Shown: one piece after another, positions 1 through 64,000 of the stretch
Layout of the letters: every line of letters begins with the position of its first letter
Numbering within the stretch: position 1 is the first letter of the stretch
Assembly (NCBI GenBank): GCA_033439295.1
Contig: JAVTLE010000001.1
Span: 2,480,001 to 2,544,000, forward strand
Reading direction: 5' to 3'
Length of the DNA: 64,000 nt
Origin: Deuterostichococcus epilithicus
Taxonomy: Eukaryota > Chlorophyta > Trebouxiophyceae > Prasiolales > Stichococcaceae
The notes under the pieces: model-generated
The model's database searches: none
What the model saw: only the letters and a program-made list of their open reading frames with translations
What the model was told of the DNA's origin: nothing
Position numbers and translations under genes: made by a program

Positions 1-3000
1 GAGGCCGGCTCGGATGTGGGGGCTGGAGCGGGTGCTGAGGTTGACGCGGTGCTCGGCGTGCTGGTGGGTGAAGCTGTAGGCTGTAAAGTGGGCACCTCGC
101 TTGGTGCTACAGTCAATTCAGCAGATGGCGCCTCAGTTGGCTTAGCGGTGGGTGCCGCCGTCGACTCAGGAGTGGGCGAATTGGTTGGCTCAGCGGCAGG
201 CGCATCAGTCGGCTCAGCGGTGGGCGCCGCCGTCGGCTCGGCAGTAGGTGCATCGGTCGGCTCAGCGGTGGGCGCCGCAGTCGGCTCAGCGGTGGGCGCA
301 TTGGTCGGCTCCGCCGTGAGCGCCGCAGTCGGCTCAGCGGTGGGCGCATTGGTCGGCTCCGCCGTGGGCGCCGCCGTCGGTTCGGCGGTGGGCGCATTGG
401 TCGGCTCCGCCGTGGGCGCCGCAGTCGGCTTGGCGGTGGGCGCATTGGTCGGCTCCGACGTGGGCGCCGCCGTCGGCTCGGCGGTGGGCGCATTGGTCGG
501 CTCCAACGTGGGCGCCGCCGTAGTGTAGTTACTGACAATAGCGACGAGATCGTCGAGCGTAAAGCTGGTCGGTGTGCCAGTCTGCAGCAGCTTGCGTCTA
601 ACTGCAAAATTGTCAGACTGCACAGCGCAGAAGAATGTCCGGTTATTGAAACACCAAACTACATGCTGCACTGTACTGAGGGGTAGCGTGAAGGCAACGC
701 GCCAGCAGCATCCGCCAGCATTGACTCAGTCCCCACGCCGGCAATGTACCTCACAGGCAATGAAAATGGCAGCATATAGGGTTTCAAGATGCGCACCATG
801 AAAGAGATCTGGGTGCAGCTCTTGAAGGGCTGCAGCACCAGTGTTGGGCCTTGGTCAGGCAAGAGGGTGAGAGTCTGCGTCTGGCCGGTTGGCTGCAGCA
901 AGTAGAGGAGGGTGTCAAACAAGTACAGTGCTCCATCCTGAAACCCTTCCGAAGGTGAGAAGGAGCTTTGTCAGATTTGTGTCAGCCCATAGTGCACCTG
1001 ACAGGTTGAAATCAGTACTACAACACACCTTCACAGGTGCAAGGGTGCGGCTTGACTGCATGATGCTCACTATGGCAGTTTTAGGGATGTTCCTTGAATT
1101 GTCGCATCTTCTGCACTTGGGTGGTGCGCAAGCCAGCACAAACATACCATGCAGGTGACGACCAGGGTCTGGCCGGTGACGGCATTGGGGTTGGCACAGG
1201 AGAAGCCTTGGACGTCGAAGGGCGTTGGCGATGTGAGGGTGGCGGGCAGGCCGTTCACATTGGTCAGCACCTGTGCAAGAAGAAAACAAACACGCCAGTC
1301 AGCGGTGCGCATCTGTCCAGTGATGTTGTAGCGGCTTGTGTGTTTGAGTGGAGATTGTCATGTCACAACGACAGGCAAGGCTGCCGAGGGGTGCTTCCTT
1401 CACCTTAGTGCCGGACTCTGCAGTGCCGGCATAATATAATTCGTTGGCAGAGGACGTAGTGTCGACTACGACAAAGCCGGAGTAGGTAAGACCTGGGACA
1501 CCACCGTAACCAGTCTGCGCACAGTCGCACATAAGTTGCTGGAGGGGCGGTTGCACTTGAGATGGCGAGCGCTACCAACAATTCAGTCAGGAGTGGATCC
1601 AGCGCATAGATGCCTCAGTCGCGGGAAACGCACTGGAGGCGTGGATCCTTCGGGGAGGTCTTCAAAGTCCCCCTGCGCGGATCCCAGCAGTGCCCGCCGG
1701 CGGGCGGGCGATGGCGCCGCCGCCATTGCAGCGCCACTGAAGAAGTACATGCCCGCATCGCCGCCTTCCTGGCGCGGCGTGTTGTAGGTGATCTCCACTG
1801 CCTCCACGCTGGTGGCCACGATGCTAATGAATCCCGCAGTGGCAGAAGCGGCGCTCAGAAAGTCGCCTGGCGCTGTCAGCAACGTCCTGCCGCCTGCATT
1901 CACTGCTACACCTTCCAGCAATCGGCGCCGCGCCAGGTCGCCGCCGTATGTTGCACCTGTTATTGACATGCTGATTGTCACGGATCCGCCCTGCCAGGCG
2001 AAGGTGTTCGAACCGTCGATTGTGCCGTCGCTCGTGCGCACCGCCGGCGCCGGCGTCGGCGCAGTGGGCTGTGCCGTTGGTCGCGCAGTGGGTGCTGCCT
2101 CGGAGGCATTGGTGGGTGCGGTCGAATTTGTGGGTGTGGGAGACCTTGTGGATGTTGGCGCCTTTGTGGGTGTGGACAAAACGGTGGGTGTGGGGGCGCC
2201 TGTTCCAGCTGGCCTACGGGTTGGTGCTGGCATGCCAGCGAAGGGCGCCACCGACGGGGATGGAACCTCTGTCGGCAGCAGCGGCGCTGTTGGAGTTGGA
2301 GCCTTGGTCGGCGTGGACGTGGCAGTCGGTGCGGGAGTGCCCGCGGGCAAGGCGGTGGGAGCGGTGTCAGTGGGAGCAGCGGTGCCCAGCGCCGCCGGCG
2401 AACCAGCCGGCGCGGGCGCAGCGGCCGGCGACCCCGGCAAAGGTGCGTCCGTGGGTGTTACTGACGGGGCAGGAGCTGGCTCCCGCGGGCTGGAGCTGAC
2501 TGGCGTCGGCATTGGTGCAACTTCCGGAGACGGAGGAGCATCCGATGCAACTGGCGCCGGCATTGGTGCCTCCTCCGTCAGCACAGCCGTCGAGGAGGCA
2601 GTGTCCGAGCGGGGGCCAGGCGCGGGCTCGTCCAGCGCGGGTGGTTCTGTCGGTGAGGGTTTCCCTTTCGTCTGAGCATCCCCGGTGGGGGCATCAGTGA
2701 GTGCTGTTGTCAGTTGCTCTGTCGGAGCGGACATTGTGGGGACAATAGATGGCGTTGCTGTAGGACCTTCGGATGGCGCGGCTGTGGGGTTGACGGCTGG
2801 TGTTGCTGTGGGGCCATCGGATGGCGCGGCTGTGGGGTTGACGGCTGGTGTTGCTGTGGGGCCGTCGGATGGCGCGGCTGTGGGGTTGACGGCTGGTGTT
2901 GCTGTGGGGCCGTCGGATGGCGCGGCTGTGGGGTTGACGGCTGGTGTTGTTGTGGGGCCGTCGGATGGCGCGGCTGTAGGGTTGACGGATGGCGCAATGG

Positions 3001-6000
3001 TAGGGTTGACGGATGGCGCGGCCATCGGTAGCAGAGGCGATGCAGCCACTGCAGGCGGCAGCTCAGCTTCAGGTGCAGTAAGGGGGGTTGCACTCGTTCA
3101 AAGCCACAATTGTGTCTGTCTTTGTATGGCAGCAAGCGCAGAAGGTGCAGCATTGGGGCGGAAATGAGGCTGTCACGCTATCTGGCAATATCAAACGACA
3201 CTCTTCAGCCAAGTACACGACCAGGCCCATGCTGAAAGACGCTATGGGTTTCGAGGGGCAGCAACAGTGGCTCACCAGGCGGTCTGTCAGGCGCGCTGTC
3301 GGTCTGGGCCGGTTGAGTCGAGATGTTGTTGGGCGCAAGGGCTGCAAACACCGTGGCAACGTGCGCTTGTGAGGATCATGCCTCAGGCCTTGAGACCGCG
3401 AGGCCACAGAAGCACGGCTACTGCAACAGTCCTTGGTGAACAGTTGACAGCGCTGTGCACTGAGAAATAGCATGTTGCAAGCAGAGGCAGAAGTTTAAGT
3501 GTTTGCCAAGTATGTTGCTGCCGCTGGAGCTGAGTTCAGCAGCAGCACCTCGGCTACATGAATTTGCCAGCGCCCTGAAGCACGGGCCGTGTGCGGCTGA
3601 GACTGGTGAGCCCAGCATTGACATGCATGCAAGCAAGGCAGTACTCAGGAAGGGCCTTGAGATGAATCATGTTGCAATGTCTTACGGTAGAAGAAGGTCT
3701 GAGGGTCCGAGCCCGAGGTCTCGATCACCAGCCCCGGCTGGTTGAAGCCCGTGTTGTTGACAAATCCTATGTTTTCGCCCTGCGATAGCTGGGTGTCAAA
3801 GTCGCGGACGGCCTGGAACGCTGGCACCCTGCGCCGGCAGGTCTCGGCTGCTTAGCCAAGCAGGGACCGCACTTTGGGCGAGCACTGCAGTAGTGAGACT
3901 CCAGGCTAGCCGGGCATACCACCCGGTGCAATGGACATCTGTGCTCCGCATTGCGGCATGCGCCAAAAGCTGTCGGATACCGCTGACTAGCAACAGAGTC
4001 GCAGCCACGCCTGTTATAACGAGGGCAAGCAGGCACCCAGATCCTCAACCCGAGACCCCAAACCTAAGGTCGCAGCAGATGCAGGTTCCTGGCTGGACAG
4101 GCTGGCTAAACACGCTTACATAGCATTCCCTATGTACGTCTGCGCAGATATCCAGACTGGCTGTTCAGGTCGCGCCTGAAGTTGCCGGACCATAGGTCGA
4201 ACTGGCGAGTGACATCTCGGAAGTTGGGCGGCGTCCCTGGCAGGTAGCCGCTCACGTAGATGGTTTGCGCCGTCAACACCGCGCCCAAGATGCCGATGCC
4301 CAGGGCAGAGCCTGCAGAAGGGGATGGCCACCGCAGGGCAGCTATTAGGGCAGCCCTAATGCGATGTTGGTCGAAGTGTGGTCCGTCGAGCTACGCTGCA
4401 GGCGTGCAGTGTTGGTGAGCAAGTGTTGGATCCTGTGCCGATGTTGATGCATGCTGCTGCTGGCAGCCGGCGATGCGTCATGAGGCGGGCAAGGTGTGCT
4501 TCTGTAGCTCGTGCAGACAGCCCTGCTATAAGCAGGCCACAACATGCGCGCACAGGGCGCGGCCTGAGGCTTGGCCTATGATAATCACTGCCGATCGGCG
4601 ACAGCACCCACCTGAGGATCCTGCCCTGGCTGTGGAGTGGGATGCGCCCGGGAGCGGCCGCCCTTGCTGGTCCACCCCGCCGCTGATGGCCCCTATGTCG
4701 CCGGCGTTGAAAACGCTTTCCGCTAACGCGAGCAGCCTGCATGGTGGCACGTCTGCTCCGTCACACCTGCCCATGAACAGTGTTGTAATGGACGAGAAGG
4801 AACAGGCCGCCTGCCGTCAAAGGAAATGCAGGTGGCTGCAACTGCATATATGCTGTCGGCGAGGCAATCCGCCATTGTGGAGGGGTGCGTCTCAGAGGTA
4901 AAGCAATGTCGACGAGCTCTCAACGAGACTGTCCTGCCCGTGAGCTGGGGGATCAGAGGCTGGAGGGTGACGTTTTGTCACGGTCATGTGCCAGACGCAT
5001 TGCGCCATCTGCCACATGAGATCCGTCAGAGGTGCCCCTGCCGCTTGTGCGCTCTCTCAGCTTGGTGGCTGTACCGCAGCATCGGAGCAGCAGCACCCGG
5101 TGCACGCTGCGGGCGCGGTAGGCGCCCTGCTGTCGACGAGACTGCTGCATATGGGCTGCGACGCGCTGTGAATCTTGCCTGTCGGCATGTGTTTCGTGCT
5201 CACAGATTTGGGCCACACACCCAGTCAAGCCGACGATGGCCAGCAGGAAGAAGGCAGTGAAGCGGCCGAAATGCTGCATCGCCGGATTGCCCGGCACGTA
5301 GTGCTGGTCCAGTGTCACTGGCGGCACGATGAGGCCGCCTGCAGACAAGCATCGGTGTCTTGCAAACACAAATAAATTATCCTCAAGTTGGGGTGACGAG
5401 GAGCACACCGAGCTGCATCCCTTCAAACGATTGTTCAGGCACCATGCAGCACGCAGCTTAACCTCCCAGCATTGCATGCCATGCCTGCGAGACACCACAG
5501 CCTGCATGCTAGGTCGTGCAGACGTGCGAATTTGTCTGAAAGGCGCCTGTCCAAACAACAGCGTCTGTACTGGCAGATCCTTGCTGCATGGGAGTAGCAC
5601 CCACGAGGTGCGCGGCGCACTTGTTTTGCATAATCTCTACACTAAGCGTGCTCCTTTAACCCCAACATGCATGCAACGATTTGTAGCATCTGGGAGGACA
5701 CTGGTGCAAGGTGCCCCTTGGGGGAGCTTCATCCGAAGCAAGCTCACCCAGGCGGTCTCTGGAGACGGTTAGAACGACGTCTGCGCGGCGCTTACTGCTG
5801 GGCACTGCCGCCGCAATGTAAACGATGCCCTCGTTGATGTCGGTAACCACGTTGATCCTGCGGCGCCAGCATCCACTGTCGTTGGGCCGGCAACATAGGG
5901 AGCAGAGGCTCGCGCAGTGGTACGCTGGAAGTGGCCGCGGTTGCAGCGTTCCTGGCGGTAGTCTGGCCGAAGGGCGTATTACAGGCAGACTATGAACGAA

Positions 6001-7242
6001 ATGCACGGCAGGCACAAGTCGCAAGAGAGTTGACAGCAGCTCGGACTCGAGCTGAAGACACAGCGGCCACGACGATGTCTTGAAGTGCATTATGTTGCCA
6101 TCCGCACCTGTTGGTGCCAGTGATGGCGAACAGGCTCAGCGGGTCGTTCAGACGTGTCGCGCCTCCAAAGTCGATCCTGAAGAACATTGTCTGCAATCCA
6201 CAGCAGCAATCAACTTTGTTGCCAATGCAATGCCAAGTTGGGTGAGTCAGGTGAGGTTGAATAAGCCGGGAGAAGATGCCAACTGCAGCAAAATGTCACT
6301 GAGCTATCAATACATACGGAACACAAGCGCTTCACAGAGTAGGACCGAAGTGGTCTTCTTGACGTCTGTCTTTCTGACGAGACAGTGTCGCATGCCCAAT
6401 ATGGAAGGGTTCAGATGTCTAAACTTGAGACCTAGCTCAGTTCTCGTGTACCTTCGCAATTCTTGCAGATGACAAAGTTTGATTTTTAGATGTGACCGAG
6501 TGCACCGTCTAGCCTCTGGCATGTTTGCGAGACGTCCATAAAGTTGCCCGAAGTGAGCAAGCATCCAAGCATCTTCTGCCTGAGGCTGGTACTCTCACTG
6601 AGAGGTGCTGGCTAGAACCTGACTCACCGGAATTGAACCGATGCGTTGCTGCGGCGAGTACAGCTCAACCCCGCCCCCTTCCTCCTTCTCCGTCACACCA
6701 CGGCCCAGCAGCCGACGCCCTGCAGGCGTGCTAGGCACGGGCAGCTCGTCGCCGGCCGCGTTTCTGGGGTCCAGTGCCACGAGCGCCGCCCATGCCGCAG
6801 CATCGTCTGCCGATGGTCCCAATGACCGCTGGAGTGCCGCCGTGTGCACCGTGGCGTTGCCACTTGAAAAGCCTGCGACGGATGTCATCGCTGCAGCGGC
6901 CAACGCGCCTCTCGAGGCTGTCGCCCTGAGTGTTGCTGCAGCAGGGTCGACGGCCATTGGTGATGCGGCTGCTGCCTCCGCAGGTTGGATCATAAGCCCC
7001 AGGCTGCTTCCGCGCTGCTGCACCGCCTGCTCGGTTGATGCATGCTGCTGCACCTTCAGTTTCCGGCCGCCATGCTGGCCGCCTGCGGCGTTAATCCCAC
7101 TGCCTTCTGGCTGCCTGACGCGCTGCCAGCCATCAGCAGTGTCTGCGGCAGCCTGCGGAAAGACGGCGAGTAGCAGCACCATCACCGGCAGCACCGCCGC
7201 CACTGCAGCAAGGGAGGATGCTGCAGTACTGCATCTTCCCAT
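1..7242 (-). CDS. Large PT-rich secreted/membrane protein, 3' end beyond window
   Basis: Twelve phase-consistent exons on the minus strand: 7242-6628, 6190-6108, 5875-5748, 5338-5221, 4736-4612, 4311-4138, 3820-3686, 3048-1634, 1538-1404, 1270-1148, 937-755 and 581 to the edge. The start ATG (7242-7240) opens a clear signal peptide: MGRCS, then a hydrophobic stretch ending near AAADTADG. Exons 4-6 carry two hydrophobic segments (around FFLLAIVGLTG and ALGIGILGAVLTAQ) that may be membrane spans. Exon 8 holds a long Pro/Thr/Ala linker with 16-residue repeats, then a region with RRLLEG and RRRALLG motifs. Exon 9 has a CDC pair and exon 12 begins a second PT repeat array that runs off the window. 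Over 1270 codons are visible. PT-repeat linkers are typical of O-glycosylated algal or protist surface proteins, so a cell-surface role is inferred. I do not recognise the globular parts. The 5875-5748 and 6190-6108 exons are the least certain. Confidence 0.65.
150..525 (-). repeat. 24-bp coding minisatellite (PT repeat)
   Basis: About 15 imperfect copies of a 24-bp unit. On the minus strand it encodes eight residues of the type PTNAPTAE or PTAAPTAE, within the last visible exon of the PT-rich protein. The plus strand is also open here (Val/Gly/Ala-rich) only because of the repeat composition. Confidence 0.85.
2760..3022 (-). repeat. 48-bp coding minisatellite, about 5 copies
   Basis: Near-identical 48-bp units encode a 16-residue period on the minus strand (PSDGPTATPAVNPTAA type) at the start of exon 8 of the PT-rich protein. 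The high copy-to-copy identity suggests recent expansion and likely length polymorphism. Confidence 0.85.
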
Positions 7243-9029
7243 GCTGTAGTGCTTGCGGCTCCTGCCAGGCTGCTGTACGCATGCCGAATGCTGATCGCTG
7301 CTCGCCCGCGGAGAAGTCGTCTGCTGTCCAGAAAGCAAGTTATGGACTGCACGCCGGTCGCGACTTGACAAGCATGGCGGCGCTGCAGCGGCATGATCGC
7401 AGCAGGTCCCCATTCGCCTGACGCGGTGCCTGCAACGCGGGCAGGCGGAGTACGTCACAGCTCAGAGGGGCGTCTGCTGTGGCCGATTCTCAGCTGCCAC
7501 TCAAGTTCAGGATGTCAACAATGCACTCGAGTGTGTCCGCAACGAAGTCTCGCATGTTTACAAGCAGCGATATAAGGGACTTGATTTGTCAAGCGCCATG
7601 AGGTGCAACTTGTCGCGTCGACATGCTGGCCATTATTTCATATTTATTTCACGTGCATGCGTTTAGAATGCTTGCCGTGCTGTATACGCCAGAATTACGT
7701 ATGAATACTGATGCGGCGACCCTCCAATCACGCGGCTTGTACTTGCTCAGGCTGAGCTTTGCAACGGACGTTACACGCCATTCAGCCATTTCGAAACTGT
7801 GACAACGTGAGCCCCGGCCAGATTTGGCAGGCTGGCGTGTTGTGAGGCCTGGCAGCGCTGGACGCCAGGAACGCCCGCAACTGCCCGACTGTGCTTGTGA
7901 ATGTGCCATCCATGGAAAGATGGGCATGCCAAGCACACCTTTGATGACCGCGCCAACAGGCAGGCTGGGTGGGCCGCTGCTGTCTGCAGGATTAGTCGGG
8001 TGCTGTGCCTGCGAAGAGGGAGCGGGCGTGTGTCGAATGGGGCTTATAATTAAGGGCAGGCCATCCGTGGAAAGTCGCGCGTTGTTTGATCACGCAGGCA
8101 AATCATGCGCTTTGCCACAGCACATACAGAAAGATGTGTCCTGGTACAGCGCACGACAACACAGCGTCAAAATGGACGTAACCTAAGTAGAGACACCTGC
8201 AATCTATCTAGAAGAATGCCTGACACGGGCAGGCATTGCGCGAGAGAATGCGCGGACGTCTGTGTGCGAGGATGAGTCGTGAGCCTTGTGGGTTTGACCA
8301 AGAGCCGAGCGCGAAGCTGCAAAGCTGCAAGTCTTCTAAGCTCATTGCTGTGGCCTGCGTGACAGATGCACCCTGCGATGCACTAGATGCCCGAGCGGGC
8401 GGCCGCCGCGTCGCATGAAGGCCAGGCTGTGCCTCGTGGTGAGTACATGTACACTGTGACAGGCCTGCGTAATGCCCTCGACTATCATGGCCGCCGGTAC
8501 CTCTTGCAGTAGGTGATGCGCGCGCTGCAGCAGCTGCATTGCTAATGTAGCAGCTCTTCGAAATCCAAAGAAAGCATTGAGAGCCCAGTCCAAATGCTTC
8601 CCGACCGTCGCGTCATGGCTTTCACGCCGATGTCGTCATTGGACCACCCAGTGCAGCACCGCATAATTCTGCTGAACCCTGCATCAACGGCTGCACGAGC
8701 TCAGACAAGCCGTGTCAGTTCTACCTTGATGCGTGTGTGCGGCTTCACATTCGTACGGAATGTTGCCTGTCACATGATATCGATTGGCCTCGGCTGCTGT
8801 GCACAGCGTTGAGCGCCAGCCTGCTCCGAACGGACACGTCAAGAGGAATAGCATCAAGACTCTTGCCATCCATGCGAGACGTCGTGTCGTTGCGCTATCA
8901 CGCAAGTGCGTTCTGAAAGCAGTACAGCGCGACGCATGCACAGTACGCAGCTGCTGTGCTGGCGCAGTCCAACCATGGAGAACGATGCCTCCTTAACAGT
9001 CGCATCTCCCCCAAACACTGATCAAGGAT
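7243..9029. other. Intergenic, no supported gene
   Basis: Only short overlapping open frames on both strands, with no splice-consistent model, recognisable domain or signal peptide. The left end should hold the promoter and 5' leader of the PT-rich gene, but I see no clear core element. Confidence 0.5.
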
Positions 9030-9460
9030 AATTAGGACCAGCAGATGCGGCCATGTGACGCCTCAATCTCCGCATGACGTCCGCACGCGACCAGTTCCGG
9101 TACCGGGTGCATGCACCCATGTGGTCCGGGAGCATCATCAAAGCGCTTGCTGACCGGCTGTGCGCAGCTCGTGGCCATGCGCAAAGCATATTGGCCCATC
9201 CCACCGGCTGTCAGGCGCAGCGGCATGTGGTATGCTGATAACGGGATGAGGGGCCGAGGTTGCCAGGTTGGGACCATTACCAGAGGCGTCAAGCTTTGGG
9301 AGGGCGAGACGCGAGGTGGCAGCGCTGCATAAAGCGCACCCAGACATAACGAGTTAAGAATGAGACTCGGTTTTCTTGCACGACTTGCCTGCTTTGGCGT
9401 GGTAGTGGGCTTAACGTCCGTCCAGACAGTCGTGGCGACGAATGCGTCCGCAGGCGCGCA
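9030..9460 (+). repeat. Dispersed repeat, copy A
   Basis: About 9130-9460 aligns at roughly 70-75 percent to the reverse complement of 58445-58820 by eye. The best block starts at caaagcgcttgctgaccggc (9135 onward) and continues past 9345 with matching tgcctgctttggcgtggta. Both copies keep broken open frames sharing SKRLL and QLVA, so this is probably a decayed transposable-element fragment of unknown class. Confidence 0.65.
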
Positions 9461-9589
9461 GGCCCTGCTTTCTCCTTCGACTGATCCGCGTCGACCGCTG
9501 ACGTGCCGTGCATGAGACTCACTGCAGCGCACAGGGCACAAGGAGGTAGAAAGTGCAAAGCTTGACGACAGAGAGAGAGATAGATGTTA

Positions 9590-10615
9590 CACCATGTCGC
9601 AAGCCCTGAGGGGCTAAAAGGGTGCCAGCAACGGGGTGTCCCCCTCACTGCAAAGCTAGACTGTCTGAGAACTGTCGAAGCAAGCAACGATAAAGTCCAT
9701 CACCTCGACCTGGTTTGCCTGGTTGGTGATTTCACGCATAGGTTGACCGACCCAGAACAGGGCCGAGTGCTGGTCGCGAATGTGCTGCACTGCTGGGCCC
9801 TCAAAAACCATGTGCCGCTCATCGCCCAATGCCGCACCATTGCACTGCTGGCAGCGGCGTAGGTGCCTGGCCGTGCCGTCCCGTCTGCCCATCGCCACTG
9901 GCAGGTCGCTGCAGCCCAGCCGAACCTGTAGATAGATGCCAATGCGCCGCGCCGAGTGCCGCTGCCGGAAGATCCTCAAGCGCTCCTGCTCTGCCGCGGC
10001 GTGTGGGAGAACCACCGCCAGTATGCAATTCGCTGCACCCTCGGTTGGCATGTCCGAGGGTACACGCTGAGCGCCTCCCAAGCCCGCTGCTGCTGTGCTG
10101 CCCGGAGATCCATCACATGTAGTGCGTCCACCGGCCGCGCTCGCTCCAAGCTAAGCGGCAGCTCAGATCCTACCCTGCGGCACGCCTGCCTGAGTCCCAC
10201 ACCCAGTTCCGAGTGCCAGCCAGCAACACCTCGCTCTGCACATCCAAGAGCAGCAGGTAGTGGAGGCCGTCCCTAGGCTGCGCGCACAGGTTGTTCCAGA
10301 AGCGCAGACTATGCGCCAGCCACCAGGTCTCAATGTCCGCCCTGCCCAGCTCCGCCAACAGCTTGGGCACACTGTTTGGCAGGCGGCAGATGCGGCGAAT
10401 GTCTCCGCGGTGCTGGGCAGCTAACCGCCGCCGCTGCTGCTCTGCCGCCGGATGCACGCCCCACACCTCGCAAGAGGACAGCGCCGTGGCGGTGACGATG
10501 GCATCGTAGAGATGTACTTGCAGGTGGATGTTGCTGGCGCAGCCGAGTCTGCGCGTGAAAGTACTAATGGGGGTCGGGTTGTAAATAACGCGACAGGAAT
10601 CCCAAACCCCCAACT
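9590..10615 (-). mobile_element. LINE (non-LTR retrotransposon) 3' fragment, decayed
   Basis: Minus-strand frames show the region that follows the reverse transcriptase domain in chlorophyte LINEs. There is a segment with SSCEVWGVHP and RRICRLPNSVP, then a segment with IETWWLAHSLRFWNNL. The last part has a Cys/His cluster (RRCQQCNG, about ten residues, ERHMVFEG) as in LINE C-terminal zinc knuckles. The pieces lie in different frames (about 10613-10170, 10200-10080, 10030-9656), so it has suffered frameshifts and cannot encode a full ORF2. No reverse transcriptase catalytic motif is visible upstream. Element type is inferred from general LINE tail features. Confidence 0.6.
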
Positions 10616-10767
10616 ACTCAAGCCAGTTAAGGGTAATGAAGGTCCCCTTGTTGCCACAAAGATTGACGAGGGGCCCTTAGGCTCCCATCCCTTCCAGTTC
10701 CCTTCCCAGCCTTCGCTCCACATGCCCATAGGTGGCCGATGGAAAATTGAGCACGACCCTTGCGAGG

Positions 10768-10975
10768 TCCCCCCCCCCCACACACACACCCCACCTTACC
10801 TTCCCCCTTCCCAGGTCAGAGGCGGGCCCCCGCCGACCCCCTGTTACCACCCCACCTTACCTTCCCACCTTCCCAGGTCAGCGGCGGGCCCCGCCACCCC
10901 CTCTTACCGCCTCACCATACCTTGTGCCCACCTTCCCGGGTCAACTCACCATACCTTCTTCTCTCCTTCCCATGT
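10768..10975. repeat. C-rich tract plus ~64-bp tandem repeat
   Basis: A run of C followed by CA repeats (10770-10790) leads into about three degenerate copies of a ~64-bp unit containing ccttcccaggtcag and ggcgggcccc. It lies directly beside the LINE fragment and the inverted-repeat segment. Confidence 0.7.
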
Positions 10976-10979
10976 CCGG

Positions 10980-11308
10980 GGCTACTAGCGCAGGCCGCCC
11001 CAGTAGACGTTTTCAACAATTCTTTCCCCGCCCTCTCTTTAATGCAAGTTAGCCAGATGGCGCTGGCAAGCTCCTGCCTGGTCTCAGATTCCTCAGATTG
11101 ACGCAACATGCTTACGCATCTTGCCAGCACCGCATACAGGTCCATCACCCTCACCTTGCAGTTGTCCTGGGTTGCTGATGACTGCGCAGCGCTGTTGCCG
11201 CCCCTGCATGCCACTGCTTGCCAAGTATGACCTGCCGAGTCCCAAAATTTGTCATCTCTTGCATTTTCGAGTGCGCCATCGTCCACCAGGCGGCCTGCGC
11301 TAGTAGCC
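10980..11308. repeat. Segment bounded by a perfect 20-bp inverted repeat
   Basis: ggctactagcgcaggccgcc at 10980-10999 is exactly reverse-complemented at 11289-11308, enclosing 289 bp. No target-site duplication is obvious. It may be a small inverted-repeat element or a local inverted duplication. A minus-strand frame of 124 codons (11286-10915) crosses it and resembles nothing I recognise. Confidence 0.6.
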
Positions 11309-11925
11309 TTGTAAGCTCAGACGGTTGCAGGCTTCATATTGCAAAAGTAGAGGTGCTTAGGTGAGATGCTTCGGTGAGTACGCAAATTGGCAGCGGTTCC
11401 AGCGCAACCTCTCGTGCACGCACGCACAGCGTGCCCAATTGCTGGTGATTTTGACATACTGCTGCTGAGCACCCGCCTGCAATATGGGTGCGCAGCCATG
11501 GCCACCAGCAGCGCCGCCACATGCAGGCTCGGGCAGGGGCGGTCATTGATGCCACAGGTTCCCGCACGACTGCAGCCACCTGAGCATGTTGTGTGAGTCA
11601 AAAAAAGCAGGGGCCAACAGCAACATGATAGATACTACATAAGTTAACGGCCAATGATGCGATTTAGCCTGCTATTGCCAGCAAGAACCGTGTTTAACCT
11701 CTATGGCTGGCTCCAGTTGACATTAGCTTGCTGCTAGCTGGCCCTGGCACATTATATAACACTAAAAGAAGGCGTGTTGCACTAGCGAGGCGCAACATTG
11801 CTGCAGCATAACTGAAAGGTGGCCGCAGCCGGCGGCAGGCAGCGTGTCCACCTACCTTATTGCAACCTCGCGAACATTTTAATTGGCAGAATGCTGATGT
11901 GGCGGGCACCCTGATAAGGCTGCAG
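11309..11925. other. Intergenic, no supported gene
   Basis: Somewhat AT-richer sequence with no convincing coding frame, RNA gene or repeat. Confidence 0.4.
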
Positions 11926-12440
11926 CGGCTTGCGCTGCTGCAGCGGCTACAAAGCCGCTCTCATTGTTTATTCCGCCGAACGAACCTTGCTTCGGTCCAG
12001 AAATCTGGCAGCCAGCCGCCACCATTCCGCAGTCGAGGTGGCCGAAGTCAGGTCGGTGGCAGTGTGCCCGACGCCGGCGGTGGCGGTGGCAGCGACTGAG
12101 AAGGCTGGCCTGGCAGTGGACGCAAAGGGTGCTGTCACCCGTGCGAAGGAGGCGGTTGCCGCGCAGCGTGCCGCAGCGCTGGCGGCGGCATATGAAGCAC
12201 AGGAGGTGCTGGAGGGGGCCGCCGCCAATGCCCCGGGCGGCAGTAGAGGCGGAGGACGTGCACGCCGCTGAAGCGAAAGTGGCGGCCGCGGTCGTAGAGG
12301 AAGCCGCGGAGCAGGCGCAGCGGCAGGCCAGCGCCCTAAAGGCGCATCTGGATGGCGGCGGCGCGGGCCGGACAGCAGGAGTCGAAGTGGCGGCAGCAGG
12401 AAGGCAAACAATGGCTGTAAAGTCACATGATTCGCTCTGC
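11926..12440 (+). CDS. Possible Ala/Glu-rich coiled-coil protein fragment
   Basis: Two adjacent plus-strand frames look helical: one (about 12030-12235) with AVTRAKEAVAAQRAAAL and one (about 12235-12415) with AEAKVAAAVVEEAAEQAQRQ. The switch near 12235 needs a frameshift or a tiny intron, and no start or splice model ties them together. It may be an exon of an unrecognised gene, a pseudogene, or an effect of GC-rich composition. No function assigned. Confidence 0.25.
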
Positions 12441-12714
12441 AGCATGAACATCTGCGTTCCTTGTGTCTGCTTCCGTCATGCAAAGGGGAAACTCCTGCCC
12501 AGATTGTCGCTCGTTCCGCACCCTACACCTCCGACAATGCTTGCGCTGCGCCTCACCTCTCAGGCTCGCAACAGCTAGCGTTGCGCGCGTGCACCGGGGG
12601 GTTGTTTCGAGCTTTGTTTTGCATGCACAACCTGCTTTCGCAAGCAGAAGAATACCGTTGTATTGTAGCAAAGCATGAGCGGCTCCTGCATCTCCGATTG
12701 GCAAGCTGGTAACC

Positions 12715-12966
12715 TTGGGAAGCCGAAGCCTGAGCCCTAGGAAGGGTGGGAAGCATGGTATTAAGGGGGCCAGCGGCAGCCCTGGTAGCTCTGGGAAGGC
12801 TGGTATGGCAGGGGGCAGCGGCAGCCCTGGTAGCCCTGGTAGCTCTGGGAAGGGTGGGAAGCAACACGGTTCCTGTTGCTCCATGCCTGATAGCTTTGTG
12901 CTCTGTCCTCTTTGTGCAAGCGAACGTCATGGGTGCAAACGCAATGGAGCATGGCAGCATGGATGA
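12715..12966 (+). other. Collagen-like Gly-X-Y open frame
   Basis: This frame reads about a dozen uninterrupted Gly-X-Y triplets (GASGSPGSSGKAGMA, GGSGSPGSPGSSGK) before losing the pattern. The DNA is a short imperfect minisatellite built on ggtagccct and gctctggga. No signal peptide or splice model is visible, and the minus strand is equally open (Pro/Leu-rich). It is probably a repeat-derived frame. Confidence 0.2.
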
Positions 12967-13051
12967 CACTCCTAACCACTATCTCACAGAGTCGCCCACA
13001 AACCACTATCCAAGACCAGAACGCACGCCTACTTGTGAACCTACATGCTGG

Positions 13052-16000
13052 CTATGAAGACCGCCCTGCACCGGCATAGGCCTTCCCACGACCCCACTTG
13101 GCCGTCCCCTTGGACTTCAGCCAGCTGCCCCACGAGCTGCCACTGGCACCACCGCTGCCGCCGCCACTGCTGGCGGCATCGCCGTCCGCTGCGTTGCAGC
13201 CCTCCCTATGAGCGCAGCCAGTAAAGGAGGTCAGCATGCAGCTGCCTTACCTGCCAGCGTAGCCAATGAAGATGGATGATTGCAACATGTGAGCAGCACG
13301 TGTCAGGTGCCTGACTACGACCACTGGCTGCACCAAGGGGCAGACGTCTTTCTGCACTAGCCTCCCGCAAATGATCAGACATACGTCTGAGTGCTGTGTA
13401 ATGGTAATCAATGGCCGGACTGCATTGCCAGACCGGACCTTCCCTGCGGCACCATGCGAACCACCATGACATGGTGGATCGGAGCTTCTCTCCCGGCGCC
13501 AGCTGCTGTCGGCCCTTCTTGGCCCTTCCGCATACTATTTCATGACGACGACCATCCAGCACCACCTGCTGCCTGCCGCTTCTGCCTGCTGCGTTTCTGC
13601 GATGGCGGCGCGGCCCGTCCTTCCGCTCGTTGACCTCTTCTTTTCATAAGAGGACCCTTACCTATCGGTGTCTGCTGCAGCCCGCTTCTTGGCGCCGGGC
13701 TGCTGCATGTACGCGATGGCCGCCCGGCCTGCAAAGCCCGCTGCGGCCGACGCGACCGTCCATCCCGCCTGCCCAATGGAGCGCCCCAGGCCCTCGATGT
13801 GCGCGTCGGGTTTTAGCGCCGAGGCCACGGCTGCGGACGCGGAGGGAACAGGCAGCTGGAACAGCGTCGCCGGCTCGGCGACGTCCTCCGCGGCGTCTGC
13901 GTCAGACTTCGCCGCCAGGCTGTCCATTGTTGCCTGCGGACAGGGCTTCGAGGTTTGGGCACATGAGGCGGGCCTAAGGGCTCAGAGCTCAAGGTTCGCA
14001 CCAAGCCCCGAACAAGCGGCGCCCCTGATTGCTGGTGGACGAGAAGTCTCGGCACACTGCAGGCAGCACTGGGATGGACAAGCCATGGCAATGGGCCCTC
14101 GACACGAGCCGCTTGGTGTCCAACTGTCATCCAGGTGTGGGAGCATTTGTGCAAGGGGCGGCAAGGATCTAAACTACAAGGAACCATGAGACGTCACACC
14201 CGCAGGCCCGCCTCGTAGCTGGCCAGGAAGTGGTCGTGCGCGGGGCTGCTGGCGGCGCCGCGCAGGATGGCCTTCACCGCCGCGTTGACATCCAGCTGTG
14301 CCGCGATCTTGGCCGCGTACGCCGCGTCGCCGACGCCGCCCCCGGATGCGGCGCCAGCGTGCTTTGGCGTCCTCACCTCCTGCGATGCAGCGAGTCAGTG
14401 GAGCTCGAGTCTGAATTTTTGACTTGAATTAGTGCTCACATTTCCAGCTGCGCCACATTGATGGGTGACAGACGCCGCGTCAAGGCCAGACGCGCTAAAG
14501 CGTGATCGTCCTCACCTCCCGCATCATGTGGGATGAAACACAGGACCAGACGAGGCGACGCCTTCTGTGGGCACAATGGGCCTGAGCCGCTGATGTGCTG
14601 CCAGCGCATATTCAAGCCAGCTGCAGGACCGGCCCAGAGCCCTCCTGTCGTCATGGATGCGGCAGGGGGCGGGGCTTCAGCAGGAGAGGTGGGACTCCGC
14701 AGGATCGTTCGTGGCTCAGCCGGGCGAGGGCGCTCCCACCTTGCCGAGGATGAAGTGGTACGTGCCGAACGGGTGGTACGCTTGCGAGGTGCTCCGCATG
14801 GCCTGCGCGGCGCCAATGGTGACACTCAGAAACAACACGAGAAGCAAGCATGCGTGAGGCTCGCCGCGCTTGGTCACGGCTGCGGATCTGCTTTCGGCGT
14901 CCGGCGTCGTGGCAGCCTGCACATGCGCGCAGACAGCTGCGCAAGGGGAGCACGACAGCATCGTGCGTACATGCCAGCGCACTCGCATGCTAGGAGCGAC
15001 TAAAGAGCGAGAGAGGGCACCGACTTGGCGATGCTGCTGACGCCAGGAGCCGGCCTGCATCCAAGAGCAGCAACCAGCGGGCGAGAGGGCCAAGAACAGG
15101 GTGCGCACCATGGTCAGGCGGCCAAAAATTTGCCAGTAGTCGGCCACAGAGTTGTGCACCGTCTCCAGGCTCGCGCCCAGCAGCCTGCGCAAAGGACACT
15201 CAGTCGCCATGAAAGTCACGCAGCTCTGAGGAGGGCTCAGCTGAGTCGGCATCGACTGGCGCTCGGCACAGTACAAATGTCAGTCTCACTGCCGGCAGCG
15301 CGTGTTGAAGAGTAACGCTCAGCACCTGAGCAAGGTCCAGCGACAGGCTGTGCTGGCCTCGGTTCGGCATTGCATCTGCCACTGCCCGCACCTGGCGGCG
15401 TCATGGCCGCACACGAAGTCGTGAAAGTGCGGCGACGCTCGCGGTCCACCGGCTGAACCGCCTCGAAAGATGCCGAGTCCAGTTTGCGGTTCACAGAAGC
15501 CTCCGTGTCTGCCCGCACCTGGGCACGATGTCGGAGCCGCACACGAAGTTGTGGAAGTGCAGCGGTGGGTGCCCCGCGCGTCCCGCGGCGGCCTCCGCCG
15601 CCGCCTCCAGCTTCTGCAGCCCGCCGTACAGCTTCGTGGCGTCTTCCCCGTACAGCACCATCGGCGCGCCGAAGGTGACCGAGCCGCCGCCTGTGCGCCG
15701 GAACATACATTGGATTCAGGGCACCGCGTCACTGTAGGGGGCGGGTGGCTGCACTGCCGGCAGGTGCGCTTTGGTGTGGCGCCGGGACCCTGGGACGGGT
15801 CGACTGCCGGCTTTCTGGGCGCTGTGCTCTGCTGAAGCCGCACCTGTGCGGGCTTTCAGTAGAAACGGTCGTATCTGCCATGCAGGCAAGGACAGTCGCG
15901 TTGTCGACATCTATCAGTAGCGCTGGCGAGACCCAAGGGCGGCCTCCAGCAGCTGTGCCAGAAGGCTGTGCACACCTTCGGTGCGGTTTTCAGGATATAG

Positions 16001-18620
16001 AGTATTCAATTGCCATTCCAGGGTTTGCATCTGCACATCAAGCATCAGCAGGACCTCTATACTTCTGGTTCTGCGGAGGTATATGGGGGCAAGGCACGAT
16101 CATACTCCCACTTGCTGCTGCATGCGCATGCTGCTGATCGAAGCTTCTGGCTTGGAGGCAGCATGACTTCACCCGCCGCGGGGATGATTGACAAGCGCAG
16201 GCGCTGCCTGGACCCCAACACGAAAGCCTAGCTGCACAGCCTGAAGCCTGCCAACCTGGCCAGGTCCCGCCAGGTTGCGAAGCGCTGCTGCCGCTGGCTA
16301 GACATCCGCACTGGCAAGGCCAGGCAGGGCCAACAATCGCGCGGCAGGCCGCCAGTGAAGCTGCCATGCGAAGTAAGGAACGACAGGTGCAAGACACAAG
16401 GCAGCGGGATCCAGGATTAAGGAGTATGCAAACAGGAAACACCTCCACTGAAGAGCTCCGCGCAGGCGCGGTTGGCCAGCAGGTGCAGCATGACGCAGTT
16501 GGCGTAACCGCCGCCGAGCGAGTGGCCCGTAATCCAGACCGGCGGCTTCCGCTGCTTCTTGCTACCACGGCCGCCAGGCGGCAGCAGCGCGTCGGGCGCG
16601 GCGGCGGCGCGCGCCGAGATGAGCTCCCGAACCGCTGGCAGGTGTCGGGAAATGCCGTTGTAAAACCCCTGGTGCACCTGCAGCGGCGGCACGCCTGCAG
16701 AAAGAGGAACTGATGTGTCATGGTCAACGCTTCAGTAGTCCGTTCTTGCTAGGAAGCTGCCTTCCTGCCGCCGGCAGTTGGCGGGACACGCCAACGTAGA
16801 AACCCTATGGCCCTGCAGTGGCAGCAAGCCTGCAGAAAGGAAAGACAGATGCATGTCGGAGCGATGGTGCACTGGGCCTTGGTCTGAAAGGCTGCTCTGC
16901 TGTCACAGTGGCGGCGTGCCGTAGGATGTTGCCGAACCAGCAGCCGCCACATATGTGACCGAATTCTCAGGAACCCTGTGCATGGCAGTGTGCTTCGGCC
17001 CGTATCCCCTCCGATTCTATTGACTAGCTACTCTGCCGCTGCTGTGGTGCCCCGCAACGCCAGCGTCAAGACGCAAGATGGCATCTGTGACTGCCAGCCA
17101 GCAGCTGCAGGTGAACAAGCAAGTTCAAGATGGCATGAAGCTTTGATAGATGCATCACCCATGCTGCGACTGGTGGCCAGCGGCATTGCTGGACGTGAAC
17201 GCCAAATGCGTGCACTGCAGCATCCCCTCCGTTTCACCGCTGTGCTGAGACATCAGCCAATCATGCCGCGGCTGGTGGCCAGCGACATGGGGCGGATGTT
17301 ACGAAGTCGACCGGCACCTTGCAACGACTTCCTTTTTTCTGGAATCCACATGCTCATCCGGCAGGTGACGTCCTTGAGCAGCTCACCGCGCATGCTCTTG
17401 CTGGTGGCCAGCGGCATTGGCCGGATGTTGACGTCCACCAGCACGTCCTCCGTGCTGGCGGTGCCGCGGAAGGCGACTACCAGGCCGACGCCTTCCACCT
17501 CCCACAGCCCAAACTGCTCCGGCGACGACAGCCCCTCCCCCTGCACAGCCGCCCTGCGCGCAGCGCGTCGCCGCATGCTGGAGAAACTGGGGATTTGAAG
17601 GGAAGAGCGGTGCGCCGACAGGCGACCACTGACCGACGCCTTGGACAGAGCCCCATCTGCTCTGGTCACAAGCGTCCGCACCCTGCACCGCCGCCCTGCA
17701 CATTGGGCCATAGTGTACATCTCCACACCAGCTGCGCATGAGGAGTGGAACAGAAGCCCGTCCCCATTCAGAGCCGGCTTCATGGTTGCCCTGCTGCCGA
17801 CCATGGACTGAGGCGCATGCATCTCTGCCTCGCACGCGCCAGCCCGTCGCTGACTACAACCAGCAGAGTAGCCACCGGATGAAAGTTTCTGAAGCTGCAG
17901 ATACTGCTGCACCTGAACTCGACGAGCGTCGACTGCACGCGGGCGCGGTCGCCGCCCGGCCCCGCCAGCGGCACATCATGCCCCACTGTCTGCCCCACGT
18001 GGCTCTCGTCCACGTCGTAGATGAGGGAGCTCAGCCGCAGCAGCACCGCCGAGAGACGCAGGAACGCCAGGCTGTCCTGCAGAGTCCGGGGAAAGAATGG
18101 GGCCCAGACTCTGTTGGCGTGGCACCTTTTGGCATTGCGCAGCTGCACTGTCTCGGCCAGGCCGTCTCGCACAGACCTGCAATGGCTTGTGGAGTCGAGC
18201 AGACGAGATTTCGTGCACAGCAGCTCTGAGCTTGAGATGCGTTAGGTTTCTTGCCAGCCGTCGTGCAACAAATGTGCACAGGTACTCAACCTCCATGTAT
18301 GTCAGAACATTGCCATGCCAGCTTTGATGTCAGCCAGCACAAACCGTGCTCAAGGCTGCCTACGGCGGGTCCCTTGCCTGCTGCGGCGGCAGGTCCAACC
18401 AGCCATCGGTCGCGCCCCTGAAAACCGAGCTGGTGACTACGCCCCACTTGCCGAGAAGGCTGCCAGAGCCAGACTTGACGACGTCGCCGTCACCAGATCC
18501 GCAAACAGCAGCCGCGACCTCCAGCTGCTGCTCGGACTGCGAAGCCGCCTCGAGCTGCTGCCCTGAGGCGCCGCCGCTGCCGACGTCCGGCGCAGGGCAC
18601 TGCTGCAGCTCCTTCGGCAT
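13052..18620 (-). CDS. Class-3 (Lipase_3) triacylglycerol lipase
   Basis: The start ATG is at 18620-18618. Anchored exons: first ending near 18378, then 18176 to about 17935, 17540-17387, 16694-16443, 15690-15519, 15184-15109, 14802-14740, 14379 to about 14200, 13933-13662, and 13205-13052 with the stop. The oxyanion-hole strand is VVAFRGTASTEDVLVDV and the nucleophile elbow is GHSLGGGYAN (Ser nucleophile in GxSxG). Following are TFGAP and HFHNFVCGSDIVPR (acid region), then AYHPFGTY as in Lipase_3 C-terminal halves. Family role is hydrolysis of acyl esters of glycerolipids. The N-terminus lacks an obvious secretion signal and the C-terminus is Ala/Gly-rich with WGSWLKSKG. The first junction (possibly a GC donor gcaagg after 18378), the end of exon 2 and a possible exon near 14450-14520 are uncertain. 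Several introns contain decayed copies of adjacent exon borders. Confidence 0.85.
14490..14526 (-). repeat. Exon-edge echo in lipase intron
   Basis: Resembles the acceptor border of the exon starting at 14379 (14351-14390), sharing gtcctcacctcc and flanking bases. It lies just upstream of that exon in transcript order. Here the frame meets a stop after about seven codons. Confidence 0.5.
15382..15435 (-). repeat. Exon-edge echo with donor site, lipase intron
   Basis: Decayed copy of the end of exon 15690-15519. It encodes HFHDFVCGHDAAR where the true exon has HFHNFVCGSDIVPR. It retains the donor with the same following bases (gtgcgggcag), about 135 bp downstream in the transcript. Confidence 0.75.
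16773..16839 (-). repeat. Exon-edge echo with acceptor, lipase intron
   Basis: Copy of the start of exon 16694-16443 (compare 16637-16700). It shares gcctgcagaaag at the acceptor and PLQ codons after it, and sits just upstream in the transcript. Confidence 0.7.
17152..17300 (-). repeat. Two exon-edge echoes downstream of a lipase exon
   Basis: The end of exon 17540-17387 (encoding PMPLATSKSM) is repeated twice in the following intron, at about 17262-17300 (PMSLATSRGM) and 17152-17195 (AMPLATSRSM). The three copies share ctggtggccagcg and are spaced about 110-130 bp apart. Confidence 0.75.
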
Positions 18621-19868
18621 GGCGCTTGTGACGTCTGCTGCCGTGCGAGACCACCAGCGGTGTGTAGACGGTGTTTTGGGGCTTCGAGTGTCAGCCGACG
18701 CGCCGGTTCGCGTTGAAAAGCTTCGGACTTGCTGCCGGAAGCCGCGTTTTCAGTTGTGAACCCCACCTTGATTCAGCTTTGACTTGTTGACGGCAAGAAG
18801 ACCCGGTGATCAAGCTTTGGTCGAGGACCCTCCCGAGCTGAGTGCGGGAGCGAGGCGTTTTGAAGCCTGAAAGCAATTTCGTGTTGGATGTTGGAAGTTG
18901 GGTCAAACTTCGCTAGTGAGCTTCCTGCGCCACGGCATTTGCGACCAGCTACCTCCGAGTCAAGCAAAGCGCCTTGGGCAATTAACGCAACAGCGACCGC
19001 ACATGGCATTCTGCAGCTTCCGTGCAAGTTGTTTCCCGGCACGATGCACGCGCTGCCGCCAAATACACGGAAGCAGGGTCGATGATGACGGTCTTGCTGC
19101 ACTGCGGCGTCCGAGAAAGTTTGCGCGCAAATTTGTTCTCACCAGGAAAGAGGCTTCGTGGCACCTTTTGCTGCATCTCACCTGCTCGGTGTTGCTTGGG
19201 GCCGTGGCCACAGAGCTTGTTTGCGGGCCGACGTTTTTGCACGCAGCCATCGCCTGCAGACTGAGCATCTGCACAAGGATTGCGCAGCTGCAGCGCCTCG
19301 CAGCTCTGACGTAAGAGTGTCAGGCAGACCTTTGATCAGTCGCGGCGGCTTTGTTTTCCGCAGTCTGCAAAGCCGGTAGTGTCGGCATCCCCTGTGCTTG
19401 GTGGCCGCTCTTCGTTCTAAAGGGCGTACGGCCAGAGTAGGCCTACATTCTGTCAGGCTCGACCGTAGAGCGGCTTTGCCCTGGCAGTGAGCCCGTGCGG
19501 TGCCACAGCCAGGGGCAGGGCTTGTGCGGCAGCCACGCCAGGCCGTGAGACTGCGGCTACTGTGCGGCCCAGAAGGTGAGATACAGCACGTCTCATGAAC
19601 GCCACCTTAAGCGGCGCAGTTCGTGGTTGTGTATGCTGCACATGCATGTGTGCTGCACGGGCATCGTTGCCAAGCCTGCGCCGCCCCTGCCGCCCCGGCA
19701 CAGACCCTGTGCATGACACAACAGCAGGGCTGCTGGCCTGGCACAGCCCCTGCTGTGCGGCCCTCGTGCTGGTTTGCCACACGCATGCTGCCTCACGTTT
19801 TTCTCGTCCCTTCAACACACAGGTGCCGGCTTACCAACACCGGCTGTTGAGGCTCAGCCGCCGCCGCC
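18621..19868. promoter_or_regulatory. Divergent intergenic region, lipase / NOG1
   Basis: 1.25 kb between the start codons of two head-to-head genes. It should contain both promoters and 5' leaders; the NOG1 start context is gccgccatgg. I could not identify TATA or other defined elements, and no open frame here has splice support. Confidence 0.5.
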
Positions 19869-20300
19869 ATGGTGCTGTACAACTTCAAGGCCATTGGTGT
19901 GGTGCCACCCGCCTCGGACTTTGTGGACATCGTGCTCAGCAAGACGCAGCGAGGCACGCCCACCGTGGTGCACAAGGGCTGGGCCATCACCCGCATCCGG
20001 CAGTTTTACACCCGCAAGGCAAGCTGGGAATGATTGCCGCTGGTACTGCCTGCACATGGCTACCTCCCGCACGTCCTGCAGCGATTCAGGAAGCATGCGT
20101 CGAGTGCTCGTGGCGTGCACAGAATGCAGAGAACGATGCATACCACACATCGTGGCTGTCGGTCAGCAATAATCTGGGTCGGGCCTCATACTGCGGCAGG
20201 TCAAATTTGCACAGCAAAACTGGCACGACCGGCTGACGACCATCGTGGATGACTTCCCCAAGGTGGCTGTGGTTCACTTCTTTGTACTTTGCCCCCCCCN

Positions 20301-20340
<40 letters not shown>

Positions 20341-23300
20341 CCACCACCACCACCACCAGTAGCAGCAGCCGACGATGCAGCGTGATTACATCTGTGTGTG
20401 CGGCAACACGGCTCAACCAGGCTGCTGTCACAGCCGGCAACCTTAAAGAAGCTCACAACCTGTCAACTCTGGGTGAGGTTCAATGCGGCGGCAGGTGGAC
20501 GACATCCACCCCTTTTATGCGGACCTGCTGAATGTGCTGTACGATCGGGACCACTACAAGCTGGCGCTCGGGCAGCTGGCCGTCGCGCGCTCCCTCATCG
20601 ACCGCATTGCCTCAGGTGCGGGCGGCGGCGCTCGCTGCTGCCGTCCTGCATGTGGTTCGTGTTTCGTGCAGCAGCTGGCAGCTGACACCAGCATCTACTG
20701 AAATGCGGCGCCATACTGCAGCCTGCTGGGTAGAGTGGCCCGTGAACACAGTGTATGTCTTCACATGCTCACGAGAGCGTGCAAACAAGCTCTTGAGCAA
20801 TGCCACCTGCTCAGGATGCTGACTCGCCCTGCTGCACGTGCAGACTACGTGCGGCTGCTGAAGTATGGAGACAGCCTTTACCGCTGCAAGGAGCTCAAGC
20901 GCGCGGCCCTGGTGCGGTTTTCCCATCTCACGTGCACCGCCATATCCGCGCCTTGCACAGCAACACCGTGTGTGGCCTGATCAGCCAGGGCTCAGCGGCA
21001 GAGGAGTGCAGGCGATGCGTGTCACGCCTCAGCGCCCTCAGAGGTCACATACGCACGGACCACACAGCGCCATTTGACAGCGTGGCTCCCTGTTCTTGCG
21101 CGTGGTGTGCGCTCACAGGGGCGCGCCTGCACAACCATGCAGCGGCAGGGCTAAACATGTGTCCTCGTGTCGGCTGGGCCTCACATCTCAGTGCTGCCGC
21201 GCTGCAGGGGCGCATGTGCACAATCATGAAGCGGCAGGGGCCGAGCCTGAAGTATCTGGAGGAGGTGCGCCAGCACATGGGCCGCCTGCCCTCCATCGAC
21301 CCCGCCACCCGTACCCTCATCGTGTGCGGCTACCCCAACGTCGGCAAGTCCAGCTTCATGAACAAGGTGCGGGCTGCCTCGCGGACGAGCTTCTTGCAAC
21401 CAGTCGTGCTGCACCCTGGAAGCACACGTGTCAGCTGGAGTTCGGCTCGTGCTGTCGCGGGGACGCTGCCCCACTAGCCCTCGACTGTAGACCCTGCACC
21501 GACTTTAATCCCCGCAACCCGCCCCCTGCAGGTGACGCGGGCAGACGTGGAGGTGCAGCCGTACGCGTTCACCACCAAGAGCCTGTTTGTGGGCCACATG
21601 GACTACCGCTACCTGCGCTGGCAGGTCATCGACACGCCCGGCATCCTGGACAGGCCCCTCGAGGAGCGCAACACCATCGAGATGCAGGTGTGGTCTGAGG
21701 CCAGCAAGGGGCCTGGGGCTTGGACGGGGGCCAGTAGCATCGGGCAGACAGGTGCCGCGCGGCGCGGCGCAGGGCCTGCGAGTGCAGCTGCGACCGCGCG
21801 GCGCCGGCGCCGCTGTGGGTGACATTGCTGGACGGCGCAGGCATCGTCTACATGCTGTGGCAGCCTTCACCTTGGTGATCTGCGCATTCGGTGTCACAGC
21901 ATTCGGCAGCACAGCATGGCGGCGGGTGTGCCTGCAGGAGGCGGCGACTGGGCAGTATCGGATCTGACAGGTTCCCTCCCAACACTTCCGGCCTCACGCC
22001 TCCATGATGCCCCCGCAGAGCATCACCGCGCTGGCGCACCTGCGGGCGGCGGTGCTGTACGTGCTGGACCTGTCAGAACAGTGCGGCTACACCATCGCGC
22101 AGCAGGCGGCGCTGTTCCACTCCATCTCCCCGCTCTTCGCCTCCAAGCCGCTTTTGGTCGTCGCTAATAAGGTGCGGCAGGCTCCCAAACTCGCAAGCGA
22201 CCTCAAAGGTTTGTCTCTACCCGTGAGGTGTCTGAACAGCCCCACTGGGGTCCCCGGCGGCAACGGAGCATCGATAATGCCTCCAGCCGTCCAGCGCGGC
22301 ATGAGGGAGGTTCAAGACGAAGATGTGGCTGTGCTGCTCCAGCAGTGCGCACCTGGCTGCATATTTGCTGAAACCGACAGCAGCGCGGCAAACCCGGTGC
22401 GCAGGTCGACGCGGTGCCGTGGGAGAAGCTCAGCGAGGCGGACCGCACCACCATCGAAGGCATGGGCGTGGAGGCCGCCAAGCTCTCCTCAGGCGGTGCG
22501 TATGTTTAGAGTCCTTGCACCAGCACCCGGGCGCCGGTGCTCTGCCGGAGCTGCCCACGGCTGGCGGTGGCCCCGTGGCGACCCCCAGCAGTCTGCGGGG
22601 TGGCGCAGCTGCGGGCAGGCGCCGGAGCAGGCGAGGCTTCTGCCTGGCGAGCTGCAGCGCTGCCCATGTCTCTGCCACCGAGGCGCTCCAGGGAGTCCCT
22701 GTTCAGGCTGATCACCATACCTCTTTGGCTGGCTTCCGCACAGGCCTGGCGGGCGCGGGCGACGAGACGGCAAAGGTGCTGCAGATGAGCGCGCTCAACG
22801 AGGAGGGTGTCATGGCGGTGCGCTCCACTGCCTGCGACCGGCTACTCGCCTCGCGTGTGGACCTCAAACTCAAGGTGGGGAGCATTGCACCTGGGGGTCC
22901 CACATCTGTGCTCTTCTGTGGCCCCCTGTGAAGTGTGCGCTAGGGATTGAGCACGTGGCGCGGCCGGCTGCCAGCCACCGGCGCAGACCCCCAGCTGACG
23001 CAGGCGAGGCTTGTTGAAAGTCCGTACTCTTTTGTCAGTGCAGAGTCTGGAGGTCGGCCTGTGCTGCTTTTGCCATGCAGATGGCCGCTGCCCCGTCGTG
23101 GCTTCAGTGGCTCAAGTTGCAGCCCCTGCGCACAGCAACAGCTGTTGCGGGGGCGGCACAGGGAAGCATGACGCCACTGCGCGGCATTGGCGCCCTCCCA
23201 TAGGCACAGCAATGCAACATTATCATTGTTACAGGGCAAGCGCGTGGCGGACGTGACCAACCGCATGCACGTGGCGCTGCCCAAGCCGCGCGACGGCATG

Positions 23301-26300
23301 GCGCGGCCGCCAGTCATCCCGCCCTCCGTGCTCGCCGCGCAGGCTGGCGCGGCGCCAGCCAAGGCCGCTGCTCGCAAGCTGCAGAAGGACATCCAGGTGC
23401 AGCGTCGCAGCAGGCCCCGCCTGCTTTCTGTGGGAAGACCTGTAACAGTCAGGAGTGATCAAGCTGTTGTAGCTTGCTGCGAACATGCTGGCCATGCGAT
23501 GCATCCGGATGCTGGAGTTCGCCAGTCCTCGTCCCTCATGCCTGGGCAAGGGCCCTCAAGTTGCAACTTGGGGAGCTTGCAAGCCAGCAGGCCGTAAATG
23601 TAAAGCCGTTGGTGGTTGGGCAGCTGGGTTCATCCAAGGTGCCAGATGAGGCAACGCAGCCTTGAGCACCGCTCAGACTGGCAGCAGACTCTGTGTCTGA
23701 GGCGAGACGAGATGATGGGCGCTCTCAGTAAATGCTTCATGCTCGGACAGGCACATAAATGACAGGCGCCTGCATTGTGCATGCAACAGGTGGCTAAGGC
23801 ATGCCAAGACTGGGCGGCATGTGGCTCGTGTCCACCTGCCACTTCTCGCTCGCATGCCTTTGCCGCACGATGGCTTGTACTGCGCAGCTGCCATGCCGTC
23901 GCCCTGTTTTGTCCCGGCATAGAAGTAGACGCAAGCTCTGCTCAATGTCTGCGTCCGGGGATGCGGATCCATGTAGCACGTCGAGCACTTCGGCATCCTG
24001 TCGGAGAGTAACATGCCAAGGCTGTGCCAGGCAGTGCCAAAATCTCGGCAATGTTTGGCCTGCAGACTTGGCAGGAGGAGGGTGCGGTTTCCACATTAAC
24101 CATGACTATGGGCACATGTCATGCAGCAATGCTGGGGGCAGGACGAGCGGCCCGGCGCTCTTTCAGCTTTCAGCTGTCCTCCCAACTGCGAACACCGTTT
24201 TCCCTGACGGTATGCAGGGAAGAGCAGCCATTTGCCACTCACGAGCGCTCACTGTATGCTTGGGTAGACGACCTCACTAGCAGCCTTCTCTTCATCCTGA
24301 TGGCGGTTTCTGCTGTGTAAACAGCAGGAGAAGGGCGGTGCAGGCGTCTACCGTATGGACGAGCGGCTGCTGGGACGTGGAAGAGTACGAACAGCAGCTC
24401 GTATAACTCTGGCTTTCTCATGCTGATCTAGCCAGGTTCCCACTCGCAGGAGGAGAAGGGGGGCGCGGGCGTCTACTCCATGGACGAGCGGCTGCTGTGG
24501 GGCGCGGTCGCTGAGGACGAGCGGCGCGACATCCTGCCGGAGCTGTGGGGCGGCCACAACATCGCCGACTTTGTGGACCCGGACATTGAGGAGCGGCTGG
24601 CGGCCCTGGAGCGGGAGGAGGAGCTCTCGGCAGCCGCCTGGGAGGAGACCCAGGAGGTGAGGACATCGACATATTGATAAATGCGTGGCAGATCCCGGAG
24701 ACGGCCATGTGGACAAGGCGGAGCTGACTCCCGAGGAGCGCGCCATACTGGCGGCCAGAGCTCCAAAAGCACAACTGCACGGGCAAATGTCGCGACCGTT
24801 GATCACAGGTGCCATCTGCCGCTGGCTCAGGCCCTGGCGCTGGACGTGGAGGAGCTGACCCTCGCGCAGCGCGCCGCACTGGCGGTCGTGCCTTTGCAGC
24901 AACAGGCATGAAACAATGATCCTCGCACCGCAGGCCATGGGCATCGACGAGGAGGAGCTGACTCCCGAGGAGCGCGCGACGCTGGGCGCCATCCGCGACA
25001 AGAAGAAGCGGCTGGTGACGGCGCACCGCCTGAAGAAGGGCGCCGCCAACAACCAGGCGGTGCTGCCGCGCCGCGCCGACGCCAAGCGCTCCTCCACCAC
25101 TGGCAACCTCAAGGTGGGGCCTCACCAGGGTTGAAGCAGAGAACCCATGCTGCGGGGGGTCTGGCGCCGCTCGCAGCTCTGCGTGCGCGCGCGGCGTACT
25201 GCTGATGCGGGCCGGCAGGGGCGCAGGTTGCTGCTATATGGCACGTCCAGGAAGCACACACTTCTTTGGCGGTGTTCCGTGCAGGGCGCCTGTGCAGTGT
25301 TTTCATGGAAAAGTGCGCCAGCCGCGCAGGAAGGCTGCAGTGCACCACTGTGCATCGAGTCCCAGGACTTTGCCTGGTTCGATTTCAGTCCCTCCCCCTG
25401 AACCCTGAACAGGCCGACCTGGAGCGGGTCGGCATCGACCCCAGCGCCGCGCTGGCGCGCGCTCGGGCGCGCTCGCAGTCGCGCGCCGGCCGCAAGCGCA
25501 CCCGCTCCGAGGCGCCCGCGGGCAGCGAGGCAGCAGAGGGCATGGACGTGGACGGCGCGCCGCTGCCCAAGAAGCGCATCCACAGCTCCAAGTCGCGGTG
25601 CGTGCGTGACACGTCGGGGGGCGTCACCTGTGGCGTCGCTTGTGGCGTGACTGCAAAGTTGGCCTCTAGCGCCACTGGCATTGTGTTGCCATCCTGAATG
25701 TCAAGACTTCGACATGAAGGCAGCTGCCCTGCGGGGCATTGGCTGGCTATCTGGCAGCTTCTGCGCTGTCATGCTGTTGCCTCACGGTAGCCAGGGAAGG
25801 ATGAGGGGTAAACCCAAAACCCGAAGCCAGGAGCAACCCGGCGCCGGCAGCAGCCACAAGCCCACCAGCGCGCCGCCAGTGGCTCCGCAATAGCATGCTG
25901 CATCGCAGTGCTTAGCCGCCACCTTGGCGATGCGCTTGCTCCGTATGTGCATGGAGCATCGCAATGCTGAGCCACCGACGAAAACACCGAGTTATCGGTT
26001 CAACCATCCGCGCAGGTCCATGTCGCGGGGGCGGGCGCTGTCCGTGGCCAAGCCCACAGCCGGCAGCGGCCTCAAGGACGCGGCGCAGCGCAACGCCGCC
26101 GTCAAGATCGCCGACCGCCAGCAGAAGCGCGCTGGCAAGGCCGCCCGCAAGGTGGGTGCCTCGCTCCGCCGCCGCACCCTGCTCACCGCCTCTTGCTGAG
26201 CTGCACAATGGAAATGAACTGCAACAGAGGGGGCGTGCAAACCACGTCCAGCAGCGATGCAGCTGGCATTGCGAATTGGGGACTGGACTGCGTGCCGCTT

Positions 26301-26617
26301 CCTAGGCCGCAAGCGCACTGCCACATTGCTGGCGGCATGGTGGTGACTTGCTGCGGGCATGCGATGCATGCAGGGAGAGGGCGACAGGCACATTCCGGAC
26401 CTCAAGCCCAAGCACCTGTTTTCTGGTGAGCGCCTTCGAGTAGCCCGCCTGCTGTGCCTGCGTTTTCACGACTTTTGGCAAGGTCATCGTTACAGTCTTG
26501 CATCTTGGAAGCTTGTCGAACTGCGGCTGGCATGCAGCCTTATTGCATGTTCCTAAGGTTGCTCTCCTGTCCTGCGTGCCAGGCAAGCGCGGCAATGGCA
26601 AGACGGATCGGCGGTGA
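19869..26617 (+). CDS. NOG1: Nucleolar GTP-binding protein 1 (NOG1)
   Basis: Sixteen phase-consistent exons encode about 682 residues: 19869-20018, 20200-20262, 20495-20615, 20844-20911, 21208-21366, 21532-21687, 22019-22171, 22405-22495, 22744-22874, 23235-23396, 24450-24656, 24934-25113, 25413-25597, 26016-26151, 26374-26425, 26583-26617. The N-terminus [13 protein letters not shown] and [14 protein letters not shown] is diagnostic of NOG1. G1 is [10 protein letters not shown]3 is DTPG, and G4 NKVD is split across the exon 7/8 junction. The tail [10 protein letters not shown]...KTDRR matches the basic NOG1 end. NOG1 is a conserved OBG/TRAFAC-type GTPase that joins late nucleolar pre-60S particles. 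Intron 1 appears to use a GC donor (gcaagc at 20019). Introns 4, 10 and 11 contain decayed copies of the next exon's start. Confidence 0.97.
20300..20358 (+). repeat. AGC/CAC trinucleotide microsatellite with an ambiguous base
   Basis: An N at 20300 follows a C run, then about 13 AGC units and several CAC units, inside NOG1 intron 2 (20263-20494). The N marks an unresolved base or small assembly gap, so repeat length here is unreliable. Confidence 0.95.
21113..21157 (+). repeat. Exon-edge echo with acceptor, NOG1 intron 4
   Basis: cacag then ggggcgcgcctgcacaacca resembles the true start of exon 5 at 21208. The frame is lost to a stop (ggctaa) just after the homologous RQG codons. Confidence 0.75.
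24320..24385 (+). repeat. Exon-edge echo with acceptor, NOG1 intron 10
   Basis: aacagcag then gagaagggcggtgcaggcgt repeats the start of exon 11 (24450). It reads [16 protein letters not shown], compared with [16 protein letters not shown] in the true exon, then diverges. Confidence 0.85.
24686..24895 (+). repeat. Two exon-edge echoes, NOG1 intron 11
   Basis: Two decayed copies of the start of exon 12 (24934): 24686-24757 ([13 protein letters not shown]) and 24825-24890 ([13 protein letters not shown]). The true exon reads [14 protein letters not shown]. The second copy keeps a tcag acceptor and an open frame, so it could act as an alternative exon. Confidence 0.8.
25893..25976 (+). repeat. 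Direct repeat in NOG1 intron 13
   Basis: A ~28-bp block (gcatgctgcatcgcagtgct) recurs 56 bp later with few changes. No exon similarity noticed. Confidence 0.6.
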
Positions 26618-27327
26618 TGTGGCACGTGTTTGCTGTGTCATCTCAAATTCGCTCAAGCGATATGAAGGGGAGCCGGAGTTGATCATGTTGTTGGTGCGTG
26701 GCGTGGTCAGTTTCAAGTGCTCTGAGGAGCAAGGCGATATGTAGCACGGCTGTCTGATTCAGAAAGTAGGTAGTGGAAGGCTTGACTTGCCGGGTCAAGC
26801 TGTGTAATCTTCAATTAGAAGGCAAGCTTGTCAGCTGGCAGCTGGCACCTCAGTCCTTGAATCAGTCATTGCCGCTCGCTGACACAGTCAACTTCTCGGC
26901 TCAATCGATGACCACCACACACCCTATCACCAAGAGAAAGGTAATTCGCGTTTCCTGGGGTAATCTGAAAAGTGTTTCGTTTAAACACGTTGCAACAGGT
27001 TCTTCACCAGATCATCGCATGACATGCGTGCATGACATTGGTGCACTGACATTCATGCAACAACCGCCGAAATTGATATTGGTGGGTGCCAGCCGCCGCT
27101 TCCGCCGCATATCATTCACCACTATCATTGCGTCGCCACCAAAGTTCTTTGCAGCATCACCATCCTCACTGCCGACTGCTGACATGGCCTTATCACCCTC
27201 ACTGCCGGTTGCTGACGCGGCCAGCCGCTGCCGCCATGGCCAATATGACATGGTCATGAAGCCCGAACCACAAAGCCTAGCACGTGCAACACATGTCCAT
27301 TATCACCCTCGCCGACAACGAACCTGA
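26618..27327. other. Intergenic, no supported gene
   Basis: An open plus-strand frame (26773-27327) includes a short tandem repeat around 27160-27225 (ctgccgactgctgac / ctgccggttgctgac). It has no ATG-led, domain-bearing or splice-consistent model. The region should carry the NOG1 3' end. Confidence 0.45.
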
Positions 27328-29795
27328 TGCCTAATCTTGACGTCAACTTCCTATAGCAGCGATTTTAGAGTGCCTTCGGAGCAAAGCATGCTGCGTGCTC
27401 CCCTCCACCTGATACCATCCGATTGCCAACACTCGTGTTCTCACATGCTATTGCATGATCTGAAGCCGTCCAAAGATGTACAGAGGACTGAAAGCTGCAC
27501 CTGCAGCTCTGGAGGTATGAGCTGCACACGTCGTCAAAGGAACAGAGTCATGCGCCAACTGGCTCGGCACCGGAACCGCCGGCTTCTGCCTCCCGCCGGA
27601 GCCTGCCGGCGACGCGCGGAGCGCTGCGCGGCAAGCCGGTGTCCGGGTCCACGAAAAGAACACGGAAACGGCTGCACCGACAGCAGGGCCTAATCTCAGC
27701 TGCCTGTATGATGGGACTGTTCAGCTTGAGATCGGTGAGCTCAGCTGAGGACTCCGCGTGTGTAAGCTCCCAAGTCCAACATGCATCGCAGCCACACCCA
27801 GGCGGGATGCCCTTTCACAAAAATGGCTGCTGGAGTGAAATGCAACACTCGTGAAGCTGCCAAAATGGATGGCCTGCCTGTCGGGGCCCAGCCCTACGTT
27901 GCTCATCAGCACATGGCCCGCGCCTGCGGCAGGCAGCACCCAGGCACGATCCGGCACATCGCCAGCGGCAAAGATAGAAATATGCATGTGCATCAGGTCG
28001 GTCACAGTCCGTGCAGCGCAGATGGGAGCAGCAGGTGTGCAACTCTCGGTCCGGCAGCAGGTCAGCCGGCACCCACTGTATGGCGAGATAGTCCCAGGTG
28101 ATGCAACATGGGACGTTGGTGCTGTTGCACATCCATCAGGTACACCCACCCTTGACGCCCAGGTAGCGGCCCTGGTCTGGCGCGCCGACGTGTGTCCGCC
28201 CGCCCTTGTGCAGCGCCGACTGGTCGTCGACGTAGTCCTCGTCTGCCAGCAGGCGCCCCCGCAGGCTGCACAACAGCAATGAGTACTACATAGTAGGGAG
28301 GAAACTGAGCGAATCACAAAAACAAAAAGCCTAGCAGCTCGCAGCATCATCACGATCCCTCTTGAGGCTGTCATGGTGCTTGGCGGCTGTTCAGTCACCC
28401 GCCACAGTCCTCGTACGACAGTGAGCGGCCCCGGAAACTGCATCTCACACAAGCTGCATTGCTTGTACGCACTGTGCATATCTCCTGCAAGGCTGGCTCC
28501 CCCTGCTGGGCAGTTGCCGCAGACAGACTGTCAGCAGAGCCCCAATAGCCGGCCAGTAAGCACATCTTGCTCAGCGATTTTCGCACCTCACGATGATCTC
28601 CTGGTGCGGCGCCTGGCCTGTCGGGCTGTAGGATGACGCGCCACTGGCATCCAGGTGCGGGCTGTGGTAGAAGGGCACAAAGCGGGCAGCACGCCTGTGC
28701 AACGATGAGCGACACATCACTACTGCTGGCGTTATTGGCCACGATGAACTGATGCTGTCTTGGCGAGCCTGCCTCGTGTTGCAGCGCTGCGGTTGTGCGG
28801 ACGGAGGCTCTGTGCCGATCCCACCACGACTGGTAGAAACCCTGCAGGCCTACACTTCAGTTTCCTCCTCACTTGATTGGATTGTGACTTACAAGTCAGC
28901 ACAACACCAGCACAGCACACATGAACTCCCTTCGGCACCCGCCTGGCGAGTGGCGTCTCTTCTGAGCCGTCCCAGTCGGCAATGCCGCCCGGCAGCGCGC
29001 GCAGGAAGCGGCGCCCATGCGGCGCCGGCTGGTGCTGCTGCTGGAATTTCTCGCCCCGCCCTGGGTGGTGCTGGCCGTGACCACCGCCTGATGCGCTGCC
29101 ATGTTCCTCAGGCAGCTTGTGCACCTGGACGACGGAGTGGGAACAAGTCCGCAGCCGTGTTCGATCGGAATCCGTGTCATTTGTGCAGAATTGGAGGCTT
29201 CATGGCCTCCAGCACTGAGCACCCACAAGTGGGTTGAAGCCACCGGTTTGTGAGGTGCGCTCAGCCATGCACTGCTATTGCTGCCGGTCGAGTCAACGGA
29301 ACTGATGTCTGCAAACACATCACTAGAATCCGCCGAGGTAATTTTGTGGCATGCACTGCCCTTTACCTTCCACTGCAGCTGCGAGGAAGCACCTGAAAAG
29401 TAAGCTCGTCCCCGAAAGAGTCTGCCTCGTCATCGTCGGCACCCTCAAGCTCGGCGGGCGACCGCAGCACGAAGGTAGGCTCCAGTATGTGCTTCAAGGC
29501 CACATGCTGCAGTTTCACGGTCTGTCCCGGGTGCAACGACTGCTCCTGACCGGCGTCTTCCGACGCGCTCTGCATCCGTGCGTGTGCTGTTCCTGCTGGC
29601 GTCGAGGTATGCAACAGGGCGAACTGTGCCACTGAGACTCGGCTGCCTCGACGAGGATTGACGCAGCTGGTTTAAACGCTCCTCGTTTCTATCAGTACGG
29701 ACAGGTCGTATCGACAACTTCTCGCTGTTTGCAGCGTGTTTTTGTGCCAAGTGTTGACTAACCACCGTGGTTTTACCAGCCAACGGACATCAAAG
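27328..29795 (-). repeat. Tandem duplication, copy 1
   Basis: Direct-orientation duplicate of 32070-33745, diverged but alignable by eye from gatgcct(a/g)atcttgac on the left to the gacggac/aacggac region on the right. Copy 1 keeps roughly 0.8 kb (about 27990-28820) missing from copy 2. Confidence 0.85.
27860..29573 (-). CDS. Unknown multi-exon protein, intact copy
   Basis: Minus-strand exons: about 29573-29396, 29108-28942, 28692-28588, 28265-28153 and further pieces near 28130-28000 and 27960-27870. The first exon starts at an ATG (MQSASEDAGQEQ) and contains LEPTFVLRSPAELEG. Exon 2 contains FLRALPGGIADWDG, exon 3 RFVPFYHSPHLDASG, exon 4 LLADEDYVDDQSALHKGGR, and the last recognisable piece AGHVLMSNVGLGPDRQAIHF. 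Exons 1-2 join in phase. Conservation of these stretches in the decayed tandem copy supports coding. I do not recognise the family and assign no function. Confidence 0.45.
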
Positions 29796-30160
29796 GCCGA
29801 TTTGAGAGGCCGTGTTGTCAGACCTCCGTGGAGAAAGTTGCAACCGTACCTTTGGCCGAGCATTCACTCAGGAACCCAGCAGGAGCAGGAACCGCTCGCA
29901 GGAGCAGGAACAGCTCGCGCTGGAACGGCAAGCACCCCTGGGTCGTCATAACTGCCCACAGCCCCTGCTGCCGCCCGTCTGCCGCCCAACTCAGGCATAA
30001 TAAAAGCAAACACAGCTATAACATCCAGCGGTTACGTCTAAGTAGGACCTGACTGGCCTGCAAATGGCAAGAGCTAGCCATTCTTGCTCGCAGCTCAGTT
30101 ATAGTCGTACTTCAGGTACTCGGTTTCTTCTTCTGAAAGGCCGAAGAGCGTAGATGCAAA
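29796..30160. other. Spacer between duplication copy 1 and the next ORF
   Basis: Contains a short repeat of (gcaggagcaggaac)-like units at 29878-29930. No gene supported. Confidence 0.4.
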
Positions 30161-30808
30161 ATGAACTGCACCTGCGCTGTCGCGCATGCAGGATCGGATA
30201 GCTGCTCTTGGGTGTGCTTTCAGCAGCCCCCGTTGCTGAGTGATCCCCCCTTGCTAGGAAACGAGCCGGACCGGCTGCCGCAACGCACACTTGCGCTCAG
30301 GTCACAATCTCAAAGCTGTGCAAAGCTAAATGTGCTGTTGTCGTTCCAGCATGGCCACAAGCGGCAGCATCCTGAGATGCGGCTGACTGGGATCCAACAC
30401 GTCAGCAGTGCACGCTTTGGCTCTGGCAGCACTGCTGAGCAACCGCAGAAGCGGGGCTCGGCTGGCTGCTTGAATCGCTTCACAGAAGCAATGCTGAGCA
30501 GTTTAGCTCTGCTAGCTGAACAGGTAAAGGTTGCTGACTCATACATCAGCCAATCACTTCGCAGCGTTGCTATGCAGGACGCTTCTCAGCTTGCGCACTG
30601 GACGGCATCCATTCCTGCATGCTATTCATCTGTGTCAGGTGCCGAGCCTGTTGCCGGTCGCTCGCTCGGGCGGGGCGCTTGTCTGCTGTCCATCGCTGAT
30701 CTCTGGCCGGCTCACGCCCAGGAGATGTGCGAATGGCTGCAGATGTTCATTGAGAATCGGGCTGATGACATCTCGTGCTTGTGCAGGGCGGCTCACTGCT
30801 GCTCGTAG
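30161..30808 (+). CDS. Hypothetical 215-codon ORF
   Basis: ATG-led uninterrupted frame, Cys- and Ser-rich, lying between the duplicated blocks and just upstream of the secreted 301-aa gene. No domain, signal peptide or splice evidence was recognised. It may be spurious. Confidence 0.25.
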   Translation: MNCTCAVAHAGSDSCSWVCFQQPPLLSDPPLLGNEPDRLPQRTLALRSQSQSCAKLNVLLSFQHGHKRQHPEMRLTGIQHVSSARFGSGSTAEQPQKRGSAGCLNRFTEAMLSSLALLAEQVKVADSYISQSLRSVAMQDASQLAHWTASIPACYSSVSGAEPVAGRSLGRGACLLSIADLWPAHAQEMCEWLQMFIENRADDISCLCRAAHCCS

Positions 30809-30897
30809 ATTGATATATTCTGTACGTGGCGTAGTACGGTACAGAAGCAGACCAACAATCTTGGCGCATTGAGAGCTACGCCACGAACCAACTGACC

Positions 30898-31803
30898 ATG
30901 TGGAATGCGGTGGTTATGGTGGCACTGCTGGCGCACGTTCGAGACGCATCGGCCCGCACGCTGAGGCCCAATATCGAGGTAACGGGTCTGCCCGGCGGGA
31001 GCCCGCATGGTGATTTCCTGCCGAGCTACATGTACCAGAAGGGGCCGTTGATGCGGAGCCCTGTGGTTACCACGCTGGCATGGGGTGTCAACAAACACGG
31101 CAAAGCCGTGCGCAACTGGGCGGCTGTCAACTCCTTCCTCAGCGATCTGCCCAAGACCAAGTACATGAGGTGGATCAACAAAGAGTACAGCGTGCCGAAG
31201 TATCCCCTCAAGGGCGGCCACTTCGAACGCGAGCTGGTGTTCACGCCTGCATTTAAGGCGACGGTCAACGACAAGGACATTCAAAAAACCATCCAGCAAT
31301 TGGTCAAGCAGGGGGTGCTGCCCAAAAATACCTTCGGCAATGCACTCACGATGGTGTTCCTGCCCCCGGGAGTCTCAGTAAAACAGCGTGAGTTGCGGTC
31401 TTGCATCGATCTCTGCGCATACAACAGCGCCTTCCAGATCAACGGCAAGAGTCAGTATTATGCCGTCATTCCCGACCAGGAGTGCATCGCCATCAAGAAT
31501 GCAATCGACTGCCGGAAGGAACTATCGCCGGTGGATGCCGCAACCACCGCGGTGTCATACTCCTACGTGGCTGCAAAAACCAATCCCGCCCAGGCTCTCG
31601 ACAGAGGTGACGCAGGGCCGCCCCAGGTGGGCTGGCTCAGTCGGTATTCGGGAAACCTTGGTATCCCATGCACCGGGCTGACCGACCGTATCACCGGCCC
31701 AACCGGCGTGACGTGGACAGTACAGCAGATGTGGTCCAACAAGGACAGGACATGCCGCACAGAGCCGGGCCGCCCGACTCTGATCAAGGGTTTGTACAAC
31801 TGA
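30898..31803 (+). CDS. Secreted intronless 301-aa protein, degenerate peptidase-like family
   Basis: A single uninterrupted ORF from an ATG at 30898, with an N-terminal hydrophobic segment (VVMVALLAHV) and likely cleavage after ARDASA-type residues: a signal peptide. The body contains LMRSPVVTTLAWGV, ALTMVFLPPGVSV, CIDLCAYNSAF and YAVIPDQEC. This order recalls a family of secreted proteins of fungi, bacteria and algae in which a SHE(L/x)xEAxTDP-like metal motif follows. Here the matching stretch is YSYVAAKTNPAQA, so His and Glu appear absent, and RYSGNLGIPC stands where EIGD.C is usual. It is more distantly like EXORDIUM/phosphate-induced proteins. Function unknown, probably extracellular and possibly non-catalytic. 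Lack of introns sets it apart from its neighbours. Confidence 0.7.
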   Translation: MWNAVVMVALLAHVRDASARTLRPNIEVTGLPGGSPHGDFLPSYMYQKGPLMRSPVVTTLAWGVNKHGKAVRNWAAVNSFLSDLPKTKYMRWINKEYSVPKYPLKGGHFERELVFTPAFKATVNDKDIQKTIQQLVKQGVLPKNTFGNALTMVFLPPGVSVKQRELRSCIDLCAYNSAFQINGKSQYYAVIPDQECIAIKNAIDCRKELSPVDAATTAVSYSYVAAKTNPAQALDRGDAGPPQVGWLSRYSGNLGIPCTGLTDRITGPTGVTWTVQQMWSNKDRTCRTEPGRPTLIKGLYN

Positions 31804-32069
31804 TTCGGCATCCTCGGCTTTCAAGGAAAAACATGCGCCTGCACCGCCACGGCGTGGCGGGCAATGTCTGGACTTCGGCTCTCTATGCAGAGCGGGCGCA
31901 CCAAGCCTTGGGTTCACGCAGTCTATACTATCCACTCACGTAGCTTGTCAGATTCACTTCAGAGTAGGTTAGAGTGTGCTCCGAATTTTGCGTACGAACT
32001 ATACAAACCGAATGCAGTTTTCCCCTTGTTTCAAAACAAAATAGCGTTAGTAGATTAGATCAGACATTA

Positions 32070-33745
32070 TGATGCCTGATCTTGACAGGACCTTCCTACA
32101 GCGGTGTCAGAGTGTTTTCGGAGCAAAGTATGCTGCGTGCTCCCCTCCATCTAATATCATCCGATTTCCAAAACTCGTGTTCTCACATGCATATGCTTCA
32201 CTGAAACCGTCCAATGTTGATCAGAACTGCACCTGCAGCAAGTGTGAGCTGCACACGTCGTCAACGGAACAGAGTCATGCGCCCACTGGCTCGGCACCGG
32301 ATCTGCCGGCTCTGCCTCCCGCCGAAGCCTGCCAGCGACGCGCGGGGCGCTGCGCGGCAAGCCATTGTCCGGGTCCACGAAGAGAACACGAAAACGGCTG
32401 CACCGACAGCAGGGCATGATCTCAGCTGCCTGTATGATGAGACTGTTCAGCTTGAGAGCGGTGAGTTCAGCTGAGGATGGACTCTGCGTGTGTAAGCCCC
32501 CGGGTCGAACATGCATCGCAGCCACACCCACTCGGAATGTCCTTTCACAAGCACGGATGCTAAAATGGAAGACAACATGCTCGTGAAGCTGCCAAAATGG
32601 ATGGCCTGCCTGTCAGGGCTCAGCCCCACGTTGCTCATTAGCACATGGCCCGCGCCTGTGGCAGGCAGCACCCAGGAACAAACAAGGCGAACTGCCAGCG
32701 GTCAGTTTGAAAGATGCATGTGCAGGTTCCCCAAAGTGCATGCCGGATTACAAAATACCAATCCTACAACGAGCAGTAGAAACCTTGCAGCCAGATACGT
32801 CCTTTTCCCCCTGCTCACTATAATGACTTTTGCTTGTTAGCACAACAGCAGCGCAGCAAAGACGAGCATCCCCCAGCACCCGCCTGGCAATTGGCGTCTC
32901 TTCCAAGTCGTCCCAGTCGGCGGTGCCACCTGGCAGCGCGCGAAGGAAGCGGCGCCCACGCAGCGCCGGCTGGTGCTGGTGCTGGAGTTTCCCGTTCCGC
33001 CCTGGGCGGTGGTGGCCGTGACCACCGCCGGATGAGCCACCATGTTCCTCAGGCCGCTTGTGCACCTGGACGAGCGGGAACAAGCCTGCAGCCGCAGTTT
33101 CCGATCGGAACCCGTGTCATTTGTGCAACATTGGAGTCTTGATGGCCCCCAGCAAGCGAGCACCCAGAAGTGGCAAGGTTGACGCCATTGGTTTTGTCAG
33201 GAGGCGCTCAGCCACGCATGCGACGCGACTGCCGCCGCCGGTCGTGTACAACGTAACTGGTTCCTGCAAACATATCACCTTGGATTCGCCTTGGGTATTG
33301 CCTTGGCACGCACTGCTCTTGAGCTTCCACTGCAGCTGCGAGGAAGCACCTGAAAAGCCAGGTCGTCTCCGAAGTCCGAACAGGTCTGCCTCGTCCTCGT
33401 TGGCGCCCTCCAGCCCGGCGGGCGACCGCAGCACGAAGGTGGGCTCCAGTGTGTGCTTCGAGGCCACGTTCTGCAGTTTCACGGTCTGTCCCGGGTGCCG
33501 CGGCGCTGACCGGCGTCTGTTGAGGCGATCTGCATTCTGTGTGCTGTACTGCTGGCCGCGAGGTCTGCGGCAGAGGTGAAGTGTGCGTCTGTGGCCTCAG
33601 CTTTCTTGACGAGGTTCGGCTGTAACGCTGCTGGTCAATTCGATGCCACGGGTGTTGGCACCGACGTCTCGCTCTTTGCAGCGTGTTGTGCCAGGTGATG
33701 ACGAACCACCGCGGTTTATGCAGCCGACGGACGCACCGAGATTGA
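32070..33745 (-). pseudogene. Tandem duplication, copy 2: deleted and frameshifted
   Basis: Counterpart of 27328-29795. The middle exons (RFVPFYHSPHLD and LLADEDYVDDQS in copy 1) are missing, with sequence jumping near 32735 from the equivalent of ~27990 to ~28820. The first exon (about 33470-33350) has a 7-bp tandem duplication (ttcggacttcggag), which shifts the frame before the donor. LEPTFVLRSPAGLEG and FLRALPGGTADWDD remain readable. Probably a non-functional paralogue. Confidence 0.7.
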
Positions 33746-34398
33746 CACTGCCTCCATCTGGCAAGGTATTTCCTAGACTGGCAGTGTTTCAGTTCTCCCT
33801 CTCTTCACAAAGCAACACTCGAGTGCACATCAATACGTTCCAATAAAGAGCGTCAATCAGGCCCCAAATCAAAGTCAAGGTTCGAAGTACAAGTGCGTGT
33901 GCCGCTCACCAATCACATATGTGCACAGACCTAGAACGCACAAGAGCAGGTACCTCCACGGAAAACTGAGAGGGTCCCCTACATGGATTTCCCTTCGTGT
34001 TGAAGACACAGTGCAGCACACTGCTGCTCGTCTCTGGGTGCAGTGATGGGGCACACTGCCCCGAGACCTTTTCCCCACATGTACATACTTGGTACAGCCC
34101 AGCATCCCGGATCCGCGCCGCGCACACGCGTCCCTTCTCATATACTGCGGCTACTACCATCTACAAGGTTCGCGCCTACAGTTGCAGACTGCGGCCACGG
34201 CGCCTCTTGCATGCCAGCGCTAGCCATACCGCCATCAGTCACAGAGTGCACCCACGCTGCCGCTTATAAGCTGATGCCAGCCGCCGTGTCAGGAGCTCCA
34301 GTCAGCGGCAGCACCATCGCTTGCACGCTGTCCTGGCCATACAGGCCAACAGTCCCAGGCGTGCAGCTGACCGCACCCTGGTGCTGGCTGCTGAGCCG
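33746..34398. other. Intergenic, no supported gene
   Basis: No coding frame with support. It separates the decayed duplicate from the 3' end of the J-domain gene. Confidence 0.4.
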
Positions 34399-37300
34399 TC
34401 AATCGCGGGTGGCAGATGTCGGCGCCGGCGCAGCAGTGCGCGGAGTGCGCTTGAGGTGGTACCGCTCGTAGGTGCGGCGGTCCTCGCCACCCATGAAGGG
34501 GAGACCGCCAATGGCGCCAGCCGCCAATGCCGCCAGCAGCCCCGACAGACGGAAGCCCTGCACGTCAGCGTGTGAAGGTCGCGTGTCATGTGAGGGTTGC
34601 ACTGCTGGGCGCAGGCCTCGCTGCCAAGTGAGCAGGTTATGCTTGTGGCGCTCGCCGTCGCTGCCTTTCACGACAGCCAGCAACTGCCAGCAGCGCCTGC
34701 ATGAAGGATCGCAAATCAGCTGGAGACGTCCCGGCACTCAGCAGGCGCCATTTCAATGCGGCACTGTCTGAATCACGAACGGCTCAGACACATTGCTGGA
34801 TCATGCGCGGTGTGCACGCCACACTCGTGCTGCAGCGTAGCCAGCGGCGCTTCAGCAGCTCCAGAGACAGGCTTGCAGCAGCCGCGCGGCTCCAGCACAG
34901 CATGAGGCAGCTCCCCAGCTGACACTGCCGCCAATTCTTAGGATTTCAGGGGATGCGCAGCTCACCCCCTCGCCGGCCGCCTGCGGCGTGCGGTGCCGCT
35001 TGCACACCGCCCGGAAGGAGCGCAGGATGCGGTCCTCGCCCGGCAGAGGCCCTGTGGCGCCCTGGCGACGCACCGCCACCACGAATGGCGCAGCGTCTGC
35101 GTCCGGCGACGCATCGGTGACGGCCTCGTCTGCCGGCACCACTGTGAAGCGCAGCTCGCCCACCTGCGGCAGTGGCAAGCACTTTGCCACCTCCAGCGCG
35201 GCTGTGAAATGCAGCTGCTCGCTTGCCGCTGCGGCGGGCCAGCTCCTTCATGCTCCGGCAAGGGTTCTGTGGAGATGAGGAGCGCCGATCGTCTGGAGGT
35301 CATGGGCACTGCTGCTTTGAGGCCCAGGAGCAGGGCTGGCAGGTGCGCGGGTAACATCACACAACACAAGGCTGAGCTCTGCATGCCGGTGCCGGTGCAG
35401 AGGGCACTATGCAGCCATGCCGCAACTGCGCCGTGGGCCTGGGTGCCAGTAATGAGCTGCTGCGCAGGCGCATGCACAGGCGAGTCCCCTTCGCAGGCTC
35501 CCAGGCGTGAGTTGCCCCACAGCGCACCAGGCAGACGGCGCCGTCGCGCACGGTGACAAAGCCCAGGCGGCAGCCGTCAGACACCTCGTCGAACTGCAGC
35601 GGCAGCGGCAGCGGCAGTTCGGCGCTCCACGTCAGTGTCGCGCCCCACTGCAGGAGCGGGAATCGGGTGGCAGATATGTCACTCCTGTTTTGTCAATTTC
35701 GTAGTTGTCCAGGCCCGTCTGGCGACAGCGTCAGTAGGCCCAGCAAATGGCTTGCATTGCCGAAATCTAGAAATTTTCCCAATAGATTATATCCTTCTAG
35801 AAGGTCTGCCCTGCATCAGGGGCAGAAGCGGTTGCCCGCCAGCGCCAGCCGCTGCGCCGCACTGGAGATGTGCGCGCCAGGGAAGGGGCGTTGCCGTGGC
35901 CAGCCCGCTGGCTGGCGATGCTGCCATGACCAGGAGGCAGCAGCACCGGCACAGGCACCACTGGCGGGCACCTCGCTGCTGCGGGCATGCAGCAACTGTC
36001 GTACACCTGGTGTTCTGTAAGCGGCTGCAGCCTGTGCTCCCCTGGCACATCCAGACCCAACTTTGCACGCTCACGTTGGGGATGCAACGTCACGCGGCGG
36101 ACGTCAGGCTCTCACGACACATGCGTCACTGCTGCGGTCAGGCAGCACAACCGTCCTCTGATGCCGCCACTGTTTCGCTGCTGTTGTCCCCGCCGCTATT
36201 GCCGCCACCTGCAGCATGTGTCCCCACCGAAACCTGCCTGGACGCCCCGTCTTGACAAGCTACCTGGCCGGCTTCTGGTCGACTCTGGCAAGCTGTCTCG
36301 GCAGCTGGCCCTAGCCTGTAAGCCCCAGAACTGTGACGCACCTGCCGCACGAACTGGATCATGTCTTCCCGGCCATCAACGTCGCAGGCGTCGGCGCCGC
36401 ACTCCGGCAGCGCCTCCGCCAGCAGCACCCCGGAGTCGACCAGCGGCCCCACCAGGCCCTCCACGCCCCTGTGGCAATTTCGAAGTCCACGGCGTCTCGA
36501 CTCCTTGACAGCATTCGTCCGTCAAGATCCTCAGTAGCGCCCCAAATCGGCCTGCAACCCCATCAGCCCCTCCCACCGCCCCTCCCACCCCCGCGGCATG
36601 TTGGCAGCTATACCGGCGCCCTCCTCAAGTCCCTACTCATGCTCTGTTCACCAGCCTTCCCCTGCAGTCTCCCGTTTCTGAGTACAGGACCGCCGTACTA
36701 TCCAGCCTGGCTGTCAGCTCTGCCGGTAGACGGCACACGTGCAAGTGCGCTCTAAGGGCTCGGCGTTGCTGGAGCCACAGCACTCTCAAACACCAGATCT
36801 CCTGGCCGTGCCCAGCGCAGCAACTGGCCGAAATGACGAGGCTCAGCTGGCGCTGCCCCGCACGGCTGGGCAGGCGCCTTGACGAACATATGACAACATC
36901 CTCACTGCACCATGGCAGCTGTGTCAGCAGCGCACTGCATGGGCGTCGGCGGCGGGCCGCTGCGCCGCAGCTCCGAGTCGTACTTGGCTCGTGCGTCGCG
37001 GTCTGTCAGCGTGCGGTACGCCGTGTTGATTTCCGACGACCTGACAGCATCGCCCTGTACAAGGGCAAGAGGGTCAGGCACACATGTGACCCTCTGCAGG
37101 CTGGTGGTGGAGGTACGTTGGCACAATCCATTTTGGCGGCGCTGCACGGCCTCTTCCTTCGGCCGAGGCTGGCGTCATGGCGTCACGTCGCCAATTTTGG
37201 GATACAAGTGCCTCCAAGTTGAGCTCAGAGTATGGATAAGCCTCTGTACGCCATCTCGGCTCACAGTTGAGGTGATGAGGCTCTGTACAAACACTGCAGG

Positions 37301-37590
37301 AAACGCGCGACCATATATTGAATGTGCAACACATGACAGTGGAGCCGCCCTGGCTGCGGCCCACCTGGCTGTTGTCGGGATGGTACTTCTTCTGCAGGCG
37401 TCGGTAGGCGGCCTTCACGGCGGCCTCTGGCGCGCCGCGCGGCACCTGCAAAGTCGTCATGGGGTGGTCATGCCTCATGCCTTTGCCTAATGCCCTAGCA
37501 CCGTGCTTGGAGATAGTGCAGGCGTTGAGCCGTAACAAGGAACGCCGACCAGACCAGCTTCACCTGCAGCGTCGCGTAGTGGTCCGCCAT
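34399..37590 (-). CDS. J-domain (DnaJ-like) protein with C-terminal hydrophobic segment
   Basis: Exons: 37590-37564, 37445-37365, 37054-36906, 36468-36342, 36108-36007, uncertain parts between 35990 and 35500, about 35250-34966, and 34557-34399 with the stop. The first five join in phase. The J domain is split over exons 1-3: DHYATLQVPRGAPE, then AAYRRLQKKYHPDN with the HPD tripeptide, then EINTAYRTLTDRDARAKYD. This should stimulate an Hsp70 partner. Beyond it are an acidic segment (ECGADACDVDGREDM), an unrecognised domain (GELRFTVVPADEAV and RILRSFRAVCKRH) and a terminal exon with GLLAALAAGAIGGLPFMGG, possibly a membrane span. The layout recalls plant plastid J proteins, but no ferredoxin motif was found and location is inference. 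Exon 3 could also stop at 36902, giving a short protein. Confidence 0.7.
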
Positions 37591-38372
37591 TTGGTTTTGA
37601 AGCTTGCCGTCCGGCCGCCAAGCAGCGGCGACGGCGGGTCGGCAGCGCCGCCCGGCTGGCCGCTGCAGATCGGCGTGACGGCACGTCAGCCTGACTGGCG
37701 CTTGCAGGAGCGCAGGCGATATGTGCGGAGCGCTTGGCCGTTTCGGGCATGATCAGCTGACATGGCAGCAGCATGGCAGTGCGCCCCAGGCTCGTGTCAA
37801 TCTGGCCTGACGATGAAGGCAGCAGTACCATGCGAACAGCTACCGGAGGCATACACGTAGCACTCGTAGCACCTGCATACCACTTGGCTCACCGTCCGCG
37901 CACGGTTGCAGAGAGGCCTGACGTCTCGGGATGACGTTTGCAGCAAGCACTTTGATCCCATGTGTGGAGTCATTGCAGGGTCCGATTTCAAGGCTAGCGT
38001 CACAAGCTGTAGTTGGAGGTCTGTTCTGTGATGCTTGCGCGAAGCCGGTGGAAGTGCGGGGGCCAAAGGCAAATATCTTGAGGGACCTAACTAAACATAG
38101 TTCAGGTCGGAGCCGCGATCCACCGTTCGAGGGCGAATCGTACAGTGTTGCGAATGTGAATGTTTTGCGCCGTTGAAAATTGAAAGTTTGACGCCGTCTG
38201 CGCCTCAAAGGGCGTCGTGCGTGAATCAAGCAACAGGATTCCCAACACCCAGTTGCTGACAGACAAGTCTGACACTCCGCTGATATTGCAGGTCTCCCGG
38301 TCCCTCGCAAGACCATACCACAGTCTGTCGGGCAGAGCCTCGCTGAACTGAGGCCAAAATCATCAAGCCACG
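37591..38372. other. Intergenic, no supported gene
   Basis: Contains the 5' flank of the J-domain gene. A minus-strand frame enters the J gene from upstream and meets a TGA before the chosen ATG, supporting that start. Nothing else supported. Confidence 0.45.
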
Positions 38373-39034
38373 CTACTGTGTGGCCCTGCGCTTCCGTCCT
38401 CTTGATGTTGAAGTCCTACCACGGTCAAAAGGCAAGCCATCTATTTGGGCAGGGGAGACTGGAGCTCCCAGGGTCAGCTCGGCATACTGAGAGGGCGGCA
38501 GTGGTGTGGATGGTTGGGGCGCAGCTTTGAGTCGGGTTGTCGACGGAGAGGCAGCAGGCTGCCCCGACGCCGACGCCATCATGGCTGGGAGCGAGCGCTG
38601 ACCCTGAGGCCGACGGCGGTGGCAGTTGATTGCAGCTGGGACTGTGACACCGGAGCCTGGGTTCCAGTGATGGGCACAAAGGTAGTGTTCTCGAATTTGA
38701 GCGGCGCAACGCGAGGCCGCTTCCCACGCAGGGCATGTTGCAGCTGCGGGCCAATGGCCGCAGAAGTCGCAGGCACTGAGTGCAAGGGTGTTGGGAAGCC
38801 TCCCTGGGAGCTGGAGTAGTGCTTTCGACGCGTACGAGTGTTGCTCCTCTTCGCCGGGCCAGCTGCGGCCTCCAGCGGCTGCCATTCAGCACGCCGCTCC
38901 AACGCGGCCACGGTGCCGTGTGCACCGGCAGCAGCACATGCTGCTGCCTCCACCGCTCTTCTGCTGGGCGTGCAGCGGCGGCTGCTTCGCCTGGGCGGCC
39001 CCTCCTGGCCGCTATCTTGCTCCTGGGCACTCAT
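38373..39034 (-). CDS. Unknown Ser/Pro-rich basic protein, frame break inside
   Basis: The ATG at 39034-39032 is preceded by an in-frame TAA and opens MSAQEQDSGQEGPPRR. The frame runs 151 codons to 38579, including KRPRVAPLKFENTTFVPITG. An overlapping frame then continues from about 38583 to 38373 with SQYAELTLGAPVSPAQIDG and a basic end. The two together look like one disordered, possibly nuclear protein interrupted by a small indel or an unrecognised splice. Upstream (39100-39230) is a short 9- to 12-bp minisatellite (gagagccgcgagggcc). No family recognised. Confidence 0.4.
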
Positions 39035-39271
39035 TGCCCTGGGGGGCTCCGCTTAAGCGTGCCCTATCGACGGTGCGTAGGTCGTCTCCTGCAGCTTTGC
39101 ACGCTTGGTGCTGCCGCCAAAATCTTCGTCAGCGGGCGAGGCTCCTGTAATGGGCCGCGAGAGCCGCGAGGGCCGTGAGAGCCGCGAGGGCCGAGAGAGC
39201 CGCGTCCACGCAGCAGAGTTTTGCAAGCTATGTTTAGCTGAGACCTTCGCATTTGTGGACCTTGATATCAA

Positions 39272-40099
39272 GTAGTTATGCCACTAGATTCCACTAGACA
39301 TAGGTGGCTATGATACTACGATCCGCGTATGCTGCCATGCGCGCAATGCAACACACACGGAGGCTGGCACGATTCCGATTCCGCAGCGTCCACATGCGTA
39401 ATTCTGTTTTGCCACTCTGTTAAGTTAAATAATCTGCGCGGCAGGGCGCAATAACGTCCCGAACAAATACCCCTCCTTGCAAACCTCGTCCATGCAAATT
39501 GCGGCGACTTGCGGCAGAGAAAGCGAGAACCAGGGCTGATAATATCTTACTGAGCAACAATGACCATCGATGTCAGGTTTGCATAGAAGCGTTTGCTGAG
39601 ATCGCGTTCCAGTGCATGGCGATATACTCTGGGAATTTCCAGTGTGTCGCAAACTCGCCGTACTCTGGGAATCCAAGCCATCTTTCAGGAAGGTCAGTCA
39701 ACCGCTCGGCTGCGGTCGCAAATCTGCCTTGCAACACACGGCATCACATAACTGAAGGATGCAAGTTCGACGCCGTCTGATATATACCGGGAAAAATCAG
39801 ACTGAGAATGACGAGATAGCCTCATGGGACACGATTTGGCAAAAACAATTGGCATAAACAATGTGGTACAACACTCACCAAAAAGTTGGACTTACTCTCT
39901 CCTGACCTTGGATAGGGGTGATTCATGTGTTCACACACACCCCTAATCTGACTGGGCATCGGATGACATCACGAACAGCCAAGTAGAGAGACCCCCACGT
40001 CTTCCTTTGGCTGTCCAAGATCTGACGTTTCCCTCCGTTCCATATGTGGGATTATGTGAGATTGTGTCTCCAAAGTGCTAGCGACAACCTCGCTGGGGC
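39272..40099. other. AT-richer intergenic region
   Basis: Noticeably lower GC than the flanks, with no supported gene or RNA. Confidence 0.4.
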
Positions 40100-40447
40100 A
40101 CTGCCTCAAATCTTCTCCTTCCCTGTGTTTCCTCATTCACGGCGGCGCCCAAAAAACTATTTGCAAGTGCACCCGCCCGGCACTTCTTCTTCCTCCCATC
40201 CTTCTCTTCTCTCACACCGGCGCCGAAGTTTAACCAAGTGCTGCTGGGCAGCTCGGGGGCCCGCCCACCTCTTCCCTCTCTTCCCATTCTCCTATTCACA
40301 AGCGCCGTAAAGTATGAGTGCTGCTGAGCAGCTCGAGGACCCACCCTCCACTTCTTCGTCTTCCCTCTTTCCATCGTTTCCTTAATTCAAACTGGCACCA
40401 AGAACAATTCAAAACCTACTGCGCTGCTCGAGGGCCGCCCACTTCTT
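40100..40447. repeat. ~85-bp tandem satellite, about 4 degenerate copies
   Basis: Copies begin near 40106, 40195, 40272 and 40368. Each has a pyrimidine-rich cttcttc block, a ggc(g)cc(a/g)aa block and a gctgctgggcagctcg-like block. Copies are well diverged. Confidence 0.75.
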
Positions 40448-40898
40448 CTGACAACGTTTCGATGGCTGCCGCGCATGCGGTCCAATAGTTAGCTCATTAG
40501 CATGCTGGGGACTTGCGATCGCAAAGGGCAACTGAATCCTCGTGGCCATGGAGGCTCGGACTCGCTCGCCTCGGTAAGGGCAGCGGGGGATGTAGCACCA
40601 CTTGCAGCGCGCACGCATCTGGGCACGATCAAAGCGTGGGACAACTTGGCAGAGCGTGCACATTTAGGGATACTCCTGATCCCACACCCTGCATGGAAGG
40701 CAGCCTTCACAGCGGCTGCCATCACCAAGGCAAGCTGGTGGCCAGGGGGCAAATGGTTCTCAAAGTGAAGTTGTTCCAGAAACATTGAGCTCCGCTGGGT
40801 ACATGCGAGCTGAATTTCACAGACTGTTCCACGGTTGAGGCTCAGCGCCCGTCGTTGGAACCAGGGAGACCTCCCAAGTCTGCTTTTGGCCATGCGGG

Positions 40899-43800
40899 TC
40901 AGCTGGCAGCGCCACCACGGCCACTCCGCCGTGCGATGACGCTGCCCTGCGGGCCAGACTTCGCTGCTGCCTCTCCGCCTGCATCGGCGCCCCCCGCTGC
41001 CTCGCCGCTTCGCCCCGCTGCCGCAGCGGCCCCCGCCGCAACCACGTCCGCGGGGCTGTCGCCAACCGCCGCCGCCTCGGAGCTGCAATCGCCGCCGCCA
41101 ACCGATGTTGCTGAATTCAGCGTGCGCGCAATAGCATCCACCGGCGCAGCGAAGCGGCGCAGGTTATCCGCAAAAGCGCGCCGTCGCTTCTCGATCAGGT
41201 CTGGGTGCTTCGCCCCCAGGTTGTAGTACTGCGCGCCAGGAGCAGCAGCTCAATGAGAGCCGGCATGGACTGGTGCCGTCCTGAGAGTTTTGCCTCGACA
41301 GGATCCACTGCAGCTGGTTGGCAGTCCAGCAGCGGGACCAGGCAGGGGTTGGGAGCGCAGTGCCATCGGCGGGAGCCCCGCAGCCTGCCGCAGCTTGGGC
41401 AGCGGCTGCAGCGGTGGCGGGAGGCGGCCCGCGCACATACAGCAAATCGACAAGCGCCGCAGCGCCGGCCTCCCGCTGCCGTATATTCTCGAGGTTTCGC
41501 AGAGCAGGCGATGTGAAGTCAGTAATTGGAAGAGGTTTGCTAAATTATTTGTTCAAGCACGCAACCCGCGGCACCCACCTTGAGGTAGCCGTCCCAGGGC
41601 GCGACCTTCAACTTCGCCTTCGAAGCGATCAGCGCCTGCGTGGGCAGAAGCACACGTCAAGTATGTACCAGGCTCGACACAGACTTTTGACCCATGCTGC
41701 CAGGAGTCAGTCTGCAACTGTGAAATTCCGGTTGCATGGCGCCGCCACAGCCGGTTGTGTGTTCTCAGCATGCGGCAAGCACCCACCACCAAGCGCTGGA
41801 GGCATGACAGCGCCCCCCAAAAGTCAGCGCGCTCTGCGCCATGGGCGGCGGCACCAGCAGATACGGTCAGCACTGCTGTTGGAAATCAGACAAGCAGAGC
41901 AGGCGTGGGGGCACCTGGCATTGCTCTGCGAACTGCTGCGCGGTTTCTTCTTCCCGCCGCGTCTGCGGCGGCAGGAAGTGCACATCGCACACCACCGCCC
42001 ATGAGGTCATGAGCTTCAACTGCGCGCATGGAACCAAGAGTTTGGCAAATCACGTGCAGGCCAGTCTGCAAGTTTTTGGACTGAGACAGGCATGGCCTGC
42101 CGGCGAAGACGCAGTCTGTACTTCACTGGTGGCCCAGGGTGGCGCCGCACGCATGTCGACAAGACGACTTTGTTTCAGTTGCGGAGGTCATGTGCTGCCA
42201 TGCCACGCAGCATGCCAGGCATGCATATGCGCATGCTTTGCAAGTTGCCGAACAGCTAACTCCCGAAATGCTCAATACCAGCACATGGTGCAGCGTGCAG
42301 AGGTTTCAGGTTTCAGGGTTGACCGAGTGCTGGGGTGCCCGAGCACAAGACACAGGAGGCAAAGGTTGGAGGGACAGGGAAGGCACTGCACCCCTTGTAG
42401 ACAGCCAAACTATGGCGGGCGCACCAGGTATGCTCCAAAGGACTGCTTCCTGGAGTGGCCCAGACCCTGAGAGTGCGACTGTGCGGCAACCGCGCTGCAG
42501 GTGCACATCGTAATTCAAGCTCCACAGAAAAGGCGAGCAACTGCGCACCAGGTGCGCGCTGAAGGACTGTTTCTTGGAATTCCAGAAGGCGTCCACGAAG
42601 ATCTTGTTGTAGCGGATGGCAATGGGGAACACGGCCGCGCCCAGGTCGAAGGCGCCACGCTTGAACATGACGCAGAACTCGTTGTTGACACACGTGCCCT
42701 GCGCATGCAGCGGAGTTTGAGGGTTCAGGGCCCTGCGCATGAACATGCAGAGAACTCGTTGTTCACATGTGCGCCCTGCGCCAGCGGCAGGGGATTCAGG
42801 TTTTGAGATGCCGTGCTTGGTCATAGATCAGCAACCCTTTCTCATTGTCATGGGGGGCGGACGCGCCTGCCGCGCGGCTTACAGCCAGGGCCTGGCGCGA
42901 CCATACCATCTGAGAGGCCGTCTTGAATTGACAAAGTCAAGCAAACGAATGTGCCAGCGCCTCATCCGCCCGCCGGGCCGTTCCTCGCATATGCGGCCCG
43001 GCCGGTGCGGCGTCCTCCATGCGCGCAGGCTGTCGCCCCCACGGCAGGCGCTGACCCTACTCCCTAGCTGCGGGCCCTGACCCGGGCGTGTCAGGGCACA
43101 GCTGTCGTCCCGCATGCTCGATAATTCCGGACACCAAATCCGCACACACACACCAGGCCCACCTCCGGGAAGATGAGCAGCGGTGTGGAGTCGGCGGAGG
43201 CGACGTGGCGACGCATGCGCTCCGCCACCAGCTGCCTGTCCCGGACCTGCGCAGACGCAGCCGCAGTCAGGGCTTAGGGCCTGTTTACAAGCTTGGTTTC
43301 CGAATTACTGTGTTTGGGCATCGCAGGCCCCACTCTCAGGCCAGGCCAGCCCAAAGCAGAGGCGCCCCTGTGCGCCTGCACTCCCCTCCGCTCCCGTTCG
43401 AGCCTCCACTGGACACCAGCCCCGTGCCAGTCCCGCTGAACAGGCTCCTTATCCGCGGGGCGAAGATCACATGCTGATTCGTCGACTGCCTGCACAGCGC
43501 CAGGACATCCCGATGTCCGACAGGGCAGTCGGCGGGAGCGCACCTCGTTGCGATTGAACCACAGGCAGCCGAGACAGCCCAGCACCTGCGTCTGCAGGAA
43601 GCCCACCTGCAACAGCATGGGAGCAGAGGTGAAGGTTGCACCACTGGCGCGGACCTAAAAGATTATTGAACTGACGTTGTCCACCGGCCGGGCTCGACAG
43701 CAGTCCCCGCGGCGTAGAGATGGCCAAGCAGCAGGGTCGATTGCAAGCAGTTTGCGAGCGGGTTTATTGCATATTGTTTGCGTTGCTGTGTGCAAAGCCA

Positions 43801-45717
43801 GCCTCGACTGCAGGAGGCTGAATGTGAACTGTGAGAGGGGCACTGCTGTGTCCAGACAAGGGACATTTGGCGGCGCCCTCACCCAGCCGGGGTGCAGCTG
43901 CATAATGACGGCGAAGGGGGAGTAGGCAGTCAGGATGATGTAGTCGATCATGGAGGTGTGGTTGCACACCCACACTGCATTTTCCCGCGGCGCAGGCCGC
44001 GGCCCGTGGTACCTGCGCGGAACACGGACGGCAATCGTAAGCGTGCACAAGGCGCAGCGCGAGACTTGGTGGTTGGGCCACAACGGCCTTCGTCACACGA
44101 TGTACCCCAGGGCATGTACCCCAGGGCATACCGCGACTGCAGCTCTTGGTGCAGTCAGGCAGCACGCAGCTGCAGGTCGAGCCACTTGATCGGTCCATCT
44201 CAATGTCCGATGAGCCCACAGGCAAGCACTGGCGGCGCGCACTTGATGACGCCAGTCCAAGAGGCCACGAAGATCCAGCACTGCGCCTGCACCAGCGCTC
44301 GCTCGATATGCGACCGCCGCGGCCCCGCCTGCGCACCAGTGGACATAGGTAGCCCTTGAGCCGCTGGCGCCACGTCGGCGTCGCCACATCAACCATACGG
44401 AGTTCCTTGCTCCCAAAACGTTTTGCCAGGCTGATGGGGCGCTGGGGGAGATGCACCCGTAGCTCATGGGCATTGCAGCATGCTGCAACGGCTCGGAGGC
44501 GCTAGGGGCTGCAGCTTGCATCAGTGCGCACCTGGAGCAGCGCGCGGATGCCAAAGAATGAAATGAAGAAGAGGACGAAGCCCAGCAGCAGCATCGCCAG
44601 CCTGCATCAAGTGCAGGCCGTGGCATGGGCGGGTCAGTGTAGGAATACAAGCCTCTTCCACAGGACTGTTCTGCGACAACAGGATGGGGGTCCACATGCC
44701 GGCACTTCTGCAAGGCTGGTCCCGCTGCTGACCCGACCTGATGACCCAGATTCCCCAAGGGCACACAGCAGTCTCGGGCACACCTGAGCGGGAAGAGGAT
44801 GGCCCAGCGGAAGACACAGCCGAGGCACCACAGGGGGAACAGGTACACGTTCCAGTTCCAGGGGTCTGGGCGCGCCCCCTGGAAGCAGCGCAGGAAGGAG
44901 TCGTCCACCACCGCCGCCGCCGCATCCGTGACGATGGGGCTGATGTTCAGCAGGTCCTGCCTGCGCAGCGGGGGCGCACGGGGCGGGCATCGGATGCTTG
45001 CCCCACGCAAGTCTTGCGGGGGCCCTTGCCACTGGGATATTTGGCAACTCCAGACAGTCCATCCTCCCGCTTCTGCCTCGAATGGCAGATCGTACGGCTC
45101 ACACACCAGTTGACGACCACTGGGCGAGCTGCTGTGCGGACTTGCGTCAAGACAGGACGGGCAAAGCGCGCACAGGAGGGAGCCGCCCGAGTGCGACGAT
45201 ATCCGCTGCGCCTCCTGCGCCGCCGCCAGGTCCTGCACGAGCAGCATGTCGACCGCTTGCCCTGTGGATTGAGTAGCCATCTGCAGGAGAAGCTACCTGC
45301 ACAGACAGTGCGCCCGCGAGCAGCGCGAGTGCGCAGCCCCACCTCCAGGGTGCGGTGGATTTTGAAGCCCTCATCCTTGCGCTCTGAGAAATCGTAGTCG
45401 CGCAGTTCGTTGCTGCTGAACGTTCGGTTCTTCAGCCTGCAAGTTGCAGATGTAACTCGGCACCACACCACGGGATGCGGGCCTCGCAGAGTGGCAAACA
45501 TGCCTTGCGCAAGCTCAATGCACAATATATTGCACAATATACGGTTACTCGTGCTGCAGCAAACTGGTGCATCGGGATGCCATGTTAGCAAGACTTACCC
45601 TTGTACGCCCCCGGTGGAGGTGAGGCGGCGCAGTGTAGCAGCATTCGGCTCACCGTTGCCGCTGAAGGTCACAGACTTTTGGGCGGCCTTCTGGCCGTCT
45701 GCGCCACTACTGCCCAT
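40899..45717 (-). CDS. GPAT9: Glycerol-3-phosphate acyltransferase, GPAT9 type
   Basis: Twelve phase-consistent exons encode about 486 residues: 45717-45599, 45436-45343, 44956-44784, 44601-44532, 44328-44243, 44012-43883, 43606-43544, 43246-43163, 42698-42549, 42019-41915, 41635-41579, 41228-40899. The plant/animal GPAT9 order is kept: DLLNISPIVTDAAAAVVDDS, PDPWNWNVYLFPLWC, two hydrophobic spans (LLGFVLFFISFF), FVASWTGVIKYHGPRP, acyltransferase block I NHTSMID, FAVIMQLHPGW, LWFNRNE, block III LLIFPEG then TCVNNEF, PIAIRYNKIFVDAFWNS, LMTSWAVVC and PWDGYLK. Known role: acylation of sn-glycerol-3-phosphate to lysophosphatidate at the ER, the first step of glycerolipid and oil synthesis. The C-terminal ~65 residues are a Gly/Ala-rich extension. 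Echoes flank exon 42698-42549. A further small exon near 45261-45195 is possible. Confidence 0.95.
42424..42465 (-). repeat. Exon-edge echo with donor, GPAT9 intron
   Basis: Copy of the end of exon 42698-42549. It reads SRKQSFGAYL then a gtgcgc donor; the true exon reads SKKQSFSAHL with the same donor. It lies about 120 bp downstream in the transcript. Confidence 0.8.
42733..42785 (-). repeat. Exon-edge echo, GPAT9 intron
   Basis: Copy of the start of exon 42698-42549, placed just upstream in the transcript. It shares gaactcgttgtt (VNNEF codons) and the gcgc-rich acceptor region. Confidence 0.8.
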
Positions 45718-46329
45718 ATGACGTGGTCTACAATGTGTCAACGAGGCTTAAAGGTGGATGTGTTGCAGATCCAGGCCAAGACCGGCCTCAGGTTTGGTCG
45801 TCAGATCATCTGGGCATGTCAACTTTTGATAATCTGGGCCATGTCAAACTTGAAAGGACGACTTCGGCCTGAACAAACGACACAGCCTCCTAGATACTGA
45901 GGAAAAATCTTGCTTATCGACGCTGTCAAGCACTGGCGCCTCTGCAATGCACCCCTGTCAACGGTGGAGATTCCGGAAGGACTAGCGCGCAGGTGGGGCT
46001 GCAAGCGCGGGCCAGCGCCCGAATCGCTGCCGATCAAACTGTCAGCCACACGGATCAAAGTGTCGCGTGCACCTGCGAGTGTCATATGTGACCTGCATGC
46101 GGGGCCGATTCGCACTGCTGTAGATCCGACTCTCAGTTCAGGGATGAATGGCTCAGTGCCTCAGTCCCTCTAGCCAGCAGGACCGCGAGCGTCGACTGCG
46201 TCGCAGAGCTCTCTCGCAAGTCGCTTGAAACACTCCAAAGCGTACCTCCGTGCTGTAACGCGGTGGCCGTCTCACGCTGTCGCAGTTCTCAGTCAAATCA
46301 CCCATTTGCATTGCTGCGGCGCGGCCAGC
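45718..46329. promoter_or_regulatory. Compact divergent promoter region, GPAT9 / TIM13
   Basis: About 610 bp separate the two start codons in head-to-head orientation, so this must hold both promoters and 5' leaders. No specific element could be assigned. Confidence 0.5.
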
Positions 46330-47131
46330 ATGAGCTACTCAGGGTCACCAGCCTCCAGCAGCGCAGAGGATGCGGCAGTCATCAGCCAGGTGAGTAGTAT
46401 TGTTCCAGGAATAGTTGAACGGAACGGCTGGCACTGCACCAGAGCGTTTGTGCACCTGCCGCTGCTGTCCCTCCATGCCTGATGCTGTGTTCGGAATCGG
46501 CGCTGTCACTCCCAATCACATACCAAAGACCCTTTCTGCCGGTCTTGCAGCTACAAAACGAGCTGCAGGTGGCGTATGTGCAAGAATTTTATCAGGTGAC
46601 CCGCCGTACCGGTTGCTGCCTGGCCAAGCTACATGTGTCCATCCGCATGAGCTTCGCAACATAGACCTGAGACGGTCTGAGAGCTCTTCAAACCATTTTT
46701 GTTTGCAGACTGTAAGGGACAAATGCTTCGGTGAGTCCAGCCTGCACTATCACCATGCGCACCGGCGCAGCCATGTGTGCTGATGCTCTTGATTCTGACA
46801 TGGAGTGAAGCAATTTGGGAATTCCGCTGCTTGTCTGCTTCAGACAGGTGCATCACGAAGCCGAGCACCAGCCTGGGCAGCAGCGAACAGCAGTGCCTGG
46901 CGCGCTGTGCAGACCGGTATTCGGAGGTGCGCCAATTTGCACGCTGGATAAACCCTGGACAGACCTCGCTACAGGCTCGCTACCAGACAAACTTTTGACT
47001 GTGACGTGCCTGCGTCGCTGCGACTCGCCTTGAGGAGCAAGGCCTGATTGAGGATTCAGCCAGTATCTTTGCTGTTGCAGGCGACGCAGGTGGTGGCAAA
47101 AAGCCTGCTGGAGATGAACGGCTTACAATGA
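46330..47131 (+). CDS. TIM13: Mitochondrial import translocase subunit TIM13
   Basis: Five phase-consistent exons (46330-46389, 46551-46595, 46709-46730, 46844-46926, 47081-47131) encode 86 residues, the usual small-TIM size. The twin CX3C motifs are CFDRC and CLARC, 15 residues apart, with CITKPSTSLGSSEQQ between, as in Tim13. The first motif is split by intron 3. In the family, Tim13 pairs with Tim8 as an intermembrane-space hexameric chaperone carrying hydrophobic precursors to TIM22. Exon 3 is only 22 nt. Start: first ATG with a continuous model. Confidence 0.95.
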
Positions 47132-48231
47132 CCAGGACGCGCGAAGCAGTCGAATCCTTCATACGGGAAGGCTGCGCTGACTCATTGGTCTGGTGGCATG
47201 GAAGCGGCCACTCGTGTGGAAATATATTCACCAGGAACCCGGAATGAGGACAGAGGCGTCAACCGCCTCACGTGTCGGCGGTGGCCGCGTGTGCCGTGTT
47301 CAAGCAGTGGAGCTCCCTGTTTGCTGCAAGGACGGCTCTGCTGCATTGTATTAAGGAACTACTGTCCCGATGCTTGAGGACATTGCTGGTCAGGCAGTCC
47401 AGCTCTGGCGCCTGTGTTCTGCGGGAAGGGGCTGCGACACGGTGCGCGTTTAGCAAACCCTGTTGCCATTGTAGCTGCACATCAGACCAGGGATATCGCG
47501 GAAAGCGGACGATGCTGCACGCTGCTTGTACAACATCGTATGCAGGAAAGATGGTGCCCAGAAGTGTCGACCAAAACCGAGGACCGCCGAAGTGCCCTGG
47601 CGTTCAGGGTTCTGCACTTAACCGATTTTGCGATGCCGAGGTTGTCTCCCATGCGCAACAGCAAACAACGCAGCGTACGGGCCGATCGTTGTTGCTCGCA
47701 TCGTGTCGCCTTTGTCAAAGGTCACATACCGTCCGACAAGTACGCAGCGTCGCACGCGGCCACCTTGGTTCACCTCTAGCTTGTCGGATCCGTGTGGCTC
47801 AGCCTTGAGCCGCGGCTGATGCCCGACATTGCTGCCCGGCAAAAGCGGTTCCAGCTGCGTAGCTGCTGCTTCTGGTTCTGACCGAGGCCATCTGAGCGGT
47901 TTCGGGCTGCAGCGGCAGGGCAGCTTCAGCGACTGGTGTGCCACACCTGTACTTTCGACACAGCCCTTCCACTCATTGGCGAGCCCGGCGAAAGTCACCG
48001 GCAAAGAGGTCAAGGGCTACTCGGCCAGGGTCTGTCACCCTTTTTGCAGCCGCAAGCCGGCGTCACTCAGCGGCTGGTGGCCCCAGCGCGCGTGCCGCCC
48101 GCAGCGGGCAGCGCCCGCATTCGAGCGTGCGGTATCCAGACTCAGTCGGCGGCCGGTGGGCCGCTGACCGCCTGGCGATCAGCATGTGAGCAGCTGCAGC
48201 ACCTCAGCTGGGGGAAAGCTCCTCTCTGAGC
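47132..48231. other. Intergenic, one weak minus-strand ORF
   Basis: A 131-codon minus-strand frame (48013-47618) includes RYVTFDKGDTMRATTIG, which looks protein-like, but has no splice model, domain or start support. Otherwise nothing. Confidence 0.35.
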
Positions 48232-50162
48232 ATGGAGGAGGATGCACGGCGGAAGGCGGAGCTTGCCGCCGCACGGGCGGCGCTAGCGGCGCGCATCCCG
48301 ACGGACCAGTTCTTCGAGCTGCCCGGCCGCCCCACGGTCGTCTTCCAGGTGACTGACTGGTCAATTCCGGGCCGAAATCCAGCGTCGATGCGATTGGCTG
48401 CACAACAACTGCGCTCAGCGAGTCGATGCGCCGCGGCGGCCCGCACCACGAAAGCAAACAGCACATCCGCTGGCGCGTGCGTCATGCTGCAAACGGCACT
48501 GGAACCTGCCAGCACTGGAGCCTTGCCCCTGCAGCAGGGCACGGGACATCTGCCTGCTGAGGCCCTGCCAGGTCCACACTTCAGCCTGTCGCCTGACTTG
48601 AAACCCAGGCGAAGGACTACACGGCGAATAAGGCGGAGGGGCGGGCGCTGGCGCGTGGCGATGTGCCCTTCCTCTTCCGTGCCTTCGAGGCTGGCCAGGT
48701 GAGCCAATTGCCAATGATCTGCTGCTGGATGTTCCTTACCTCGTCTGCGCCTGCGAGACGACGTGCTCCTGCTGTTCGATCAGCATCAGCAGCCACCACC
48801 ACTGCTGCTGCTGCTGCTGCTACTGCTGCCGCTGCCGCAGCCGCTGCTGCTGCTGGCCGCCGCACTGCTGCAGCTGCCATGTCGATGCTGTTGCTGCCGT
48901 AGCTCGTGCTAGGAGGCACAGCCAACGGCCCTCTGGCAGTCGCTGCAGAGCTGTGAGCCCTGCTTTGCTGCCTGATGCCCATGCATCTTGGACGCCGCCG
49001 CCAGGGCCTGCTATGCAGAACAGCTTCGGAGCCCGCACACAACCTGCTGCGTGCGGCGCTTGATGTGTCCAACCCTCTTAGCTGAAGACGCAGTGCTCAC
49101 GTTTCTACTGCATGTGCAGGCGCCGCCGCCGCGGCCGGGCACCAAGAAGGCGGAGCAGCCGCGAGCGGCCACAATCCACGAGTACCTGGACTGGACCGTC
49201 ACCTCCTCCGCTGCAGAAGAGGAGGACGACCTTGTGCGCCCTCGTCTTCAGTTGCTCTTCCTGCTATGCCTGCCATTTCCCTAGCACCTGTTGGCCACTG
49301 AACGACTGGTGGGACCATCACCTTCACCGCCGTGGATCAAGAGGATTAAGAGTAATGAGACCTGGTGACCCCTTTTTTCCAACGATGTTGCCTCTCAATT
49401 CCCTGCTCCTTCCCTTTCCTATCCCTTTCCCCCTGCTTCAAATTGTCCTCCGTTCCAGATTCTGATCCGGACGGCTGTCACCTCTGCCGCCGCTACGGAG
49501 GAGCACAGAATGACTTCATCCTGTGCCCTTCGCCCGTTCTAGTGTCTCACAGTTCGCCACCAAATTACAAGTGTACCCGACTGGACAACCCAGCTGTTAT
49601 GCTGCTCCAATAGAAAGCGAAACCTTACGGCATTGTTCCCCATGCAGTCTTTCAGGCTGGACCTGTGACTGGCCACTTCTGCTTGCAGCACACGCTGTGT
49701 GAAAGGCGAAGGTGATGGGTCGATGGATTCAAAATCGATAGCCGCCATGTGCCGGGTTTGAGAAGCTGGTGCCACGCTTGCATTGGCAGGAAGACAGGGA
49801 ATGCAGCGGCCGCTTGCAGAGCCCGTGTGCTGCCGGCGCAGGCCCCTGGCGTCTTCCAGGTGGTAAAGCTGCTGGCGCGCTTCCGGCCGGGGAGATTATA
49901 ATGCTGTATTTTCCTGTGGCAGCCAACGGATTGACCATGTGTTTACCTGAACAGGACTTTGGCGGCTTCCGGGTGGTGACGCTGCTACCGCGCTTCCGGC
50001 CGGCGTGGCCGCCGCCGGGCGCTTATGACAAGCCGGTGCCGCGGCGGTCGACAGCCATGGGGGCCCCCAAGTGAGTGCTGCCATGAGGCAGATCTTTGTG
50101 TCTGTGGGATCTAAAGTGGAGAACAGAGGGTGCTGGTGTAGTCAGCTGGGGACTGGGCGCTG

Positions 50163-50239
<77 letters not shown>

Positions 50240-52349
50240 GACGAAATTCCAAGCAGAGGCCCGATAGTGCGCCCTGGCCAGCAGATGACCGTCTCCTGCC
50301 GCCCTGAGCAGTGCACCGCCGCAGCATACCGGCTCGTTCGGCACTGGCATGCACACTCGCCGCGCATACCTACAAACGCCTGAAAGCTCGAAGGCTCAAT
50401 GTTGGGAGCGCTCATGCTTTCTGCTCTAAATGAAATCGCTATCTCAGATCAGCAGGTGGCTGCTGGCACGGTGTAGCTGCAGAGTAGGCAGCTGTCAGGT
50501 GCCGGACAGCTGAGCCAGCTTGCGCCTCCCCCTTCCCAGCGCCGCGTACCTTGCCTACACCTGACATGCGCGACACGCGACCCCCATCTCGCCAGCCGCC
50601 GCAGGGGTCCACTGCCGCAGCTGCTGACGGTGGAACCGCCCATGCGCTTTGCTGGGCGCCGGTCGAGCGGGAGCCGCCTACGGACTGTGACTACTTTCTC
50701 TCCTGGTCGACCCGAGATTGCACTGGACTTTCTGATACTCGCCTCCCCCTGGCGCCGCCGCAGGGACCCGATGCCGCAGCTGCTGACGGCGGGCAAGCCC
50801 ATCTGCGCGGCCACCATCCGCGTGGGGCTGGGGTATCTGGAGGTCCCATTTTTTGCCACCGCGGAGGCAAAGCGCAACCGCGGCTACGGACGTGCGCTGC
50901 TGGAGGCGATTGAGGACGTCGCACGGTGAGTAACTGCTCGCTTCTTCCCACCCAGCATGCGTCTTCGATGCAGTGTTTCACGACACCGAGGACACTCCCC
51001 GGGCCCCTCGTGGCAGACCCCGCTACTCGTTGTGCCGATCGAGGCAGGTTGTGCTGCGGCAGACGCTGCCTGCAGCAAGAATGCTTGCGCCCGTGTCAAG
51101 AGACGCCCCACCGACGTCAGCGCAGCACCTGATCGCCCTGCGCTGATGGTTTGGGCATTGTCCTGTAGTGCCTGCCGGCCTGTTCGTGTGCTGCTGCTGA
51201 CAGTGCGCATGGGTGGCCTCACCGCTACAGCGCTCTGCCTGCGCATGCATTGCAGCGCACCTCAACCGCCTGCTCCGGCAGCCACTGGCGAGCAGCTATC
51301 CAGCAGAGTTGTGTGTGCTTCCCCGCCGCTACGGACCGCTGCGACCCGGCAGCACCTCGAAACCCTGCACCCGCGCCTGCAGGTGCCTGGACATCCCGCT
51401 CATCCTGCTGTGCTCCACGGACGACCCGGTGACGCGCAACACCTGGCAGCGCCTCGGCTTCCTGTTCACGGCGGAGGAGGACCTGCGCCGCTTCAGTGTG
51501 GGCCCTCGCGATTTACTGCACATGGACAACACCGTGCAGGTGAGCTTTGCAGGAGGTCGCAGGCCCGGATGTTCCAAGTCTGGCGGAGGAAGATATATAT
51601 TCATTCTTGACATCTTGTTGACCCGCGCCGCTTTGAGGTGGAGCCGCCCGACCTGCTGCATGTGAGTCAGCGCTCTTGTCAATGGCCCGCCCCGATCTGT
51701 CTGTGCACTGCATCAATAGGTCATCTGCTGAACTGGCATCAGGCGCCGCTGTCAGATGTGCACCACTCCGACATATGGGTTGCAAGTCTGTACCAATGTT
51801 CCTTGCACAGACTGGACACATGTCATCTCGTGCGACCTGCCGCAGATGCACAAGATGGTGCCGTCGCAGCGGCCGTGGCAGTCGTTCATCCTGCGGCACG
51901 GGCACTGGGCGCAGCGGCTGTACTATGATCCCGACCCGGCGGGCACCCAGCGGGCGCAGGAGCAGCTGCACCGTCAGCAGGCGCAGCGGGAGGCGCAGCG
52001 GGAACAGCAGCAGCAGAACCGGCAGCGGGAACAGCAGCAGCAGGCGCAGCAGCAGGCGCAGCAGGCGGCACGGCAGCAGGCACAGGAGCAGCAGCACGCA
52101 CAGCAAGGGCAGCCTCCAGGGTGGCAGCCGCTGCAGTCGATGGCGAATGGCGGCTTTGTGGCCGCTAACGGCAGCGTGGCAGCCGGAGACGGCACCTGCC
52201 ACGGCGCGCACGGCAGCGCGGCGGTTGCGGTGCAGCCGGTAGTGCTCGACCCGGTCGGTGCGGCAATGAAGACGAAGCCTGGGGCTGCCTCACATGGCCG
52301 GTCTGATGTCGCCGGCCAGCCGCATGGCAGCCAGGCGGCGTCGCGATAA
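48232..52349 (+). CDS. GNAT-like acetyltransferase-fold protein with Gln-rich tail
   Basis: Exons 48232-48348, 48609-48698, 49120-49233, 49955-50070, 50764-50925 and 51383-51539 join in phase. A final exon begins between about 51744 and 51814 and stops at 52349. The ATG opens MEEDARRKAELAAARAA, a charged helix. Exon 5 has the GNAT motif-A-like NRGYGRALLEAIEDVA preceded by a strand-rich AATIRVGLGYLEVPF. Exon 6 has IPLILLCSTDD and TWQRLGFLF, as in the last strand and helix of GNAT folds. The layout recalls PHD-associated plant acetyltransferases, but no PHD Cys cluster was seen. The last exon has SQRPWQSFILRHGHW, then a tract of about 45 residues rich in QQQ and AQ. Substrate unknown; a nuclear role is inference. 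Three exons have intronic echoes. Confidence 0.7.
48805..48860 (+). repeat. Imperfect GCT-repeat tract
   Basis: Runs of gctgctgct broken by actgctgcc inside intron 2 of the GNAT-like gene. Confidence 0.85.
49850..49897 (+). repeat. Exon-edge echo, GNAT-like intron 3
   Basis: cttccaggtggtaaagctgc copies the start of exon 49955-50070 (cttccgggtggtgacgctgc). It reads FQVVKLLARFRPG, compared with FRVVTLLPRFRPA. Confidence 0.8.
50165..50237 (+). repeat. (GCT)n microsatellite, about 24 units
   Basis: Pure GCT/CTG array in intron 4 (50071-50763) of the GNAT-like gene. It is in an intron by my model, so its expansion would not alter the protein. Confidence 0.98.
50588..50655 (+). repeat. Exon-edge echo with acceptor, GNAT-like intron 4
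   Basis: gccgccgcaggggtccactg then ccgcagctgctgacgg copies the acceptor and start of exon 50764-50925 (gccgccgcagggacccgatg then ccgcagctgctgacgg). Confidence 0.85.
51625..51666 (+). repeat. Exon-edge echo with donor, GNAT-like intron 6
   Basis: Copy of the end of exon 51383-51539. It reads RRFEVEPPDLLHV then gtgagt; the true exon reads RRFSVGPRDLLHM and ends before gtgagc. Confidence 0.8.
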
Positions 52350-52872
52350 TGTCAGTTGCAGAGGCCGCAGGTCGCAATGCAATCGGCTGAGAGGCCTTCG
52401 ACCCCGGACAGTTTGACGGACATATGTTGAGTCGACCACGAGCTCTGACATAGCTGTAGACGTTGTTGTACAGCAGGTAGGCATGCTCAGGAGCTGTACA
52501 ATCTTCTGCCATGGCTGGTAGCCGCGGCTGCACAGGTGACTGCACCAGTCACAAGTCGTTGCGCTGTGTGAACTGCGCTCTTGTGCAAGGAATGTGTAAG
52601 GGAATGCGGAATGCAAAGCTACCACCAGCTGTTTGCTCAGGAGCGAGTCGCTCCTGTGACTTGCGTCGGGACAGTGGCCGATGTTGTCGGAGCCGGCGAA
52701 TTCGTCTAGCGCTTGCATTCAATCGCAGTGGCATACTCACAAGTTGCACCATCAGCCTCTCAAACCTCGATGCAGGAGCTGCGTCATCCCCAGGATCGCG
52801 AGACGCATTTGCAACGCCTAGCTGTCTCTTTCCCTCTCGACAACCAGAAGCTGACCGGTTCGCCATGCGGTC
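52350..52872. other. Intergenic, nothing supported
   Basis: 523 bp between same-strand genes. It should contain the GNAT-like 3' end and the RSMG promoter. Confidence 0.5.
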
Positions 52873-55347
52873 ATGATTGTGGTTCGTGCAAGCTTTAGGT
52901 TCCGGCCCACTTGCCGATTCGTTGTGCCTGAACAACCCCGCAACCCAATCCTGCTGCATTGCAGCCGCTGCAGCAGCGCAGGGATTGGCGCCGCCAGCGC
53001 AGGATCAAGGTCATCGCAGCTGTGCTGGCGTTCTGCGCATGCTATAGTCTGTGCAGCTACATTCAAAGTCCATACTAGGTCTTGCCGCAGCTTTGGACGC
53101 TGGCCGAATGCGTATGTGGCAGCGGCGGCGGCAGGCTCGCTGCATGCCGGTTCAAGCACTGCCGAAGGTGTCCTTGGCGCGCCGCCGCTTACAGAGCTGC
53201 AGCGGGAACAGATCGACATCTACGTGGGCTTCCTGTTGCAGGAGAACGAGAAGTACAATCTGACCGGCAAGCTGTCTCAAAGCTCAGTCCTATAGCCGAA
53301 TAGTCAAACAAGCGCACAATATCTGGTGCAGCACTGTGCAAACAGACTGAGCAGCACGTTTGCGGCAATGGCTCCGGCTCAGGCTGGCTCGGGTGCGACC
53401 ACTGCTGGACCCCTCGCAGCGGCCGCTTGCTCTACAAGCTCGAGCGGAGGGTTGCGCCGCAGCCCCGTTCCTGACAACCCTGAACCCGCATCAACTCGCC
53501 GCGCAGGCGCGAAGGACGCGGAGGAGGTGCGCTCGCGGCACGTCGGCGACTGCCTGGCACTGCTGCCTGTGCTGGACGCTGCCGCTGAGCAGGCGGCCGC
53601 ATCGGCTCCTGGCGCAGGCGACTTGGTTCCGGCTGCAGGCGCCGCCCCGGCTCCAGAGGCACATGGGGCAGCGGGCAGCGCGGCCGCGGCTGTCGGCGCG
53701 GCAGGGGCGAAATCAAAAGGCCAGGCGACGGAGCGGCAGCTGCGGGTGCGGCTGCTGGACATCGGCTCCGGCGCCGGGCTGCCCGGCCTGATCATCGCCG
53801 TCTGCCGCCCGCAGTGGCAGGTGCGCCAGACTTGATGGGCTCCCAGGAGCTCTGCCTGCCTTGCGAACCAGCTCCATGTATTGAGCAGGAGGGGGCTTCA
53901 TTTGCAGGGCTTGTCCGCTGTAGCTCCTTGGTGCTGTCAGGTCCATGAGCGCTGCCAGCCCAATACTGGCTGCGGAATCTTGAGAGGCATCTTGAGGCAG
54001 ACCCAGCCACTACTGGGTCGAGAATATGATATTCTTTAACTCAGCGCAGCCAGCTGAGCAGCGTCTCAGGCTGCAGCCATGCAGCAGGTGCAACCCACGG
54101 TTCAAGCGACACCGCTTCCGGTTCGTAGATACCAGTGCCTCTTCTCATGGTTGTCCGCCGCCAGCCTTCCATCGCAACGTTCTGCCTGGCTGAAGCGCTG
54201 CGCCGGTCCTGCACCACAGGCCTTGCCGGCGCTGCCTTTGGCAGCTGCATGACCTTTCTGGACAGCTGTTTTGGTAGAGTCTATCTACAGACCTCCTCGA
54301 AATGTTCCAATAACAATGATGTCTTATTGACACTTCGAATGCATTCGTCTGACTAAGAAGGTGCTTCAGGTGGTGATGCTGGACGCGCTGAATAAGCGGT
54401 GCGCCTTTGTGGACGCCGCCGCCAGCCTGGCGGGCCTCGAGAACGTTTCCACAGTCTGGGCGCGCGCTGAGGACGCCGGCCACGATGCAAGCCATCGACA
54501 GGTGCTCGAGTCCTGCTGCGTAGAAAGGGCAGTGTCCCTGGGGCAGACAGCCTTTCTGCCTGTTGCTTCCCGACATATCTCGTGCGCCGCCATACAGGGC
54601 CGGCCGGCTGGGCCGCAGGAGTAGCTGCCTGCAGCGGCCGAGTGGGCAGTCACACACAGTGACTCTGCTGACCTGCATGCGACATCTGCAGGGGGTCCTT
54701 CCTCGCTCTGCACCCTGCATCGTCGCCAAAGGCACCTGGGCTGCCAATATCAGGCAGTCTCCTGCTGCCGATGCCGTGCAACCGTTGACTTGCGCCTGAG
54801 CTTGAGCCTGGTCGGTGTTGTGGCTGACGCCGCAGGCGTTCGACCTGGTGACGGCGCGAGCGGTGGCGGACATGCCGGTGCTCACCGAGCTGTGCCTGCC
54901 GTTCGTGCGGCTCGGGGGGCAGCTGGTCGTCGCCAAGGGCGCCAGCCCACAGGTGCGAAGCCGATCTCCATCCGAGCAAGATGCGCTCTGCACGGGCTTG
55001 ATGGGGCCAAAGTGCTGGCGAGGCTGAGGACGAGGGCGCCGGCGCATTGCCCTGCTAGCATGGTGTTCAGCACCGAAACAACCCCACAGCCTGGTTCAAG
55101 CCTGCTGGCTCGCAGTCAGATCAAGGCGGGCGGCACCAAATCGATACAGTGGCCTCGCTGTGAGCAGGAGGAGGTGCAAAGAGCAGCCGCCGCGATCCGG
55201 GAGCTGGGCGGTGAGCTGGCCGGCATCCAGTCGGTGGAATCGCACGGTCCACTGGGGCAGCGCACGGCGGTGGTCGTCAGGAAGGTTGCCGAGACGCCGG
55301 CTGGATTCCCGCGGAAACCCAAGCAGCTTGCGAAGCGGCCGCTCTGA
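52873..55347 (+). CDS. RSMG: 16S rRNA (guanine527-N7)-methyltransferase RsmG, probably plastid
   Basis: Five phase-consistent exons (52873-53266, 53507-53820, 54370-54486, 54836-54952, 55168-55347) encode about 373 residues. Family landmarks in order: LQREQIDIYVGFLLQENEKY then NLTG, RHVGDCLALLPVL, SAM-binding LLDIGSGAGLPG, VVMLDALNKRCAFV, FDLVTARAVADMPVL and GGQLVVAKG. RsmG methylates N7 of G527 in the 530 loop of 16S-type rRNA. The ~100-residue N-terminal extension, rich in Arg/Ser/Ala, looks like an organelle transit peptide, so a chloroplast (less likely mitochondrial) ribosome target is inferred. An Ala/Gly-rich insert (about 53600-53720) separates RHVGD from motif I. Two introns appear to have GC donors (gcaagc at 53267 and 54487), which the reading frame requires. 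Confidence 0.93.
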
Positions 55348-56296
55348 CAGGCTCGCGGAGGTTGTGCTTCGCGGCAGTCCAGCCGGCTGGCCATATGCAG
55401 CCCCCAGGCGGTGCTTGCTGCGAGCTGGAGCGCAGGAGGTGGACATGTGAGCTGCATTCACAATGAGCAAGCTTCTGCACAGTCGTGGCTTGGGAGCAGG
55501 CATACGTCAGCGAGCCTCGGGGTATGTGAGAAGACAGTACGACCCATGCCTCAGTCGGGCTGCGAAGATGCCATAGGTACACAGTGAAGTATGGGAAATC
55601 GAATGCTGTGCTTACAGTGAGCTTGCTGATGGCACCGTAGGCACCGTTTGGTTGACTGACAAAACAGTCTCGTGCCTAACTGACTCAACCCTGTGGATGT
55701 GCATAGCTGTCCTGTCGTCATTGCAGTGCCGGTCGCATCGCCCAGTCTCAGGAGCCACGCCGCCGCCAAGTGCGACGCCATGCCGCCAGTCTGTATACCT
55801 GTCATGCTGCCGCCTTGCTCAGCCGTTTCGCCCTGTTCAGCCATGCCGCCGCCGAACTGCGCTTCCATTGTTCAGAATGCGATAGATCATGCCAACTTGA
55901 AGGCCTCATCACAGCAACTGTCCCTGCTGGTTGTTGTGCATAAGGTTATTCGTGTTCGCGCAATCCACATCGCTTTCGGTGCAACGAGGCACACGCCCGG
56001 CCTAAATGCCGTCCTCAGCGTTCGCATTTCATTCCACCGCCGATTGGAAAAGCTGCGGCTGGCAAACTGCCCGCCTGCAATGCTGTGATGCAGCTGCTGG
56101 TAAATCAGGGGCTCGAAAGGGCCTGCCTCTCGATCGGGTCGGAAAGGTGAAGTCTGGTACAATACAGCATCATAACGAGAAGTGATGAGCAGCCACGCAC
56201 TGGCAGTTCAGTTGTTCACTTCGTACTTGGCATCATATCTGTGCTCACGCTTGAGCCAATGGCTGACGGGATTGGTGCATCCCCGCGACTGTGCAG
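55348..56296. other. Intergenic, weak ORFs only
   Basis: Overlapping frames on both strands around 55550-56090 (a minus frame from an ATG at 55868 with MAEQGETAEQGG) have no domain or splice support. Confidence 0.4.
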
Positions 56297-57765
56297 CCTG
56301 CCGGACGACCCGCTGCTTGGCATTGCTGAGCTGCTGCCCCTCAACGCCAGGTTGGCGCCATCACCCTCCGCCTGCTTGCAAGTCTGATATGTCAACTTGG
56401 GAATGGCGCAAGTTTCCTCAGAGTATGACTGGCGGCGCGAAATATGGTACCACAGAGCTGCAGGTATTTGAACTAACGCGCTCTACTTCCGTGTGTTGAA
56501 CGCATACAGGCTGCACCTCCAGCGGGTTTCGAAGCGCTAATGCGTCCTCTGTGGGCCGGACAGCCGCTTGTGGCAGCAGATGTCACTTAACTTCAAGCTC
56601 GAGGAGTCACCAGACTGCACAGCAATGCTGCAGTGGCTGGCGCAGCGCGCGGTCACCCTGGAGCAGCTCGCCATCATGATGCTGCACTAAGGTTTAGGGT
56701 TTCACACGTGAGTGCTGCCCTCAAGGAGCATCCTTCCTGCGGTCCAGCCTTTCTGCCCTGGTCTCATTAGCTGAGCAACAGGTCCCGTGCGTGCGTGCAT
56801 TACACTTCTCCAGTACTGTCGGCCCAATGATCACCATGGTACCCGGCTTTGGCACCTCACAGGATGATGACGACTCGTTAGACCGGCGCCCGACGCGTCT
56901 GCCGCGGCTGGCGTTTGCGCTGCGGCTGGTGTCACTGCACGTCACCCGCTCCAGCCTGGTTGCCGGCGCGGTCACCGCATTTGAGGCGCTTGCGCTGCTG
57001 CACCAGCGCTCGCTGCGCCTGCACGAACTCAAGGACGAGGTGAGCTGCTGCTGCCATGCAGGATGCAGGTGGTGGGACATACGGCTATGCACTTGCTTTG
57101 ATTCCCGTTGCAGGGTTGACATAGCCAGCGTTGTCAGTTGTGGCGCTTCGCCATCGCAGGTGCCGAGCCAGCGGTTCGGCGCCAGCCTCTCGCGGCTCAC
57201 AGAGCTGGCCCTAAGCTGGGGCAAATACGATCCTGAGTCTGAGGACACACAGCGGCCTGCTGGCTTGCACAGCACTGCAGCAGCTGTCATTCACGAAAGC
57301 CCCGCAGATCTGTCGTTGTGTGCGCCTCAATAGCGAAACTGATGTCAGCAGGGCAGGTGAAGACACGAGTAAAGAGCCAGTTGAGGCCAAATTGTCACGC
57401 ATGTGGTGCCGACGCCGCAGGAATGGCCCAGGATCCCAGCCGGCATCACGGCGCTGTCGCGGCTGCGCCATTTGGAGCTGGGCGGCTGCAAACTGCACCT
57501 CCTGCCGGCCAACATCAGCAGTCTGCAGTCGCAGACGGCACTGCACCTGCCGGGCAAAACCTGGGCGGTCGGGGATGATGCCGTGAGCGTCGCCCTGCCG
57601 GCGGCGATGCGCCAGATGCTCCGCCTGCGCAGCCTTGTTATTCCCGCTGCGCAGTGCCCGCCGGCGCTGCCGCTGCTCATGCAGCTCACCAGGCTGCGTG
57701 TGACCAATCTCAAGTCGGAAGGCAAGGCGCAGCCAATCGTCAACGCCTTTGGTGCAATCCCTTGA
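56297..57765 (+). pseudogene. F-box / leucine-rich-repeat protein, apparently broken
   Basis: An F-box-like start (LPDDPLLGIAELLPLNA, 56297 onward) continues in LHLQRVSKR, then an in-frame TAA (about 56540), then SRLWQQMSLNFKLEES and a helical stretch ending at a second in-frame TAA (about 56690). Clean exons follow: 56782-57039 (RLPRLAFALRLVSLHV), one from 57160, and 57421-57765 (GITALSRLRHLELGGCKLH and LPANISSLQS, LRR-like) with a stop. F-box proteins of this type link LRR-bound targets to SCF ubiquitin ligases. The two early stops argue for a pseudogene, or for unusual splicing that skips them. The N-terminus and one middle donor are unresolved. Confidence 0.55.
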
Positions 57766-58444
57766 GCTGACAAAGTGTCTCTGCAGGGTCAGATAAACCC
57801 ACGCTGCGCCGCTTCAAGCACCCTGCCTGTGAGCCACCCACCTACTACTGTAGCCGCCTCGACAGGAGCCCAGAATGCTGCGTAAGCTTCAAAGCAGCCT
57901 CATTTCAAAAGCCGCGCCAAGGCTGTTTGCTTGCTGGTGATGTAGCGCAGTATTGTCATGCGCTTGGAAAGCTGCACACGCCCGCCTCGCTTTCAGTCGA
58001 TCTGGGGCGCTTTGTGGCAGGCCCTAGCGTCTCCAGGATGGGAAATCACCAACAAGGAGAACAGGGTGAATGTGCACAGTGCACCACTTGCGGGCCGTCC
58101 GCCGCAGCGTGATCAGGTGCGTATTTGGCAACAATGCCGCCAGAGCAGAGCGCTGCCCGATCGGGCTCGTCGCCGCGCACGCGCGTTGCTGCTGCGACTG
58201 ATCGTCAGGCTGCAAGTAGCTGCAACTGATGGCAGTTTGCATCTCAGGAGATATGAAACCCACTGATTGGAGAATGGCAGTTCCTGCTGCGCCTGCTGGC
58301 GCTGTGGCAAGCACTTCGTCATCCGTCGATTACCGTACAAGACGGACTCGGTGGACATATCTGCACACAATCTCAGCTATATTCAAGTGAGCTTTTGAGC
58401 ATTTGCTGGTGTTCGCATTGCTTAGCGAAGATTTGTCGGCGGCG
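57766..58444. other. Intergenic, nothing supported
   Basis: No coding or structural signal recognised. Confidence 0.4.
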
Positions 58445-59220
58445 AGTCAGCGATCATGGCGGATTCGTCGAGGGGAGGAACTACCCGCGCGGCTGCATAC
58501 GCAGACTCTCCGGGAGAATCAGCCCACCACCACACCAAGGCAGGCAAGTTTGCAGGGGGACCGCATGTCACTTCTACCTCGTTCTGTAGTCTGGATGCGC
58601 TTCATGCAGCCCTGCCACCCCGCACTAGCCCGAGGCGGCTGGTCCCAATTTAGCAAACTCGGCTCCTGGGCCCGCCGGCGGGACAGATTGCGACGCCGCA
58701 ATCGACTGTCGTCATGCCAACACATTATGCCGCTGCACCTGATAGCCGGCGGGGTGTGCCAACACGCTCTGCGCACGGCCACGAGCTGCGTACGGCCGGC
58801 CAGCAAGCGCTTTGACGTATCCGGATGCGCTGAGACCTCGTGGCTTCTTGGCGGAATAGCACCTACGGATCCGCACATCTCCGCCAACGCAGTCCTGCAG
58901 AGCCGCATCAGATGTTGCTGTGCACTCTCGCACCCGTACGAGTCTGCAAGATTGCGCAGCATTGCGGACGGGTGTGTGTAGGGTGTTTTCTCTTTGGAAT
59001 TTGGTGCACCCGCTGCAGCAGCTTTAGCGTAGTCGAATGCTTGTCGACTGCCGTTTGTTGCCTGGGCGAGACCAAGCGCAGCCGAGCTCAGAGCGAAGGC
59101 GGCATCACGCCAGGCTGATGAAAATGATCGTATGATTGGCGAGAGTCCGCGTGATTGCGAAGCCGCGAAAGGCTGCTGTGCCGTCCTTGGCATATCGATC
59201 CCGTACCTAGGCATAATCAC
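58445..59220 (-). repeat. Dispersed repeat, copy B, with a 233-codon ORF
   Basis: The reverse complement of 58445-58820 matches 9130-9460 (see copy A). On the minus strand an open frame of 233 codons (59220-58519) contains SSAALGLAQATNGSRQAF and TSKRLLAGRTQLVAVRR. Copy A is frame-broken over the same part. Probably a transposable element; class unknown. Confidence 0.6.
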
Positions 59221-60088
59221 CGTTCACTGTTTGCAACACTTGCAAATCCGTTGACGCACCAAATCACCCTCTGTGTGCTTGCTTGCCGATGCAAGCGTAC
59301 CAACGCAGCCGCAAGGGAGCGCCTCAGCTGTGCTGGGGCGAGACCCAGACGCCTGATCAACGCTTGCTGCCAGCTGAGCCAGTGCACATGCTCGCAAGCG
59401 CTCGTTGGTTTACATCGAAACCGCAAATTGTACCTGCACTACTTCATGCATCAGTGCGCCCACGACGCTCCGTCAGTGCATGGCTTTTCGACGGCTGGAA
59501 CGTTTCAAAGTCTGACGGCAGCCAGACTTCGCTTCCCTGACAGTACACTGGGTCTATTTGTGTGCAACGAGCACTTCGTCCCAAAGTTGACCATCCGATG
59601 CACAGTCAGCAGAAGTAGTGCACGTGCGCTTTGTCCTGTTGCGCATAAGATTGCCACCTGAGAGGGTGCGAGACTGTAGTGCATCCTGCAGTGCAATGGA
59701 GTCGGCAACATCTGCTGGCATGTCTGACGTGAGTTTGCATGCCTAGCATGCAACGCATCTGCCCAGATGCTGCTTTCGTTCCTTCAATTTAGCATTGCCG
59801 TCTGCGCGAGGCTCAAGCAGTCGCTCCTGAAACCCATGAGCCCAACACTCAGATGGTTGCTGTTCGCCGCCACATTGCCCAGAATTGCTACGCATTGATT
59901 CCATGCACAATCAATGATTGTTGCAGCACAGCAAGCTCGCTCACACAGCTGTCTTGCATTAGGCAGGGCCATCACAAAAAAAAACTTTACGCCACCAAGG
60001 ACCGGGGAGCCCATTGTCTCGACTTCCGCTTGACTTCCATGTGAACAAGAACTTTGACTGCGCCTGGTATGCATGCATTGCAGGCGGC
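59221..60088. other. Intergenic, nothing supported
   Basis: Contains an A-run (59977-59986). No gene supported; the right end should hold the promoter of the next gene. Confidence 0.4.
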
Positions 60089-62094
60089 ATGGCGCGGCGG
60101 CAGCACTTGACTTTTGAGGTGCTGCTGATCGTGTTTGTTGCAGTGGCTACAACCTTGGTTGCTCCTGCTGGAGCGGAAGCATGTGAGTGATTCGACAAAG
60201 ACGTCTGACTCCCTTCCCTTTGTTCTAGCGTCATTGACTCCGCCGCTTGCCGATCATCTTCATGTCTGTGGCGGCATGCACCCATGTGCTGGCCGCTTAC
60301 CGATTAAAAGGGATGCAGTTTGGGTTTCACTACTGCTTTCAACATCTCCATGCAGGCGCTTGCAAGATCAACATCGTTGTGCGGGCCTTCATCCCCTCAC
60401 CCGTGCTGTACCTTTCCGTGGGACCAGCAAGAAACGAAACGTAGCTATAAGCGGAGACGGGCGGAGTTTCAGCCGCAAACAAGGGACTGCACGTGTAGGA
60501 GTGAGCACATCCTTCACCATATCACAGCGTGGCAGCTTTTCATTTCCAAACGGGTGCGTGCATAGCAAGGTGACATCACACTGGCTTGCCCACATGCTAA
60601 GCATGGCGTGCACACTGACCGGTTTTTGCAGTGCAATTCAGCCCTTCGTACATTCTTGCAGGCCCGGTACTTATGAGCATTCTGGGAGTAAGCGCTGGGA
60701 CTTGAATTCAGTCAAGAAAGTCCGGGGGAAGCCTGATTGGTGGCGCGCCTTGAAACGCAGCCCGAGATGCACTAAGACGAACCCTAGGACTAGCTCCTGC
60801 AGGGCCGACTTCAGATATACTGCCGCTGACGTGTACGCCAAAGGCAGCAGGATAAGAGGTGGCGAGGGTGCTGTGGACATTCAAATCAATGCCGGTGCGC
60901 TCAAGGTCCACGTGTGACCCACATGACCATACATTGAGCATGATGGATGGCCGCTGTGCTTCGGGTAGGCAACCTCATCGTTACTGAACATATCGCCCCC
61001 CAACATATCGTGCAGGCAACCCGATTTTTAATCGACCTTTCCTCGTGCCAAATATGAAGATGGACACGACCATTAAATTTCGCATCGACACAGCAACGAG
61101 ATTGGTCCGGTGGACCATGTCTGCCAGATGTTCTCGGTTTCCTGCATATGAGATTTACATCAGCGAAGAACCCGCTTTGAAGTCCGATCCAATCGCGAAT
61201 GGAGGCACTCCTTCGAGCTTGGGTCGGTTTGGCTTTTCCAAAACGAAAACTGGCATCATCCGGTACGTCCTTGCGCCAGCCTTACCTGCCGCGTTTGTTT
61301 GCAAAAACCCTTGCAGCCCCCGAATGTGTATGTAGCGCACGCCCTGTTGGTCTGCGCTGAGCATCTACTGTATAGAATGTGGCATGATACGTTTTCACCT
61401 GCAGGTGTATTCCACCAGCTCCGCCCCCACCTCCGCCCCTCCTCCGCCTGTTCCGCCTTCGCCACCACCACTGCCGCCGCCGCTACCACCACCATCGCCA
61501 CCTCCACCACCACCGCCACCGCCGCCCTCGCCACCACCGCCGTCGCCACCTCCTCCGCCGCCACCGCCGCCTTCGCCACCGCCACCGCAGCCACCGCCGC
61601 CTTCACCACCACCGCCCTCACCACCACCCCCGCCGCCGCCTTCGCCACCACCACCACCGTCCCCACCACCTCCGCCGCCACCACTGTCATCACCATCCCC
61701 AATGCCACCACCAACTTCTCCGCCGCCGCCACCCCCGTCGCCGCCTCCGCCACCGCTAAAGCTACCCCCCTTAAATGTAACCATTGTTTTAAAGAGCACG
61801 GGTATTGGATACCATTTTCAAGAGTCAGGATTCAAAGATTTCGCAGGGTGCACTTCTCTTAGTGATTATAAAAAAACCCCTGAAGGATGCCCCTCGGAAG
61901 GAAGCCCAACCGGGAACGGTTGCCCATGTGGATATCCTCAGAAAATAATAAACCGTAGCAACCAAAAGGAAGAGGGCATCAGTACCTACTGTGGTATACT
62001 CAAGACTAGCGTCACTTACGAGTATTTCGAGTGCTGCAGCGGATGTGCCTGTTCCAACACTATTACAGAAACTTATACTTGTGTAGACGACTAG
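60089..62094 (+). CDS. Secreted DUF3238-like protein with PPSPPP linker and Cys-rich tail
   Basis: Exons: 60089-60182, 60355-60553 (with a frame problem near 60410), 60633-60895 (may be two exons), 61016-61262 and 61419-62094. Exon 1 encodes a signal peptide (MARRQH, then a hydrophobic core VLLIVFVAVATTLV, ending AGAEA). Exon 2 has CKINIVVRAFIPSP and SGDGRSFS, resembling DUF3238. Later parts continue with VDIQINAG, KFRIDTATRLVRW and AYEIYISEEPA. The last exon opens with about 105 residues of (S)PPPP repeats, the hydroxyproline-rich rod of volvocine/chlorophyte wall proteins, then a ~105-residue domain with ten Cys (for example CPCGYPQ, FECCSGCAC). Likely an extracellular matrix protein; activity unknown. 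The tail is encoded by clearly AT-richer DNA than the rest. Confidence 0.75.
61430..61768 (+). repeat. CCN repeat encoding SPPPP rod
   Basis: Dense ccgcc/ccacc repeats encode PPSPPP-type glycomodules in the last exon. The reverse strand is open as a Gly-rich frame only because of this composition. Confidence 0.95.
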
Positions 62095-62295
62095 TGTTGT
62101 TTCTGAATGTTTGGAAGTCGGCATAATGCACTCCACAAAGCTTGACATGATGGTGTTTGATTATTGCGACTGCACGAGCTCTTTTCGAACCCATGAACCC
62201 TGAACCCAACCAAGAGGAAGGTTGGTGACCTGCTGATCGCTAGACGACGGAGTGCCTGAATGACCAGAAATTCCATCAACTGCCCTCGAGTATAA

Positions 62296-63360
62296 TCATG
62301 AGGACAGTATGGCTGCTAGTTTGTCATCCGCTTCTGGGCCGCCACGCCCAATGGTCGAGAGCACCTGCGGTGGGAATGATGCTGTATGTGCATCGCCAGG
62401 ACCGGCGGACGGACAGGGAGCTTCTGGCACACATGCAAGGGCGCACACTGTGAGACGGCGCATTCTTGGCTGCGTGCACCAGACCCGCATCCGGAGTGGA
62501 AAGAGCGCAACGGCTCAAAGCGCGCCGTCGCACCTTTTCAGCAAATGTGTTGAATGCGGGATTCTGCAGTGCGCGCTCCAGCGCCTGCGCCCCAAGTGTC
62601 AGCGCCTCAGCACTCTTGTTTGTTTGCACACCCGGGGTTCCCACCCTTCGGTGCATTGCGCATGCGCCTGCTGTCGTTGATATACTGATGACAGAACCTT
62701 CCTTTGCAAGAAAGCTGCGTCCACGTGCCGAATAGTTTCATACACTCGGAGGACGAAAAAATGGCCACTGCTGCCTTTATGCAAGTCATTCATCATGTGC
62801 CAAGTCCTCGCCTGCTCCGGGCGGTCTGCAGAGTCGATGGCCCCAACCGCGGTCCGCAGCTGCTCGCTGCGCATCAACTCCCTGACCTCCTCAGACGAAG
62901 CTGCGATGCGGAAATTGCCATAGAACAGGATGTAGCAAGGAAAGAAATGGCCCTGCAGCCGGCACGGTGCGGGTCTGCACTGTCGCCATCGGATTGCAAA
63001 ATCATTCAGATTGACGAGTGCTATAAGCCAGCACAGTGCGGCAGCAGCCGTAGGCGGCGCAGCCTCGCGCGAGCGGCAGAATGCCGGGCGCTGACGGCGG
63101 TAGACAAGGCCTCACGTCACCGCATGCCTGCCAGCGGCCGTCCCGGCAGCTTGGTGCGTCAGTGGCTGAAGGCTTCTTCGCTTGCGGTGCTCTGGCCGGA
63201 TCATTAGGCGCGACTCTCAGTCGAGGGAGAGTGGTGCAGTAGGTGGTAGCAGCTCACCCAGGAGCTCCAGGCTGCCGCGCGGAAGGCGGAAGTCCTCCTC
63301 CTCGAGCGTCGGCTGCTCCCGCGGCGCGTCGTCCCACCCTGCAGCGGGAATCAGATGCTC
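62296..63360 (-). CDS. ZNHIT3: ZNHIT3-like protein, 5' part unresolved
   Basis: Four phase-consistent 3' exons: 63360-63258, 62900-62812, 62584-62534 and 62364-62296 (stop). They read LEEEDFRLPRGSLELL, then REL(M)RSEQLRTAVG and AIDSADRPEQ, then ALERALQNPAFNTFAEK, then VLSTIGRGG. This matches the conserved C-terminal region of HIT zinc-finger protein 3 (binding partner region, box C/D snoRNP assembly). The expected N-terminal HIT-type Cys/His zinc finger was not found between 63361 and 64000, so it lies in a missed exon or beyond the edge. The 62812 donor would be gcgagg, a GC-type donor forced by the frame. Confidence 0.75.
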
Positions 63361-64000
63361 CTGCAAAGGCGCGTAGTTGTGCGACCGGGGTGCTGCAGCC
63401 TTGCGTCGGCATGCGGAGCAGCCATGGCGGCCCGGCGGTCAGTGCAGCGCCAACAACGCTGGAGCAATGCTGCTCCCTTGCTGCCCAGCGCGGCACAGTT
63501 GCGGCGGTCGCGTAGTGCAGCTGCGCTGTTGCCTTTGATGCCGAAATGCAGCCCTGCTGCGCTTGTGCAGGTCCCTGGTCGAGCACCCTTGTGCAGCCAG
63601 GGCAGCTGCGCACCCTGCAGCGGCGCAGCAGCGGCAGCGGCGGCCGACACCACCCGCAACGTCACGGCCGCGACGCCGCCCGCCCCTCCCGGCGCCTTTC
63701 TGCAGTCAGCGCGGAGCACGACTCGGTGGCGGCAGCGGTTCGGGCACTTCCGTCCTAGCGGGCGTGGCCTGCGCGGCTGCAGCGCCACTTTCCCGCCATG
63801 CCAGCAGGGAACAACCATCACAGGCGGAGGTCCCCCCGCCTGGGCTGTGGCAGGCACAAGTCGCAGCCTTTGCTCAAATTCTGGTCGAGCCGAAGCGAGG
63901 GGAGCTGGAAGCGTCCGGGCCGCAAGATGCGTCTCATGGCCACGAGCTAACCCTGCAAAGCCCTGCGCCCGCCCCGCCTTCCGCATGCTTTCGCCAGCAT
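63361..64000. other. Right-edge region, presumed 5' part of the ZNHIT3-like gene
   Basis: GC-rich, with open minus-strand frames rich in Ala/Arg but no recognisable zinc finger. Could be intron. Confidence 0.35.

Follow-up and report, generated by a model that had tools for sequence, protein, structure and literature searches.

Closest described routes of intron change

In two papers (PMC4974935 and PMC2891723), AGGT (Rogers) intron gain is described as a tandem duplication within an exon, after which the intron ends match the opposite exon in register. The former paper (Ma, Lan and Niu 2016) also describes a potato RdRp gene in which a tandem duplication crosses an intron–exon boundary. Introners, according to PMC9860276, are intron-making transposable elements that form families of similar introns. 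Here, our results confirm that decayed copies of adjacent exon edges (hereafter echoes) lie inside many introns of the Deuterostichococcus epilithicus genome, both in the window (i.e. the whole stretch of 64,000 nucleotides that was analysed) and elsewhere.

AGGT intron gain resembles the echoes in that a tandem duplication arises locally, close to a splice motif, but its in-register match of intron ends is not found here. Comparisons of the intron 5′ end with the head of the next exon and of the intron 3′ end with the tail of the previous exon gave 0/291 and 0/298 matches at score ≥12 (2/291 and 0/298 at score ≥10). With the register absent (0/589 at score ≥12), AGGT gain, which an earlier note on this DNA had brought forward, is rejected. 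In the potato gene, the boundary-crossing duplication copies the acceptor together with the exon head, as in the echoes. The potato example, however, is single and recent and produced a new intron (PMC4974935), whereas the echoes number in the dozens, are old and appear to have been swallowed by the existing intron. The likeness to introners (PMC9860276) is that intron content changes episodically; by contrast, exon edges here match their own intron and not the introns of other genes (1/2776 at score ≥15), so the echoes are not dispersed. Among the matches listed for the open literature on how tandem duplication contributes to intron gain, on duplicated splice sites and exons, and on small tandem duplications in general, we found no report of genome-wide exon-edge copies.

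Echoes in the window and in the 234 kb sample

Introns were aligned with their flanking exons in a 234 kb sample (the window, the upstream 100 kb and seven other contigs, which lay outside the earlier note), using ab initio gene models, i.e. sequence-only predictions, built in this analysis. At score ≥15, a match between an exon edge and the intron next to it was found in 23/694 cases (6/220 edges in the window, 4/200 in the upstream 100 kb and 13/274 in the seven other contigs); these include one proline-rich match (g52, L018) and two involving mini-exons called by the gene finder that we take to be echoes (24831–24881 and 49842–49874). At the same score, the reverse-complement control gave 0/694 and the wrong-exon-end control 0/363, although the latter is of restricted power, since an offset is typically about as long as an exon. 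Exon edges matched neighbouring introns of the same gene in 1/590 cases. At score ≥18, 126 local direct pairs were found, against 5 inverted and 8.5 far-direct pairs. The self-alignment that the earlier note had proposed thus yields, in this sample, a same-strand excess over the controls.

A stricter list (score ≥17, offset ≤340, distance to edge ≤38) contains 38 copies at 33/694 edges and in 29/347 introns; it omits genes g42, g49 and g52, which are lysine-rich, repeat-like or proline-rich by our reading, while both denominators still contain them. Differences in echo frequency among the 18 genes with at least eight introns are not significant (p=0.067).

The window itself holds 12 distinct diverged exon-edge copies at an ungapped score ≥17, spanning 15406 to 50643, which bears out the earlier count of about a dozen in four unrelated genes. 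Pfam names identify the host gene regions as a class-3 lipase (g23), a NOG1 GTPase (g24), an acyltransferase (g28) and a GNAT region (g29/g30, of which the g30 part was covered by the Pfam search). All twelve copies lie on the same strand as their source, as had been claimed, and their lengths run from 29 to 72 bp. The orientation rule also holds: acceptor echoes lie upstream of their exon and donor echoes downstream.

The lipase gene model (13315–18620, minus strand) hosts five echoes, four strict and one weak, all on that strand. The acceptor echo at 16768–16839, upstream of exon 16443–16694, retains a splice-site copy, CTTTCTGCAG. It is the longest strict echo of the window (72 bp) and consists of two merged pieces (offsets 135 and 136). 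Downstream of exon 17387–17540, the donor echo at 17262–17300 (source 17391–17429; offset 129) is the inner copy of a series, and the outer copy, also a donor echo of this exon end, occupies 17153–17188 (offset 231). The donor-side echo of exon 15519–15690 lies at 15406–15434 (offset 130), and its source, 15536–15564, lies 17 bases from the exon edge. The weak acceptor echo of exon 14200–14379 lies at 14498–14532, with its edge at about 14518 and approximate limits. A four-way alignment shows that it is common to a paralogue 25 kb upstream and therefore predates that gene duplication; the introns of the paralogues sharing it are 78% identical today. This echo is also near the first coordinate of the earlier note (14345).

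The NOG1 gene model (19869–26617, plus strand) hosts four acceptor echoes on its own strand: 21116–21150 (exon 21208–21366; source 21205–21239; offset 89), 24322–24372 (exon 24450–24656; source 24447–24497; offset 125; 86% identical), and an outer and an inner copy for exon 24934–25113, at 24697–24757 (offset 234) and 24828–24882 (source 24931–24985; offset 103; called as a mini-exon). Exon 42549–42698 of the acyltransferase gene model (PF01553; 40899–45717, minus strand) has both an acceptor echo at 42751–42788 (source 42674–42711; offset 77), which retains GCGCAG, and a donor echo at 42419–42454 (source 42543–42578; offset 124), which copies GTGCGC; both are on the minus strand. On the plus strand, acceptor echoes were found for exon 49955–50074 at 49839–49890 (source 49952–50003; offset 113) and for GNAT exon 50764–50925 at 50595–50643 (source 50754–50802; offset 159), each called in part as a mini-exon (50605–50643 in the second). 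Two further echoes fall below the strict threshold: a donor-side echo of GNAT exon 51383–51539 at 51620–51660 (plus strand; source 51480–51520; offset 140; 71% identical), followed by GTGAGT, and a weak acceptor echo of exon 28150–28265 at 28406–28442 (minus strand; acceptor edge 28265; source 28234–28270; offset 172; score 15).

Anatomy, decay and age of the copies

The copies contain the exon edge and a few splice-site bases, and lie mostly ~90–160 bp from their source. Offsets fall between 75 and 170 bp in 34/42 strict pairs; within this class, from which the offset quartiles and the modulo-3 count were taken, they centre on ~124 bp (5–95% range 93–155; n=34) and show no frame preference (offset modulo 3: 9, 12 and 13). 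Most alignments reach the junction, and the copied segment runs through it. In 21 acceptor records, mean identity rises from 0.20–0.23 beyond position −15 to 0.81 over the three intron bases nearest the exon, and is about 0.75 across the first 30 exon bases. Six edges have two echoes each, where 0.76 would be expected under independence. Echo-bearing introns are longer (median 369 versus 235; p=0.046), although long introns also give more room for a copy.

Differences between echoes and exons are spread nearly evenly over the three codon positions (118/586, 105/579 and 144/584, i.e. 0.20, 0.18 and 0.25; 559 codons), so that the copies are apparently non-coding; a real paralogue gives 18/210, 7/210 and 27/208. 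Transitions and transversions number 186 and 181 in echoes, compared with 116 and 77 in paralogue introns. AG is retained in 17/25 acceptor echoes, close to the neutral expectation of ~0.69 obtained by arithmetic from echo divergence, and GT or GC in 5/9 donor echoes. Splice dinucleotides thus decay about as neutral drift predicts, and we reject selection that either kills or keeps the echo splice sites. The earlier suggestion that echoes could supply alternative splice sites gains no support from these values or from the offsets, and we see no evidence of a function.

These data also bear on whether the echoes are genuine alternative or duplicated exons that were missed or only partly called. 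Some were indeed called as mini-exons, only two stops occur in 559 codons where 6.2 are expected (P=0.06), and many acceptor-like sites are retained (median matrix score 5.6 versus −0.2 for intronic AGs). Against this, the codon pattern and the 5/9 donor retention speak against a second copy under constraint, offsets have no frame bias, and the NOG1 protein aligns without gaps to a PDB homologue across the junction at 21208; the same protein test is weak at the two later NOG1 junctions because conservation is low there and the mini-exon was absent from the query. Coding, mutually exclusive or duplicated exons are accordingly rejected, and we regard this reading as very improbable.

An assembly artefact, for example mis-joined divergent haplotypes, would fit the similar divergence of most copies and the Ns scattered through the assembly. 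It is scarcely credible given that the copies occur on several chromosome-sized contigs, that one is common to two paralogues, that differences by codon position do not resemble those of coding sequence diverging between haplotypes, and that we see no assembly reason for splice-site anchoring.

The age of the copies does not support the recurrent, ongoing process envisaged earlier. Long young copies are missing (0/34 with score >38, where a steady state predicts 50%), and steady-state duplication is rejected. Copy length, identity and the correlation between the two are approximately recovered by a model with one old wave, although this model still expects 12–17% of copies above score 38. Identity ≥0.925 with length ≥28 is found in 2/34 copies, compared with 1.5–3.1% expected under old-wave models. 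Two short copies are near-identical to their source (31/31 bp in L019 and 39/41 bp in L013) but have unrelated flanks, and some series contain an outer copy that resembles the exon no less than the inner copy does (e.g. NOG1, 24712 and 24828).

Probable tandem duplication across splice junctions and its alternatives

The reading that we favour, and hold to be probable rather than secure, is that echoes are old, decayed scars of small tandem duplications that straddled splice junctions during a past period. In such a period, the genome would have accumulated many tandem duplications of about 90–165 bp. Those straddling one junction could have persisted, since use of the outer junction (the second acceptor or the first donor) in splicing left the mRNA unchanged, while the inner junction copy would have turned into intron and then drifted. 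The exon half of the unit would still be readable since selection has kept its partner, the working exon, whereas the intron halves, unconstrained in both copies, would mostly have faded. Existing tandem units may have yielded further copies and hence series, and the outcome would be longer introns with leftover splice-site copies. The orientation rule and the controls, replicated on the seven other contigs, argue for this reading. So do the anchoring of homology at the junction, the whole units of at least one array (L016), the intron halves above the null in the anchored test described below, the excess of series, the non-coding drift with neutral splice-site decay and unbiased frame, the rough fit of the old-wave model and the echo that predates a gene duplication. 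The junction-crossing duplication proposed in the earlier note stands in so far as it explains orientation, junction anchoring and serial copies, but without the AGGT register or a process that is still running.

Several results count against it: the balance of transitions and transversions in echoes, the two near-identical short copies with unrelated flanks, the series whose outer copy is no more diverged than the inner one, and the lack of the copies above score 38 that even the old-wave model expects. The intron halves are a further difficulty. Extension scoring is too permissive for breakpoint placement. In a test anchored at position −4 (offsets 70–170, distance ≤12; 28/42 pairs remain), intron halves lie above the mismatched-null median in 21/28 pairs and above its 95% point in 6/28 (3/28 with the first 15 intron bases left out). 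A local-alignment test (34 records, as in the identity profile, 28 of them distinct under the script's own key) gives a mean of 6.70 versus 6.36 for the null, with 2/34 above the null 95% point. Furthermore, the 75–170 bp offset class contains 32 exon–intron pairs (including a few low-complexity ones and multiple pieces of some echoes) and 3 intron–intron pairs, one of which is echo–echo and another in a 54-bp repeat by our reading. An equal-drift model predicts 13–23 intron-only pairs in this class (18–20 in a separate calculation) and visible intron halves in 15–19/28 cases from −4, and evenly spread ages leave the discrepancy in place (18.5 pairs and 73% visible predicted). This discrepancy disappears only when every copy is old and echo sequence drifts at ~0.6 of the intron rate, a value that we assume; in that case no process specific to junctions need be invoked.

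Alternatively, a junction-focused process could have copied ~30–60 bp patches of exon edge and splice site into the intron, ~120 bp away and without the intron half, by a template-switching or RNA-templated repair step. Uniform equal-rate duplication predicts a ratio near 0.9 between the two kinds of pair, far from 32 and 3; the local-alignment test finds no signal in the intron halves; and offsets concentrate around 124 bp, whereas 6/10 intron-only pairs are spaced 33–56 bp apart. Together, junction focus, preferred distance and scarce intron halves would point to a splice-site-aware intermediate, e.g. pre-mRNA. However, the anchored test does recover some intron halves, the array L016 (4500–5000) consists of whole units in which the intron halves are homologous too, young copies would be expected from patch copying that continued but are few (the two noted above), and the count of 32 includes the low-complexity pairs and multiple pieces already mentioned. 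We consider patch copying by such a route unlikely. It is likewise rather unlikely that a single splice-junction-tied mutation episode copied 30–60 exonic bases with splice-site bases ~120 bp into the adjacent intron, thereby making about one in twelve introns longer, with splice-site decoys left behind.

Gene conversion offers another account of the faint intron halves: after whole-unit tandem duplication, occasional conversion from exon to echo would keep the exon halves similar while the intron halves diverge. It would accommodate the near-identical cores with dissimilar flanks, the outer copies that are sometimes as similar to the exon as the inner ones are, and intron halves more decayed than the model predicts. 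Nevertheless, patchiness is seen in a few cases only and high-identity copies show no clear excess, which makes it quite improbable.

Under tandem duplication across splice junctions, conserved exons serve as a reference by which ancient intron duplications that are otherwise unreadable can be seen and dated, and intron lengthening by small tandem duplication becomes measurable from one genome. By our rough estimate, which assumes uniform duplication and modelled detectability, about a tenth of intron DNA would have come from tandem duplication. The echoes also represent a concrete set of candidate decoy splice sites. Finally, they suggest that an existing intron can take up a duplication that straddles its junction, a point relevant to the frequency with which duplication creates new introns.

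Exon-edge copies, their controls and their host genes

We sampled 234 kb of the 46.8 Mb genome (21 contigs). Besides the window (C1:2480001–2544000), the sample comprises the 100 kb that precede it on its contig and a 10 kb stretch of each of seven further contigs. In an annotation-free test of this sample, which counted same-strand matches lying 25–700 bp from each other (score ≥18, after removal of low-complexity sequence), local pairs numbered 126; there were 5 inverted pairs, and 8.5 pairs on the same strand at 3–7 kb. Since coding repeats and intergenic tandem repeats contribute to this excess, gene models were needed. They came from an unsupervised hidden Markov gene finder that started from seven stretches of NOG1 exon and settled on 54 genes and 357 introns, with predicted median lengths of 236 bp (introns) and 124 bp (exons) and a predicted splice consensus of CAG|GTGAG (donor) and TGCAG|G (acceptor). 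GC replaces GT at ∼13% of predicted donors in the whole sample (e.g. AAG|GCAAGC at the end of NOG1 exon 1), to which partial gene-finder error could contribute.

Genes in the window include a class-3 lipase, NOG1, an acyltransferase and a GNAT protein. A long CTG repeat upstream of a GNAT exon (window 50163–50238) was taken as the start of gene model g30. The lipase 3' end has a partial paralogue (window 13559–14924 and C1 near 2468000, in the sampled stretch L002; exons 92% and introns 78% identical). Five predicted genes of ∼190–250 aa in stretches L003–L006 (C1:2380001–2420000) share a start like MGPPAWPSASKEKFDLK and form a local family in gene-poor surroundings of lower GC. An ∼80 bp repeat (GCAGCCCCTGGCTGCTGGAGGGCTGG and similar) forms short intergenic tandem runs in several places, including stretches L005–L007 and window 40237–40372.

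Each of 347 introns of ≥50 bp was then compared with the two exon ends that border it: the final 60 bp of the exon before it and the initial 60 bp of the one after it. At score ≥15, 23/694 exon edges match their own intron (8 tail and 15 head); one match, in gene model g52, is proline-rich, and mini-exon calls are involved in two. The window contributes 6 matches in 220 edges, the upstream 100 kb 4 in 200 and the seven other contigs 13 in 274. Controls gave 0/694 for the reverse complement, 1/2776 for introns of other genes, 1/590 for neighbouring introns and 0/363 for the wrong exon end, the last of limited reach because typical offsets (the distance between a copy and its source) are about one exon long. 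Exon-edge 'echoes', as the earlier note described them in four genes of the window, are real. A stricter pair list (score ≥17) counts 38 distinct copies, hosted by 15 of 44 intron-bearing genes on six of the eight sampled contigs; the copies lie at 33/694 edges and in 29/347 introns. Hosts outside the window include an alpha/beta hydrolase, a Cid1-like poly(A) polymerase, an HRQ1-like helicase, a second protein with a helicase C-terminal domain and a WD40 protein (best match THOC3, below the THOC3 family cut-off). The window genes are more secure hosts than those in stretches L016 and L019, whose translations look repetitive or alanine-rich.

Anatomy and coding status of the echoes

Copies of acceptor edges are found upstream of the source exon and copies of donor edges downstream of it, the placement given in the earlier note. 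Averaged over 21 acceptor records, identity is 0.20–0.23 at positions −40 to −16 and 0.41–0.44 at −15 to −6; it reaches 0.81 in the final three bases of the intron, is ∼0.75 across the first 30 bases of the exon, and then drops. The profile of 13 donor records is similar but noisier. True acceptors are enriched for the branch-point-like motif CTGAC at −40 to −21, a zone in which the echoes have no ungapped identity. Offsets fall within 75–170 bp in 34 of 42 pairs; these 34 have a median of 124 bp (5–95% range 93–155) and no frame preference. Two echoes of one edge occur at 6 edges, against 0.76 expected under independent events, and L016 holds a plain array of units, each with an exon half and an intron half. 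At the lipase acceptor edge 17540, a 24 bp pair (window 17534–17557 and 17676–17699, offset 142) lies mostly on the intron side and is possibly an echo whose intron half survives.

Differences between echo and exon are nearly even across codon positions 1, 2 and 3 (118/586, 105/579 and 144/584), unlike those of a real paralogue pair (18/210, 7/210 and 27/208); by these counts, the echo therefore shows no sign of coding constraint. Stops in echoes (2 versus 6.2 expected, P=0.06) give a weak hint toward such constraint. AG is retained in 17/25 acceptor echoes, about the chance outcome of such divergence, and GT/GC in 5/9 donor echoes; transitions/transversions are 186/181 in echoes versus 116/77 in paralogue introns. 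The NOG1 protein aligns with PDB entry 6lss (E 5e-196) gapless across the junction at 21208, so the preceding echo is not part of the protein. Around the junctions at 24450 and 24934 this alignment is a weak test, as conservation of the protein is poor there and the query lacked the mini-exon called at 24831–24881.

Age of the copies and possible origins

Young long copies (score >38) number 0/34, whereas under steady neutral duplication half of the detectable copies would be of this kind. Single-wave models give a copy length of 45, an identity of 0.82 and a correlation of −0.54 (observed 44.5, 0.81 and −0.70), and still expect 12–17% of copies above 38 in score. An echo near 14518 occurs both in the lipase region and in its paralogue, 25 kb away (introns now 78% identical), and hence predates the paralogue duplication. 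A recurrent process that still runs today is therefore not supported. The echoes are most economically explained by small tandem duplications of one old episode; such duplications would be legible solely where they cross into a conserved exon. In potato, a single junction-crossing tandem duplication led to intron gain, and the authors set it against the AGGT model (PMC4974935). AGGT intron gain, also invoked in the earlier note, predicts a register that is absent from this sample. Among the literature matches listed on this subject, none describes decayed copies of exon edges across a genome.

Some counts do not fit the duplication account. If duplication were uniform and rates equal, exon–intron and intron–intron pairs should be near parity, yet the 75–170 bp offset class has 32 and 3. 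After fitting, the model predicts 13–23 intron pairs where 3 are observed. Intron halves are predicted to be visible in 15–19 of 28 units, and 6/28 are observed (3/28 with the first 15 bases left out). With all copies old and an assumed echo drift of 0.6 of the intron rate, the model gives 1.5 intron pairs and makes 37% of the halves visible; for ages spread evenly it gives 18.5 and 73%. One alternative is gene conversion from exon to echo, suggested by two short cores that are nearly identical although their flanks are unrelated. Another possible alternative is a junction-focused copying process. Such a junction-specific process, if true, would be a more surprising result than an old episode of tandem duplication.
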